The notes under the pieces are model-generated. The model saw nothing but the letters and a program-made list of their open reading frames with translations, made no database searches and was not told the DNA's origin. Source: Candidatus Cryptobacteroides onthequi (GTDB lineage Bacteria; Bacteroidota; Bacteroidia; Bacteroidales; UBA932). From it: a stretch of DNA of 53,466 nt. The DNA lies in NCBI GenBank assembly GCA_018066125.1, contig JAGHSA010000056.1, positions 1-53,466 on the forward strand. The letters run 5' to 3'. The position numbers and the translations under genes were made by a program. Positions 1 to 53,466 of the stretch are shown here, piece after piece. The first letter of the stretch is position 1. Every line of letters starts with the position of its first letter.

Positions 1-302
1 GGAGAAGGGAAGCCCCTTGCTCCTGGGTTCGCAGCGGCTGCCTCGTCATCGTCATCGCCTGTCGCGGCTAACTCCTCCTTATAGTCTGCTTCGCAGCCTA
101 ACGTTCGTCAGACAAAAGCCGCTCCCGGGCGGCTCTTCCGACGCCTCAGCTGTTCCGCCGCTGCTCCAAGTCGCCGCGTGACTTCCCGTCTCCGCCTCTT
201 TTGTCGTGCCATGCGGGGTTGGCAGGCCTCTCATCATGTCTGGCGAGTCTCTCAAGCCGGCTGCATCGTGGCTGTCGCAGCTGCGCCACCGCTCGGTGGT
301 CT

Positions 303-348
303 GTGACGCGAAGCGCTGTTTTGAGCACAAAGTCCCGCTTCGCGTCAC
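303..348. repeat. GC-rich hairpin, copy 1
   Basis: A perfect 13-bp inverted repeat (GTGACGCGAAGCG at 303-315, its complement at 336-348) encloses a 20-nt A/T-richer loop. A sister hairpin with nearly the same stem lies 73 nt downstream. There is no T-run after it, so it is not a classical terminator. The function is unknown. Confidence 0.75.
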
Positions 349-375
349 GATTTCAGGCCTATCGGCTGTTTTACA

Positions 376-419
376 TGACGCGACGCCTGATTATGAGTGA
401 AAAATGCCGCGTCGCGTCA
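376..419. repeat. GC-rich hairpin, copy 2
   Basis: A perfect 11-bp inverted repeat (TGACGCGACGC at 376-386, its complement at 409-419) encloses a 22-nt loop. The stem is a one-base variant of copy 1. Both loops begin with ctg, contain tgag and end with cc, which points to a duplicated unit rather than chance. The function is unknown. Confidence 0.75.
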
Positions 420-471
420 GCAAACTCTATGATTGTCCCACTGACTTTTCGATGCCGCCCAGAGCAGTGGA

Positions 472-530
472 GGGATTGCCTCTGAAGCGGGCGTTGCGGA
501 GCTCTTCTTCGCCCGCAGAGAGGCATTCCC
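472..530. repeat. Long interrupted hairpin
   Basis: Three stacked helices are separated by small internal loops: GGGA (472-475) with TCCC (527-530), GCCTCT (478-483) with AGAGGC (519-524), and GCGGGCG (487-493) with CGCCCGC (510-516). The apical loop is 16 nt. A 12-nt perfect palindrome, CCGCAGCTGCGG, follows directly at 529-540. This looks like an RNA-type fold and not a terminator. Confidence 0.6.
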
Positions 531-624
531 GCAGCTGCGGCAGGGGCGGCACGAGCCGAGGCGGAGATGAAAATCACCTGCAGCATGGAGAGGCGTTCTG
601 GGGCCTGTACCGCACGTGGGTGAT

Positions 625-653
625 GCAGGTCCCTCCGATCGGTGGGGACCTGC
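625..653. repeat. 9-bp stem hairpin
   Basis: GCAGGTCCC (625-633) pairs perfectly with GGGACCTGC (645-653) across an 11-nt loop, which itself contains the palindrome CCGATCGG. It is part of the hairpin-rich region and its role is unknown. Confidence 0.6.
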
Positions 654-736
654 ACCGCAGACATGCCTCTCAGATGCCTGGAAGGCACATCGCCGGTGCA
701 GGTGTTTTTCATCATCACACTGCCCATCATCATGAG

Positions 737-766
737 TTTCATTTTGCTACATTATCGCTATATTTG
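737..766 (+). promoter_or_regulatory. Putative promoter of peptide/lipoprotein pair
   Basis: TATATTTG at 759-766 matches the Bacteroidota -7 consensus TAnnTTTG exactly. TTTC at 737-740, 18 nt upstream, is a 3/4 match to the -33 TTTG. It would give a leader of about 175 nt before the small peptide gene at 947. That leader contains a run of nine G (824-832) immediately followed by the palindrome GGTATTAAATACC (831-843). Confidence 0.4.
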
Positions 767-946
767 CATTTGATGCGTACACAGACTGCCAATATCGGAC
801 TTTCTGAACTCCCGAAATCTTGCGGGGGGGGGTATTAAATACCTTATAATCAATAATTTAACAAACGGTTTATGTCTACATCCCGCTGATGTGGATGGTT
901 TTGGCGTGCGTGTCACTGAAGTGGATATCTTACAAAACAGCAGCTT

Positions 947-1117
947 ATGAAAATCGGAAAATCAGTGAGCGGGGCGTGTCCGCTCGGGAACAGACAGGCC
1001 TACGTCTCGCCGGAAGTGGAGACTATGGAGGTCGAGATGCGTGACCTGATCGCGGTCAGTGCAGACAATGTGGACGTGCGTGACCCTTGGAGGGACGACG
1101 AGGAAAAGGAATGGTAA
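947..1117 (+). CDS. Small 56-aa peptide, YVSPEVE type
   Basis: This short gene reads from ATG at 947 to TAA at 1115-1117. The product begins MKIGKSVSGACPLG, has a central YVSPEVETMEV segment and ends in a very acidic, Trp-containing tail (DPWRDDEEKEW). From memory, short Bacteroidota peptides with a YxSPExE core, a small-residue segment and an acidic tail commonly sit next to fimbrillin-like lipoprotein genes; their role is not established to my knowledge. It lies 17 nt upstream of the lipoprotein gene on the same strand, so the two are probably co-transcribed. No signal peptide is visible. The call rests on the family pattern and context, since an ORF of 56 codons alone proves little. Confidence 0.6.
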   Translation: MKIGKSVSGACPLGNRQAYVSPEVETMEVEMRDLIAVSADNVDVRDPWRDDEEKEW

Positions 1118-1134
1118 AGACGGGAGGAATTGTC

Positions 1135-2601
1135 ATGAAGAAAGTATTTTCAGTTCTCGCGGCAGCAGCAGTGGCCGCATTGGGCATCCTCTCCTGCAGC
1201 AAGGAGCAGATGGCGGAGACAACCCCTTCGGAGGAAGGCATCCAGCTCAACATAACAGTCGGCCAGCTCGACGGCACGGCTGATCCGGACACCAAGGCGG
1301 TGAAGACGGGATGGGCGTCAGGCGACAGAATCAATATCTGGTACGATGAGAACATCAGCCAGAATCCTGACCTGGTGATTGTGTATGACGGCTCCAAGTG
1401 GGCAGTGGACCACAGCGCGGCAGTCAGCGGAAAGATGCCTGCGGCAAGCGGCACTCTTACGGCAATGTATGTCAATGGCTCACTTTCCGATTTCAGCTAT
1501 GCGGGCGAGGAAGGTAGCTGCAGGTTCAGTGCTCCAAGATTCAGCAGTGTGATAGACGGCGCCAACAGGCCGGCCAGGATGCCACTCGTCTCCTTTGTGG
1601 ACAGGACGGACTATTCATTTGCATCAAACATACTTACCTCAAACCTTGCCGACTGGCTCTTCAGAGGCGCCAACGTGCAGGTGGTGATCAGCGGTCTACC
1701 AGCAGGTGAATGGGCGCTGAAATGCGACAGGTTCAAGACTCCGAGCTCTTTTAATCTCACCAGCAACAGCCCGGTGACAAGGGGCATGGTAAATACCGGA
1801 AGCGCAGCAGGAAACTATGCACTCTCAGTGGCTAACAAGGACGGCAGGGCATTCATGTACTTCTGCAACGGCACCGATACGGACTTCAACTTCACCCTCT
1901 TCAATACCGACACCGGCGAGAAGCTTGTCTACTCGGTCAGCGGCAAGTCCCTCGACGCCACCGGTTACAAGCTCAACGCCATCAAGATTCCGTTCAGCAA
2001 GTTCTCTGACCATAGGGCAGTTGACCTCGGTCTGTCTGTGAAATGGGCTAGTATGAATATCGGCGCTACAAAACCAGAAGATTATGGCTGGTACTTCGCT
2101 TGGGGAGAGACTTCTGGGAAATCGAATTACAGCTGGTCTAATGAGGGTGACTACAAGTGGGGCATCTATGACAGCAGCGCTTCGCCTAAATACGGCATGA
2201 CCAAGTACACGGCTGATGTTGAAGGCGGTGACGGTCTCAAGACACTCCAGCCCGGAGACGATCCTGCAACCGTGAACTGGGGCACGAAGTGGCGCACACC
2301 GACCTTAGATGAAATCAAGGAACTCCTTGACAATACCAAGTGCGAGTGGGCCTGGGATGCTACTAAGAATGGCTATACCATCAAAGGCTTGAAGACAGGC
2401 AACTCAATTTTCCTGCCCGCACCGGGTCATTACAGTGATTCGGATATCTACAACGTTAATTTTTACGGCGGTTACTGGTCTTCGTCACTGAGCAAGTCGG
2501 ACCCGCGCTACGCGTACATATTTAACTTCACTTCGTACTACCATGAAGTAGTCGGTACCATCCGATGCAACGGCCACTCGGTCCGTGCGGTCACAGAATA
2601 A
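1135..2601 (+). CDS. Fimbrillin-like surface lipoprotein with C-terminal paralogous domain
   Basis: The 488-aa product has a lipoprotein signal with lipobox LSC and Cys21 as the likely lipidated residue. The first half contains a DTKAVKTGWASGDRINIW segment, the pattern of fimbrillin-type Bacteroidota lipoproteins, followed by beta-rich sequence. From about residue 296 comes a separate domain starting VDLGLSVKWA, with later WRTPT, NSIFLPAPG, YWSSS and SVRAV motifs. This domain is widespread in secreted Bacteroidales and Fibrobacter proteins. The start at 1135 is preferred because it gives a normal signal peptide and follows a good ribosome site (gggaggaat); the frame is open upstream to 1087. 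It is probably exposed at the cell surface, and the ligand is unknown. Confidence 0.8.
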   Translation: MKKVFSVLAAAAVAALGILSCSKEQMAETTPSEEGIQLNITVGQLDGTADPDTKAVKTGWASGDRINIWYDENISQNPDLVIVYDGSKWAVDHSAAVSGKMPAASGTLTAMYVNGSLSDFSYAGEEGSCRFSAPRFSSVIDGANRPARMPLVSFVDRTDYSFASNILTSNLADWLFRGANVQVVISGLPAGEWALKCDRFKTPSSFNLTSNSPVTRGMVNTGSAAGNYALSVANKDGRAFMYFCNGTDTDFNFTLFNTDTGEKLVYSVSGKSLDATGYKLNAIKIPFSKFSDHRAVDLGLSVKWASMNIGATKPEDYGWYFAWGETSGKSNYSWSNEGDYKWGIYDSSASPKYGMTKYTADVEGGDGLKTLQPGDDPATVNWGTKWRTPTLDEIKELLDNTKCEWAWDATKNGYTIKGLKTGNSIFLPAPGHYSDSDIYNVNFYGGYWSSSLSKSDPRYAYIFNFTSYYHEVVGTIRCNGHSVRAVTE

Positions 2602-2667
2602 CCATTGCTCAGTACAAAACACTAAGAAAACCGAGCCGTTCCGGCTCGCCTGACATAATCCTTAATG

Positions 2668-2702
2668 AAGAGCTGCCGTCCATCGGAGACGGCAGCTCTT
2701 TT
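2668..2702 (+). terminator. Rho-independent terminator after the lipoprotein gene
   Basis: A perfect 13-bp stem (2668-2680 with 2688-2700) with a 7-nt loop ends in TTTT. It lies about 65 nt past the lipoprotein stop codon. A weaker hairpin with a 7-bp stem (CGAGCCG, 2632-2648) precedes it. Confidence 0.8.
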
Positions 2703-2736
2703 ACACTCTAGGCTGCTGGGCTTACTCAATACAAAT

Positions 2737-2759
2737 AAGCCTGGCGGGAGGCCAGGCTT
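2737..2759 (-). terminator. Terminator of the recA-trpS transcript
   Basis: A 9-bp stem AAGCCTGGC (2737-2745 with 2751-2759) has a 5-nt loop. Read on the minus strand, a T-rich stretch (ttatttgt) follows it. It lies about 20 nt beyond the trpS stop codon. Confidence 0.7.
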
Positions 2760-2780
2760 TCGATATGTAAAGGAAAGGGA

Positions 2781-3929
2781 TTACTTTGAGTATTTGTCAG
2801 ACTGCTCCTTGATGAGCTCCTCGAGGACTCCCGGATCGAAGTAGTTGATCTTCATGGCGCGCTTCACGTCTGCGAGAGTCTGGGATGCCACTGCGCGTGC
2901 AGCCTCGGTACCCTTCTTGAGAACCTCATATACGTAAGGGATGTTCTTCTCAAGCTCCTGGCGGCGCTGACGGATAGGCTCGAGCGTGTCATTGAGGACG
3001 GCTGCAAGGAAATTCTTGATCATCATGTCTCCGAGACCGCCTGCGCGGTACTGATCCTTGACCTCGTCGAGACTGTTGAACTCGAAGCTGACCTTCTTGC
3101 CGATGAATGCGTTGCGGAACTTCTCGAAATGCTCAGGCTTGCAGAATGCATCCAGGTATGTGAATACTGTGTTGCCCTCGACATGTCCCGGGTCTGAGAC
3201 CTGAAGATGGAGAGGGTCTGTGTACATTCCCTTGACCTTTGCTGCCACTTCCTCTGCAGAGTCGGAGAGATAGATGCAGTTGCCCAGAGACTTGCTCATC
3301 TTGGCCTTTCCGTCTGTTCCAGGGAGGCGGAGGCATGCAGCGTTGTCCGGAAGCATGATCTCAGGCTCTACGAGAACTTCGCCGTATGTCGAATTGAACT
3401 TGCGTACAATCTCTCTTGTCTGCTCGATCATAGGCTCCTGGTCCTCACCGACAGGTACTGTGGTAGCCTTGAATGCGGTGATGTCAGCAGCCTGGCTGAT
3501 AGGGTAGCAGAAGAATCCTACAGGTGTGCCGGCCTTGTTGTCGGAGCCGTCATTGCTGTCTGAGAAGCCTCTCATCTGAATCTCTGCCTTTACGGTAGGA
3601 TTTCTCTGGAGACGCTGTACAGTCACGAGGTTCTGGTAGAAGAAGTCAAGCTCGGTGAGCTCGCTGATCTGGCTCTGGATGAAGAGGTTTGACTTTTCCG
3701 GGTCAAGGCCTGCAGAGAGATAGTCAAGTGCCACTTCAAGGATGTTCTGACGCACCTTCTCAGGATTGTCTGCATTGTCTGTGAGAGCCTGGGCGTCTGC
3801 GATCATGATGAATATCTTCTCGAATTCACCGCTGTTCTGAAGCTCGACCCTGCGTCTGAGCGAACCTACGTAATGTCCGATATGGAGGCGTCCGGTAGGA
3901 CGGTCGCCTGTAAGAATGATTTTTCCCAT
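2781..3929 (-). CDS. trpS: Tryptophanyl-tRNA synthetase
   Basis: The 382-aa product charges tRNA-Trp with tryptophan in the cytoplasm. Class I signatures are clear: [12 protein letters not shown] near the N-terminus with HIGH at residues 16-19, and KMSKS at about 210-214. Length and spacing are typical of the bacterial enzyme, in the GDRPTGxLHxGHYVGSL form common in Bacteroidota and Firmicutes. The gene follows recA on the minus strand with only three bases between them, so it should be transcribed from the recA promoter, and a terminator follows. No sign of damage is seen. Confidence 0.96.
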
Positions 3930-3932
3930 TAT

Positions 3933-4961
3933 TTAGTCTTGAATGTTTCCGAGCTCCTCGCGAACCTTTGCTTCGATCTCTTCGCAGAGCTCAGGGTTGT
4001 CTGTAAGTACCTGCTTCACTGCATCACGTCCCTGTGCGAGCTTTTCGCCGTTGTAGCTGAACCAGCTGCCGCTCTTGTGTATGATGTCGTATTCCACAGC
4101 GAGGTCGATGATCTCTCCGACCTTGGAGATGCCGACTCCGTATACGATGTCGAACTCCGCCTTCTTGAAAGGAGGTGCCATCTTGTTCTTCACCACCTTG
4201 ACGCGGGTGCGGTTTCCGAGAGCCTCGTCACCGTCCTTGAGCTGGGTGGTCCTGCGTACATCGATGCGGACTGAAGCATAGAACTTGAGGGCGTTTCCAC
4301 CTGTAGTGGTCTCAGGGTTGCCGAACATCACGCCGATCTTCTCTCTGAGCTGGTTGATGAATATGCAGCAGGTATTGGTCTTCGAAATGTTTGCGGTGAG
4401 CTCGCGGAGGGCCTGGCTCATGAGGCGTGCCTGAAGGCCGACCTTGTTGTCGCCCATCTCTCCTTCGATCTCGGCCTTCGGGGTGAGGGCTGCGACAGAG
4501 TCGATGACCACAATGTCGATCGCGCCGGAACGGATGAGGTTGTCTGCAATCTCGAGAGCCTGCTCACCGTTGTCAGGCTGAGATATGAGGAGGGTGTCGA
4601 GGTTGACCCCGAGTGCCTTTGCATATGTCCTGTCGAATGCGTGCTCCGCATCGATCATGGCAGCGATGCCTCCCTGCTTCTGTGCCTCCGCGATGGCGTG
4701 GATGGCGAGGGTGGTCTTACCGCTGGACTCCGGTCCATAGATCTCGATTATCCTTCCCCTTGGATATCCGCCTATGCCGAGGGCATGGTCGAGTGCTACC
4801 GAACCGCTTGGAATGACCTGCACGTCCCATTGTGGCTGATCTCCCAGCTTCATGATCGTTCCCTTTCCGTAATCTTTCTCAATCTTGTCGATCGTCGCCT
4901 GCAATGCCTTGAGCTTAGCGGCATTTGCCTCATTGGCCTGTACTTCAACTTCTTTAGCCAT
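3933..4961 (-). CDS. recA: Recombinase A
   Basis: The 342-aa product is the DNA-dependent ATPase of homologous recombination and of SOS co-protease activity. It carries the Walker A motif GPESSGKT at residues 76-83, a Walker B strand ([10 protein letters not shown]) and the L2-loop sequence [18 protein letters not shown]. The N-terminal acidic extension ahead of [18 protein letters not shown] is normal for the phylum. It is the first gene of a two-gene unit with trpS. A well-formed promoter lies upstream (5005-5035). The start at 4961 gives the usual length. Confidence 0.97.
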
Positions 4962-5004
4962 AATGTAAATGTTTAAAATATTAAGCGGGTTCGTGACCGG
5001 ATAA

Positions 5005-5035
5005 CAAAGTTATTCAAACGGATTCAATCCCCAAA
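5005..5035 (-). promoter_or_regulatory. recA promoter
   Basis: On the minus strand, TTTG (plus 5032-5035) and TAACTTTG (plus 5005-5012) are separated by 19 nt, an exact fit to the Bacteroidota consensus. The leader to the recA start would be about 40 nt. A second exact -7 element, TATCTTTG (plus 5043-5050), lies further upstream with TTGACA (plus 5072-5077) 21 nt behind it, so two start sites are possible. Confidence 0.65.
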
Positions 5036-5104
5036 ACTTTTGCAAAGATATTTCTGCTTTTTGACAGGTAGTGTCAATGTCGGAAAATGATGTGCTGTTT
5101 TGTA

Positions 5105-5156
5105 CTTGAATATTCTCAAGTAATATCTAACTTTGGCCCCGCAGTGCACGGCACTG
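5105..5156 (+). promoter_or_regulatory. gntP promoter and 5-prime hairpin
   Basis: TAACTTTG at 5128-5135 matches the -7 consensus exactly, and CTTG at 5105-5108, 19 nt upstream, matches 3 of 4 bases of the -33 element. Just after the expected start lies a perfect 6-bp hairpin (CAGTGC 5142-5147, GCACTG 5151-5156). A hairpin there would sit at the very 5-prime end of the message and could stabilise it. Confidence 0.5.
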
Positions 5157-5191
5157 TCTCAAGATGTACAGGCTTTTATCCTCAATGTGAA

Positions 5192-6529
5192 ATGACCGCG
5201 CAGCTGATCATAGCAGCCATTCTCGGCATGGCAGCCATCCTGATTCTGATCATCAGATTCCGTATTCAGGCTATGGTAGCCATTCTTGTCGGTGCCATCC
5301 TGATCGGTCTCGGCGCCGGCATGTCATTTGACCAGATCATCGCTTCTGTCAATGACGGTATCGGCAATACTCTCAAGGGCATAGCCCTCCTTGTGGGGCT
5401 GGGATCCATGTTCGGGGCAATCCTTGAAGTGTCGGGTGGGGCACAGTCTCTGGCTGTCGCCATGGTCAGGCGCTTCGGCGACCGCAAGGCGGCGTGGGCT
5501 CTTTCGATCACGGGTCTCGTGATAGCGATGCCGGTGTTTTTCGATGCCGGGCTGATCATCCTCATCCCGCTTGCCTTCTCGCTTGCCAGACGCACCGGGC
5601 GCTCTTCACTCAGCTATGTCATCCCCCTGCTGGCCGGTCTGGCCGTGGGGCACGCCTTCATCCCTCCTACGCCAGGTCCCATTCTGGTGGCTACCATGCT
5701 GGGGGTCGATCTCGGTTGGGTGATTCTGATCGGTGTGATCTGCGGCATCGTATCGATGATTGCAGCCGGTCCGCTCTGGGGGGCGTTCTGCGGCAGGAAA
5801 TATTACATACCCGTACCTGAGCATGTGGCTGAAAGGCCGGAAGCGGAAGACGGCAGGCTTCCGTCATTCATGACGGTGGCAGGTATCATTCTCATCCCGC
5901 TTATCCTTATCATCCTCAAGTCGCTTGCGGGAGTCATCCCTGCCATGGAAGCAGCAAGACCGCTGCTCGGTTTCCTCGGAGAGCCGTTTGTGGCGCTTAC
6001 TGTCGCGACTCTGGCGGCCATGCTGATTCTGGGCATCGGACAGGGCTACAGCAGCAGGGAGCTGGAGAAGATCATGACCAGATCCCTGGAGCCGGTCGGC
6101 CTCATCCTGCTTGTGACCGCCTGTGGCGGAGTTCTGCGCTACATACTTCAGAATTCCGGACTCGGGACTCTCATCGGCGAGGGGATGGCTTCGGCCTCGC
6201 TGCCCGTCGTCGTGGTGGCGTTCGCGGTGGCGGCAATGGTCCGCATCTCTGTGGGATCCGCGACCGTGGCGATGACGATGGCTGCCGGAATCATCGCAGC
6301 CATGCCGGAGGTGGCTTCCTTGTCTCCTGTCCATCTGGCATGTGTCACAGCTGCCGTGGCCGGAGGCGCAACTGTGTGCTCGCACTTCAATGACTCCGGT
6401 TTCTGGCTTGTGAAGACTCTTGTCGGGATGGATGAGAAAACGACACTCAAGACCTGGACGATGATGGAGACCATCGTCGGTGCGACGGGATTTGCTGTCG
6501 CTCTGGTGATTTCGCTTATTGCCGGCTGA
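5192..6529 (+). CDS. GntP-family gluconate/organic acid permease
   Basis: The 445-aa inner-membrane protein has about 12 hydrophobic segments. GntP family members import gluconate or related hydroxy acids with protons. Recognisable stretches are LLVGLGSMFGAILEVSGGAQ, MPVFFDAGLIILIPLAF and HAFIPPTPGPILVA, which are the family's conserved loops, and SHFNDSGFWLV near the C-terminus. The start at 5192 is chosen because it begins the first membrane helix; longer versions to 5087 add a non-conserved segment that overlaps the promoter. The gene stands alone and converges on the fucosidase operon with a 4-nt gap. The substrate cannot be fixed; gluconate, ketogluconate and glycerate are all possible. 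Confidence 0.88.
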   Translation: MTAQLIIAAILGMAAILILIIRFRIQAMVAILVGAILIGLGAGMSFDQIIASVNDGIGNTLKGIALLVGLGSMFGAILEVSGGAQSLAVAMVRRFGDRKAAWALSITGLVIAMPVFFDAGLIILIPLAFSLARRTGRSSLSYVIPLLAGLAVGHAFIPPTPGPILVATMLGVDLGWVILIGVICGIVSMIAAGPLWGAFCGRKYYIPVPEHVAERPEAEDGRLPSFMTVAGIILIPLILIILKSLAGVIPAMEAARPLLGFLGEPFVALTVATLAAMLILGIGQGYSSRELEKIMTRSLEPVGLILLVTACGGVLRYILQNSGLGTLIGEGMASASLPVVVVAFAVAAMVRISVGSATVAMTMAAGIIAAMPEVASLSPVHLACVTAAVAGGATVCSHFNDSGFWLVKTLVGMDEKTTLKTWTMMETIVGATGFAVALVISLIAG

Positions 6530-6533
6530 GATG

Positions 6534-7955
6534 CTATTGCTGCTGGGCGGCATTCATGCGGAGTACCCAGACATCGCGGCATGGGAGTTTGTCTCTCAGT
6601 CTCTGCGGGATGGTGACGCTTATGCCGCCATCGCTGTTTTTCTTCCATCTGAGAGGCTTGTCATATCCGAGCATCCTGACTTCTCCGTCAGGGATCACGC
6701 CGCTGAATGATATCTCGGCAGGGATGACATCCTCACCGTTTTCTGCCATGTAGAAAGCATATACGGTCTTGTCCTTGGCTGTGAAGCATACCTTGCCGTC
6801 CTGGCAGGTGCTCCATGCCTTTGTGGCGTAGATCGCTTCCGAGTTGACCTGCATCCAATCTCCTATCTCATGGAGACGCTCATAGGCCTCATCTTCAAGG
6901 GTGCCGTCGGGTCTCGGGCCGACATTGAGCAGGAGCGATCCTCCTCTCGAAACCACCTTGACGAGTATGTTCAGGATCTCGCGGGTGGATTTGTAGCCCC
7001 ATCCCGGTCTGTATGACCAGGAGCCTGTCATGGTGATGCAGGACTCCCAAGGGCAGTCCAGCGGCTGTTCCGGTATGGTCTGCTCGGGGGTCTTGTAGTT
7101 TTCGTGCTTGCCGCCGGTGCCTCTTGCCACCATCATGATGTCAGGCTGGCTGGCTCTGGCTGCTGCGGCCATCCTGTCCCATGGAACCTCTGCGCTGTCG
7201 TCGTCTGACGGATGCCCGAGGTCGAACCACAGCATCTCGAGGTCTCCGTAGGTGCCGTCTGTGAGCTCGCTGACCTGCTGTACGAGGAAGTCCTGGAAGC
7301 GCTCCCATTTCTCAGGGAATTCCTTGGCGGGATAGTTTATCTTGGTGCTTCTCGGAGGGAAGAAATCCCACCAGTAATCCTGGTGATGCCAGTCTGCTAT
7401 GGAGAAATAGGCACCCGGCTTTATCCCCTTGTCCCTGAAGGCCTGGAACAGCTCTTTCGCGATATTCGGGTGCGCCGAACTCCTGCTGTATGGGCAGTTC
7501 GGGGAAGTGATTTTGTAGTCGGTGGCCTGGGTGTCGAACATACAGAATCCGTCATGGTGCTTGGTGGTGAACACCACGTATTTCATGCCGGCGTAGCTTG
7601 CGGCCTCCGCCCATTTCGACGGGTCGAACTGAGTCGGGTTGAAGGAGCGGTAGAGATTGTTGTAGAAATCCACATATTCATTGTAGGACATGCCCCTTTC
7701 GCGCCTTGCCCTGTACATCCAGCTGACAGCCTGAGGTACGAGTGACCAGGACTCGACGACTCCCAGCTCGCTGTATACGCCCCAGTGGATGAACATTCCG
7801 AACTTGTAGTCCTGCCATCTGGCGACATGCTCGCGCACAGCCTCTTCTTCCGGCGCGATGTAGTTGATTTTCATTTCCTGGGTGCTCTGGGTATCCTGAG
7901 CCTGTGCTGCGGCAGCCATGAATACTGCGGCTGCCAGGGCGAGAATCTTTCTCAT
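6534..7955 (-). CDS. Exported alpha-L-fucosidase, GH29
   Basis: The 473-aa product has a Sec signal peptide ending near AQAQ at residue 20, so it acts in the periplasm or outside. GH29 hallmarks are FGMFIHWGVYS, KYVVFTTKHHDGFCMFD and LEMLWFD, whose Asp (about residue 245) is the expected nucleophile. SRGGSLLLNVGPRPDG is also typical. It releases alpha-linked L-fucose from glycans. It is the last gene of the apbE-GH29-GH29 operon, 12 nt after the previous fucosidase. The two enzymes differ clearly in sequence and length and so probably differ in linkage preference. The linkage cannot be predicted here. Confidence 0.92.
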   Translation of the reverse strand: MRKILALAAAVFMAAAAQAQDTQSTQEMKINYIAPEEEAVREHVARWQDYKFGMFIHWGVYSELGVVESWSLVPQAVSWMYRARRERGMSYNEYVDFYNNLYRSFNPTQFDPSKWAEAASYAGMKYVVFTTKHHDGFCMFDTQATDYKITSPNCPYSRSSAHPNIAKELFQAFRDKGIKPGAYFSIADWHHQDYWWDFFPPRSTKINYPAKEFPEKWERFQDFLVQQVSELTDGTYGDLEMLWFDLGHPSDDDSAEVPWDRMAAAARASQPDIMMVARGTGGKHENYKTPEQTIPEQPLDCPWESCITMTGSWSYRPGWGYKSTREILNILVKVVSRGGSLLLNVGPRPDGTLEDEAYERLHEIGDWMQVNSEAIYATKAWSTCQDGKVCFTAKDKTVYAFYMAENGEDVIPAEISFSGVIPDGEVRMLGYDKPLRWKKNSDGGISVTIPQRLRDKLPCRDVWVLRMNAAQQQ

Positions 7956-7967
7956 AACGGTAGTTGT

Positions 7968-9731
7968 CTATAGATTGACTTTGGAGATGCGTATCGACGC
8001 CAGTTTCAGTGCCTCATAATCCGCGTCTGTCACGTTGAGCTCAAGAGTGTGAGTGCCGGCACTGTCGATCCTTATCCATCCCAGAGACTGGAAGCCGTAA
8101 TCGCTGCCGGCTTTCTTCCGGTCCACGATGGATGCGCCGCCCTTGTCTGTGAGCCTGAAGTCCACCAGACCTTTGCCAAGGTATTCGACATCGACCTGGT
8201 AGAAGCCCGGCTCCTTCACATTGAGGTCCCAGGATACCTTTGAAGCGGCATTCATGCCCTGGGCCACGGTCTTGAACTTCCACTCGCCGAACTTCACCAT
8301 CCATGCCTTGTCTTCGATGCTGCATCCATCTGCCTGAGCGAGCGCTACCGGGAGCTCGGCGGCGCAGTTTGGTGCGGCTGCGAGGGTCTTGTCGATGGAT
8401 GCATCGGGATCGAGGGTGAGCTCTATCACGGACGCGATAGGGTCCGGTGCCTGCACTGGCACCGCAATGCCGATCCATTCACCTTCGTTCCGGTACTTCA
8501 GGGCCTTTGCCTTCGGCATCGAGGCTCCGGCCAGGAGTCTTGCCGACTTGACCTGGCCTTTTATGCCCGGTACCCAGAGCCTGCCGTCGGACGGCCAGTC
8601 GTAAACCACCATGTATATCTTCTCACCATGGCGAACGGCATCACCCCATGGGAGGGCATGCCCCCAAGGTGAGGCCTGCGCTCCATAGATGGCCTGAGGA
8701 TACCTGTGCACCCATTCTCCGGATTTGCGGAGGGTCATCTGGGCTTCTTCCGGTATGCGCCCGCGCGCATCGGGGCCGATGTTGAACATGAACGTGCCGC
8801 CTCTTGCCACGGTGGAGACAAGGGTGCGGACGATGTATTCCGGTGATTTCCACTCGGAATCGAAACGTGAGAATCCCCATCCTACCTGGACCACGTCTAT
8901 GCCTTCCCATCGTCCAGGCATGTTCACGACAGGTACCTGCATGTCTCCGAGAGTCTCATAGTCTCCCATGTCGTTGCCGACGCGGCTGGAGACGAGTGCG
9001 CCCGGCTGGTTCTTGCGCACAAGGTCCACGAGCTCCTTCGAGAATTCAGGGGAGAGGCTGCCTGGCGTGTCAAACCAGATTACCTGGATCTCTCCATATT
9101 TCGTGGTCAGCTCGTTGACCTGAGGGATGCACTTCTCCCTGAAATATTTCTCAAATGCTTCCTCTCTTGTCATCCCTGGGATTTCAGGTCCGGAACCTCC
9201 GCCCGGAGCTGTCCAGTCCTGCCACTGTGAGTAATAGAATCCAATGCCGAGACCGGCCTCGTGGCATGCGTCCGCGAGCTCTTTCATGAGATCCCTTTTG
9301 AGAGGCGTGGCATCATGGATGTTGAAGTTGCAGGCATCCGAGTCGAACATGGCGAAACCCTCATGGTGCTTGCTGGTGATGACGATATACTTCATGCCGG
9401 CCGCCTTCGCGAGGTCCACTATGGCTTTCGCATCGAAGTCGCATGGGTTGAAGTCTGCGGCTTCGGCCATGTACTCTTCGACCGGTATGGCCGCCTGGTT
9501 CTGATTCATGATCCATTCTGCATTGCCGAAATAAAGCTTGCCCTTCCATTCTCCCTCCAGCTTGGAGTAGAGGCCGAAATGGATGAACATGGCGTAGTTG
9601 CCGTCATCGAAAAGGATTTCCTGTCTGGAACGTCCGTCTTGGGAGTCCGTCAGGTCTGTGTTTGCAGGTGTCTGGGTGCAGGCGCTGAGCATCAAGAGCG
9701 CAGCGGCGGTAGATAAAATGCGTGTATTCAT
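7968..9731 (-). CDS. Alpha-L-fucosidase lipoprotein, GH29
   Basis: The 587-aa product has a lipoprotein signal (lipobox LSAC, Cys18). The catalytic domain shows YAMFIHFGLYSKLEGEWKG, KYIVITSKHHEGFAMFD and VIWFDTPGS, with the likely nucleophile Asp at about residue 221, then ARGGTFMFNIGPDARG. After about residue 430 there is an additional beta-rich region that may bind carbohydrate. It is longer than the second fucosidase of the operon (473 aa) because of this extension. It sits 8 nt after apbE. As a lipoprotein it is likely anchored to the outer membrane, where it would trim fucose before or during uptake. Confidence 0.9.
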   Translation of the reverse strand: MNTRILSTAAALLMLSACTQTPANTDLTDSQDGRSRQEILFDDGNYAMFIHFGLYSKLEGEWKGKLYFGNAEWIMNQNQAAIPVEEYMAEAADFNPCDFDAKAIVDLAKAAGMKYIVITSKHHEGFAMFDSDACNFNIHDATPLKRDLMKELADACHEAGLGIGFYYSQWQDWTAPGGGSGPEIPGMTREEAFEKYFREKCIPQVNELTTKYGEIQVIWFDTPGSLSPEFSKELVDLVRKNQPGALVSSRVGNDMGDYETLGDMQVPVVNMPGRWEGIDVVQVGWGFSRFDSEWKSPEYIVRTLVSTVARGGTFMFNIGPDARGRIPEEAQMTLRKSGEWVHRYPQAIYGAQASPWGHALPWGDAVRHGEKIYMVVYDWPSDGRLWVPGIKGQVKSARLLAGASMPKAKALKYRNEGEWIGIAVPVQAPDPIASVIELTLDPDASIDKTLAAAPNCAAELPVALAQADGCSIEDKAWMVKFGEWKFKTVAQGMNAASKVSWDLNVKEPGFYQVDVEYLGKGLVDFRLTDKGGASIVDRKKAGSDYGFQSLGWIRIDSAGTHTLELNVTDADYEALKLASIRISKVNL

Positions 9732-9739
9732 GTGCGTAA

Positions 9740-10537
9740 TTATCTGATGTGGAATGTCTTTTCAGTGATGTCTGGAAAATTTGCCAGGATTCTGGTCTTC
9801 TGTTCCTCGTCGGCCAGCATCAGGGCAGTGCTGACGACTTCTGCATCAAGAGGATCGTCGGCTATGACGGTTATGGCTTTCCTCTCGTTGTTTGGCCGCC
9901 CTGTCGCTGGGTCGATGATATGGAGTCCGTGTTTGGACGTATTGCCTGAAGTTGACATTGACTGGTCTCTGAGTTCAATATCCATCAGGATGCCATGGCC
10001 GAAGGGGTCCTGCACACCTACTTTCCAGCAGTTTCCGTACGGGTGATGGCCGATGCACAGGATAGAACTGCTGCCAAAGTTGATAAAGGCGTTCCTGACG
10101 CTGCGTGACTTACATTTCTCGCCGAGTCTGCTGAGCAGATATCCTTTGGCTATGCCTCCGAAATCGAGAGGGTGTCCATGTGTGGATACCTTGTTGTCCA
10201 GGCTGACTTCGATTTCCTTGTAGTGACCTTTGCTGATGTCGAACAGCCCCAGGGTCCTGATGCTGTATTGCAGGGATATCCGTATCATTTCAGCCAGTGT
10301 GTTGCTGACATGAATCGGTTCCTGTGCGCAATTCAGAGCCGTTGTTTCACTCCCTGGATCAAATCGATTCAGTATTGTGCCCAAGTGCTCCGCTTCAATG
10401 CAGAGCCAGTCCCACAACGGACTGACATTGTCTGCGCATGTGTCAGTCACAAGCATTTCGATCCTTGTACCCATGATATGGGGGATGACTCCATGGAAAG
10501 TGGTTCCGTCGTTCAGGAATTCAAAGGTGTTTTCCAT
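9740..10537 (-). CDS. ApbE-like FAD:protein FMN transferase
   Basis: The 265-aa product carries ApbE motifs: MGTRIEM (22-28), NRFDPGSE (57-64), DFGGIAKG (125-132) and SGNTSKHGLHIIDPATGRP. ApbE enzymes use FAD to attach FMN covalently to Thr or Ser of target proteins. Unusually there is no signal peptide or lipobox; family members are commonly exported lipoproteins of about 330 aa. No target with an FMN-binding domain was recognised in the window. It is the first gene of an operon with two fucosidases, an unexpected partnership. It faces the XylR-like regulator gene across a 114-nt space holding an inverted pair of motifs. It could be a cytoplasmic variant or have a substrate elsewhere in the genome. 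Confidence 0.85.
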   Translation of the reverse strand: MENTFEFLNDGTTFHGVIPHIMGTRIEMLVTDTCADNVSPLWDWLCIEAEHLGTILNRFDPGSETTALNCAQEPIHVSNTLAEMIRISLQYSIRTLGLFDISKGHYKEIEVSLDNKVSTHGHPLDFGGIAKGYLLSRLGEKCKSRSVRNAFINFGSSSILCIGHHPYGNCWKVGVQDPFGHGILMDIELRDQSMSTSGNTSKHGLHIIDPATGRPNNERKAITVIADDPLDAEVVSTALMLADEEQKTRILANFPDITEKTFHIR

Positions 10538-10567
10538 TGAAACAGTGTAAAAATGGCTGGAGTACTG

Positions 10568-10584
10568 AAAATATTCGGTATTTA
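10568..10584. promoter_or_regulatory. Candidate regulator operator, copy 1
   Basis: The 17-nt sequence aaaatattcggtattta matches the reverse complement of 10608-10624 at 15 of 17 positions. The two copies are in inverted orientation with centres 40 bp apart, close to four helical turns. The location between divergent apbE and regulator genes suggests an operator for the XylR-like protein. Confidence 0.45.
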
Positions 10585-10602
10585 CTGTCTCCTTGTTAAA
10601 GT

Positions 10603-10635
10603 TTTGTCAAATATCGAATATTTTATTCATATTTG
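10603..10635 (+). promoter_or_regulatory. Promoter of the XylR-like gene with operator copy 2
   Basis: TTTG at 10603-10606 and CATATTTG at 10628-10635 (7 of 8 to TAnnTTTG) are 21 nt apart, and the start codon follows 16 nt later. The second copy of the 17-nt motif (10608-10624) lies exactly between these two elements, so a protein bound there would block RNA polymerase. This fits autoregulation. The motif also overlaps GATATTTG on the other strand, a possible -7 element for apbE. Confidence 0.5.
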
Positions 10636-10651
10636 CGAGAAAAACATACCC

Positions 10652-11797
10652 ATGAAAAGGATAATGTTGCTTCTCGATGGAGCGAGCGGATATGACAGGA
10701 AACTATTGAAGGGATTGGTACATTACTCAAAAGCCCATGGCCCATGGCTGTTCTATCGTATGTCTTCTGGTCTTGGGCATGACCTGAAGAATGGACGGGC
10801 GGTCATAGATTGGGCTAGAAAATGGAAGGCCGATGCAATCGTCGGCAGGTGGAGCTGGGACAATTCTGATCTTCTTTCAGTGTTGAACATTCCCGTTGTT
10901 CTTCAGAACTATAACAGCCGCAGTACAAATTTCTCAAATCTGACAGGAGATTATATGGGAACGGGTGTGTTGGCGGCAGATTATTTTGCTCAGAGGAGAT
11001 ACAAGCATTATGCATATTTCGGAATTTCTGATGTTGTCTGGTCAGAGGAGCGTCTTGAAGGGTATGGTGCCGAAGTTGAGAAGAATGGTGGCAAACTGTT
11101 TTCTCTTATGGTCCGTGATGCATATAAAGAGAGGGATCGTGTCGTCGCATGGCTTCATTCACTTCCCAAGTCGGTGGCACTGTTTGCGTGCGATGATGCG
11201 TATGCGTTATTTGTGACAGAAATATGCCAGTTCGAGGGTATTGCGATCCCTGAAGATATCGCTGTGCTCGGTGTGGATAATGACGATCTGCTATGTCACA
11301 TTTCAGATCCTCCGCTATCCTCAATAGAACTGGATGTGGAAAAAGGAGGATACCGTTTGGGTGAAATACTCGACAGGCAGTTCAAGAGTAAAGATGCCTG
11401 GTCGTTCAATGTCGTGGTCAATGCCGGAGAAATCGTGGAAAGAGATTCGACAAAAAAACACAACATTTCAGACCCGTATGTTGAAAAAGTGGTATCTTTC
11501 ATAAACGACAATTATGACCAGTATATCACTACGGAGCAGATATTCTCTCTGGTGCCTTTGTCACGCAGGAGTACTGAGATACGATTCCGGCAGGAGATGG
11601 GAGGGGTTACTGTTTATCAGTATCTGATAAATTGCAGGATGCATCATTTTGCGCAGTTGTTGTCAACTACAGATCATTCAATGATGTCAATCGCGGAGAT
11701 GTGCGGCATTATCAACTATCCCAATATTTCGCGGACATTTAAGAAGATATATGGATGTGCACCCACTGAATACCGCCGCATGAAACGGAGGCAATAA
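10652..11797 (+). CDS. XylR-like AraC-family transcriptional regulator
   Basis: The 381-aa cytoplasmic protein has two parts. Residues 1 to about 265 resemble the LacI/periplasmic-binding-protein sensor fold (MKRIMLLLDGASGYDRKLLKG, IPEDIAVLGVDNDDLLCHI, PPLSSIELD). From about 270 there is an AraC-type double helix-turn-helix (YITTEQIFSLVPLSRRSTE, then SIAEMCGIINYPNISRTFKK). This is the architecture of XylR sugar sensors. The start at 10652 is chosen because it begins the sensor domain; the frame is open further upstream to 10553 but that crosses the promoter. It lies ahead of the permease-nagA operon and opposite the fucosidase operon, so it may control both. The inducer is probably a sugar of the locus. 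Confidence 0.9.
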   Translation: MKRIMLLLDGASGYDRKLLKGLVHYSKAHGPWLFYRMSSGLGHDLKNGRAVIDWARKWKADAIVGRWSWDNSDLLSVLNIPVVLQNYNSRSTNFSNLTGDYMGTGVLAADYFAQRRYKHYAYFGISDVVWSEERLEGYGAEVEKNGGKLFSLMVRDAYKERDRVVAWLHSLPKSVALFACDDAYALFVTEICQFEGIAIPEDIAVLGVDNDDLLCHISDPPLSSIELDVEKGGYRLGEILDRQFKSKDAWSFNVVVNAGEIVERDSTKKHNISDPYVEKVVSFINDNYDQYITTEQIFSLVPLSRRSTEIRFRQEMGGVTVYQYLINCRMHHFAQLLSTTDHSMMSIAEMCGIINYPNISRTFKKIYGCAPTEYRRMKRRQ

Positions 11798-11803
11798 TAC
11801 ACG

Positions 11804-11836
11804 CTTCGATAATTGAAGGCCTTTTTTCGCTTTTTT
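11804..11836 (+). terminator. Probable terminator after the regulator
   Basis: A short stem CTTCGA/TTGAAG (11804-11809 with 11813-11818, one G-T pair, 3-nt loop) is followed by two T-runs. The T-runs are part of a perfect tandem repeat of cttttttcg (11821-11829, 11830-11838). It separates the regulator from the permease operon. The stem is weak, so the call is tentative. Confidence 0.4.
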
Positions 11837-11838
11837 CG

Positions 11839-11868
11839 TCATTTTGCGAATGAAAAATGATAGTTTTG
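11839..11868 (+). promoter_or_regulatory. Promoter and inverted repeat ahead of the permease operon
   Basis: TAGTTTTG at 11861-11868 fits the -7 consensus and leaves a leader of about 18 nt. Directly upstream is an inverted repeat, TCATTTT (11839-11845) with AAAATGA (11854-11860), 8-nt spacer, occupying the space expected for the -33 region. No TTTG is present at -33, which would suit an activator-dependent promoter. This repeat does not resemble the operator pair upstream of the regulator. Confidence 0.45.
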
Positions 11869-11891
11869 TGTGAAACGTAAAGACTGGATAT

Positions 11892-13193
11892 ATGGAAGCA
11901 ATGAGGAAATCGAACTACTACATGTCGTTGGGCATGTTGGGGGCACTCTTTTTCGTGTTTGGACTGGTGTCCTGGGTAAATTCAATTCTTGTCCCTTATT
12001 TCAAGATTTCCTGTGAACTGCATAGTGAAGTGCAGGGCTATCTTGCCAATTTCGCATTTTACATTGCATATCTTGTGATGACTTTCCCGGCATCTGCGCT
12101 TTTGAGCAGGGTCGGTTTTAAGCATGGTGTGGAATACGGCCTGTGGATTCTTGGTACAGGTGCGCTTTTGTTCACTCCTGCAGCTTTGGTGAGGTCATAT
12201 AATCTGTTCCTGATAGGATTGTTCACAATGGGAACTGGTATGGCTGTTCTTCAGACTGCCGCCAATCCGTTCGTGACGATAATAGGACCTATTGAAAGCG
12301 CAGCCAGAAGAATCAGCGTGATGGGGATCTGCAATAAGTTCGCAGGTATTCTTGCACCTATCATCTTTGCTGCTGTTGTCATCAGGCCTTCTGACAAAGT
12401 TATCATTGATCAGGTTGGTGCCGGGCTTCTTGAGGGGCCGGCAAAGGAGGCTGCGCTGGATCAGATGATACGTGGTGTGATACCTCCATATATCGTTCTT
12501 GGCCTTTTTCTCTTTGTGTTCGGTTATTTCTTTTTCAAGTCTTCGATCCCGGAGGTCAACCCTGACGGTTCCGGTAAAGATGATGTGTCTGAGGAGACGG
12601 AGTCCAGATCCATCCTGAGTTATCCGTACCTTGTCCTGGGCGCATTTGCGCTCTTCTGCCATCTCGGTTCTCAGGCCGTTTCCATCAATACCATAATGGG
12701 ATATGCACAGAGCATGGGCGTAGATATGCTCCAGGCAAAGGTGTTCCCCTCTTTTACTCTCGGATGCATATTGTTCGGATACCTACTAGGCGTATTGTTC
12801 ATTCCGAAATACCTTTCTCAACAGAAAGCTCTGATCATATGTACTGTCACTGGGTTGGTATTGTCCTTCTGCGTAATACTGGCCGGCAGTCCTGTTCATC
12901 TGTTCGGACTGGATGCGGACTTGTCCATCTGGTTCCTCGTTTTGCTTGGTATACCGAACTCTTTGATATACGCAGGAATCTGGCCGCTGGCTATCCATGA
13001 TCTTGGCAGGCATACCTCAATCGGGTCATCTGTCATGGTGATGGGATTGTGTGCGAACGCTATTGTTCCATTGGTATATGCATGGCTGGTCGACATCACG
13101 GGAAGTGCCAGAGTGGGTTACTGGATTCTTGTCCCTTGCTTTATATACATGATATTCTATGCAGTAAAGGGCTGCAAGATAGAACGCTGGTAA
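11892..13193 (+). CDS. FHS-type MFS sugar permease, probably for an aminosugar
   Basis: The 433-aa inner-membrane protein has about 12 transmembrane segments. The pattern GALFFVFGLVSWVNSILVPYF, the loop GTGMAVLQTAANPFVTIIGP and AARRISVMGICNKFAG are typical of the fucose/glucose/GlcNAc (FHS) permeases of Bacteroidota, which take up sugars with protons. The next gene is nagA-like and a nagB-like gene lies downstream, so N-acetylglucosamine or a relative is the best guess for the substrate. ATG codons at 11892 and 11901 both work. It is the first gene of the operon and ends 12 nt before nagA. Fucose remains possible because of the nearby fucosidases. Confidence 0.87.
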   Translation: MEAMRKSNYYMSLGMLGALFFVFGLVSWVNSILVPYFKISCELHSEVQGYLANFAFYIAYLVMTFPASALLSRVGFKHGVEYGLWILGTGALLFTPAALVRSYNLFLIGLFTMGTGMAVLQTAANPFVTIIGPIESAARRISVMGICNKFAGILAPIIFAAVVIRPSDKVIIDQVGAGLLEGPAKEAALDQMIRGVIPPYIVLGLFLFVFGYFFFKSSIPEVNPDGSGKDDVSEETESRSILSYPYLVLGAFALFCHLGSQAVSINTIMGYAQSMGVDMLQAKVFPSFTLGCILFGYLLGVLFIPKYLSQQKALIICTVTGLVLSFCVILAGSPVHLFGLDADLSIWFLVLLGIPNSLIYAGIWPLAIHDLGRHTSIGSSVMVMGLCANAIVPLVYAWLVDITGSARVGYWILVPCFIYMIFYAVKGCKIERW

Positions 13194-13205
13194 ATAATAC
13201 ACGGT

Positions 13206-14381
13206 ATGAACAGATTCAAACTGACAGGTGGGGAGATAATCACTCCTTTCCAAAACCTTGGAGTTGGGACCGTCCTTGTTGAAAACGGAACAATTATCGG
13301 TGTTGAACGTGGTATTGTTGAAGGCGACGATTTCCAAAATATCGATGTGACAGGGCATTATGTGATGCCTGGATTCATAGATATCCACTCGCATGGAGCC
13401 GGGAACGCTGATTTTATGGATTGTACGGCAGAAGCCTGCCTTACGATTGCACGTGAGCACGCAAGACATGGGACAACTCTGCTTTATCCAACGACACTTG
13501 CCTCCGATAATGAGGAAATGATGAGGTTTTTGGAGGTGTATGAACGCGTGAAAAATCAGAAAGAGGGCGCGGCATTCGGGGGACTGCATCTCGAGGGACC
13601 TTATTTCGCATATGAATTCCGTGGAGCTCAGGATCCCAGGTATCTCAAAAATCCGGATCCGTCAGATTATATGCCGATACTTGATGCCTCGTCCGACATA
13701 AAGAGGTGGAGTGTTGCTCCAGAGCTTCCGGGGGCATTGGATTTCGGACGTATGCTCAGGCAGAGGGGGATACTTCCTTCAATCGCCCATACCAGTGCGA
13801 TTTATGATGACGTGGTGGAGGCATATGATGCAGGATATACTCTCATCACGCATTTCTATTCATGTATGAATGGGGTTGTAAGGCGCAATGCCTTCCGCCA
13901 TGCTGGTTGCATTGAAGCCGGATTTCTTCTCGATGATATGTCACTGGAAGTGATTGGAGACGGGATACACGTGCCGAAAGAACTGTTGAAGCTTATCCTC
14001 AAGAACAAGGACGTCGATAAAGTGATCCTTTGTACAGACTCGATGAGGGGAGCAGGGATGCCGGAGAATGCAACAAGCATCCTCGGAAGCTTGGAAAAGG
14101 GTCAGACCGTCTATCTTGAAGATGGTGTTGCCAAAGTCATGGACAGATCTTGTTTTGCCGGCAGTATCGCGACTACTGACAGATTGGTTCGTACTATGCA
14201 TTTCTTGGCCGGGCAACCCTTGACTGATGCGGTCAGGATGATTTCGGCCAATCCTGCCGCAATTATGGGGGTAGGTGACAGAAAGGGACGCATACAAAAG
14301 GGATATGATGCTGATATCGTCGTGTGCGGCAGAGATTTGTATGCGTGCGAGACATATGTAATGGGCAATAGAGTGTTTTAA
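13206..14381 (+). CDS. nagA: NagA-like N-acetylglucosamine-6-phosphate deacetylase
   Basis: The 391-aa cytoplasmic amidohydrolase is expected to remove acetate from GlcNAc-6-P. Metal-site motifs are visible: HSH at 61-63 in GFIDIHSHGAG, HLEGPYF with Glu130, AHTSA, ITHFYSCMNG and the catalytic Asp in CTDSM (about 278). The HxH form resembles two-metal NagA enzymes such as that of Bacillus, not the E. coli type. Substrate-binding segments differ from the textbook enzyme: HFYSCMNG instead of HLYNAMT, and TDSM instead of TDA. An epimer such as GalNAc-6-P or ManNAc-6-P cannot be excluded. It lies between the permease and an exported oxidoreductase in one operon. Confidence 0.82.
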   Translation: MNRFKLTGGEIITPFQNLGVGTVLVENGTIIGVERGIVEGDDFQNIDVTGHYVMPGFIDIHSHGAGNADFMDCTAEACLTIAREHARHGTTLLYPTTLASDNEEMMRFLEVYERVKNQKEGAAFGGLHLEGPYFAYEFRGAQDPRYLKNPDPSDYMPILDASSDIKRWSVAPELPGALDFGRMLRQRGILPSIAHTSAIYDDVVEAYDAGYTLITHFYSCMNGVVRRNAFRHAGCIEAGFLLDDMSLEVIGDGIHVPKELLKLILKNKDVDKVILCTDSMRGAGMPENATSILGSLEKGQTVYLEDGVAKVMDRSCFAGSIATTDRLVRTMHFLAGQPLTDAVRMISANPAAIMGVGDRKGRIQKGYDADIVVCGRDLYACETYVMGNRVF

Positions 14382-14395
14382 AGACGTAAAATATC

Positions 14396-15394
14396 ATGAA
14401 AAAGATTGCAAGCTTATTCTTGACTGTGATAGCCACAGTTTCATCCATTTCAGCGCAGACTAAAATCGGTATCATCGGCCTGGATACATCACATTCGATT
14501 GCTTTCACAAAACTCCTTAATGATAAAAATAGCGAGGACCGTTTTGTCAGGGAATTCGAGGTTGTAGCGGCGTACCCTTATGGAACGCGGAACATCGAGT
14601 CTGCAACTTCCAGGATACCGAAGTATGTAGACGAAATTCAGCAGTATGGCGTTGTCGTCACTGACTCCGTTGCAGAACTGCTTGAACAGGTGGATTGTGT
14701 CTTCCTCGAGACAAATGACGGTAACCTTCATCTGGAACAGGCTGTAGAAGTGTTTAAATCAGGCAGGAAAATCTATATCGACAAACCGCTTGGTGCGACG
14801 CTTGGCCAGGCCATCGCAATCTATGAAGTCGCAGAACGTTATGGGTCAACGTTCTTCTCTTCATCGGCAGTACGTTTTACGCCCCAGAATGTGAAGCTCA
14901 GGAACGGTGACTACGGGGCAATAATCGGTGCCGATGTTTATTCCCCTCATTCTATCGAACCTACACATCCGGATTTCGGGTATTATGGGATCCACGGTGT
15001 TGAGGAACTGTTCACTGTCATGGGGACAGGATGCAAGTCCGTATCAAGGACTCATAATGAAGCTGGAGATGTGGTTGTCGGTCTTTGGGAAGGGGACAGG
15101 ATCGGTTCATTCCGTGCAATCGTAAAAGGGCCGTATCTGTTCGGAGGTACTGCTTTCACGGCCTCAAAGGCTTATCCCACCGGAGGGTATTCCGGGTATA
15201 AAGTCCTCCTCGACCAGATTCTGAGGTTCTTTGAAACTGGAGAGTCACCTGTCTCAAAAGAGGAGACGCTGGAACTTTTCACGTTCATGAAGGCCGCAAA
15301 CATGAGTCTTGATGCGGGTGGCGCGCCTGTCAGCATGGCAAAGGCCAGAAAGGCAGGGGAGAAGGATGCGAAGAAACTCCTGAAAAAACTATAA
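14396..15394 (+). CDS. Exported Gfo/Idh/MocA oxidoreductase 1
   Basis: The 332-aa product has a Sec signal (cleavage near ISAQ, residues 20-21) followed by a Rossmann fold starting KIGIIGLDTSH. The family's catalytic lysine motif is present as DKP (Lys130). Family members bind NAD or NADP tightly and oxidise or reduce hydroxyl groups of sugars. Free NAD is not expected in the periplasm, so this enzyme should carry its cofactor permanently and return the hydride within the reaction or pass it to a partner. The Tat or Sec route is undecided: there is no twin arginine, although cofactor-loaded members often use Tat. It follows nagA by 14 nt and precedes a second oxidoreductase by 2 nt. The substrate is unknown. 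Confidence 0.82.
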   Translation: MKKIASLFLTVIATVSSISAQTKIGIIGLDTSHSIAFTKLLNDKNSEDRFVREFEVVAAYPYGTRNIESATSRIPKYVDEIQQYGVVVTDSVAELLEQVDCVFLETNDGNLHLEQAVEVFKSGRKIYIDKPLGATLGQAIAIYEVAERYGSTFFSSSAVRFTPQNVKLRNGDYGAIIGADVYSPHSIEPTHPDFGYYGIHGVEELFTVMGTGCKSVSRTHNEAGDVVVGLWEGDRIGSFRAIVKGPYLFGGTAFTASKAYPTGGYSGYKVLLDQILRFFETGESPVSKEETLELFTFMKAANMSLDAGGAPVSMAKARKAGEKDAKKLLKKL

Positions 15395-15396
15395 GG

Positions 15397-16716
15397 ATGA
15401 AATATCCATCGTATGTGATAATGGCCGTTTTGTTTCTCTCTCTCTTATCGTGCAGTGAGGGAGAAAAAACCATGGTGATGATAGATCCGGGACACTATCA
15501 TGCTGCATTGATTCAGAAGAACCATCTTCCCGGTGTCTCTGATATAGTCAGAGTATATGCCCCTGAATGTATGGAATTGGACTCTTACCTGTCCACTGTC
15601 CGCTCGTTCAATCAAAGGGAGGACGATGCGACGGGATGGAGGGAAGAATTGCATATATCAGACTGTTTCCTTGATTCTCTTCCGCCTGCTTCCAAAGGCG
15701 ATTTCGTGGTTCTTGCAGGAAAGAATCGGAACAAGGCCACGTATATCAAAAGGGCGATAGAGTGTGGGTACAGCGTCCTCTCTGATAAGCCGATGGCTAT
15801 TACCGGCGAAGGTTATGAGTCGCTTGTTTCTGCTTATGAACTTGCGAAGAAAAAGGGACTGGTAATATGCGATCTGATGACAGAACGACATGACGTGCTG
15901 AATGCGATTGTCCGCGATATCGTATCAGACAGGGAATCATTTGGAGATATAACCGGTGTTTCCATATCAAGTGTCCATCATTTTTTCAAGAATGTTAACG
16001 GAGCCTCTCTTAGGCGCCCGATGTGGTACTACGACGTAAGACAGCAGGGGGAGGGCATCGCTGATGTCACAACTCATCTCATAGATCTCATATTCTGGCA
16101 GTGTATGCCTGATGTGGCTGTGACTCCATCGGATATCACTGAACTTGAAGCATGTCATTATCCGACATCTGTTTCTCTTGAGCAGTATGAGAGATCTACC
16201 GGTGCACAGGCATTCCCGGATTATCTTTCAGCTGATGTCTGCCCTGACGGCATCCTCAATGTCATGTCTAACGGCAGGATTGGTTTCAGGTTGAAGTCAA
16301 TACCTGTTTCGGTCAGTGTGAGATGGGATTATGAACCTGTTGAAGGAGGCGGTGACACATCGGAATCATTGTATGATGGGACAAAGGCTTCTGTACGGAT
16401 GGTGCAGAATGTAGGAACAAATTTTGATCGCCAGTTGTTATTGAACGTTTCTTCGTCATCTGAAGGGAGTTTGCTGGAAAAACTCAAAAACAGCTATCCT
16501 GATATGATATGCACTCGGCTCGGTGACGGCAGGTGGCTCCTAGATATGCCACAGGATAAGAAACCAGGGCACGAAGCTCATTTCAATATGGTTGCAGCGT
16601 CATTTCTTGAAATGATAGACAGGCATGCAGTGCCTCTTTGGGAGAAAACCAACACACTGACAAAATACTATATTACTACCAGGGCAGTCCAATTATCTTC
16701 GCTAAATGAAGATTAA
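15397..16716 (+). CDS. Exported Gfo/Idh/MocA-like oxidoreductase 2, lipoprotein
   Basis: The 439-aa product has a lipoprotein signal with lipobox LLSC (Cys19). The early MVMIDPGHYHAALIQK segment and the later GEGIADVTTHLIDLIFW stretch match the Bacteroidota group of putative oxidoreductases with a special C-terminal domain (I recall Pfam Oxidoreduct_C). The lysine motif is DKP in VLSDKPMAI. The nucleotide-binding loop at the start is not a classical GxGxxG, so cofactor use is less certain than for its neighbours. It lies 2 nt behind oxidoreductase 1, and such proteins often occur in pairs, suggesting a shared substrate. It is likely anchored in the periplasm or outer membrane. A gap of 79 nt separates it from nagB. 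Confidence 0.78.
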   Translation: MKYPSYVIMAVLFLSLLSCSEGEKTMVMIDPGHYHAALIQKNHLPGVSDIVRVYAPECMELDSYLSTVRSFNQREDDATGWREELHISDCFLDSLPPASKGDFVVLAGKNRNKATYIKRAIECGYSVLSDKPMAITGEGYESLVSAYELAKKKGLVICDLMTERHDVLNAIVRDIVSDRESFGDITGVSISSVHHFFKNVNGASLRRPMWYYDVRQQGEGIADVTTHLIDLIFWQCMPDVAVTPSDITELEACHYPTSVSLEQYERSTGAQAFPDYLSADVCPDGILNVMSNGRIGFRLKSIPVSVSVRWDYEPVEGGGDTSESLYDGTKASVRMVQNVGTNFDRQLLLNVSSSSEGSLLEKLKNSYPDMICTRLGDGRWLLDMPQDKKPGHEAHFNMVAASFLEMIDRHAVPLWEKTNTLTKYYITTRAVQLSSLNED

Positions 16717-16762
16717 ATTTCGAAAAATCATCATTTTCTGTCTAATACATGACATACATTTG
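16715..16762 (+). promoter_or_regulatory. Putative promoter of the nagB-susCD operon
   Basis: TACATTTG at 16755-16762 fits the -7 consensus exactly, with the nagB start 33 nt downstream. No good TTTG lies at -33. Upstream, aaatttcgaaaaatc (16715-16729) shares 11 of 15 positions with the operator motif found next to the regulator gene, including the TCGAA core. That resemblance is weak evidence for control by the same protein. Confidence 0.4.
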
Positions 16763-16795
16763 TTAAAACTGTTTTGACTATTAAGCTAAATAAAA

Positions 16796-17560
16796 ATGAT
16801 TGAACTGAATGCGGATAAATTGAGGGTCAAGATATTTGATACCAGAGAAGAGATGGGAGAGTATGCTGCGTGTGAGGCAGAATCATATCTCAGGTCATTG
16901 TTGGAAACAAAGGAAGAGATAAATTGTGTGTTCGCTGCTGCTCCTTCTCAGGATGATATCCTTGCCAGTCTGGTGAAAAAGGATATATGCTGGGAGAGAA
17001 TCAATGCTTATCACATGGATGAGTATGTGGGACTGAAAAAAGAGGATCCTGAATCTTTCGGTAACTATTTGAATGAACACATATTCTCTTTGGTTCCTTT
17101 CAAGTCTGTGAATTACATTGCCGCAGACAGTAGCTGGACGGCGGAGCAGTTGTGTGACGAATACTGCAAAAAGCTTTCTGGTATCGAGATCGATGCTGTC
17201 TTTATGGGCATAGGAGAGAATGGTCATATTGCATTCAATGATCCTCAGGTCGCGGATTTTAAAGATGACAAGATTGCCAAGATTGTGGATCTTGATGATG
17301 TGTGCCGCATGCAGCAGGTACACGATGGATGTTTCCCGACTATTGATGACGTCCCGAAGCAGGCAATTTCTCTTACCATACCGACGATGATGAGCGCCCG
17401 CAGACTTTTCAATGTCGTGCCAACTAGTTTCAAGGCAAAAGCTGTCAAGGATACAATCAATGGCGAATTGTCAGAGATGTGTCCTGCAACAATTTGCAGA
17501 TACCATCCTGACGCGACGCTGTATCTTGACAGTGCAAGCGCTGAACTGATATATCGATAA
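16796..17560 (+). CDS. nagB: NagB-like glucosamine-6-phosphate deaminase
   Basis: The 254-aa cytoplasmic protein should convert glucosamine-6-P to fructose-6-P and ammonia. It shows INAYHMDEYVGL with Asp75, and MGIGENGHIAFNDP with His144 in the position of the catalytic His. The usual phosphate loop TGSTP is replaced by AAAPSQDDIL (about 47-56), so this is a divergent member of the family and may act on another sugar phosphate. It opens the long operon that carries SusC/SusD; the next gene follows after 11 nt. Together with nagA it indicates that the imported glycan contains an N-acetylated aminosugar. Confidence 0.82.
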   Translation: MIELNADKLRVKIFDTREEMGEYAACEAESYLRSLLETKEEINCVFAAAPSQDDILASLVKKDICWERINAYHMDEYVGLKKEDPESFGNYLNEHIFSLVPFKSVNYIAADSSWTAEQLCDEYCKKLSGIEIDAVFMGIGENGHIAFNDPQVADFKDDKIAKIVDLDDVCRMQQVHDGCFPTIDDVPKQAISLTIPTMMSARRLFNVVPTSFKAKAVKDTINGELSEMCPATICRYHPDATLYLDSASAELIYR

Positions 17561-17571
17561 ACGCATATAGA

Positions 17572-18897
17572 ATGAAGAATACCAATCAGGAAGTCGATTT
17601 AGGGCTTCGAAATTTCATAAAGAGCCTTGGATGTATGGCAGGAGGTGCTGCTTTTCTGGCATCGACAGCCCCATGGTTGAGCTCTTGCACCCCGGAGAAG
17701 CTTGCGGAGGTGAAGAAAGAGAAGGCGCGAGTTGCGCTTATCGGTTCTGGATCCAGAGGGCAGTATCATATTCATAACCTTATGAATATCCCTCATGCCG
17801 AGCTTGTGGCCATTTGTGATAATTATCAGGTCAATCTCGATGCGGCATTGACAATCTGTCCGACAGCAAAGGGCGTCAAGGACTATCGTGAGGTCCTGAG
17901 TGATCCTACAATAGATGGGGTAATCATCGCTACTCCGTTGTACAACCATGCATCGATTACCCTGGATGCCATCAGTGCTGGAAAGCACGTGTTCTGTGAA
18001 AAGTCTATGGCTCGTACCATGGACGAGTGCCTTGCTGTCTACAACTCATATGTGAACCACAATGTGGCCTTGTATTACTGCATGCAGAGAATGTATGATG
18101 AAAAATACATAAAGGGTATCAAACAGATTAAAGATGGCCTTATCGGTGATGTGGTCGGAATGCGCTGCCATTGGTTCCGTAATGCTGATTGGCGCAGGCC
18201 TGTTCCGTCTCCGGAACTTGAGAGACAGATCAACTGGAGATTGTATAAAGAATATTCAGGCGGTCTTATGACAGAACTGGCAACCCATCAGTTGGAAGTG
18301 TGTAACTGGGCTGCCGGGAAAATTCCGACTCAGGTTGTCGGCATGGGTGACATTGTATATTGGAAAGACGGACGTGAGGTTTATGACAGCGTGAGCCTGA
18401 CATACCGTTATGCCGATGGAAGAAAGATCAATTACGAATCCTTGATTTCAAATAAATACAATGGAATGGAGGATCAGATTCTTGGCCATAACGGAACAGT
18501 AGACCTTACCAGAGGAGTCTATTATCTTGAGGAAGATAACATGATTCCTGGAATGCGTCAGCTTCTGGACCAGATCAAGACCAAGGCTTTTGCATCTATC
18601 CCTACCGCTGGTCCGAGCTGGAAGCCTGAATTGAAATCTGATTATGTCCCTCATCCTCTCGTTAGTGGCGGTATCAGTGTAAATGCCGGGCAGAGCATGA
18701 TCTCTGCAGACCATGATGGTTCTGATGAGATTCTTTCAGCATTCTGCCAGTCATGCATTACTGGAGAAAAGGCGGACGATGTTGTAGGTGAGGCATACAG
18801 CTCCACTATGTTATGCCTTCTTGGGAATAAGGCAATGGAGGAAGGCCGTATGGTTGAATTCCCGGAGGAATACAAGATACCTTATATGAAATTCTAG
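17572..18897 (+). CDS. Exported Gfo/Idh/MocA oxidoreductase 3, lipoprotein
   Basis: The 441-aa product has an N-terminal LRNFIKSLGCMAGGAAF stretch that looks like a degenerate Tat signal (one Arg only), then WLSSC, so Cys39 is a likely lipidated residue. The Rossmann motif is VALIGSGSRGQYHIHNL. The catalytic lysine lies in EKS (143-145) where most relatives have EKP, a noticeable change. DVVGMRCHWFRNADWRRP and GGLMTELATHQLEVCNW are typical of sugar oxidoreductases of this family. Members of GH109, a NAD-dependent glycosidase family with the same fold, also begin with a GxGxRG loop, so glycosidase activity is an alternative. It lies 11 nt after nagB and 6 nt before a small membrane protein gene. 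Confidence 0.82.
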   Translation: MKNTNQEVDLGLRNFIKSLGCMAGGAAFLASTAPWLSSCTPEKLAEVKKEKARVALIGSGSRGQYHIHNLMNIPHAELVAICDNYQVNLDAALTICPTAKGVKDYREVLSDPTIDGVIIATPLYNHASITLDAISAGKHVFCEKSMARTMDECLAVYNSYVNHNVALYYCMQRMYDEKYIKGIKQIKDGLIGDVVGMRCHWFRNADWRRPVPSPELERQINWRLYKEYSGGLMTELATHQLEVCNWAAGKIPTQVVGMGDIVYWKDGREVYDSVSLTYRYADGRKINYESLISNKYNGMEDQILGHNGTVDLTRGVYYLEEDNMIPGMRQLLDQIKTKAFASIPTAGPSWKPELKSDYVPHPLVSGGISVNAGQSMISADHDGSDEILSAFCQSCITGEKADDVVGEAYSSTMLCLLGNKAMEEGRMVEFPEEYKIPYMKF

Positions 18898-18903
18898 TCG
18901 GAG

Positions 18904-19146
18904 ATGAAAGATATTGTAATTACGGGCAAGATGATCAAGGCTGAGATTCTTATCGCTTTGGGGTGTCTTGTCTTTGCTGAGTGCCTCAATCTTTTTGCCA
19001 TCATAAAGTATTCGAGGCCTGTAGTTGAACTTGTCAGTATGATAGGCTATGTCGTAATCACAGCGGTTCTGGCATATCTGATCCTGGCAGTCATCAGACT
19101 GGTGGTCAAATTTGTATTATGGATTGTTAACAGAATAAAGAAATGA
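18904..19146 (+). CDS. Small two-helix membrane protein, oxidoreductase-coupled
   Basis: The 80-aa protein has two hydrophobic helices, about 17-34 (LGCLVFAECLNLFAIIKY) and 42-72 (YVVITAVLAYLILAVI onward), and a Lys/Arg-rich C-terminus (NRIKK). By the positive-inside rule this tail is probably cytoplasmic. There is no enzyme motif and no heme or metal site. Its TGA overlaps the ATG of the next oxidoreductase gene (ATGA), so the two are translated together. I seem to recall similar small proteins beside exported oxidoreductases in other Bacteroidota, but cannot verify this. It could anchor or assist the oxidoreductase or deliver reducing equivalents. The function is unknown. Confidence 0.7.
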   Translation: MKDIVITGKMIKAEILIALGCLVFAECLNLFAIIKYSRPVVELVSMIGYVVITAVLAYLILAVIRLVVKFVLWIVNRIKK

Positions 19147-20507
19147 CGACAAGAAGAGATTTCATCAAACAGGCGGCTGCCGCTTCAGCATTCATTACAG
19201 TCGGTGGACTGGACGCAGTTGCAGGCGGCAAAAAGAAGACGGCTGCAGCATCTGCGAAACGTATCATCGGAGCCAATGATACAATCCGCCTTGCTGTCAT
19301 CGGTGTGAACTCACGTGGCAAGGCACTCGCAAAGAATTTTTCTAAAATGCCTCTGTGTGAGGTGACTCATCTCTGTGACTGTGACTCACTTGCTCTTGCA
19401 GCCTGTCAGGCGGAAGTCTGCAAGATAACCGGCAAGACTCCGGTAGGTGTCAAAGATATCCGTGACCTGTTGGCAATCCCTGAGATTGATGGTGTAGTCA
19501 TAGCTATGCCTGACCATTGGCATGCGCCTGCCGCCATGATGGCACTTCAGGCTGGGAAGCATGTATATCTTGAAAAACCTACTTCTCATAATCCGGCGGA
19601 GAATGAGATGCTTTTGAAGGTCGCACGCAAACACCCTGATCTTGTGGTAACGGTTGGAAACCAGCGCAGGTCATGGCCAAGAGTCCAGCAGGCGATACAG
19701 GAGCTTCATGACGGAGCAATCGGCGAGGTTCATTATGCCAAGTCCTGGTACGTAGCCAACAGACCTTCTATTGGAAAGGGAAAGGTCGTACCGGTACCGG
19801 AAAATCTTGATTGGAACCTATGGCAGGGACCCGCTCCACGAGTTGAAGAATTCAAGGATAATCTCATTCACTATAACTGGCATTGGTTCTGGCACTGGGG
19901 AACAGGTGAGGCCCTCAACAATGGAACACATTTCGTTGACCTTATCAGGTGGGGACTTCAGGTCGGATTCCCGACTCAGGTGTCTTCAGTAGGCGGAAGA
20001 TGGCGCTATGATGATGACTGGCAGGCTCCAGACACTCAGATGATCACATTCCAATTCGGTGACAAGGGAGCTGGTTCATGGGAAGGAAGAAGCTGCAACA
20101 GTTCACCTGTAGATGGATATGGCTTCGGCGTTGCTTATTACGGAGAAAAGGGTTCTCTCATCCTGAGCGGTGGCAATGACTACAAGATCCTTGATATGGC
20201 AGGTAAGGTCGTGAAGGATGTGAAAAGTGATGTCGCCTACAAGCAGGGAGATCTTCAGAATCCATCTGAAATGCTTGATGGCTTCCACTTCCAAAACTGG
20301 TTTGATGCGATCAAGAAGGGTGATCCTCTCAACTCTACTCTGGAAGAGGCGTGCATGAGCACACAACTTGTGCAGCTGGGAAATATCGCTATGAGGGTCG
20401 GTCACTCCATACAGGTCAATCCGAAGAATGGCTATATCATAGGTGACCCTGAAGCGCAGAAGTATTGGGGACGTGACTATGAACCGGGATGGGAGCCAAT
20501 CGTCTGA
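19143..20507 (+). CDS. Tat-exported Gfo/Idh/MocA oxidoreductase 4
   Basis: The 454-aa product begins MTTRRDFIKQAAAASAF, a clear twin-arginine signal (Arg4, Arg5), so it is exported folded with its nucleotide bound. The Rossmann strand is IRLAVIGVNSRGKALAKNF. The motifs DHWHAPA, EKP with Lys145, HYNWHWFWHWGTGEALNNGTH and VDLIRWGL define the subgroup, and the His-rich set probably lines the sugar site. The same subgroup occurs again as oxidoreductase 5 of this operon, clearly a paralogue. It is translationally coupled to the small membrane protein upstream and lies 27 nt before susC. The reaction is probably oxidation or reduction of a sugar hydroxyl; the position is unknown. Confidence 0.87.
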   Translation: MTTRRDFIKQAAAASAFITVGGLDAVAGGKKKTAAASAKRIIGANDTIRLAVIGVNSRGKALAKNFSKMPLCEVTHLCDCDSLALAACQAEVCKITGKTPVGVKDIRDLLAIPEIDGVVIAMPDHWHAPAAMMALQAGKHVYLEKPTSHNPAENEMLLKVARKHPDLVVTVGNQRRSWPRVQQAIQELHDGAIGEVHYAKSWYVANRPSIGKGKVVPVPENLDWNLWQGPAPRVEEFKDNLIHYNWHWFWHWGTGEALNNGTHFVDLIRWGLQVGFPTQVSSVGGRWRYDDDWQAPDTQMITFQFGDKGAGSWEGRSCNSSPVDGYGFGVAYYGEKGSLILSGGNDYKILDMAGKVVKDVKSDVAYKQGDLQNPSEMLDGFHFQNWFDAIKKGDPLNSTLEEACMSTQLVQLGNIAMRVGHSIQVNPKNGYIIGDPEAQKYWGRDYEPGWEPIV

Positions 20508-20534
20508 AAAAACTAACAACTAAATAACACTATT

Positions 20535-23500
20535 ATGGCATCAATTAAACATCTGGCAGCGGCATTGGTATTCTGTGCCGTAACGTCGGTAGGCCCTTGT
20601 GAGCTCGTTTCGTCAGCCGTCAATTCATACGGCGAGGCCATGCAGCAGCCTGCATCCAAGGTGATCAAGGGTACTGTCACAGATTCTAATCATGAACCAC
20701 TCATAGGTGCGAGTGTCATCATCAAAGGCTCATCAGAAGGTGTTACAACAGGAAATGATGGCGAGTTTGAGTTGTATGCTGCCCCTGGTTCTGTCCTTGT
20801 CGTGTCCTATCTGGGATACTATGACACTGAAATCACTGTCGGTTCATCCAGTATATATGCTGTGGTCCTCTCTGAAGATGCAGAGTATCTCGAGGATGTA
20901 GTCGTGATCGGTTTCGGCACCGTCAAAAAGGCAAATCTTACCGGCTCCGTCTCTGCAGTCAGGTTTGATGAGAAGATGACTAGCCGTGCTTCTCTTAACC
21001 TTGCTACAGCTCTGACGGGAATGAATGCCGGTCTGAGCATTTCGCAGACCAATGGCACTCCTGGATCAGAAGGATTCTCGATACTTGTCAGAGGACAGGG
21101 CACAATGAATGACTCGTCTCCTCTCGTTCTGATAGATGGAATTCCGGGTGCGATCAACGATGTGAATCCTGCAGACGTTGAAAGTGTTTCTGTCCTTAAA
21201 GATGCGGCCTCATCGGCTATCTACGGAAGCCGTGCTGCAAACGGAGTTATCCTTATCACCACCAAGATGGGTGGTGAAGGCAAGTTCGAAGTCGTATATA
21301 ACGGTTATGCAGGTTTTGAGAGTGCAGCCACTGACGTGGAGTTCGTGTCAGACATGGCGACTCATATGGAGCTTGTCAACGAGTCTGAAGGCCGTGAGAA
21401 ATATCCTCAGGCTGCAATTGACATGTGGAGGACAGAGTCTGCCAAAGGAAATCCTCTCTATCCAAATACAAACTGGTACGATGAGATGCTCAATACCTCA
21501 TTGCTTCAGGAGCATACCTTGGCTGTGAGAGGCGGTACACAGAGGAGCAATATTGCAATGTCTCTCGGATTCCTTGACAATAAGGGTATCATTGACAATT
21601 CTGGTTTCAAGAAGTATTCATTCCGTATCAATGCGGCAACGAAAATCACTGATTGGCTTGAGCTTGGAGGGAATGTGTATGGATTCTGGTCGGATAGAGA
21701 TCCGATCCACATAGATTCGTTCTTTTCCAGCATCAGAAATACCATCCCTGGAGTTACACCTAAGGCAGATGACGGCAGGTATGGTGGAAACATGTTTAAG
21801 GATATGGTGCAGGTCTCAAATCCACGTGCGGTTGTAGATAATGTGAGAGGAAACTATGAGAGACAGAAAGTTGGAGTGAAGTTTTTCTCAAAGGTCAATT
21901 TCCTGAAATATTTCCAATGGGAGACCAGCATCGGTGGTGATTTCGACAATCGCAGGAATTGGGAGTATACCATGCCTTATTCCCTCTGGAACTTCCAGAC
22001 CGAAGTTGAGACTCCTTCCAGCACAGCGGTTGATCAGTTGCTGAATTCATCGATCCGTTATTATACGACAGTGGTCAATACACTCCTTAGATTCAATTCA
22101 ACTGTTGCAGGCAACCATCACATTTCAGCACTTGTGGGTTTTGACCAGCAGTACAACAGAATGGACAACTTCAATGCGACGAAGCAGGATGTCCTTGGAA
22201 ATGACCAGCTCTATGTCATGGATGCTGCGACTGATATGCTTTCAGTCAAGGGAAATGCTACTGATGACGCACTTCAGTCTTACTTCGGAAGAATCAATTA
22301 TGATTATAAGGGAAAATACCTGTTTGAGGCCAATGCACGCTATGATGGCTCATCCCGCTTCTCCAGAGAAAACAGATGGGGATTCTTCCCGTCATTCTCT
22401 GCTGGTTGGAGACTTACAGAAGAAGAATTTGCTGCGCCTCTCAAGACTGTGTTTGATGATCTGAAATTCAGGGCTTCATATGGTCAGTTAGGAAACAACA
22501 GGATTGGAGATTATACTTACCAATCTGTATATGGACTACTGCTTTATCCTATGGGAGGTCAGCTTCAGCAGGGTGTTGCGGCAACGACTCTTGCAAACAG
22601 TACTGTGAAGTGGGAGACCACAACCATGACAAATGTAGGTGTCGACTTCGCGATGTTCCGCAATCGTCTCCATGTCAGTGCAGACTGGTATGACAAGACA
22701 ACTGATGATATCCTGGCAAAGAAGCCTATCCCGTACACAATGGGCTTTAACACTCCATCATGGCAGAATATCGCCAAAATGAGAAACAGGGGTGTTGAAT
22801 TCGAAGCATCGTGGAACGGTACAGTCGGGAAGGATTTCGCATATGGTATTTCAGGAAACCTCTCAACAGCGAAGAATACAGTTCTTGCCTTTGGTGAGGA
22901 TGAAGCAAGCGGTCTTTATATGATCAGTGAGGGAAAGCCTTACCATGCTTTCTATCTTCTTGAGTTCGACCATATTATTCAGAGCCAATCTGAAATAGAC
23001 CAGCTCATTGCTGACGGTTATACTTTTGCAAATGAAATCGGTGGAAAGCCGTGCCCGGGAGATTTGCTTTATAAGGATACAAACGGTGACAAGGTATTCA
23101 ACCTGGAAGACCGTACAGTGCGCGATTACTCAACCCTTCCTTCAATGACCTATGGCCTTTCTTTCAACGCTTCATATAAGGGTGTTGACTTCATGGTTAT
23201 GGGTCAGGGACGGAGCGGTGCACATGGATATTGGGGGAATGACGGTTTCAATACCTTCAATATCAATGAGGGTTTCCTTCAGAGAGCAGTCGTTCTTGAC
23301 AGATGGACCGAGAAGAATCCATCAACAAAGTACCCTCGTCTCCTTACAAGCGCATCCACACTCAATACAGTCAACAGTGATTACTGGCTTTACAATACTT
23401 CATATTTCAGAATCAAGTCTATCCAGCTCGGATATACACTCCCATCAAGATTTACACAGAAGTTCAGCGTAAAGAGACTCAGAATCTATACCAACCTCGA

Positions 23501-23606
23501 GAATTACTTTACATTCACACATTTCGAGGGGTACAATCCGGAAAATCCATCAATGGCTTATCCTCTCATGAAGCAGTGTGTATTCGGTATCAATGTGACA
23601 CTTTAA
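20535..23606 (+). CDS. SusC-type TonB-dependent outer-membrane transporter
   Basis: The 1023-aa product starts with a signal peptide. A carboxypeptidase-regulatory-like domain follows (VIKGTVTDSNHEPLIGASV to about residue 120), then the TonB-dependent plug (EDVVVIGFGTVKKANLTGSV, NPADVESVSVLKDAASSAIYG) and a long beta-barrel ending VFGINVTL. SusC proteins import glycan fragments across the outer membrane, powered by TonB, together with the SusD lid encoded next (13 nt gap). Its place within a run of oxidoreductase and nag genes identifies the locus as a utilisation system for an aminosugar-containing glycan. Length is normal and the frame is intact. Confidence 0.95.
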   Translation: MASIKHLAAALVFCAVTSVGPCELVSSAVNSYGEAMQQPASKVIKGTVTDSNHEPLIGASVIIKGSSEGVTTGNDGEFELYAAPGSVLVVSYLGYYDTEITVGSSSIYAVVLSEDAEYLEDVVVIGFGTVKKANLTGSVSAVRFDEKMTSRASLNLATALTGMNAGLSISQTNGTPGSEGFSILVRGQGTMNDSSPLVLIDGIPGAINDVNPADVESVSVLKDAASSAIYGSRAANGVILITTKMGGEGKFEVVYNGYAGFESAATDVEFVSDMATHMELVNESEGREKYPQAAIDMWRTESAKGNPLYPNTNWYDEMLNTSLLQEHTLAVRGGTQRSNIAMSLGFLDNKGIIDNSGFKKYSFRINAATKITDWLELGGNVYGFWSDRDPIHIDSFFSSIRNTIPGVTPKADDGRYGGNMFKDMVQVSNPRAVVDNVRGNYERQKVGVKFFSKVNFLKYFQWETSIGGDFDNRRNWEYTMPYSLWNFQTEVETPSSTAVDQLLNSSIRYYTTVVNTLLRFNSTVAGNHHISALVGFDQQYNRMDNFNATKQDVLGNDQLYVMDAATDMLSVKGNATDDALQSYFGRINYDYKGKYLFEANARYDGSSRFSRENRWGFFPSFSAGWRLTEEEFAAPLKTVFDDLKFRASYGQLGNNRIGDYTYQSVYGLLLYPMGGQLQQGVAATTLANSTVKWETTTMTNVGVDFAMFRNRLHVSADWYDKTTDDILAKKPIPYTMGFNTPSWQNIAKMRNRGVEFEASWNGTVGKDFAYGISGNLSTAKNTVLAFGEDEASGLYMISEGKPYHAFYLLEFDHIIQSQSEIDQLIADGYTFANEIGGKPCPGDLLYKDTNGDKVFNLEDRTVRDYSTLPSMTYGLSFNASYKGVDFMVMGQGRSGAHGYWGNDGFNTFNINEGFLQRAVVLDRWTEKNPSTKYPRLLTSASTLNTVNSDYWLYNTSYFRIKSIQLGYTLPSRFTQKFSVKRLRIYTNLENYFTFTHFEGYNPENPSMAYPLMKQCVFGINVTL

Positions 23607-23619
23607 TAATCGGGATGTT

Positions 23620-25236
23620 ATGAAAAAGATCATATCATATATTTCTGTCGCTCTATGCCTGCTGTCGTTCAATGCATGCGACTCATCTTTCCTTGACAGA
23701 GCATCAAAGGACGAACTCTCTGAAGAAGGTCTCTGGAAGACAGCTGATGACGCTGTGCAGGCAGTCAACGCTCTCTATCATTCCAATAGGGAATATTATA
23801 ATCAGATCGTCATCTATGGCTTCCTGGATGATTTCACAGATTGTTCATATCAGTCATTCGCCACAGGTATGACCACAGGGTCATATCCTACGAACGCTGC
23901 TTTCTTCCTGAATCCCTGGATAACATTCTATAAAGGCATATACAGGGCAAATACTGCCATCAAAAAGCTGCCGGACATGAATATCGATGAAGGCCTGAAA
24001 AACCGATGCCTTGGCGAGGCTTATTTCTTCAGGGGATATTTCTACTTCAAGCTGTGGGATCTTTTCGGTGGAGTTCCGCTTTATGATTATCCAATGCCTC
24101 CAGCTGACGCATACAAGCCTAGGGCTACTGAACAGGAAGTGTATGAATTCATCGTAGAAGATATGGATAAGGCGTTTTCTCTTCTTGCGCCTCGTTATAC
24201 CGGAAGTGATGTCGGCCGTGCAACGAAGTGGGCTGCTCTTTCAATGAGAGGAAAGGCACACCTCTGGGCTAAACAGTATGCCCTTGCAGCAGCTGACTTC
24301 AAAAAGGTCATGGACGAGAGTGGCAGTACGCTCAATCCGGATTATTATTCACTATTTCATGTTGAGGGAAACAATTGTCCTGAAATCATTTTCGACGTTC
24401 AGTATTATGAACAGTCTGGTCAGGGACTTGCCGTCAATGTGACATGGGGTACCCAGTCAGGTGCTTTCTCCGGACAGCAGCGCTGTCGTCCTACAAATGA
24501 ACTCGTGAATGCCTTTGAGATGAAGGATGGAACTCCTTTTGACTTCAAGAACTTCAAGAATGCGGAAGGTGGAACATTCAATCCTGACAATGCTGCAGAT
24601 TGGAATGACGAATCTTCTGTCAGAGCGCTGTTTGAGGATAGAGATCCCCGCCTTCAGGCTTCTGTTATAGTCCCATGGTCTACATATGTCGGTGCGGGAG
24701 ACAAGACATTCATATACAGATATCCTGCAGACAATACTCAGGCCGATCAGCTCAAGCTTGCATGGATGGGCAATTATGTGTGGCGCAAATTCCTGCCTGC
24801 AGGAACAAAAAATAATACCATCTATAACCAGGTCCCTCAGAACCTCCCTCTGATTCGTCTTGCTGATGTCATGCTCATGTATGCTGAGGCTCAGAATGAG
24901 GCAGCCTCCCCTGATCAGTCTGTATATGACGCCCTTAACTCAGTCCGCAGGAGAGCTGGCGTTGCAGAGGTGACTGCTACTCTCACCAAGGACCAGATGC
25001 GTGAAAAGATACGCCATGAGAGAATGGTAGAGCTTTGCGCAGAAGGAATACGATACTCTGATATCAGAAGATGGAAGATTGCAAAAGATGTTGTCGACAA
25101 GGTCTGGATGAAATCTTTCATAGGAGCATCAATCCGTCAGAGAGGATTCCCGGATAATTTCTATCTTTGGCCTATTCCACAGGCTGAAATAGATCAGAAC
25201 CCTGCTCTTGAGCAGAATCCTGGCTGGAATTCATAG
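23620..25236 (+). CDS. SusD-type glycan-binding lipoprotein
   Basis: The 538-aa outer-membrane lipoprotein has lipobox FNAC (Cys20). After the Cys comes the SusD start DSSFLDRASKDELSEEGLW. The body has helical TPR-like repeats (CLGEAYFFRGYFYFKLWDLFGGVPL, ATKWAALSMRGKAHLW) and the typical end RHERMVELCAEGIRYSDIRRW, then WPIPQAEIDQNPALEQNPGW. It captures oligosaccharide at the surface and forms the lid of the SusC channel. Trp-rich stretches could bind sugar rings. It ends in TAG at 25234-25236, directly before the next coding region. Confidence 0.95.
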   Translation: MKKIISYISVALCLLSFNACDSSFLDRASKDELSEEGLWKTADDAVQAVNALYHSNREYYNQIVIYGFLDDFTDCSYQSFATGMTTGSYPTNAAFFLNPWITFYKGIYRANTAIKKLPDMNIDEGLKNRCLGEAYFFRGYFYFKLWDLFGGVPLYDYPMPPADAYKPRATEQEVYEFIVEDMDKAFSLLAPRYTGSDVGRATKWAALSMRGKAHLWAKQYALAAADFKKVMDESGSTLNPDYYSLFHVEGNNCPEIIFDVQYYEQSGQGLAVNVTWGTQSGAFSGQQRCRPTNELVNAFEMKDGTPFDFKNFKNAEGGTFNPDNAADWNDESSVRALFEDRDPRLQASVIVPWSTYVGAGDKTFIYRYPADNTQADQLKLAWMGNYVWRKFLPAGTKNNTIYNQVPQNLPLIRLADVMLMYAEAQNEAASPDQSVYDALNSVRRRAGVAEVTATLTKDQMREKIRHERMVELCAEGIRYSDIRRWKIAKDVVDKVWMKSFIGASIRQRGFPDNFYLWPIPQAEIDQNPALEQNPGWNS

Positions 25237-25247
25237 TGCGTATCAAT

Positions 25248-26591
25248 ATGCAATCTCGGAGAGAATTCATAAAAACGAGTATATTCGGAGCTGCGGCCCT
25301 CTCAATGAGAGGGCTGTATTGCCCTGGCCTTTCAGCACGCAGCTACGCTTCAATTGCAGGGGCAAATGACAGGATATGTGTGGCTGCTGTCGGGGTAAAT
25401 GCACGTGGTGGTGCCGTGGCAAATACATTTGCCGGGCGAAGGGGATGTGAGGTCTCGCATGTATGCGACGTCGACAGCCGGGCTTTAAGCAGATGCCGCG
25501 GTATACTTGCAGACAAGCAGGGTTTCTCTCCCAGAATAGAGAAGGATTTCCGAAAAGTCCTGTTGGACAAGGACGTGGACGCTGTGATGATAGCAACTCC
25601 AGATCATTGGCATGTGCCGGCATCCATTATGTCTATGCAGGCGGGAAAACATGTGTACTGTGAGAAACCGGCGAGCTACGCTCCCAGAGAGGGCGAGCTC
25701 CTGATTGAGGCTGTCAGAAAGTATGACAGGGTGTATGAGATCGGTCTCCAGAGACGATCATGGACGAACGTTCTCGAGGGCATCCAAGCAATCCGTGACG
25801 GTGTCGTAGGCAACATCCATTTCGGGCGTGGATGGTACACCAACAATCGCCCGTCCATCGGTTTTGGGAAGGAAGTTCCTAATCCTGAATGGCTTGACTG
25901 GGATCTTTGGCAAGGTCCTTCTCCGCATGTGCCGTATAAGGATAATTATGTGCATTATAACTGGCACTGGTTCTATAGATGGGGAGGAGGAGAGGCGACA
26001 AACAATGGTACCCATATGGTGGATATCCTCAGATGGGGCATGGAACTCGACTATCCGACCTCTGTCAATTCTATGGGAGGACGTTATTATTATCAGGATG
26101 ATCAGGAGACACCTGACACTCAGGTAATCAATCTGTCATTTCCCGGGGGAAAGATGATCTCATATGAGGGCCGCAGCTGCAATCCGATGACCAGTGACAG
26201 CAACTCTGTAGGAGTGATGTTCTTTGGTGATAAAGGCAGTATCCTCATCACCGGCAGCAACGGATATCAGATATTTGACCTGAACAACCAGATTGTCAGG
26301 AAGAAATACAGTGACATTCCTATCGATCCTCGCAACAAGGTCAATCCTTCTGAAGGGCTGGATGCTCTGCATGTGGATAATTTCCTCAATGCCATCCGAG
26401 GTACCGCGAAGGTGAACTGCTCTGCTGAGGATGGTCACAAGAGCACTCTGCTGATGCAGCTTGGTATGATTTCGCATCGTGTGGGTCACAATCTCAATAT
26501 AAATCCCCAAAATGGTCATGTCCTTAGTGACAGAAAAGCAATGAAATTGTGGAGCTGCGAGTACGCTCCCGGTTACGAAGTCAAGATATGA
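25248..26591 (+). CDS. Tat-exported Gfo/Idh/MocA oxidoreductase 5
   Basis: The 447-aa product has the twin-arginine signal MQSRREFIKTSIFGAAAL. ATG at 25248 is preferred over the GTG at 25236, which would overlap the susD stop codon. It is a paralogue of oxidoreductase 4: ICVAAVGVNARGGAVANTF, DHWHVPA, EKP (Lys140), HYNWHWFYRWGGGEATNNGTH and VDILRWGM align with the same segments there. Two related but distinct enzymes in one operon suggest two sugar units or two steps, for example oxidation and later reduction. Its TGA overlaps the ATG of the lyase gene that follows (ATGA), so enzyme and lyase are made together. Confidence 0.87.
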   Translation: MQSRREFIKTSIFGAAALSMRGLYCPGLSARSYASIAGANDRICVAAVGVNARGGAVANTFAGRRGCEVSHVCDVDSRALSRCRGILADKQGFSPRIEKDFRKVLLDKDVDAVMIATPDHWHVPASIMSMQAGKHVYCEKPASYAPREGELLIEAVRKYDRVYEIGLQRRSWTNVLEGIQAIRDGVVGNIHFGRGWYTNNRPSIGFGKEVPNPEWLDWDLWQGPSPHVPYKDNYVHYNWHWFYRWGGGEATNNGTHMVDILRWGMELDYPTSVNSMGGRYYYQDDQETPDTQVINLSFPGGKMISYEGRSCNPMTSDSNSVGVMFFGDKGSILITGSNGYQIFDLNNQIVRKKYSDIPIDPRNKVNPSEGLDALHVDNFLNAIRGTAKVNCSAEDGHKSTLLMQLGMISHRVGHNLNINPQNGHVLSDRKAMKLWSCEYAPGYEVKI

Positions 26592-29500
26592 TAAAACGAT
26601 TCCGTCTTCTTTTTGCCGTGGTCCTGCTTTTTTTCCCGGCGATGATGTTCTCTCAAGAACTGACAGTTCGTCCTGAAGATTGTCCGGGAGAATCAATATC
26701 GGATAAGATTCAATATGCGTTGGACAAGATATCAGCAAAAGGAGGCGGGACAATTCTGTTTCACGACACCCCGGTATATCATATTGACCGTGCCATCGCT
26801 CTGCCGTCCCATACAAGGATGGTGATTGACAACTGTAAAATCAAGCTCGTGGATCATGTCTTTGACAATATTATCCGTTCAGCAAATATCATCCCTGATG
26901 AGGATCATCCATTTGAGTACGCTGCGAGGCTTGAGGAGGCTCATGATATAAGTATCGTCGGCGAAGGGGATGCGGTTGTCGAGGGCGCGGATGACTTCTA
27001 TGCCGATATCAACCCCAGGACAGGCAAATATGAGAAATGGGTCGGTGACTTCTGGGGATGGCGGAATTTTTCTATCCTCATGTCATATGTCCATGGCTTC
27101 AGAATAACAGGAATAACTCTCCAGAAGACTCATAGCTGGGGTATGGTTCTTACAAATGGATGTACCGATGGCCTTGTTTCCGACATCACACTCCATACGA
27201 CAGTGAAAAATGGCGATGGTATCAGTATCATTCAGGGTGGGTCCGATATCATTATTCAGAATGTGAGCGGGGAGACTTCCGATGATTCGATAGTCCTCGC
27301 AGCATTCGATGAGACACGTTGGAGCAACCCTAAATATATCTATCCCTTGCTTCCTGTGAGGTACTCAGACTATTCTTATGGGGCAGATATCCATGATGTT
27401 ACTATACGAAACGTTCATGTATCCGGCGTGTATCATGATATCATCTTCCTTCCATCGCGCCCGCAGATTTACAATGTGTGGTGTCAGAATATCAGTGATG
27501 GAGACAAAGGCGGCAAGAATGTTGTTGTCCGCTTTTACGGGAACGGTCAGTATGGCAAGGGATTCAAGCCTGGCAATGTCCATCATATCTACCTTGATGG
27601 CATTGTTTCGAACTATGCGCGCGCTGCGGTGGAGAAACTTGCTCCCGTATTCGACTCCCGTTTTGATAATTTGATCCAGAATAATGCAAAGGGAGTTGTC
27701 GTATCGGAACCGGAACCTCCTGCTACGGATCGGAATCCGGACATCAGGCTGTCTTACAGATTCCCAAAAAAGGGTTTATACAGGATCTATGCTGATGTCA
27801 AAAGGCTTGATGAACATGATTTGCGTCCAGGTGAACCGGTACCTGAAAGAAAAATCGTGATGCAGCTCAATAATAGCCGTCCTACAGCGAGGATTGTGTC
27901 CGACCTCGATCATCACACAGGCCATTGGCTGGGGAATTTCAATCTCCGTCGCAAGAATGAGATAAAGATATGGCTTCCGGAGCAGATATCTTTTGACTCG
28001 CTGCGCATTGTCCCATACGAAGATGTCAAAACTCCAGATGCCGTTCGTAAGTACAAGCCCGAGTCGGTACCTCCCTCTGCCCATCCGAGATTGTGGGTGA
28101 CACCGCAGTCTCTCGCTCAGGTTCGTTCGAGGCTTGAAACTGGAGAGAATGCGAGATATTGGAAGCTGGTCGAGTCAAAGGCTCTGCAGGTATATCCATA
28201 CCACGTAAATACTCTTGTTGAAGAGTATTACAATGCAGAGCTGGAGGATGTGATTATCACAAAAGCCTTTTACAGCCTCATGACCGGCAACAGGTCTATA
28301 GGTCAGGAAAGTGTCCGTCTCCTCAGAGATTATTTCAGTGTTCTCGAGTATGGAAATGTTAGGAGAGGTGACATCACGAGGCAGATAGGCGCGAGCATTC
28401 TGACGGCTGCATTGGTATATGATTGGTGTCATGATCTGGTTTCTCCGTCAGACCGTGACCTGTTCTACAGCAAGTCCATGGACCTGGCACGCATTATGGA
28501 AGTCGGATGGCCGCCATACCGTGACAACGTAGTCAATGGCCATGCGAGCGAAGCTCAGGTGAACAGGGATCTGCTGGCCATGTCAATTGCTTTTTACGAG
28601 AATGACAAGGAAGCATATCGCCTGGTTTCATATCAGATGGAACAGATAATCCGGATGCGTGACTTCGAGTATCAGTCTCCAAGGCACAATCAGGGATATG
28701 ACTATGGCATTTTCAGGCATGGTTGGGAAATGCGGGCGGCATGGATATTCAAAAGGATGCTCGGCAGAGCCATGTTCTCCGACAATATCAGTGCCCTGTG
28801 TGACTATTGGATGCACATGCGTTTGCCTGGTGGTGACAGACTCGCTGATGGTGATCGCTTTCCGGGAGATTACAAAATGGCAGCCGAGACTCTTCTCCTC
28901 GATTACTCATATTCAGAAAATCCATTTCTGAAGACACTTTTCGGAATGCTTGGGGGCTTTGAATGCATGGAAAAGAACCCCATCCTGTTCCTGCTTGTCA
29001 ATGATCCTTCTCTGAAGCCTGAACCTCTTACCGGATTGCCGAAAGCCATCGATTATGGCGATGTCCTTGGGGGACAGACCTGCAGGACTGGATGGGATCT
29101 TTCAGCAGACAGCAGAGATGTCGTATATGATATCAGGGGGGGAGGGTTTCATTTCGGGAATCATCAGCACTGTGATGCCGGATCATTTCAATTGTTTTGT
29201 GGCGGTCGTATCATTACCAATGTAGGCATCTACTATGCTTATGGATCCCCTTATGACTTCAATTACAACAAGCGCTCTGTCTCTCACAATTCTGTCTTGA
29301 TATTTGATCCGGATGAAGCGCTGGTCGGCAGGTCGCTAAAAAATGACGGAGGAAGCCGGTTCAACCAGATCACTCCGTCCAGTCCTGAGCACACGGTCTC
29401 AGATCCGGTGTTTGCCTATGGGAAAGTACTGGCTGTCGCAGCAGAAGAGACGGATGCTCCGCATTATTGGTTCAAGGCAGATCTTACAGATGCGTATACG

Positions 29501-30199
29501 TCCAAAGTCAGGAGTTATACCAGAAGCAGCTGCTTTCTCAATATGGAGAGAGATGATGTGCCGGCGGTCATCATCATCGATGACGTCTTGTCACTATCCG
29601 GACCGTTCAAGACATTCTGGAAGGTAAATACGCTATGTGAGCCGGAGATGACGGATCATGGCGTCTGTCTGGCCGCTTATGGGGGGAAATCCAATACGCG
29701 TGCCTACGTCACGGCGCTGATGCCATCGGCTGAAGATATGATAACCGAAGTGTCAAGGATCAGAGATTCTTCCAATATTCTAGGCCCGCAGTATCAGATC
29801 CGATATCCACGTCCTGAGGCTGATGCCTTCCAATATGTCGAGAGTGCCCAGGAGCAGTCATTGCACCATCGATATGTCAATATGATCCAGGTTACACGTG
29901 ATGGATACAAGCCTTTGGATGCAAATTGTGTAAAAACCGGCAATTCGCTTCTGGTGGAGGTCGGCGACAGGTTTGTGCTCCTTTCTGGTGACGGGAGACT
30001 CCGCTCAGACTCCGTGTCATTCGAAATCCGGCAGGGGGAGGGAAAACAAGTCTTTGTGACCGATATCGCATCTGGCAGCTGGATGCTCATCCGGGATGGT
30101 GTGGTCGACAGGAAAGTCGTTGTTGAAGACAGGAATAATTCAGCGTCAGTCTTTTGTGTCCCGGGATCATACGAGTTGCGTATATCCACATCAGACTAG
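26588..30199 (+). CDS. Two-enzyme fusion: GH28-like beta-helix plus heparinase II/III-like lyase
   Basis: The 1203-aa exported product has a signal peptide ending near MMFSQ. Residues about 30-380 form a right-handed beta-helix of the pectinase kind. NGDGI and SDDSIVLAA recall the GH28 catalytic NTDG and GDDC segments, but the GH28 GHG and RIK motifs were not found. A beta-sandwich-like linker follows (about 400-490). From about 500 comes an alpha/alpha-toroid typical of heparinase II/III and alginate lyases, with RHNQGYDYG (His700), then HQHCDAGSFQLFCGGR (His859, His861, Asp863) at the start of the C-terminal beta-sheet domain. Such lyases cut uronic acid-containing chains. The start at 26588 overlaps the preceding stop codon. 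It is the last gene of the susCD operon. One or both halves may be active. Confidence 0.85.
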   Translation: MIKRFRLLFAVVLLFFPAMMFSQELTVRPEDCPGESISDKIQYALDKISAKGGGTILFHDTPVYHIDRAIALPSHTRMVIDNCKIKLVDHVFDNIIRSANIIPDEDHPFEYAARLEEAHDISIVGEGDAVVEGADDFYADINPRTGKYEKWVGDFWGWRNFSILMSYVHGFRITGITLQKTHSWGMVLTNGCTDGLVSDITLHTTVKNGDGISIIQGGSDIIIQNVSGETSDDSIVLAAFDETRWSNPKYIYPLLPVRYSDYSYGADIHDVTIRNVHVSGVYHDIIFLPSRPQIYNVWCQNISDGDKGGKNVVVRFYGNGQYGKGFKPGNVHHIYLDGIVSNYARAAVEKLAPVFDSRFDNLIQNNAKGVVVSEPEPPATDRNPDIRLSYRFPKKGLYRIYADVKRLDEHDLRPGEPVPERKIVMQLNNSRPTARIVSDLDHHTGHWLGNFNLRRKNEIKIWLPEQISFDSLRIVPYEDVKTPDAVRKYKPESVPPSAHPRLWVTPQSLAQVRSRLETGENARYWKLVESKALQVYPYHVNTLVEEYYNAELEDVIITKAFYSLMTGNRSIGQESVRLLRDYFSVLEYGNVRRGDITRQIGASILTAALVYDWCHDLVSPSDRDLFYSKSMDLARIMEVGWPPYRDNVVNGHASEAQVNRDLLAMSIAFYENDKEAYRLVSYQMEQIIRMRDFEYQSPRHNQGYDYGIFRHGWEMRAAWIFKRMLGRAMFSDNISALCDYWMHMRLPGGDRLADGDRFPGDYKMAAETLLLDYSYSENPFLKTLFGMLGGFECMEKNPILFLLVNDPSLKPEPLTGLPKAIDYGDVLGGQTCRTGWDLSADSRDVVYDIRGGGFHFGNHQHCDAGSFQLFCGGRIITNVGIYYAYGSPYDFNYNKRSVSHNSVLIFDPDEALVGRSLKNDGGSRFNQITPSSPEHTVSDPVFAYGKVLAVAAEETDAPHYWFKADLTDAYTSKVRSYTRSSCFLNMERDDVPAVIIIDDVLSLSGPFKTFWKVNTLCEPEMTDHGVCLAAYGGKSNTRAYVTALMPSAEDMITEVSRIRDSSNILGPQYQIRYPRPEADAFQYVESAQEQSLHHRYVNMIQVTRDGYKPLDANCVKTGNSLLVEVGDRFVLLSGDGRLRSDSVSFEIRQGEGKQVFVTDIASGSWMLIRDGVVDRKVVVEDRNNSASVFCVPGSYELRISTSD

Positions 30200-30281
30200 G
30201 AAACTCGCCGGCTCAACAGGCCGTATTCTTTGAGAAATACTCCAGAAACCTTAAATTTGGGAATTTGGAAGTATTTTGCCC

Positions 30282-32027
30282 ATGAAAGCTGTCGTATCAC
30301 GGTTATTGATTGTGAGCTTGATGCTCATTGCCATGCCTTTCTCTCTGAAGTCAGGTATTCGTCCTGACTTGTCGCCTGAGTCAGGCGCTGTCGTACAGCC
30401 CCGCAGGGTCATCCTGAGGATGCCTGACGTCGATATCGAGGCGGTTTCTGCTGCGGCGGATCAGTTTATATCGGCTTCTCTGCCGTTTGTGTTCGAGCGC
30501 GTCGTGAGGCCGGATGACAGTCCCAGGATGAAGGAACTCCTCGCCAGGATGCAGTGGAAGAACTGCCAGCTGGTGGAGAGCCTGACCGTACCGGAGAGCG
30601 TGGAGGTGGTGGACATCTGCCCGGGCATGGAGGCCGAGCTCATCAGGATGGCCGTGGACAGCGCCTGGGATGTGCGTGTTCCGAAGGACTGGGGCAGAAT
30701 CATACGCGAAGAGACTCGTACGGACTCTTTCAAGACCTACTACGTCAGCAATGAAGGCGATGACAGTGCGGACGGACTCTCGCCTGAGAGCGCATGGAAG
30801 ACGCTGGACAAGGTCAACAACGCGGCCTTAGGCTTTGGTGACAAGGTGCTCTTCCGCTCAGGTGACATATTCCGCGGCGGCTTGGAGCCTATGTCAGGAA
30901 GAGAAGGTGCTCCTATCATGTACGGACGCTATGGCAGGGGAGTGAAGCCTGTGATCGAGCCATCATACGATGCCAGCTCCGAGGGGGACTGGGAGAAGGT
31001 CGGAGACAGGCTCTGGCGCTGTGAGAAGCCGTCCGAATTTGAGCTTGCCAACGTTATCTTCAATCATGGCCGCAAAGGCTGCGCGTGGAAGGAGGACCGT
31101 CTCGACCAGCTCGAAGGCCGTGACCTGCATTTCACATGGGTGAAGGAGGAGAAGGCCATCTATATGGTCAGCGACTCCAACCCTGCAAGCCGTTTCCGTT
31201 CCATCGAGATCGCCGAGAAGAGGCACATCATCAATGAGGGTGGGTGCCATGATGTCTGCTACGAGGGACTGTGGCTGCGTTATGGCGGTGCACATGGCAT
31301 AGGCGGTAGCGAGGTCAGGCGCATCTCCATCAAGGATTGTGATATCTGCTGGATAGGCGGAAGCACCTTATATATCGACAATGACGGCCGCGGCGTGCGC
31401 TACGGCAACGGTATAGAGTTATGGAGCCTTGCTCAGGATGTCCTGGTGGAGGGATGCCGTGTGTGGGAGTGCTGGGACGCTGGTCTCACCAACCAGTCCA
31501 ACGAGAACGGAGTTTGCCAGAAGAACATCATATACCGCTCAAATAAGATCTGGAACTGCGAGTATTCCTTTGAATATTGGCAGCAGGGCGACAATGCCAG
31601 CACAGTGAATGTGGTGTTTGAGGACAATGTGTGCCTCAATGCCGGCAAGGGATGGGGCCACACCCGCCGCTGGAATCCAAATGCCGGCCATCTCATGTTC
31701 TATGACACTACCGCCGAGACGGAGGGATTTGTGGTCAGGAACAATATATTCCGCAACACGGAAGACTGCGGCATCAGGCTCTTTAACGCATGGTATCCTT
31801 CCATCCTCATGGAGGGCAATCGATGGGTCATTCGCCGCAACTTGCTCTGCCGCTACCACGGACGCCCTACTTCGGACCTCATTAACAAGTATCCGGACCA
31901 CCTGGATGCCACGCATGACGACAATGAGGCTGAGATTCAGGGTCAGACGGCCGAGGATCCTATGGTGTTTGGCGCAGGCCGCAAGGAACTCAGGCGCTTC
32001 CGCGAGAGGTTCGGTTTCGACAGGTAG
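30282..32027 (+). CDS. Exported right-handed beta-helix protein, pectate-lyase-like
   Basis: The 581-aa product has an N-terminal signal (RLLIVSLMLIAMPFSLKSG). After about 130 residues of unknown type comes YYVSNEGDDSADGLSPESAW, the usual start of secreted right-handed beta-helix proteins in this phylum. Repeated Asn/Gly-rich turns follow (IIYRSNKIWNCEYSFEYW, VVFEDNVCLNAGKGWG, FVVRNNIFRNTEDCGIRLF), the ladder pattern of parallel beta-helices. It probably binds or cleaves a polysaccharide; the catalytic residues cannot be assigned. The start at ATG 30282 is used; a TTG two codons upstream is less likely. It follows the lyase fusion after 82 nt and reads more GC-rich than the operon before it, so it may be a separate unit. 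Confidence 0.78.
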   Translation: MKAVVSRLLIVSLMLIAMPFSLKSGIRPDLSPESGAVVQPRRVILRMPDVDIEAVSAAADQFISASLPFVFERVVRPDDSPRMKELLARMQWKNCQLVESLTVPESVEVVDICPGMEAELIRMAVDSAWDVRVPKDWGRIIREETRTDSFKTYYVSNEGDDSADGLSPESAWKTLDKVNNAALGFGDKVLFRSGDIFRGGLEPMSGREGAPIMYGRYGRGVKPVIEPSYDASSEGDWEKVGDRLWRCEKPSEFELANVIFNHGRKGCAWKEDRLDQLEGRDLHFTWVKEEKAIYMVSDSNPASRFRSIEIAEKRHIINEGGCHDVCYEGLWLRYGGAHGIGGSEVRRISIKDCDICWIGGSTLYIDNDGRGVRYGNGIELWSLAQDVLVEGCRVWECWDAGLTNQSNENGVCQKNIIYRSNKIWNCEYSFEYWQQGDNASTVNVVFEDNVCLNAGKGWGHTRRWNPNAGHLMFYDTTAETEGFVVRNNIFRNTEDCGIRLFNAWYPSILMEGNRWVIRRNLLCRYHGRPTSDLINKYPDHLDATHDDNEAEIQGQTAEDPMVFGAGRKELRRFRERFGFDR

Positions 32028-32050
32028 GCTCTGGCTGATCTTTCTGGATG

Positions 32051-34081
32051 TCAGAGAATGAAAAGGAATCTTGCGCCTCCGGTGTAGGAGGTGTCTAGCA
32101 TGACCCTGCCACCGAGCTTGGACGCGATGGTGCTGCAGATGTTGAGGCCTAGGCCTGCTCCCTGCTTGAACGCGTCAAGTTTTGTGAAGCGCTCGAAGAT
32201 GTTATCAGCCATCTCGACAGGTACGCCTGTGCCTGTGTCTGTGACAGAGAATGTCACCTTGCCCGGATTTTCGGTAGTCGAGCAGTGGACATGGATTTCT
32301 CCGCTTTCGGTGTGCTTGCAGGCATTGGTCAGGAAATTGATGATCACCTGCTGCACCCTGCGGGCGTCGGTGCTGATCATGAAGCTGTCTTCGACTTCCG
32401 TCGTGAATCTCATCTCGACTCCGTCAGGGGTCCTGTACTCGACGGTCTTGATGGCATTGAGGCACATCTCGTTGCATGAGGCATCCTCGATCTGAATCTT
32501 GTAATTGCCGTTTTCTGCGTCTCCGATATCCAGGATGTCGTCGATGAGCATGGTGAGCATCTTGGAGCTGTTCTTGATGTAGCCTGAGTACTGTGCCTTC
32601 TCTTCATCGGTGTTGAAGCCGTCGGGCATGCCCAGCAGCTGCGAGAATCCCATGATGGCATTGAGCGGTGTCCTGATCTCGTGGCTCATGTTCTGAACGA
32701 ACTGTGTCTTGATCTTGTCTGATTTCTCTGCCCTTTCCTTGGCTTCAAGGAGCTCTGCGTTGGTCTTTTCGAGGGTCTTGCGGTATTTCCTGACCTTGAG
32801 ATAGCGGGATATGTAGAATGCAGTCGCCAGGAGGAATGCCAATACGGAGATGTAGCTCAGTGTCTTGTAGTATCTCTGACGGAGCAGCTGTCTGTCTCTC
32901 GCACTGATTTCCACAAGAGTCGAGAGTTCTTCATCCATGTCGGAAATCTCATCGCTGAACTGCTCCTCATGGGTTTTCGCCTTGGTGTCATAGTATCTCT
33001 TCTGGAACTCAAAGGCTTTTTCCCAGTCGCCCATGAGCATGTAGACCATGGTTTTCGCGTAGTTGATGTTCTCTTCGTCTCCGATTTCCCCGCAGAGTGC
33101 CAGTGCCTTTGAGTATTCTTTCCTCAGGGCAGTCTCATAGACCTTGAATAACGCTTCAAAGAACCCGATTGAGACGGATGTGTTCGATTCGAGTGCACGG
33201 AACGCTGCGGCATACTCCCTGAACTTGTCATAATTGCCGAGTCCGAAGTGGCATAGGGCGGCGCAGGCATAGGCGTCACTGTCCGGGAAGGCTGTAGACA
33301 GTGACCGCATGCTGTATTCCAGGGCGTTGTCATAATCCTTGATCTCCAGATAGTTGAATGCTATGAGACTGTACAGCTGTGATGCAGCTATCACTCTGCT
33401 TTCTCCCTTTCCCTTGATGAAGTCCACAGCTTTCTGGTAGTTCAGAGTGGATCTGGAGATGTCTCCCATCTGCCAGAAGATGACGCCGAGAGCATAGTTT
33501 CCGAAATAAAGCCCGAACTCGTTGTCCAGCCGGTGTCCTTCGTCTATGATGTTGCGTGCCATCTCCAGGGCTTTGCGCTTCTCATTGCTGTTGATATAGA
33601 ATGAGACGACGTTGGTCATCTCGCTGAAATAGCAATAGTAATACTCGCACTCACGCGCATACTTCCTGGCATCGAGGCTGTTCTTGAAGAAAGAGGCTGA
33701 ATCCGCCTTGTTGAATGCATGGTGGCATCTGAGCTCGGATGCGAAGAAATGGTATGGGAGTTCTCCGGTCTCATCGCCCAGGATGTCAAGCGTGTCGGCA
33801 AATGCCACGACCCATTCCTGATCGAAATTGGAGGTCGCCGCCTCATATCTCTTCCCGATGTCTTCAGGTGTGCTTCTCCAGAACGTGAGATAGCTGTCGG
33901 TGTCATCAAGATATTCATCGCCGAACTCCGTCGGAAGTTCCTCTTCCCTTGGCTCAACGGCGGGCCCTGACGGCATCGTGCCGGCAGACGCGATGAGGGG
34001 CACGGCCATTGCGATGGCAATGGCTGCGGTCAGTGCGGCATATATGCATCGGCGCGATAGCAGCATCGGGGAGTTTTTCAC
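32051..34081 (-). CDS. TPR-containing sensor histidine kinase
   Basis: The 676-aa inner-membrane kinase has an N-terminal signal, a long periplasmic helical region with TPR-like repeats (about 90-390), and one membrane helix near 405-422 (YISVLAFLLATAFYISRYL). A coiled linker leads to the HisKA domain with FVQNMSHEIRTPLNAIMGF (His467), then HATPase_c motifs INFLTNACKHT, DTGTGVP and GAGLGLNICSTIASKLGG. There is no receiver or DNA-binding domain, so the partner regulator must be elsewhere. The start is GTG at 34081 (ATG at 34066 is an alternative). It converges on the beta-helix gene with a 23-nt gap and diverges from rlmN. The signal sensed is unknown; control of the neighbouring locus is possible but unproven. 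Confidence 0.88.
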   Translation of the reverse strand: MKNSPMLLSRRCIYAALTAAIAIAMAVPLIASAGTMPSGPAVEPREEELPTEFGDEYLDDTDSYLTFWRSTPEDIGKRYEAATSNFDQEWVVAFADTLDILGDETGELPYHFFASELRCHHAFNKADSASFFKNSLDARKYARECEYYYCYFSEMTNVVSFYINSNEKRKALEMARNIIDEGHRLDNEFGLYFGNYALGVIFWQMGDISRSTLNYQKAVDFIKGKGESRVIAASQLYSLIAFNYLEIKDYDNALEYSMRSLSTAFPDSDAYACAALCHFGLGNYDKFREYAAAFRALESNTSVSIGFFEALFKVYETALRKEYSKALALCGEIGDEENINYAKTMVYMLMGDWEKAFEFQKRYYDTKAKTHEEQFSDEISDMDEELSTLVEISARDRQLLRQRYYKTLSYISVLAFLLATAFYISRYLKVRKYRKTLEKTNAELLEAKERAEKSDKIKTQFVQNMSHEIRTPLNAIMGFSQLLGMPDGFNTDEEKAQYSGYIKNSSKMLTMLIDDILDIGDAENGNYKIQIEDASCNEMCLNAIKTVEYRTPDGVEMRFTTEVEDSFMISTDARRVQQVIINFLTNACKHTESGEIHVHCSTTENPGKVTFSVTDTGTGVPVEMADNIFERFTKLDAFKQGAGLGLNICSTIASKLGGRVMLDTSYTGGARFLFIL

Positions 34082-34209
34082 GAATGATAAAGGTATGCAT
34101 TAATAAATACACATTTCACAAAAGAAGAAAAAAGTGTAATTGTGGCTTTTTGAATCACATGGGGCATACTATGATGCAGGGCTCTGGGAGCATATTGCGA
34201 CAAAATTAT

Positions 34210-34217
34210 TATTTTTG
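34210..34217 (+). promoter_or_regulatory. -7 element of rlmN
   Basis: TATTTTTG matches TAnnTTTG exactly but ends only four bases before the rlmN start codon at 34222. With the usual start point a few bases beyond the element, the message would begin at or next to the ATG. No clear -33 element is at the normal spacing. Confidence 0.4.
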
Positions 34218-34221
34218 TGAC

Positions 34222-35295
34222 ATGACTGCGGAAAAGATAAAACTCCTTGGTAAGACTCCTGATGAGCTCATGGCCATAGCTATCGAAGCCGGCCTCCCCG
34301 GATTCACGGGAAAACAGCTGGCTCAGTGGCTCTATGTCAAGAGGGTCAGGTCGATCGACGAGATGACAAACATATCCAAAGCGGGAAGGGAAAAGCTCTC
34401 TGAACGGTATGAGGTGGGTGTCAGTGCGCCGCTGGGCGTGGCTGTCTCGACTGACGGCACCAAGAAATATCTCTTCCCGGTGAGCTGCTCACGCTCTTCC
34501 GCGCTCTGTGCATATGAGCGGGAATCCGACCTGGAGACCTCGGCCATAGAGGCAGTGATGATCCCGGATGACGACCGCCGTACCCTGTGTGTGTCATCCC
34601 AGGCAGGGTGCAAGATGGGATGCCGTTTCTGCATGACAGGACGTCAGGGCTTCCACGGCAATCTTTCCGCAGCGGACATCCTGGCCCAGTTCATCGCGGT
34701 GGACGAATGCCATGAACTGACTAATGCCGTGTTCATGGGCATGGGAGAGCCTCTGGACAATTTCGAGAACGTCATGCGTGCCATAGAGGTGCTCACCGCC
34801 GACTGGGGTTTCGGATGGAGCCCTAAGAGGATCACCCTTTCGTCCATAGGCGTGCTCCCGAAGCTTCAGCGTTATCTCGAGGAGAGCCGCTGCCATCTGG
34901 CGATAAGTGTCCACAATCCGTTCGGAGATGAGCGCGAGAGCATGATGCCTGTGCAGAATGCGTTTCCTCTCCAGGAGGTCATCAGGCTCATCAGACAGTA
35001 TGACTTTTCCGGTCAGAGACGTGTCAGCTTCGAGTACACCATGTTTGCGGGCTTCAATGACGACAAGCGTCATGCCGATGCCCTGATACGCTTGTTTTCG
35101 GGGCTCGAATGCAGAGTCAATCTCATCCGTTTCCACAAGATTCCGGACTTCCCTTACGATACATCGTCGGATATCGTCATGGAACGCTTCCGCGACAGAC
35201 TCAACTCCAACGGCGTCACATGTACCATACGCTCATCGAGAGGAGAGGACATCCTGGCCGCGTGCGGCATGCTCGCGGGTCAGCACTCAAAGTGA
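34222..35295 (+). CDS. rlmN: 23S rRNA (adenine-2503-C2)-methyltransferase
   Basis: The 357-aa radical SAM enzyme methylates A2503 of 23S rRNA, and in several bacteria also tRNA. The iron-sulfur cysteines are in CKMGCRFC (Cys130, Cys134, Cys137). MGMGEPLDN, ITLSSIGVLP, LAISVHNPF and FEYTMFAGFND are family motifs, and the C-terminal CGMLAG holds the expected catalytic Cys. The start at 34222 fits the normal N-terminus; the frame is open further upstream only by chance. The patatin-like gene follows after 23 nt and may be co-transcribed. Confidence 0.95.
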   Translation: MTAEKIKLLGKTPDELMAIAIEAGLPGFTGKQLAQWLYVKRVRSIDEMTNISKAGREKLSERYEVGVSAPLGVAVSTDGTKKYLFPVSCSRSSALCAYERESDLETSAIEAVMIPDDDRRTLCVSSQAGCKMGCRFCMTGRQGFHGNLSAADILAQFIAVDECHELTNAVFMGMGEPLDNFENVMRAIEVLTADWGFGWSPKRITLSSIGVLPKLQRYLEESRCHLAISVHNPFGDERESMMPVQNAFPLQEVIRLIRQYDFSGQRRVSFEYTMFAGFNDDKRHADALIRLFSGLECRVNLIRFHKIPDFPYDTSSDIVMERFRDRLNSNGVTCTIRSSRGEDILAACGMLAGQHSK

Positions 35296-35318
35296 AACCA
35301 CACTTAAACATATGACAT

Positions 35319-37757
35319 ATGCGAAAGCTATTTCTTGCAACTATACTGTCAGCCTGCATATCATGCATTGCAGCATCTGCCCAGGTTTCTACGGCCAGCG
35401 TGGATCCTCAGGAGGATTCTGTGGCCTTTGCCGACATGCGCGCCAGGATGGACCGCATCCGCCGTACTGAGCACAGACCTACCGTGGCCCTCGTACTCAG
35501 CGGTGGCGGCGCCAAGGGCGCGGCCCATGTGGGTGTGATCAGATATCTCGAGGAACAGAAGATACCGGTGGACATGGTCCTGGGCACCAGTATGGGCGGT
35601 CTGGTGGGCGGCCTTTATGCAATGGGCTACAATGCGGATCAGCTGCAGGAGATACTCACTGATCTTGACTGGAACATCGTGCTCAGCGACAAGGTTCCTC
35701 AGGACTATGTGTCGTATGCCACCAAGATGTATAAGTCCCGCTACGCCATCAGCGTGCCTTTCCACTATACCAAGGATGTCTTCTACGACCGTGCAGGTGT
35801 GGCCGTGCCTGTAGAGGAGTCGGCACACAGACTCAAGAAGAACAAATCCATGGAAAGCGAGCTGGATGCTCTCGGTGCCAGGAATGACGAGGGAGGACTT
35901 CCCATGAATACGGTATGGAAGAGTCTTCCGGCCGGATATATCGACGGCATCAATGTCAACAGTGTCCTGAGTGAGAAGACTGTCGGCTATCAGGACTCCA
36001 TCAATTTCAGAGAGCTTCCTATCCCATTCTGCTGTGTGGCTTCGGATATGGTGACATGCTGTGCCAAGAACTGGACCAGCGGCTCCATCAATGAGGCTCT
36101 CCGCTCCACGATGTCCATCCCTGGCCTGTTCAATCCTGTCCGCACTCACGGCATGGTGCTCGTGGACGGCGGTACCCGCAACAATTTCCCTACGGATATT
36201 GCCAGAGAGATGGGCGCGGACTACATCATAGGCGTGGATCTCTCGGATGTGAACCTCACATATCAGGACATCAACAATATCGGCGACATACTCTGGACTT
36301 TCATCGATATGCTCGGCCGCGAGGCGTTTGCCAAGAATGTCAACATTCCGGATGTGTTCATCAAGCCTGTACTGACAGAGTTCAACATGATGAGCTTCTC
36401 CAAGGAGAACATCCGCACCATCACCCAGAGGGGATATGAGGCCGCACTGCGCAATGCCGAGTCCATCATGACCCTCAAGGGCAGGATGCCGGCGTCGGAG
36501 CTGAAACTCAGGAACACTCCCGCGATCGACATCTCCAAGAAAGACGTGCAGATACGTTCTATCGAATATGTCGGTCTTACTGATTTCGAGTCCAGCTATC
36601 TGTCAAAGAAACTCAAATTCCATGCGGGAGACTATGTGAGCTCGTCTGATATCAATGACGCAGTGGCGATGATGTTTGCGACCGGGTCCTTCGTTTCCGT
36701 GGACTATAAGCTCTACGGCGATGCACAGCCGTTCCGTCTGGTGTTCATCTGCAGGAAAGGACCAGTCCACAAGGTCGGGGTCGGATTCAGGGCGGACAGT
36801 GAGGAGATGGTTGACCTCCTGTTCAACGTGGGATTCAACACGCAGAAGATTGCCGGGTCGAAGTTTGATTTCACCGGAAAGCTCGGACTGAATAAATATG
36901 CAGATGCGAGATATACTTTCGACACTCCGGGCGTGCCTACCATCAATATCGATGCGAAGATATCAGACAATGTGGGAAATGTCCTCTCCGGTCCGACGAA
37001 GTACCGCGTGTCGTACTGGGGACACAAGGAGCAGGTCTATATCTCCAATGTCAAATGGACCAAGTTCGATCTCAAGGTCGGTGGCCGCAACGAGTATTTC
37101 GGCATAAAAGACTGGCTGTCCAACGGTGAGTCCGCTTTCACTTCAAGCGAGCTGGCTGATATCAGCGGAGACTTCCTGTCTGTCTTTGCAGATGCCCGTC
37201 TCTATACCATGGACAACATCTATTATCCTACCAGGGGTACAGATCTCGGTCTCAATTACAGCTGGGTGTTCCTTAATCCTCAGAACACCTCATTCAAGCC
37301 TCTGAACATCGCGTCCGTGAATTACAGGCAGGTGTTCCCTATGGGCTCGCGCTTCGCCATGCTTACGGATATCCACGCAAGGGCCGTGATAGGCCCTGGT
37401 GACACAAACCCTGTGTTCAGGAACTATATTGGAGGCTCCATGTCAGGAAGATATCTCGATCAGAGAGTTCCGTTCATAGGCTTCAATGATGCGTACATCG
37501 CAGGCGACTATATGGCATCGCTCTGTGCCGACTTCCGCCTCAATGTCTATGACAATCTCTTCCTCTCCGCCCAGGCAGGTTTCTTCAAGTCGGCGAACAC
37601 TCTCAAGTCCGAATTCACTGAATTCAATATCGATGCAGTGGGAGCGGCTATCGAGATAGGATACAATTCGCTTGTGGGGCCGGTCAAGTTCAATGTCCAC
37701 TGGTCAGATCTCACCAGGTCTGTCGGTACATATTTCACCTTCGGCTATGACTTCTGA
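35319..37757 (+). CDS. Patatin-like phospholipase with outer-membrane beta-barrel
   Basis: The 812-aa exported product has a signal peptide (about 1-21), then a patatin domain with the oxyanion loop SGGGAKGAAHVGV (61-73), nucleophile GTSMG (Ser91) and catalytic Asp in DGG (Asp283). From about 405 a POTRA-like stretch (VQIRSIEYVGLTDFESSYLSKK) leads into a beta-barrel of the BamA/Omp85 type to the end (TYFTFGYDF, terminal Phe). This matches the type Vd or PlpD-like plan, in which the barrel exports or anchors the lipase. It probably acts on phospholipids at the cell surface. The last 11 nt overlap recX. Confidence 0.92.
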   Translation: MRKLFLATILSACISCIAASAQVSTASVDPQEDSVAFADMRARMDRIRRTEHRPTVALVLSGGGAKGAAHVGVIRYLEEQKIPVDMVLGTSMGGLVGGLYAMGYNADQLQEILTDLDWNIVLSDKVPQDYVSYATKMYKSRYAISVPFHYTKDVFYDRAGVAVPVEESAHRLKKNKSMESELDALGARNDEGGLPMNTVWKSLPAGYIDGINVNSVLSEKTVGYQDSINFRELPIPFCCVASDMVTCCAKNWTSGSINEALRSTMSIPGLFNPVRTHGMVLVDGGTRNNFPTDIAREMGADYIIGVDLSDVNLTYQDINNIGDILWTFIDMLGREAFAKNVNIPDVFIKPVLTEFNMMSFSKENIRTITQRGYEAALRNAESIMTLKGRMPASELKLRNTPAIDISKKDVQIRSIEYVGLTDFESSYLSKKLKFHAGDYVSSSDINDAVAMMFATGSFVSVDYKLYGDAQPFRLVFICRKGPVHKVGVGFRADSEEMVDLLFNVGFNTQKIAGSKFDFTGKLGLNKYADARYTFDTPGVPTINIDAKISDNVGNVLSGPTKYRVSYWGHKEQVYISNVKWTKFDLKVGGRNEYFGIKDWLSNGESAFTSSELADISGDFLSVFADARLYTMDNIYYPTRGTDLGLNYSWVFLNPQNTSFKPLNIASVNYRQVFPMGSRFAMLTDIHARAVIGPGDTNPVFRNYIGGSMSGRYLDQRVPFIGFNDAYIAGDYMASLCADFRLNVYDNLFLSAQAGFFKSANTLKSEFTEFNIDAVGAAIEIGYNSLVGPVKFNVHWSDLTRSVGTYFTFGYDF

Positions 37758-38211
37758 CGACAAGAAGAAGCTGCTCTCAAAACTTCAGGCGCTATGTGCC
37801 CGGAAGGAGTATTGCGAGTCTGACATCTATCGGAAGGCGCTGAAGCTTGCGGATGGTGACGCCGAGGCGGCATCGGAGCTTCTTTCATCCCTTGTTGAGG
37901 ACAGGTTCGTTGATGACCTACGCTATGCTTCGGCCTTTGCACGCGACAAGTCGTCCCTCGATGGCTGGGGACCTGTAAAGATACGTTACCAGCTTTCCGC
38001 CAAGGGGGTCCGCCGAGAGGTCATAGGGGAGGCTCTTGCCTCTATCGATGAAGAAAAGGCGGACAGACGCATGAGAGACATCCTGGCAGCGAAGCTGCGC
38101 ACCTTGAAAGAGGATCCGGAACTCAGGCTCAAGCTTTTGAAATTCGCCCTGACCAGGGGCTATGAATATGACGCCGCCAACGCGGCGGTCAATGATCTTC
38201 TACGCCGATGA
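37747..38211 (+). CDS. recX: Regulatory protein RecX
   Basis: The 154-aa small helical protein binds RecA filaments and modulates recombination. Family features include the early ARKEYCESDIYRKAL, the VEDRFVDDLRYASAFARDK motif, GPVKIRYQLSAKGV, and the repeated three-helix units. The start at 37747 overlaps the patatin gene by 11 nt; a longer open frame from 37672 lies wholly inside that gene and is not likely. Its TGA overlaps the ATG of the next gene. recA itself lies about 33 kb away. Confidence 0.9.
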   Translation: MTSDDKKKLLSKLQALCARKEYCESDIYRKALKLADGDAEAASELLSSLVEDRFVDDLRYASAFARDKSSLDGWGPVKIRYQLSAKGVRREVIGEALASIDEEKADRRMRDILAAKLRTLKEDPELRLKLLKFALTRGYEYDAANAAVNDLLRR

Positions 38212-38882
38212 CATTTCCTTTTGAAGAGCAGCGCAGGGGAGACCTCTCTCTCTATCTCCTCCGCAATCCCCGTAACGGGCAGACCATAATGGTGCCGGAG
38301 GATCTGTGGTACCGCCGCCGCGAGATGATGGAGAAGCGTGTGATGGCCCATATGGGACAGTTCAGGAGCATATTCGCACGCAAGTGCAGGGTGCAGAGGA
38401 TAGTCAAGCCGGTAGCGGCCGCATTTCTTGAAGAGAATCACAGCTATGGTGATGCGGCATGCCGTTACAGGTACGGGCTCTATTGCGGAGATGAACTTGT
38501 GGCGGTCGCGGAGTTCTCCAACGCCAGACGCTGGCAGAAGGGGGAGACCGTCATACGCTCATACGAGTGGGTGAGGTATGCATCTCTCGCCGACGTCAGA
38601 GTCGTCGGCGGAATGGGCAAGGTCCTCAAGGCTTTCATCGAAGAGGTGCATCCTGATGATATCGTGAGCTACGCCGACCTGGAGTGGTCGGACGGCAAGG
38701 TGTACCGCCGCCTCGGTTTCGAGGAGGACGGGTACAAGGCTCCGGTTTCATTCATCATCGATCCCGGTACATGGGTGCGCACGCCGATGAAAAAAGCAGC
38801 CCCGGGTACTCCGGGACTGCGATATACCAACTTCGGGAGCCGTAAGTACAGGCTCCGTCTGACTGACGGTCAGGCGATCTGA
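38208..38882 (+). CDS. Unrecognised protein with phage-type GNAT-like segment
   Basis: The 224-aa cytoplasmic protein was not assigned to a named family. The segment ENHSYGDAACRYRYGLY, then ELVAVAEFSNARRW, and the block VSYADLEWSDGKVYRRLGF resemble a fold seen in phage and plasmid proteins (YADxRWSxGxxYxxLGF), probably GNAT-like and related to DNA-modifying Mom proteins. The acidic/aromatic block suggests a small-molecule or nucleotide site. There are no membrane segments. It is coupled to recX by an ATGA overlap, and its last 13 nt overlap the 3-prime end of pdxA. Coupling to recX hints at a link with DNA metabolism, but this is inference. Confidence 0.7.
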   Translation: MTFPFEEQRRGDLSLYLLRNPRNGQTIMVPEDLWYRRREMMEKRVMAHMGQFRSIFARKCRVQRIVKPVAAAFLEENHSYGDAACRYRYGLYCGDELVAVAEFSNARRWQKGETVIRSYEWVRYASLADVRVVGGMGKVLKAFIEEVHPDDIVSYADLEWSDGKVYRRLGFEEDGYKAPVSFIIDPGTWVRTPMKKAAPGTPGLRYTNFGSRKYRLRLTDGQAI

Positions 38883-39964
38883 GGGCGTCCTGAACGGCGG
38901 TTCGGCTGATTGTCGTCAAGTTTCTTTTCCTTCATCTTTCCAGCCTGGAGGCTGTCATACGCCTGACGGCTCTTGAAGATGTCGATGGCCTCGAAGATGG
39001 ATGCCATCATCGAGCGCGGATCGGCTTCGTCACGGCCGGCCATGTCGTATGCCGTGCCGTGGTCAGGAGATGTCCTGACGATAGGGAGACCTGCCGTGAA
39101 GTTGACACCGTCATCGAACGCAAGTGCCTTGAACGGCTCCAGACCCTGGTCGTGATACATGGCGAGGGTCGCGTCGAATCTGCTGTACTGGCCTATGCCG
39201 AAATAGCCGTCAGGGGAGAACGGTCCGTATGCGAGGATTCCTTCCTCCTGCGCCTTGTTGATTGCAGGTATGATGATGTTCTGCTCCTCGTCGCCCAGAA
39301 GACCGCCGTCTCCGCTGTGAGGGTTGAGGCTGAGCACTCCGATTCTTGGCTCATCTACTCCGAAGTCTCTCTTGAGTGATGCCTTCATGACGCGGAGCTT
39401 GCTGAGAATCTTCTCCTCGGTGACATTGGCTGCGACATCGCGGAGAGGAATGTGGCCTGTGACGACGCCTACTCTGAGACGGCTGCTGACCATGAGCATG
39501 GTGCTGTCCTTCACTCCGAAGGCATTCTGGAGGTATTCGGTGTGGCCGGCGTAGCCGAAGCCTTCCCTTACCATGGCCTTCTTGTTGATAGGTGCGGTGA
39601 CGAGCACGTCGATGTCTCCGTTCTGTATGTCCCTGATGGCTGCCTCAAGCGCTGCGATGGCGGATTTGGCAGACTCCGGTGTAGGCTGTCCCGGCTCCAC
39701 GAATACATTGTCCGGGAGACAGTTGACGATGTTGATCTTCTTTGGCTTTGCATCCTTTGCCGAGTTGATCACGTATGTGTCGAGCTGGTCGATCTCGTGC
39801 ACGAGCTTCTTGTAGAATCCGAAGATCTTGGATGAACCGTAGATGACCGGGGTGAAACTGTCAAGTATCCTGGCATCTGCAAGTGACTTTATGATCACTT
39901 CATATCCGATGCCGTTGCCGTCACCCTGGGTGATGCCCACAATTGGTTTTCTATCTTGTGCCAT
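38870..39964 (-). CDS. pdxA: 4-hydroxythreonine-4-phosphate dehydrogenase
   Basis: The 364-aa cytoplasmic enzyme belongs to the DXP-independent-of-PLP-salvage de novo route of vitamin B6 synthesis, oxidising 4-phosphohydroxythreonine. It has ITQGDGNGIGYEV at the start, the metal-binding His residues in YAGHTEYL, LNPHSGDGG and MYHDQGLEPFK, and PIVRTSPDHGTAYD near the end. A charged tail of about 25 residues (KMKEKKLDDNQPNRRSGRP) extends beyond the usual end. It follows rnhA after 20 nt. TAAATTTG on the minus strand (plus 39988-39995), inside the gap-proximal end of rnhA, may be its own -7 element. Confidence 0.95.
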   Translation of the reverse strand: MAQDRKPIVGITQGDGNGIGYEVIIKSLADARILDSFTPVIYGSSKIFGFYKKLVHEIDQLDTYVINSAKDAKPKKINIVNCLPDNVFVEPGQPTPESAKSAIAALEAAIRDIQNGDIDVLVTAPINKKAMVREGFGYAGHTEYLQNAFGVKDSTMLMVSSRLRVGVVTGHIPLRDVAANVTEEKILSKLRVMKASLKRDFGVDEPRIGVLSLNPHSGDGGLLGDEEQNIIIPAINKAQEEGILAYGPFSPDGYFGIGQYSRFDATLAMYHDQGLEPFKALAFDDGVNFTAGLPIVRTSPDHGTAYDMAGRDEADPRSMMASIFEAIDIFKSRQAYDSLQAGKMKEKKLDDNQPNRRSGRPQIA

Positions 39965-39984
39965 ATAGTATTACGTCTTTGATT

Positions 39985-40476
39985 CTACAAATTTAATAAA
40001 TTGTCCTGAACTGCATAGCCCTCATCCTGGGGAAGGTCCTTCTGATGGTAGGCCTCCACAGCGAGCCTGTCGCATCTTTCATTCTCGGGATGTCCGGCAT
40101 GTCCCTTGATCCAGTGGAAGGAAACCCTGTGTCTGCGGTATAGGACGAGGAAACGCTGCCAGAGATCCGGATTCTTGACTTTCTTGAAATCCTTTTTCAC
40201 CCAGTTCTCGAGCCATCCTTCATTTATGGCCTTGACCACGTAGGTGGAGTCGCTCCATACCTGCACCTCGGCATTGGTCCAGCGTATGGCTTCGAGTCCC
40301 ACAATCACTGCGAGGAGTTCCATCCTGTTGTTGGTGGTCATGGCGAATCCACCGGAGATCTCCTTGGTGATGCCGGCGCATTTCAGCACGACTCCGAATC
40401 CTCCGGGGCCCGGATTGCCGCTGGCTGCACCATCTGTGTACAGGCAGATTACAGGTCTTTTCTGAGTTTCTTCCAT
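39985..40476 (-). CDS. rnhA: Ribonuclease H type 1
   Basis: The 163-aa enzyme cuts the RNA strand of RNA-DNA hybrids. Catalytic acidic residues are visible in ICLYTDGAASGNPGPGGF (Asp), NRMELLAVIVGLEAI (Glu), VWSDSTYVV (Asp), and the late FHWIKGHAGHPENERCDRLA (His and Asp). Length is normal. An exact -7 element, TACTTTTG (plus 40485-40492, minus strand), lies 8 nt before the ATG, so its leader would be very short. It is divergent from the rhamnose operon. Confidence 0.95.
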   Translation of the reverse strand: MEETQKRPVICLYTDGAASGNPGPGGFGVVLKCAGITKEISGGFAMTTNNRMELLAVIVGLEAIRWTNAEVQVWSDSTYVVKAINEGWLENWVKKDFKKVKNPDLWQRFLVLYRRHRVSFHWIKGHAGHPENERCDRLAVEAYHQKDLPQDEGYAVQDNLLNL

Positions 40477-40484
40477 GGTTCGGG

Positions 40485-40522
40485 CAAAAGTACAACTTTA
40501 TTCGCATATTTTGTTAAATTTG
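40485..40522. promoter_or_regulatory. Divergent promoters of rnhA and the rhamnose operon
   Basis: The 69-nt space between rnhA and rfbD carries two exact -7 elements on opposite strands: TACTTTTG for rnhA (minus; plus 40485-40492) and TAAATTTG for rfbD (plus, 40515-40522). The rfbD leader would be about 20 nt. Neither has a good TTTG at -33. Confidence 0.5.
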
Positions 40523-40545
40523 TGTTTCAACCAACAATTGCATCT

Positions 40546-41424
40546 ATGAATATCCTAGTCACAGGAGCGAATGGTCAGCTGGGCACGGAGATCAGGAATC
40601 TTGCTTCCGGATCCGTGAACCGTTTCATCTTCTCGGATGTCAGCAGCCTTCCGGGCTGCGAGACGGTCCATCTGGACATCACCGATATCGATGCCGTCAG
40701 GATTGTCGCCAGGTCGGAGAAGGTGGATGTGATAGTGAACTGTGCGGCCTATACCAATGTGGACAAGGCCGAGGATGATATGGCGTTTGCGGATATGCTC
40801 AACCGCGCAGCTCCGGAAAATCTTGCCCGTGTGGCTGCAGAGACCGGTGCCACACTGATCCATGTATCCACCGACTATGTGTTCAACGGCAGGGCTTCCG
40901 TTCCGTACAGGGAGGATGACCCAAAGGATCCGCAGGGTGTGTATGGCGTCACCAAACTCAAGGGCGAGATGGCGGTGCAGCAGTCCGGATGCCGATATAT
41001 CATATTCAGGACTGCATGGCTGTATTCCCCATATGGGAAGAATTTCGTCAAGACAGTGAGGCGCATCACCTCGGAAAACCCTTCGATGAAGGTCGTGTTC
41101 GATCAGGTCGGGACTCCGACCTATGCCCGCGACCTGGCCGCGCTCATCGTGAAAGTGATAGATGAGGGCATGTACGACCGCCAGGGTGTCTATCACTACA
41201 GCAATGAGGGCGTCATCTCCTGGTACGACTTTGCCAAGGCGATCTGCGAACTCAGCGGCAACAGCTGCGACATCGCCCCATGCCACACCGATGAGTTCCC
41301 GAGCAAGGCTTCAAGGCCTCACTATTCCGTCCTTGACAAGACGCTTGTGAAGGAAACTTTCGGCATCACTGTCCCATACTGGGCGGATTCATTGAAAGAC
41401 TGCATAACCAGACTGGCACGATAA
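40546..41424 (+). CDS. rfbD: dTDP-4-dehydrorhamnose reductase
   Basis: The 292-aa cytoplasmic enzyme performs the last step of dTDP-L-rhamnose synthesis, using NADPH or NADH. It shows the nucleotide loop MNILVTGANGQLGTE, then VNCAAYTNVDKAE, HVSTDYVFNG and the active-site YGVTKLKGE (Tyr and Lys). ATG at 40546 begins the Rossmann strand; a longer frame from 40522 would overlap the promoter. It is first of a seven-gene operon with rfbA, rfbC, rfbB, an antiporter and two rhamnosidases; the next gene is 3 nt away. Confidence 0.94.
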   Translation: MNILVTGANGQLGTEIRNLASGSVNRFIFSDVSSLPGCETVHLDITDIDAVRIVARSEKVDVIVNCAAYTNVDKAEDDMAFADMLNRAAPENLARVAAETGATLIHVSTDYVFNGRASVPYREDDPKDPQGVYGVTKLKGEMAVQQSGCRYIIFRTAWLYSPYGKNFVKTVRRITSENPSMKVVFDQVGTPTYARDLAALIVKVIDEGMYDRQGVYHYSNEGVISWYDFAKAICELSGNSCDIAPCHTDEFPSKASRPHYSVLDKTLVKETFGITVPYWADSLKDCITRLAR

Positions 41425-41427
41425 GCT

Positions 41428-42315
41428 ATGAAAGGAATCGTACTCGCCGGCGGCTCAGGTACCCGCCTCTATCCCATCACGAAAGGTGTCAGCAAGCAGC
41501 TGCTGCCCATTTTCGACAAACCGATGATCTACTATCCGGTATCTGCTCTCATGCAGGCCGGCATACGCGACATACTTATCATCTCCACTCCTCAGGACCT
41601 CCCGAGCTTCAGACGCCTTATGGGCGACGGGAGTGATTTCGGAGTGTCTTTTACCTATGCCGAGCAGCCATCTCCGGACGGTCTTGCCCAGGCCTTCATC
41701 ATAGGCCGTGAGTTCATAGGCGATGACACTGTGTGTCTGGTGCTCGGTGACAACATCTTCCACGGTGCCGGTTTCTCCGATCTCCTCCGCAATGCGGTTG
41801 AGGATGCCGAGAAGAATGACAAGGCGACGGTATTCGGCTATTGGGTGGACGATCCGGAGCGCTATGGCGTGGCCGAATTTGACAGCGCTGGCAACTGCCT
41901 CTCGATCGAGGAGAAGCCTCAGAAGCCAAAGTCAAACTATGCGGTGGTAGGACTGTATTTCTATCCCAACAAAGTGGTGGATGTGGCTGCGTCACTCAAG
42001 CCTTCTGCACGTGGAGAGCTTGAGATCACATCGGTCAACCAGCGTTTCCTCGAGGACGGTCAGCTGAAGGTGCAGACTCTCGGAAGGGGATTCGCATGGC
42101 TGGATACCGGTACTCATGACTCTCTGGCCGAAGCATCGATCTTTGTCGAGGTCATAGAGAAGAGACAGGGTCTCAAGATCGCGTGCCTCGAGGCTCTCGC
42201 ATATGAACAGGGCTGGATATCTGCTGACAAGCTACGTGAACTGGCTGTGCCTATGGCAAAGAACCAGTACGGACAGTATCTCATCAAGGTGGCCGACTCC
42301 AAGAATAATCGTTAG
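41428..42315 (+). CDS. rfbA: Glucose-1-phosphate thymidylyltransferase
   Basis: The 295-aa cytoplasmic enzyme makes dTDP-glucose from glucose-1-P and dTTP, the first step of the rhamnose pathway. It has the pyrophosphorylase signature [18 protein letters not shown], then [54 protein letters not shown] and [11 protein letters not shown]. Length is as expected. It is tightly packed between rfbD (3 nt) and rfbC (2 nt). Confidence 0.97.
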
Positions 42316-42317
42316 AT

Positions 42318-42899
42318 ATGGAAATCATAGAGACAGGCATACCTGGAGTTGTGATCCTCAAGCCGAGGCTGTTTGAGGATGCCAGGGGATGGTTCTTCGA
42401 ATCATTCTCGCAGAGGGAATTCGAAGAGAAGGTCCGGAAAGTCACTTTCGTCCAGGACAATGAGAGCATGTCCAGCTACGGTGTGATACGCGGTCTTCAT
42501 TTCCAAAAGCCTCCATACTGCCAGAGCAAGCTGGTCAGATGTGTCGAGGGAACGGTTCTGGACGTGGCTGTGGACATCCGCAGAGGGAGCCCCACTTACG
42601 GGAAGCATGTGGCTGCCGTCCTTTCCGGTGACAATCACCTTCAGTTCTTTGTGCCGAGGGGATTTGCACACGGCTTCGCGGTGCTGTCAGAGAAGGCTGT
42701 ATTCCAGTACAAGTGCGACAATTACTACGCTCCCCAGTCAGAGGGAGGGATATCCCTCGCCGACGGAAGCCTCGGCATAGACTGGCAGATACCTGCAGAC
42801 CGGGTGATCACCAGCGCCAAGGACACCTTGCACCCTTGCATGAAGGACTTCGACAGCCCTTTCGACTACAATGACGACCTGTATCCAACAAACAGATAA
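42318..42899 (+). CDS. rfbC: dTDP-4-dehydrorhamnose 3,5-epimerase
   Basis: The 193-aa cytoplasmic cupin-fold enzyme epimerises the keto-sugar at C3 and C5 before reduction. Key stretches are DARGWFFESFSQREF, GVIRGLHFQKPPYCQSKLVR (with the catalytic His of RGLHF), VLDVAVDIRRGSPTYGK and PRGFAHGFAVLSEKAVFQYKC. Length is normal. It lies 2 nt after rfbA and 2 nt before rfbB. Confidence 0.96.
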   Translation: MEIIETGIPGVVILKPRLFEDARGWFFESFSQREFEEKVRKVTFVQDNESMSSYGVIRGLHFQKPPYCQSKLVRCVEGTVLDVAVDIRRGSPTYGKHVAAVLSGDNHLQFFVPRGFAHGFAVLSEKAVFQYKCDNYYAPQSEGGISLADGSLGIDWQIPADRVITSAKDTLHPCMKDFDSPFDYNDDLYPTNR

Positions 42900-42901
42900 C
42901 T

Positions 42902-44044
42902 ATGGAATTCAATCGCAGCATAATCATCACAGGAGGCGCGGGCTTCATCGGGAGCCATGTGGTGCGCCTCTTCGTCAATAAATACCCAGAGTACCGCATC
43001 ATCAATGTGGATAAGCTCACATACGCCGGCAATCTCGCCAACCTCAAGGATATCGAGGACAAGCCGAACTATACTTTCGTCAAGGCTGACATCTGCGATT
43101 TCGACGCCATGTCCGCCCTCATCCGTGACGAAAGGGTAAGCGGCATCATCCATCTTGCAGCCGAGAGCCATGTGGACCGCAGCATCAAGGATCCTTTCAC
43201 ATTTGCGAGAACGAATGTCATGGGTACCCTGAGCCTTCTCCAGGCGGCACGTCTCTATTGGGAGTCCCTGCCGGAGAGATATGAGGGGAAACTCTTCTAC
43301 CACATCTCCACGGATGAGGTGTACGGCGCTCTGCAGATGACTCATCCGGACGGGATAGAGCCACCTTTCACCACCACGGCATCGTCCGGGACCCACCATC
43401 TGGCATATGGCGACAGTTTCTTCCTGGAGTCCACCCCATACAGCCCCCACAGCCCGTACAGCGCCGCAAAGGCTTCTTCGGACCATTTCGTGAGGGCCTT
43501 CCATGACACCTATGGCCTTCCGGCCATAGTGACAAACTGCTCCAACAACTACGGTCCATATCAGTTCCCGGAGAAACTCATCCCGCTCTTCATCAACAAT
43601 ATCCGTCACCGCAAGCCGCTGCCTGTCTATGGCAGGGGTGAGAATGTGCGCGACTGGCTCTTTGTCGAGGATCATGCGCGTGCGATAGATGTCATCTTCC
43701 ACAATGGCAAGCCGTCTGAGACATACAATATCGGCGGTTTCAATGAGTGGAAAAACATAGATATCGTGAAGGTGCTCATCGAGACGGTGGACCGTGCCCT
43801 CGGCCGTGCCGAAGGCGAGGACATGGATCTCATCACCTATGTCACCGACCGTGCAGGGCACGACCTGCGCTATGCGATAGACTCCTCAAAGCTGCAGAAA
43901 GAACTGGGATGGGAGCCCTCCCTCCAGTTTGAGGAGGGCATAGAGAAGACTGTCAGATGGTATCTGGACCATCAGGAGTGGCTGGACGAAGTGACGTCCG
44001 GAGAATATCAGAAGTATTACGAAAACATGTACTCGGGAAGATAG
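42902..44044 (+). CDS. rfbB: dTDP-glucose 4,6-dehydratase
   Basis: The 380-aa cytoplasmic short-chain dehydrogenase-type enzyme makes dTDP-4-keto-6-deoxyglucose. The NAD loop is ITGGAGFIGSHVV. Further motifs are HLAAESHVDRSI, HISTDEVYGAL and active-site YSAAKASSDHFV (Tyr and Lys), then NCSNNYGPYQFPEKLIPL and GRGENVRDWLFVEDH. It is slightly longer than the textbook enzyme because of an insert after DEVYGAL (around 145-170), common in Bacteroidota. It lies 2 nt after rfbC and 1 nt before the antiporter gene. Confidence 0.96.
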   Translation: MEFNRSIIITGGAGFIGSHVVRLFVNKYPEYRIINVDKLTYAGNLANLKDIEDKPNYTFVKADICDFDAMSALIRDERVSGIIHLAAESHVDRSIKDPFTFARTNVMGTLSLLQAARLYWESLPERYEGKLFYHISTDEVYGALQMTHPDGIEPPFTTTASSGTHHLAYGDSFFLESTPYSPHSPYSAAKASSDHFVRAFHDTYGLPAIVTNCSNNYGPYQFPEKLIPLFINNIRHRKPLPVYGRGENVRDWLFVEDHARAIDVIFHNGKPSETYNIGGFNEWKNIDIVKVLIETVDRALGRAEGEDMDLITYVTDRAGHDLRYAIDSSKLQKELGWEPSLQFEEGIEKTVRWYLDHQEWLDEVTSGEYQKYYENMYSGR

Positions 44045-44045
44045 C

Positions 44046-45530
44046 ATGAAGGCAGGACAAAGCAGCTCGGGACCATCGTGGTGGGTGTCGCTGATGCCCT
44101 TCGTCATCCTAATCGTCACCCTTGCGACAGTCATCCGGGCTTTTGAGGGAGACGCTCTCGGAGGTCCCGGACAGGTAGCTCTGCTGTTCGCGTCGGGAAT
44201 CGCTGTGGCCATATCCATGTTCTTTTACAAGACCCCATGGAGCCTGTTCGAGGAGGCGATATGCGAGAATGTCAAGACTGCCGGCCAGGCCATTCTCATA
44301 CTTATCCTGATCGGAGCCATTTCCGGCAGCTGGATGGTCAGCGGAGTGGTACCGATGCTCATCTGCTACGGCCTGAAGGTCATCACTCCGGGCATATTCC
44401 TGCTTGCGGCGTGTATCATATGCGCCCTTGTGTCTGTGATGACCGGCAGCTCGTGGACCACCATCGCGACCCTGGGAGTGGCGCTCGTGGGAATAGGCAC
44501 GGCCCTGGGCTACAGCCCCGGGTGGACCGCAGGCGCCATCATTTCGGGAGCTTATTTCGGAGACAAGATATCACCACTTTCAGATACCACTGTCCTGGCT
44601 TCGTCCATGGCGGGCACACCTCTGTTCAGGCATATCCGCTACATGCTCATCACGACGGTCCCGTCCATACTCATAGCGTGCACGGTTTTCCTGATCGTGA
44701 GCCTTTGCCACAAGTCACCTGATGCCGCGAAGACCACCCAGTTCGCACAGGCACTCAGGGAGACCTTCCACATCTCCCCGTGGCTTCTCATCGTGCCGTT
44801 GATCACCGGAGTGCTGGTGGCCAGAAAGGTACCAGCCATCATCACCCTCTTTGTCTCCGCGATGACTGCCGGCATCTGCGCCATCATCGCGCAGCCGGAG
44901 ATTGTCTGGGGCGTGGCGCATGCCGGTGAGGACTGCACATACCAGGGCCTCGGTTTCATGGACGGCTTCAAAGGGATATTCACCGCATTCAGCACTTCCA
45001 CCTCTGTCGATACAGGGGATGCCTCTCTCAATGAACTTGTGGCGACGCGCGGCATGAAGGGCATGCTTGACACGGTGTTCCTCATCCTCTGCGCCGGTAC
45101 ATTCGGCGGAACGCTCAAGGCCAGCGGCATGATACAGAGTCTCACCGATGCCATCACAAGCCGCATCCGCAGCCGTACCGCGATGGTGAGCGCGACATCG
45201 GTCACCGGCATCTGCTCCAACATGATGACCGGAGACCAGTTCCTTTCCATCATCCTCACCAGCAGCCTCTACAAGAAACTCTACGATGACAGGGGGTTCG
45301 ACAGCAGCCTTCTGAGCCGTACGGTCGAAGACTCCACCACCGTCACATCCGTCCTGATTCCCTGGAATTCATGCGGCATGACCCAGTCCACGGTGCTCAA
45401 AGTCCCGACCATCGACTATCTCCCATATTGCATATTCAATCTCCTGTCCCCTCTGATGACCATTTTCATCGCCGCAGTCGGTTACAAGATTGCCCTCAGA
45501 GAACAGGATTCAGCCAAGCCTTCAATATGA
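44046..45530 (+). CDS. NhaC-family Na+/H+ antiporter
   Basis: The 494-aa inner-membrane protein has about 11-12 hydrophobic segments. Signature stretches are LILIGAISGSWMVSGVVP, LVSVMTGSSWTTIATLGVAL, SGAYFGDKISPLSDTTVLAS and NMMTGDQFLSIIL, all typical of NhaC antiporters, some of which exchange malate and lactate or other organic acids. Its position inside a rhamnose operon (1 nt after rfbB, ATGA overlap with the GH78 gene) suggests a role connected with sugar handling or with ion balance during uptake. The substrate is not predictable. Confidence 0.88.
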   Translation: MKAGQSSSGPSWWVSLMPFVILIVTLATVIRAFEGDALGGPGQVALLFASGIAVAISMFFYKTPWSLFEEAICENVKTAGQAILILILIGAISGSWMVSGVVPMLICYGLKVITPGIFLLAACIICALVSVMTGSSWTTIATLGVALVGIGTALGYSPGWTAGAIISGAYFGDKISPLSDTTVLASSMAGTPLFRHIRYMLITTVPSILIACTVFLIVSLCHKSPDAAKTTQFAQALRETFHISPWLLIVPLITGVLVARKVPAIITLFVSAMTAGICAIIAQPEIVWGVAHAGEDCTYQGLGFMDGFKGIFTAFSTSTSVDTGDASLNELVATRGMKGMLDTVFLILCAGTFGGTLKASGMIQSLTDAITSRIRSRTAMVSATSVTGICSNMMTGDQFLSIILTSSLYKKLYDDRGFDSSLLSRTVEDSTTVTSVLIPWNSCGMTQSTVLKVPTIDYLPYCIFNLLSPLMTIFIAAVGYKIALREQDSAKPSI

Positions 45531-47791
45531 AAAGAATGACTGCCCTGATGGCGGCGTTGTCCCTGTCTGTCGCATTGCATGCGCAGACGGCTGCCTGCCT
45601 GCGTACCGACCTTGTCGCAGCGACAGATGCCGTGTACAGCGGAGGATACCTCACTTCCGTTCCAATCGAGAATGTGGATGGGTATCGTGCCGATCTCCAG
45701 TATGCACAGATAGCCACGCCGCATCCGAGTCTCAGCTGGATGATGAAAAGTGACATCCCATCCACGCTCCAGACAGCCTGCCGTGTGCTGGTGGCGTCCT
45801 CCAGAGACAATCTCTGTCAGGACAGGGGCGATATCTGGGACAGCGGACGAATCGAGGGTGCCGCACCGCGGGTGAACTGCGCGGAAGCGCTTGAGCCGGG
45901 ACGTGCCTATTTCTGGAAGGTGAAACTGTGGGACAATCACGGCCGTGAGGGTGAGTGGTCTCAGATCAAGGCATTCCGTACATCCGAGGTGTTGGACGGC
46001 ACCTTCCCCCGCACTCCTCTTGTCAAGTCGGACAATCTTGCCGAGAAGATGTACAGGCACTCTGACGGCACTCTCTTTCTGGATTTCGGCCGGGACGCAT
46101 TTGCACAGGCAAGAATCACCCTCAATTCACAGGTGCAGGACACTCTTGTGGTGCATTTCGGAGAGGCTGCTTCCGGCGACCGCGTGAACAGGAATCCCGG
46201 CGGCAGCATAAGATACTGCTCATATCCGCTGGTCATCCGCCCGGGTGTCCATACGTACAGGATACAGTTCCTGCCGGACAAGCGCAATGCGGCTGTCAAA
46301 CCAGACCACAGTGACGCGCAGGCTGTGCTCATGCCTGACTGCATCGGGGAAGTCTATCCTTTCCGCTACATGGAGATAGAAGGTTTCGAAGGCCACGTCT
46401 CCAAGTCAGACATAGTCCGCGAATCAGTCCATTACGCCTTTGATGACGATGCCTCGTATTTCCATTCTTCCGACAGTGTCCTGAACAGTGTGTGGGAACT
46501 CTGCAGGTATTCCATGAAGGCAACTTCTTTCCTCGGAGTCTATGTGGACGGCGACAGGGAGCGTATCCCATATGAGGCCGATGCCATCATCAACCAGCTG
46601 TCTCATTACGGAGCGGATGCCGAATATGCCATGGCCAGGTACTCAGTTGACTACCTCATGACCCATGCGACATGGCCTACGGAGTGGATACTCCAGGCCT
46701 CCATCATGGCGTGGAATGACTACATGTACACAGGCGACACGGCCCTGCTTGAAAAGGATTATGACATACTCAAGGCCAGGACTCTCTGTGCCCTCAGGGA
46801 AAGCAATGGCCTGATAAGCACCCGGACCGGAAAACTCACTCCCGAGGTGGCACTCAGCTGCGGCTATTACGGAAATACCATGAGGGATATCGTGGACTGG
46901 CCTCAGAGCGGAGCTGCCGGACTCGGCAAGGAAGAGGCGGGTGAGGCTGACGGCTATGTGTTCCAGGACTACAATACCGTGGTCAATGCCTTCCACTACA
47001 GGGCCCTCGACATCATGGCGATGGCGGCGGAAGCCCTGGGCCGTGGAGATGAGGCTGCGGAGTTCAGGACTCAGGCCGAGTCGGTGAGGAAGGCCGTCAA
47101 TGAGCTCCTGTTCGATGCCAAGGCCGGATGCTATCGTGATGGAATAGGGACAGACCACCATTCCCTGCATGCGAACATGTTTCCTCTGGCTTTCGGCATG
47201 GTCCCCGAAAGACATCAGGAGTCGGTTCTTGCTTTCATTCGCAGCCGCGGCATGGCTTGCAGCGTCTACGGAGCGCAGTTCCTGCTGGATGCACTCTACG
47301 AGGCATGTGACGGCGCCTATGCACTCTCGCTCATGAACTCTGAGTCCGAACGCGGATGGTACAATATGCTCCGTGCCGGATCCACCATCACTCTTGAGGC
47401 ATGGGATATGAAATACAAGCCCAACCTTGATTGGAACCACGCCTGGGGCGCAGCCCCGGCCAATGCCATACCGCGCGGACTCATGGGTGTGACTCCACTG
47501 GAGGCCGGATGGGGAAGGATGAGGATCAGACCGCAGACTGCAGGCCTGCGCGAAGCCGATGCAGTCATCCCTACCATCAGGGGGGCGGTCAGCTGCAGCG
47601 TCACCGATGACGGCGGAGCCTTCATGCTCGATGTGGATATCCCTGCCAATACCACGGCGGAAGTCTGGCTCCCGAGCCCGGGAAAGAAATATGTACTTAC
47701 GGTGAACGGCAACCCTGTCAAAGGCGTGCGCAAGGGCGCCTGGGTGATCTGCGAGGCAGAGTCCGGAATCACGAGATTTCAAATCCGATAG
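45527..47791 (+). CDS. Exported alpha-L-rhamnosidase, GH78
   Basis: The 754-aa product has a Sec signal (MKRMTALMAALSLSVALHAQ). N-terminal beta-domains with PSLSWMMKS, QTACRVLVASS and GRAYFWKVKLWDNHG are typical of GH78. The catalytic (alpha/alpha)6 barrel carries DGDRERIPYEADAIINQLSH, the region of the general acid, then WPTEWILQ and AGSTITLEAWDMKYKPNLDWNHAWG. It releases alpha-linked rhamnose. ATG 45527 overlaps the antiporter stop codon; longer frames lie inside that gene. It precedes the GH106 gene by 3 nt. Confidence 0.92.
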   Translation: MKRMTALMAALSLSVALHAQTAACLRTDLVAATDAVYSGGYLTSVPIENVDGYRADLQYAQIATPHPSLSWMMKSDIPSTLQTACRVLVASSRDNLCQDRGDIWDSGRIEGAAPRVNCAEALEPGRAYFWKVKLWDNHGREGEWSQIKAFRTSEVLDGTFPRTPLVKSDNLAEKMYRHSDGTLFLDFGRDAFAQARITLNSQVQDTLVVHFGEAASGDRVNRNPGGSIRYCSYPLVIRPGVHTYRIQFLPDKRNAAVKPDHSDAQAVLMPDCIGEVYPFRYMEIEGFEGHVSKSDIVRESVHYAFDDDASYFHSSDSVLNSVWELCRYSMKATSFLGVYVDGDRERIPYEADAIINQLSHYGADAEYAMARYSVDYLMTHATWPTEWILQASIMAWNDYMYTGDTALLEKDYDILKARTLCALRESNGLISTRTGKLTPEVALSCGYYGNTMRDIVDWPQSGAAGLGKEEAGEADGYVFQDYNTVVNAFHYRALDIMAMAAEALGRGDEAAEFRTQAESVRKAVNELLFDAKAGCYRDGIGTDHHSLHANMFPLAFGMVPERHQESVLAFIRSRGMACSVYGAQFLLDALYEACDGAYALSLMNSESERGWYNMLRAGSTITLEAWDMKYKPNLDWNHAWGAAPANAIPRGLMGVTPLEAGWGRMRIRPQTAGLREADAVIPTIRGAVSCSVTDDGGAFMLDVDIPANTTAEVWLPSPGKKYVLTVNGNPVKGVRKGAWVICEAESGITRFQIR

Positions 47792-47794
47792 CGT

Positions 47795-50700
47795 ATGAAG
47801 ATCAGTTCTTTCGTGGCTGCAATGGCATTTTCGCTTGCGGCGCATATATCCTTGAACGCTCAGCCTCAGGCGTATCTGGGGTACCCGTCTCCTGATGGAA
47901 AGATAGATATCCGTGCCGGTTTTGCCCATCCTCCGAAGGGGTATGGCAATGTGCCGTTCTACTGGTGGAGCGGAGACTCGCTGAGGATAGATCGCCTGGC
48001 TGACCAGCTGGAGATTCTGTCCGGCTCCGCAACGGAAGGTTTTGCCGTCAGCTACAACCACACTCATGCCAAGGTGGATACGGCTGTCAATGCCGCAGGC
48101 CACGGATTCTGCGGCGTGCCTGAGTACAGCACCCCTGCCGCATTCAGCGAGGAATGGTGGAAGATATGGAATGAGTTCTCGGGGATGTGTGCGGACAAGG
48201 GCATGGGCGCCGGCATGGACGATTACGTGTTTGCATGGCCCGGAAACCGTGACTTCAGGGACAGGGTGGAGCATGAGACCCGTTTCCAGGGATATCAGGG
48301 GCGCATGAAAACCATGACTGTCGCATTGAACGACAGACTGCCTGACCATACGCTCTGCTCTGTCCCTCAGGGTGGTGATTCTCTTTTCGTGGTTTATACA
48401 GTCCCTTCCCACGAACTGCATCCGGAGTTCGGCAAGGGTATAGTCGAAGGTTATTTCAAGCCTTTTGAAGACCACATGGACGCCCGCGGGCTCCGCGGCA
48501 TGAACTATTTCTTCCAGGATGAGCTTGTGTATGAGGCCGGGCTGGACTCCTGGTGCGAGGATATGCCTCAGGAATTCATGGCACGCAAGGGGTATGACAT
48601 CGTGCCTCTGCTCCCTCTCCTTTTCGGCCCCGGCAGGGACAGCGTAAAGGTGAGGCTTGACTATGCAGAGGTCGTTACCCAGCTGGCGGAAGAACGCTTT
48701 TTCAAGCCGATATATGACTGGAATGCATCCAAGGGACTCATATATGGCTGTGACAACATGGGACGCGGTCTTGATCCCAAGGAATATATGGACTACTTCA
48801 GGGCTGTGAGCTGGTTCACTGCGCCTGGAAACGACGCTCCGTCACGCGGCAGCAGCTTCACCCAGACCAAGGTGTCCAGCAGCATCGCCCATCTCTATGG
48901 ACGTCCGCGCACCTGGCTTGAGGCATTCCACAGCATGGGCTGGGACGCCAACGGTGCGGTGCTGACACATCAGCTCGACCATCACATCATTGCGGGAGGG
49001 AATCTTCTCTGCATGCACGGCCTGTATTATTCCACCCATGGAGGATGGTGGGAGTGGGCACCGCCCTGCTTCCATTTCAGGATGCCTTACTGGGAGCACA
49101 TGAAACTCTGGCTGGAATATGCCCAGAGGATGTGTTTCGTGCTGAGCCAGGGCCTCCATGTATGTGACGTCGCCGTGCTCTATCCGACAGAGACCATCCA
49201 GGCCATACCGGGTTCCAAGCCGACCCTTACATTCCAGGTGGCCGACGAACTCAGCCGTCACGGATACGACTACGATTTCATCGATTATCAGTCCCTCCGC
49301 AATGCCGTGATATCTGATGCGAAGATCTCGGTGTCTGGTGAGAACTACAAGGTGCTGGTGCTGGCCGATGCCATGGCCATGCATGAAAGCACGGTGAAGG
49401 CCATAGAGGCGTTCAAGGCTGCCGGCGGTATAGTGGTGGCTCTAGGAGCCAGGTGCCCGGAGCTGTCTTATGACGGCGTGAGCCTGCTTGACAAGGCGGA
49501 TGTGGTACCTTTCCTCAAGGATGCTATTGTGCCGGATTTCGCGGCTCAGAGCGGTGAAGGCCGTGTGCTCCACCACCGTGTCGCCGATCAGGATGTATAT
49601 ATGGTGATGGATGTCGCCAAAGGTGACAGCCTGTTCTTCCGCAGCCACGGGCGTGTGGAGAGATGGGATGCCAAGGACGGATCCATCACTGAGATGGGAG
49701 CGCTGTCGAAGGATGCCGACGGTACGTGGCTGCGTTTCCATGGAGAGAAGGGCAATTCCATGCTGGTAGTGTTCTCTCCAGGGGAGACCCGTATGGCGGA
49801 GGCTGATGATGCCGGCCCGAAGGTACTGTCTTCCGTGCCTGTGACAGGCGCGTGGGATGTGGAGATACTCCCTACAATGAATAACAGGTGGGGCGACTTC
49901 CGCCTGCCTGCGTCGGACGAGATGATAGGAGTGGAGGCCCGCGCGATGAGATATGCCTTTGTCCCTGTGACCGGGAAACTCAGTGCTGCCGCTGCCGAGT
50001 CTGTGTCGTCGCTTGCCGCTGCCGAGGCAGTTTACGGCTACGGGCCGTATATGATGACTGCAGATGTCGATTCCACTGCAGACTTTGCCGCGCTTGCGGC
50101 AGAACAGGGCGCCTCCGCAAGATGGACCCCGTATGAGTGGTCTTGGGATTTCGGAGTGTTTGACAGCCCGGGCAGCCAGGGCTACCACGGCCTCAAGGGG
50201 AAGGTGGATGAGAAGTTCCTCATACTGGACAGAGGATGTCATCAGCTCTTCCGTACAAAGGTGTATGCACCTGAGACCGGGAAGTACAGGATGGTCTGCG
50301 AGGGAGTCGCTCCAGACTGTGTGAAGGTGGACGGGGAAGATGTCAGCCGCGGCAGGGTGCGTCTTGCCAAGGGATGGCACGAACTCTTCGTGGCATATGC
50401 TTCGACACAGAGACAGGAATACGCTCTCAGCAGACTTGTGAGCTCTACTCTGGACAGGCGCCAGCGCTCCATGGTGATGTTCTATCCCATGTCTGCGGAG
50501 CTCCCTCAGGAAAAGAAGCCTTACGGCTCGGTGGTCACATCGCGCTGGCAGGGAAGCGGCCACCTTGAATATGATGCTTTCGGTGGCGCGGACGGTCTCT
50601 GGGTGTATGCCTTCGAGACTGCTCCCGGCACGAGAAGCATGAGCTTCGATGTCGCCGGCAAGGTGTCTCAGATCTTTGTGGACGGCCGCGAACTGTCTTC

Positions 50701-51208
50701 GGAAATGGAGGGAAGCTTCGATGTGGATATCCCAGGTCATGGCAGCGGCATCTCCACTGTCATCGTCGTGGCTGAGAGCGGAAGCGCACCGGGATGTGCT
50801 TTTTTCAGGGGACCTGTCAGGATGCAGTGTCGCGGAGGCCGTATGCCTGCGGGGGACTGGACACTCCAGGGCGCCATGAAATGGTACTCCGGTGGCGTGA
50901 GATATACCAAGACGCTGAGGATAGATGATCCTCAGCAGAGATATGTGCTCGATCTGGGCGATGTGGATGCCACCTGCGAGCTTGCCGTGAACGGCAGGAA
51001 GGTGGATGTCCTGCTGACCCGTCCGTATGCGGCAGACATCACCGACTGGGTCAGGGCTGGAGACAACGTGATCGAGGTCCTGGTGTACAGCTCTCTTTCA
51101 AATCATTATCAGACCATACCCACTCCATACAAGGGCAAGGCCCATGCGGGCCTTATAGGTCCTGTGGTGCTGCGTCAGGAAACCGCTACCGGTCCAGAAG
51201 CCTTCTGA
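47795..51208 (+). CDS. Exported alpha-L-rhamnosidase, GH106
   Basis: The 1137-aa product has a signal peptide ending near LNAQ. The N-terminal catalytic part shows GFAHPPKGYGNVPFYWWSGD, FFQDELVYEAG and GRPRTWLEAFHSMGWDANGA, the pattern of the large GH106 rhamnosidases; several beta-domains follow, including a late galactose-binding-like RYVLDLGDVDATCELAVNGR region. It cleaves alpha-L-rhamnose, usually from pectic or other plant glycans. It is last of the rfb operon. Its 3-prime end overlaps the convergent C-S lyase gene by 23 nt. The linkage cannot be given. Confidence 0.86.
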   Translation: MKISSFVAAMAFSLAAHISLNAQPQAYLGYPSPDGKIDIRAGFAHPPKGYGNVPFYWWSGDSLRIDRLADQLEILSGSATEGFAVSYNHTHAKVDTAVNAAGHGFCGVPEYSTPAAFSEEWWKIWNEFSGMCADKGMGAGMDDYVFAWPGNRDFRDRVEHETRFQGYQGRMKTMTVALNDRLPDHTLCSVPQGGDSLFVVYTVPSHELHPEFGKGIVEGYFKPFEDHMDARGLRGMNYFFQDELVYEAGLDSWCEDMPQEFMARKGYDIVPLLPLLFGPGRDSVKVRLDYAEVVTQLAEERFFKPIYDWNASKGLIYGCDNMGRGLDPKEYMDYFRAVSWFTAPGNDAPSRGSSFTQTKVSSSIAHLYGRPRTWLEAFHSMGWDANGAVLTHQLDHHIIAGGNLLCMHGLYYSTHGGWWEWAPPCFHFRMPYWEHMKLWLEYAQRMCFVLSQGLHVCDVAVLYPTETIQAIPGSKPTLTFQVADELSRHGYDYDFIDYQSLRNAVISDAKISVSGENYKVLVLADAMAMHESTVKAIEAFKAAGGIVVALGARCPELSYDGVSLLDKADVVPFLKDAIVPDFAAQSGEGRVLHHRVADQDVYMVMDVAKGDSLFFRSHGRVERWDAKDGSITEMGALSKDADGTWLRFHGEKGNSMLVVFSPGETRMAEADDAGPKVLSSVPVTGAWDVEILPTMNNRWGDFRLPASDEMIGVEARAMRYAFVPVTGKLSAAAAESVSSLAAAEAVYGYGPYMMTADVDSTADFAALAAEQGASARWTPYEWSWDFGVFDSPGSQGYHGLKGKVDEKFLILDRGCHQLFRTKVYAPETGKYRMVCEGVAPDCVKVDGEDVSRGRVRLAKGWHELFVAYASTQRQEYALSRLVSSTLDRRQRSMVMFYPMSAELPQEKKPYGSVVTSRWQGSGHLEYDAFGGADGLWVYAFETAPGTRSMSFDVAGKVSQIFVDGRELSSEMEGSFDVDIPGHGSGISTVIVVAESGSAPGCAFFRGPVRMQCRGGRMPAGDWTLQGAMKWYSGGVRYTKTLRIDDPQQRYVLDLGDVDATCELAVNGRKVDVLLTRPYAADITDWVRAGDNVIEVLVYSSLSNHYQTIPTPYKGKAHAGLIGPVVLRQETATGPEAF

Positions 51209-52373
51209 GACCGGCGGCAATGCGCGCGGCTCCTTCTTTCATGAGAGAACGCGGGCATGCCAGGTTGATGCGCATATAGTCTCCGTCGCCATACATGGTG
51301 CCGGAGTTGATCCATACCTTTTCGTTCTCCACCAGGCTGTCCTGGGCTTCCCTGGTGGTGATGCCCCTGGCGGTGAGTGCCTTGCAGTCGAGCCAGGTGA
51401 GATAGGTGCCTTCAAGTCTGCAGAGCTTCACTTCCGGTACGGCTGTCAGGGCATCTCTGAGGACATGCCAGTTTTCATGGATATACGCATTCAGCTGCTT
51501 CAGCCATTCCTCTCCCTCGGCAGTGTATGCTGCCTCTAGGGCGACTACGCCTATCTGGTTCACGTCGCAGTGCTCCCACCTGTTGATGACCCTGTCCATC
51601 TTCTCGCGCTTTGCAGGGTCGTTGGAGATCATGTTCGCGATCTCGAGCCCGGCGAGGTTGAAAGACTTTGATGGTGACACGAAGGTGACGCTGTTGTCCT
51701 CGAATTCCTTGCAGATGGATGCGAACGGAGTGTATGTGTATCCGGGCATCTCCAACTCGCAGTGGATTTCGTCACTCACCACGGTGACTCCGTGCCTGAG
51801 GCAGATCTCTCCGATCCTGGTAAGCTCCTCGCGGGTCCATATGCGTCCTGACGGGTTGTGAGGGTTGCAGAGTATGAAGAGCGTTGCCTTAGGGTCGGCG
51901 CATTTGCGCTCCAGGTCTTCGAAATCTATGGTGAATGACGGTGCCTCGGCTGCATTGTCGCACACGAGCCTGTTCTCGAGGAGGATGCGTCCGTTGTTGC
52001 GCACGCAGCTGTAGAAGCAGTTGTAGGCGGGACCCTGGAATATCACCTTCTCGTCGCTTTCGGTGAGCGCCTCGATGGCGATGGAGAGCGCCGGCACGAT
52101 GCCGGAGATGAATGTTATCCATTCGGGCTGGATCTTCCAGCCCCTGCGTCTCTCAAACCAGTCGATGGTGGCCCGGTAGTACGACGGTGAAGGATGCGTG
52201 TATCCGAAGATTCCGTGCTCGACCCTTTTCCGCACGGCGTCGAGAATGAAAGGCGCCGCCTTGAAGTCCATGTCGGCGACCCACATCGGTATGACTTCCG
52301 GATCCTTGCAGAGGTCCCATTTCACGGAGTTGGATCCGTGCCTGTCTGTCACTTCGTCGAAATCGTATCTCAT
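51186..52373 (-). CDS. PatB/MalY-type C-S lyase or aminotransferase
   Basis: The 395-aa cytoplasmic PLP enzyme of fold type I belongs to the MalY/PatB cystathionine beta-lyase group. Visible are IPMWVADMDFKAAPFI, ISGIVPALSIAIEAL, LCNPHNPSGRIW, VVSDEIHCEL and the PLP lysine in SPSKSFNLAGL (about Lys236). It probably releases thiol, pyruvate and ammonia from cystathionine or cysteine conjugates. Its ATG overlaps the stop codon of the DUF3737 gene, and its 3-prime end overlaps the GH106 gene. Confidence 0.92.
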   Translation of the reverse strand: MRYDFDEVTDRHGSNSVKWDLCKDPEVIPMWVADMDFKAAPFILDAVRKRVEHGIFGYTHPSPSYYRATIDWFERRRGWKIQPEWITFISGIVPALSIAIEALTESDEKVIFQGPAYNCFYSCVRNNGRILLENRLVCDNAAEAPSFTIDFEDLERKCADPKATLFILCNPHNPSGRIWTREELTRIGEICLRHGVTVVSDEIHCELEMPGYTYTPFASICKEFEDNSVTFVSPSKSFNLAGLEIANMISNDPAKREKMDRVINRWEHCDVNQIGVVALEAAYTAEGEEWLKQLNAYIHENWHVLRDALTAVPEVKLCRLEGTYLTWLDCKALTARGITTREAQDSLVENEKVWINSGTMYGDGDYMRINLACPRSLMKEGAARIAAGLRRLLDR

Positions 52374-53212
52374 AATGTCTCTATCTTGCAGTCTCCCGGA
52401 GCCTTGATGTTCTGGTCTATGATGATTTCCCCGACTGAGCCCACCCTGATGTGTCCGGTACGCGGGTTTTTGATCGAAGGTACGTGGTTGAGCACGGTCG
52501 CCTCCACTGACGAATACTCGAATGCGAGGTCGGCATCCGCCTCGAAGGTGCAGTCCTCAAGGATGAGGTTCTCTGCATAGCAGAGCGGCTGGGTGCCTCC
52601 GATGCGGCATCTCACGAGCCTGAGGTTCTTTGAATGCCATCCCAGGTACTCTCCATTGATGAAGGAGTCGTACACTGTCACATTCTCGCTCTCCCAGAGC
52701 GCGTCCTTTGACTGGAGGTCCGAGTCGTGGATCTCGATGTCCTGTGCCTTCTGGAACGCATAGTTGCCGTTGAGCCTGAAGTTGCGTACCGTGGCTCCGA
52801 TGCAGTGGAGGAAGATGTAGTCTCCGTGATCTGCTGTCATGCCGTCCACGTCGATGTCTCTGCAGGCCCAGAATGTCTGCTCTGCGAGAGGGAAGTCCAC
52901 GTTGCGTATTTTTATGCCCGTGGTCTCCCTGAACATCTTGGGCGAGCCCATCATGGTGTCGCTCATCTCGATGTTGTCCGTGTGCCAGATGCCGGATCTC
53001 GCTCCTTCCAGGAAGGTGCATCCATGTACCTTTACGCCGTTGCAGCACCAGAGGGGATACTTTCCGTTGAAGGTGCAGCCCTCGGCTTCGATGTTGCTGC
53101 ACTCTTTGAGTGACGATTCACCCACATTGATGGTCACCCCCTCTACGCGGAGGTCATGCTCGCAGTACAGAGGCCTTTCGCCTCCGAATTCGGTGTTCTT
53201 TATGATATTCAT
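52370..53212 (-). CDS. DUF3737 family protein
   Basis: The 280-aa product starts at MNIIKNTEFGGERPLY, the hallmark start of the DUF3737 family; the longer frame to 53368 overlaps the transporter gene and is rejected. It is built of short repeats (NVDFPLAEQTFWACRDIDVDG, RNFRLNGNYAFQKAQDIEI, DSFINGEYLGWHSKNLRL), which predict a right-handed beta-helix. There is no signal peptide. The function is unknown. Its stop codon overlaps the C-S lyase start and it follows the MATE gene after 2 nt, so all three form a transcription unit. Confidence 0.88.
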   Translation of the reverse strand: MNIIKNTEFGGERPLYCEHDLRVEGVTINVGESSLKECSNIEAEGCTFNGKYPLWCCNGVKVHGCTFLEGARSGIWHTDNIEMSDTMMGSPKMFRETTGIKIRNVDFPLAEQTFWACRDIDVDGMTADHGDYIFLHCIGATVRNFRLNGNYAFQKAQDIEIHDSDLQSKDALWESENVTVYDSFINGEYLGWHSKNLRLVRCRIGGTQPLCYAENLILEDCTFEADADLAFEYSSVEATVLNHVPSIKNPRTGHIRVGSVGEIIIDQNIKAPGDCKIETL

Positions 53213-53214
53213 TG

Positions 53215-53466
53215 TCAAGTAAGTTTCAGTTTCATCCATTTCCTGCCTCTGATGCGCCAGAGGAACAGCAGTCCGCGGACGTTGAGCTCTATGCACATCG
53301 CCAGCCAGTATCCGGCGAGACCCATGGCCGGCGTCAGCACGATGGCGAGCCCGATGCGTACCACCCACATGCTTATCAGGTTGAGCGCACTCGGCACCAG
53401 GGTGTCGCCGCCTCCGACGCAGCAGCCGTATGCCACGATCGATGCTCCATACATGAGCTCCGCAAA
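53215..53466 (-). CDS. MATE-family efflux transporter, C-terminal fragment
   Basis: This is the C-terminal 83 residues of a gene that runs off the right edge. The sequence SALNLISMWVVRIGLAIVLT and GLAGYWLAMCIELNVRGLLFLWRIRGRKW matches the last membrane helices of MATE multidrug/Na+ antiporters, with a basic C-terminal tail. The reading frame continues without a stop to the window edge, so the ATG at 53454 is internal. It lies 2 nt upstream of the DUF3737 gene in the same direction. Confidence 0.85.
   Translation of the reverse strand, partial: FAELMYGASIVAYGCCVGGGDTLVPSALNLISMWVVRIGLAIVLTPAMGLAGYWLAMCIELNVRGLLFLWRIRGRKWMKLKLT

What the first reader, a model, noticed from the sequence alone, without database searches (positions are those of the whole stretch)
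11892..30199. Aminosugar utilisation locus with five exported oxidoreductases and no classical glycosidase
Seen in the sequence: an FHS permease, NagA-like and NagB-like enzymes, SusC/SusD and five Gfo/Idh/MocA proteins (14396, 15397, 17572, 19143, 25248), each with a signal, lipobox or Tat motif, plus a lyase fusion. No recognisable glycoside hydrolase lies between 11892 and 26587. Known: Gfo/Idh/MocA enzymes carry tightly bound NAD(P), GH109 uses the same fold to cleave glycosides through a transient redox step, and 3-keto-sugar chemistry with exported members has been described in gut Bacteroidota. Inference: glycosidic bonds of the imported glycan may be broken by oxidation, elimination and re-reduction in the periplasm, with NagA/NagB handling the released aminosugar. 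No DUF1080 hydratase-like or isomerase gene was seen here, so the locus would be a variant of known redox pathways.
Basis: partly seen in the sequence, partly recalled or inferred. Interest (0 to 1): 0.78.

Follow-up and report, generated by a model that had tools for sequence, protein, structure and literature searches.

The report
Sugar oxidoreductases paired with flavin transferase
A gut-type bacterium carries a gene cluster for eating amino-sugar glycans that contains five exported sugar oxidoreductases, and one of them belongs to a family that usually travels with an altered flavin-attaching enzyme, which suggests an unrecognised way of equipping exported sugar enzymes with a cofactor.

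Summary
The observation largely holds: NagP-, NagA- and NagB-like genes, SusC/SusD and five Gfo/Idh/MocA proteins (G1-G5) are there. "No glycosidase" holds only for the chosen interval: two GH29 genes lie just upstream, and the lyase gene is a heparinase II relative joined to a GH28-like helix. None of the five has the GH109 loop. G1 and G2 look Sec-exported and lack the Gly-rich NAD motif; G4 and G5 are distant relatives of BT2158 glycoside 3-dehydrogenase. In 47 of 54 named loci the two are within 300 bp. In a phylum sample, 9 of 9 Glu-type ApbEs and 15 of 18 related ones sit beside a Gfo/Idh/MocA-like gene, against 2 of 29 ordinary ApbEs. These ApbEs mostly lack a signal peptide; their partners are mostly Tat-like. 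Nine pairs lie near DUF1080 3-keto-glycoside hydrolase relatives. Best reading: a 3-keto-sugar pathway variant in which a cytosolic ApbE matures an exported dehydrogenase. What is attached, if anything, is untested; no known flavinylation motif was found.

The parts
6534..7955 (-). GH29-type alpha-L-fucosidase, third gene of the divergent apbE run
   Evidence: PF01120 290 bits; 12 bp from the next gene
7968..9731 (-). GH29-type alpha-L-fucosidase, second gene of the divergent apbE run
   Evidence: PF01120 236 bits; 8 bp behind apbE
9740..10537 (-). ApbE-like protein without recognisable signal peptide, Glu-type (Glu233 in place of the catalytic/Mg-binding Asp; GSSS loop in place of GGD)
   Evidence: PF02424 141.6 bits, cut-off 25.6; columns; clade 100/95
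10553..11797 (+). regulator (periplasmic-binding-like domain plus AraC HTH)
   Evidence: PF13377, PF12833
11892..13193 (+). FHS/MFS permease, GluP/NagP-like
   Evidence: PF07690, TIGR01272 over cut-off
13206..14381 (+). NagA, N-acetylglucosamine-6-phosphate deacetylase
   Evidence: TIGR00221 over cut-off
14396..15394 (+). G1, Gfo/Idh/MocA fold, Sec-like signal, GLDTSH in place of GxGxxG, DKP kept
   Evidence: PF01408 33.4 bits; conservation in 29 sequences
15397..16716 (+). G2, Gfo/Idh/MocA-like lipoprotein with Oxidoreduct_C domain, no Gly-rich motif; homologue of 4oo3
   Evidence: PF16490 254 bits, PF01408 24.2; 4oo3 E 1.2e-96
16796..17560 (+). NagB-like glucosamine-6-phosphate deaminase family protein
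   Evidence: PF01182 53 bits; TIGR00502 113.2 of 236.9
17572..18897 (+). G3, exported Gfo/Idh/MocA oxidoreductase, partner family of the ApbE-like protein
   Evidence: PF01408 71 bits; adjacency
19143..20507 (+). G4, Tat-type exported Gfo/Idh/MocA oxidoreductase, distantly BT2158-like
   Evidence: BT_2158_fam 148.4 of 750 bits; 8tdf E 7.6e-23; TIGR01409 20.9, cut-off 16.7
20535..23606 (+). SusC/RagA TonB-linked receptor
   Evidence: TIGR04056 901.6 bits
23620..25236 (+). SusD
   Evidence: PF07980 184.7 bits
25248..26591 (+). G5, Gfo/Idh/MocA oxidoreductase with Tat-like signal, 46% identical to G4
   Evidence: BT_2158_fam 136.7 of 750 bits; identity
26549..30199 (+). fusion of a GH28-like beta-helix with a heparinase II (PL21) relative
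   Evidence: 2fuq E 1.2e-73 over residues 506-1186; NF045571 313 of 600 and NF051861 34.6 of 600 bits
30276..32027 (+). right-handed beta-helix protein with a hydrophobic N-terminus, short resemblance to lacto-N-biosidase LnbX
   Evidence: PF13229 29.8 bits; 7v6m E 6.5e-10 over 148-229

Best explanation
The locus is a Bacteroidales polysaccharide-utilisation locus for a glycan that contains N-acetylhexosamine and probably a uronic acid. The heparinase II-like fusion makes the first cuts (inferred). SusC/SusD imports the pieces. G4, G5 and G3 carry out C3 oxidation and reduction of glycosides in the periplasm in the manner of the known 3-keto-glycoside pathway (inferred from families and neighbours). 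The permease imports the freed amino sugar for NagA/NagB (inferred). The new part is that G3 needs the cytosolic ApbE-like protein: I propose that it acts on folded G3 before export, most likely by attaching a nucleotide cofactor covalently, so that the cofactor is not lost in the periplasm. Shown: the gene content, the conserved pairing, the residue changes, the lack of a signal on most of these ApbEs and the Tat-like signals on most partners. Not shown: any reaction, any modification, the substrate.
For: Pairing: apbE within 300 bp of G3 in 47 of 54 named loci; within 260 bp in 16 of 19 whole-genome loci, the others being the window itself (pair about 7 kb apart) and two whose contig ends at one side of G3 with no apbE on the other. 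In two searches of 295 order genomes, 18 have G3 (E<=1e-60) and 9 the ApbE (E<=1e-25), 8 of them in genomes with G3. Phylum sample of 395: 9 of 9 Glu-type ApbEs lie beside a G3 homologue (gap at most 106 bp); of 18 Asp-type ApbEs with a remodelled loop 13 do at E<=1e-60 and 15 at E<=1e-8; of 29 ordinary ApbEs 0 do at E<=1e-60 and 2 at E<=1e-8. Residues: Glu at the catalytic Asp in 54 of 55, 11 of 11 far and 9 of 9 phylum sequences against Asp 23/Asn 6 of 29 controls; Ser 55/55, His 53/55, Asp125 55/55, Lys131 55/55 kept. Glu-type is one side of a 100/95 branch. 3-keto context: DUF1080 relatives near the pair in nine loci. Uronate context: UxuA and UxuB in 4, KdgK in 5 (one at 31%), KdgA in 4 of 23 nag loci. 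TatC is present.
Against: No D-x-x-[ST]-G-A-[ST] motif in the window proteins and 61 G3 sequences, nor in the 18 first and 10 second partners. AlphaFold2 on a natural in-frame read-through of an ApbE-G3 pair gave mostly confident domains but pTM 0.57, so no confident contact. One Glu-type ApbE (G289, L128) has no G3; three of 18 Asp-type ones have no Gfo neighbour and two of 29 ordinary ApbEs have one; five of 54 named loci show no ApbE (two of these cut beside G3); a 39% G3 relative in G325 lives with DUF1080 and without ApbE. At least four ApbEs look exported (L029, L031, L148, L156). 35 of 61 G3 signals have Leu in place of the first Tat Arg. UxuA is not found in this genome, which is 85% complete. 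In the window itself the pair is about 7 kb apart and on opposite strands.
Confidence: 0.5

Rival explanations
1. Ordinary GAG-type PUL: the heparinase II fusion, GH88 encoded elsewhere and NagA/NagB do the work; the Gfo/Idh/MocA proteins are side enzymes acting on inositols or trimming sugars, and ApbE serves another flavoprotein of the cell.
For: PL21 relative E 1.2e-73; four GH88 matches in the genome; the best NCBIfam score of G3 is inositol 2-dehydrogenase, below cut-off.
Against: The genome has a separate ordinary ApbE at C59; the ApbE type found here mostly follows G3, with one orphan; the lyase was seen only in L020 besides the window (flanks at most 10 kb, many shorter), whereas nag-G1-G2-apbE-G3 recur without it.
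Confidence: 0.22
2. The five proteins are GH109-like or GH188-like one-protein redox glycosidases.
For: Same fold and NAD-dependent C3 chemistry in GH109 and GH188 (passages of PMC10755693); 6t2b and 2ixa are weak phmmer hits of G3.
Against: GGHGG, the GH109 acid/base loop, is absent in all five; the best PDB hits of G3 and G4 are named dehydrogenase or DgpA; G3 relatives often lie near separate DUF1080 hydrolase relatives. GH188 residues were not tested.
Confidence: 0.1
3. The ApbE-like protein is a chaperone, FAD/NAD hydrolase or redox partner of G3 that attaches nothing.
For: No known flavinylation motif in the partners examined; two Mg-ligand positions altered; FAD-hydrolysing relatives exist (start of abstract of PMC4767422).
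Against: Catalytic Ser and His and the nucleotide-contact Asp and Lys are kept almost without exception.
Confidence: 0.25

Closest known systems
3-keto-glycoside pathway of gut Bacteroides (BT2157 DUF1080 hydrolase, BT2158 glycoside 3-dehydrogenase)
   Same: Exported Gfo/Idh/MocA dehydrogenases; relatives of the G3-ApbE pair lie near DUF1080 relatives; G4/G5 match the BT_2158 model below its cut-off.
   Different: No DUF1080 or isomerase in the window; has amino-sugar genes, two members without NAD motif, and an ApbE partner; 'apbe' does not occur in PMC11300592, and PMC9007349 was seen in passages only.
ApbE / FmnB FAD:protein FMN transferases
   Same: Fold family, Ser-His catalytic residues, nucleotide-contact Asp and Lys (FmnB Ser257, His273, Asp184, Lys190; passages of PMC8906456).
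   Different: Asp301 to Glu, the GGD/GGN loop remodelled to G-x-S-S with an insertion, usually no signal peptide, partner without the known motif.
Cytosolic ApbE of Klebsiella acting on a soluble fumarate reductase
   Same: Signal-less ApbE serving a particular oxidoreductase (section 6 of PMC12052999).
   Different: Partner here is an exported Gfo/Idh/MocA protein, not a fumarate reductase.
GH109 and GH188 NAD-dependent glycosidases
   Same: Fold and proposed C3 redox chemistry.
   Different: GGHGG loop absent; GH188 residues not tested.
Heparinase II (PL21, HepB)
   Same: 26549-30199 C-terminal part aligns over 681 residues with 2fuq.
   Different: Below the HepB equivalog cut-off (313 of 600); carries a GH28-like N-terminal helix.

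Membership tests
GH109 | GGHGG loop with the catalytic His | tested here: not met
   absent in G1-G5; the feature is taken from a reference title in PMC12269599 and PMC10755693 (passages)
GH109 | N-acetylgalactosaminidase activity with NAD | not testable with these tools
   needs enzyme assay
BT2158-type glycoside 3-dehydrogenase (NF058561) | score over the curated equivalog cut-off of 750 bits | tested here: not met
   G4 148.4, G5 136.7, G3 72 bits: related, not members
Gfo/Idh/MocA (PF01408) | score over cut-off of 24 bits | tested here: met
   all five; G2 only just (24.2)
Gfo/Idh/MocA (PF01408) | Gly-rich NAD-binding motif | tested here: inconclusive
   G3 GSGSRG; G4/G5 GVNSRG/GVNARG; G1, G2 absent
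3-keto-glycoside pathway | DUF1080 hydrolase or isomerase-type eliminase in the cluster | tested here: not met
   none on the window contig; DUF1080 relatives near the pair in nine other loci
ApbE FMN transferase | PF02424 domain over cut-off | tested here: met
   141.6 bits, cut-off 25.6
ApbE FMN transferase | Asp-Ser-His catalytic residues (FmnB Asp301-Ser257-His273) | tested here: not met
   Ser 55/55, His 53/55, but Glu 54/55 at the Asp
ApbE FMN transferase | target with D-x-x-[ST]-G-A-[ST] | tested here: not met
   0 of 61 G3, 0 of 18 first and 0 of 10 second partners
PL21 heparinase II | full-length match to heparinase II | tested here: met
   E 5.2e-74 over residues 7-686 of the C-terminal part
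PL21 heparinase II | over the HepB equivalog cut-off (600 bits) | tested here: not met
   313 bits
NagA | TIGR00221 over cut-off | tested here: met
   233.3 of 225.65
NagB | TIGR00502 over cut-off | tested here: not met
   113.2 of 236.9

The most novel reading that the evidence does not exclude
A clade of ApbE-like enzymes works in the cytosol on Tat-exported sugar dehydrogenases of the Gfo/Idh/MocA fold and ties a nucleotide cofactor to them covalently before export: FMN at an unknown site, or, most boldly, the nicotinamide mononucleotide half of NAD taken the way ApbE takes FMN from FAD. This would be a new post-translational modification that lets bacteria run NAD-type sugar redox chemistry outside the cytoplasm.
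Probability: 0.3. Interest if true: 0.92.

Novelty: new variant of a known kind. Interest (0 to 1): 0.7.

Why it matters
Periplasmic 3-keto-glycoside chemistry needs a redox cofactor where free NAD is not expected, and how exported Gfo/Idh/MocA enzymes keep theirs is, as far as I know, open. An altered ApbE next to such enzymes in several classes of one phylum makes that question testable with one co-expression and one mass spectrum. It would also add a component to a glycan-breakdown route of gut bacteria. In the held library I found no paper that links ApbE with MocA-type enzymes or with DUF1080 (searches; text of PMC8238504 and PMC11334425 searched for 'gfo' with no hit); most subscription papers are not held.

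Tried and rejected
GH109 membership: rejected on the missing GGHGG loop. Flavinylation of another window protein: no motif found in the proteins, and its six-frame scan of ORFs over 150 residues printed none; the DKPLGAT of G1 lacks the Ser/Thr at position 4, and G1 is missing from the solitary apbE-G3 pairs. PDB search with the N-terminal part of 26549-30199 alone gave nothing up to E 10, and Pfam only a weak beta-helix. Mirror-tree correlation of G3 and ApbE (r 0.70, n 48) is no higher than for other gene pairs of the cluster (0.44-0.76), so it shows shared inheritance, not contact. AlphaFold2 contact test: pTM 0.57 with 36 rows, seven of them paired: inconclusive, leaning against a stable complex. 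A search for one Ser/Thr shared by the partners found only Thr121 (28 of 30) and Thr309 (29 of 30), which I recall as generic to the fold. The G4 count of 51 printed was discarded because G3 cross-hits it.
Full report
Setting. The window is contig C7 of a 2.96 Mb, 75-contig assembly, 85% complete. The named records that G3 finds are titled Bacteroidales, Bacteroidia, Bacteroidetes or genera of that kind. The genome holds 18 PF01408 matches, five of them in this window.

What is there. Reading from the regulator (10553), the plus strand carries permease, nagA, G1, G2, nagB, G3, G4, susC, susD, G5, the lyase fusion and a beta-helix gene, with gaps from -43 to 245 bp. Divergent from the regulator runs apbE, then two GH29 genes. 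All five Gfo/Idh/MocA proteins exceed the Pfam cut-off, G2 only just.

Two kinds of Gfo/Idh/MocA protein. G3, G4 and G5 have a recognisable Rossmann motif and Tat-like signals. G1 and G2 have Sec-type signals (a signal peptide and a lipobox, judged by eye) and no Gly-rich motif; GLDTSH is conserved in the 29 G1 sequences. A protein exported unfolded cannot carry NAD along, so it fits that the Sec-exported members lost the motif; that link is my inference. G2 has a solved homologue, 4oo3, of unnamed function. G4 and G5 are 46% identical and are distant relatives of BT2158, which passages of PMC11300592 describe as a periplasmic glycoside 3-dehydrogenase. The best PDB hits of G3 are 6a3f and DgpA, followed closely by an inositol 2-dehydrogenase, 3cea; I recall the first two as C3 sugar dehydrogenases.

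The conserved operon. Scanning one genome per species with G3 gave 54 named loci, close relatives by design and many cut by contig ends. Of these, 23 hold nag genes: nagA 22, nagP 21, nagB 20, G2 20, apbE 20, G1 19, G4 16; 22 show neither nag nor G1/G2. A common order is permease-nagA-nagB-G1-G2-apbE-G3-G4, for instance in Bacteroides xylanisolvens XB1A (L025). Close SusC/SusD relatives (76-77%), a close G5 (69%) and the lyase were seen, within flanks of at most 10 kb, only in the nearest relative L020. UxuA and UxuB relatives lie in 4, KdgK in 5 (one, L020, at 31%) and KdgA in 4 of the nag loci, which with the heparinase II relative points to a GlcA/GlcNAc glycan. This is suggestive only: a GH20 relative lies near four loci, one of them with nag genes, sialic acid genes lie near L045, and UxuA was not found in the window's own genome.

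ApbE is the usual partner of G3. apbE lies within 300 bp of G3 in 47 of 54 loci: 43 upstream on the same strand, 2 upstream divergent, 2 downstream. It is about 7 kb away in two (L020, L052) and not seen in five (L021, L022, L051, L069, L070), of which L022 and L069 end within 70 bp upstream of G3. In whole genomes it is within 260 bp of G3 in 16 of 19 loci, down to G3 identities near 40%; the three others are the window, whose apbE is about 7 kb off, and L005 and L018, whose contigs end at one side of G3 and show no apbE on the other. In two searches of 295 order genomes G3 occurs in 18 and this ApbE in 9, of which 8 have G3; the ninth (G289, L128) is an orphan.

It is a separate kind of ApbE. 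Profile A1 gives 357-380 bits to the three G3-linked ApbEs of the class sample and at most 142 to the others listed. In 55 sequences the nucleotide-contact Asp125 and Lys131 (FmnB Asp184 and Lys190) and catalytic Ser197 are invariant and His206 is kept in 53, but the catalytic, Mg-binding Asp (FmnB Asp301) is Glu in 54. The residue after GG (Asn216 in FmnB, a Mg ligand with ADP and ATP) is replaced, with an insertion, by G-x-S-S. The correspondence rests on the phmmer alignment and a constant offset of 20 in numbering. Controls: 29 unpaired ApbEs have Asp (23) or Asn (6) at the Glu position. Eleven far relatives, ten of them beside G3 and one the orphan of G289, all keep Glu and the Ser insertion.

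Phylum-wide test. In 395 phylum genomes, 30 ApbEs pass E 1e-42, three of them in the window's genome and G105. Of the other 27, nine are Glu-type and all nine lie beside a G3 homologue (gap at most 106 bp). Eighteen have Asp and a remodelled loop: 13 lie beside a G3 homologue at E 1e-60, two more beside a weaker one (L160, L161), and three have none (L151, L153, L155). The control depends on the threshold: of 29 ordinary ApbEs (GD or GE loop), none has such a neighbour at E 1e-60, but two (L121, L125) have a Gfo-like gene at E 1e-8, the threshold at which the counts above are 9 of 9 and 15 of 18 (control flanks about 0.9-1.5 kb). In 7 of the 9 Glu-type and 12 of the 18 Asp-type loci the ApbE stands between two Gfo/Idh/MocA-like genes. 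In those 12 both dehydrogenases carry a Tat-like motif, twin-arginine in all but one protein of L164 (Arg-Lys), while most of the ApbEs begin close to their domain; some predicted starts are over-long. In five of the seven Glu-type trios the second dehydrogenase has no visible signal. Exported-looking ApbEs exist: L029 and L031 (Tat-like), L148 and L156 (hydrophobic N-terminus); L020 and L040 would have a hydrophobic stretch if an early GTG or TTG is the start. Asp-type first partners have mostly lost the catalytic Lys (one of 11 keeps it), so the system is not uniform. The Glu-type ApbEs form one side of a 100/95 branch; their G3 partners do so with weaker support, 82/77, in a tree with flagged long branches.

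Link to 3-keto-glycoside chemistry. DUF1080 relatives (49-61% identical to the one in L129) lie near the pair in L059, L076, L081, L130, L131, L133, L134, L136 and L138, directly beside apbE in L076, L131 and L133; L061 and L063 hold 25% relatives. Among the 54 named loci this is 3 (L059, L061, L063), so DUF1080 is a companion of the more distant pairs rather than of the nag operon. L134 and L137 also hold IolE-like isomerase-fold genes, matched weakly. PMC9007349 (passages) cites DUF1080 protein BT2157 as a 3-ketotrehalose hydrolase. In the window's own genome 4 of the 13 other Gfo/Idh/MocA matches lie within 1.3 kb of a DUF1080 or AP_endonuc_2 match (C27, C19, C5, C42), and TatC lies beside the C19 group.

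Mechanism. I propose that G3 folds in the cytosol with its cofactor, that ApbE acts on it there, and that it then leaves by a Tat-type route. The argument is from location and partnership: mostly signal-less ApbE, Tat-like partner, kept nucleotide site, coupling in several classes of the phylum. PMC11334425 (passage) argues that flavinylation serves to prevent flavin loss outside the cytosol; here the same need would apply to a sugar dehydrogenase. No known flavinylation motif was found in the partners examined, and the structure test gave no confident contact (pTM 0.57), so the modification itself is a hypothesis.

Novelty. The held papers give no link: 'ApbE' with 'MocA' finds one unrelated paper; DUF1080 or 3-keto-glycoside terms with ApbE terms are not combined in any of the 15 papers listed of 16; 'gfo' does not occur in PMC8238504 or PMC11334425. 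The main paper on the broad-specificity 3-keto pathway that I recall (Nature 2024) is not held, so absence there is not claimed. The parts are of known kinds; the coupling and the altered ApbE are new to me, hence 'new variant of a known kind'. The mended control (2 of 29 at the laxer threshold) does not change my odds, because the contrast with 24 of 27 remains large.

Noticed in passing
own genome contig C54, 50134-52256 (L074): Second ApbE-G3 pair in the same genome, G3 75% and ApbE 41% identical to the window's, without nag genes labelled in the stretches fetched.
   Followed up: partly
own genome contig C19, about 19100-23400: TatC lies beside AP_endonuc_2, DUF1080 and a Gfo/Idh/MocA match, so the genome has a conventional-looking 3-keto cluster next to its Tat gene.
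   Followed up: no
window 26549-30199: One chain joins a GH28-like beta-helix to a heparinase II relative; among the loci it was seen only in L020.
   Followed up: partly
L149, L150, L152, L154, L157-L160, L162-L165: Gfo-ApbE-Gfo trios with Tat-like motifs on both dehydrogenases; the first partners examined have mostly lost the catalytic Lys (EKP to EAP).
   Followed up: partly
L121 and L125: Two ordinary ApbEs also have a Gfo-like gene (126 and 120 bits) nearby, so the coupling may reach beyond the remodelled-loop ApbEs.
   Followed up: no
L129 (G325), 3363-11543: Cluster of DUF1080, G4-like, G3-like, and (named by eye and by similarity to neighbours) mannonate oxidoreductase-, UxuA-, KdgK- and KdgA-like genes without ApbE: a likely glucuronide 3-keto cluster.
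   Followed up: partly
L020, 1-1052 (-): Lactate-racemase-like (Lar_N, PF09861) gene next to a PfkB-like kinase and apbE in the closest relative of the locus.
   Followed up: no
L023, L131, L133: GH29-like fucosidase genes lie near apbE-G3 here too (29-39% identity to the window's).
   Followed up: no
L045, 13231-16688: An N-acetylneuraminate-lyase-like gene (named by eye) and a NanM/sodium symporter fusion follow G4, hinting at a sialic acid supply for NagA/NagB.
   Followed up: no
window 40522-44044: Four genes of dTDP-rhamnose biosynthesis type, not part of the locus.
   Followed up: no
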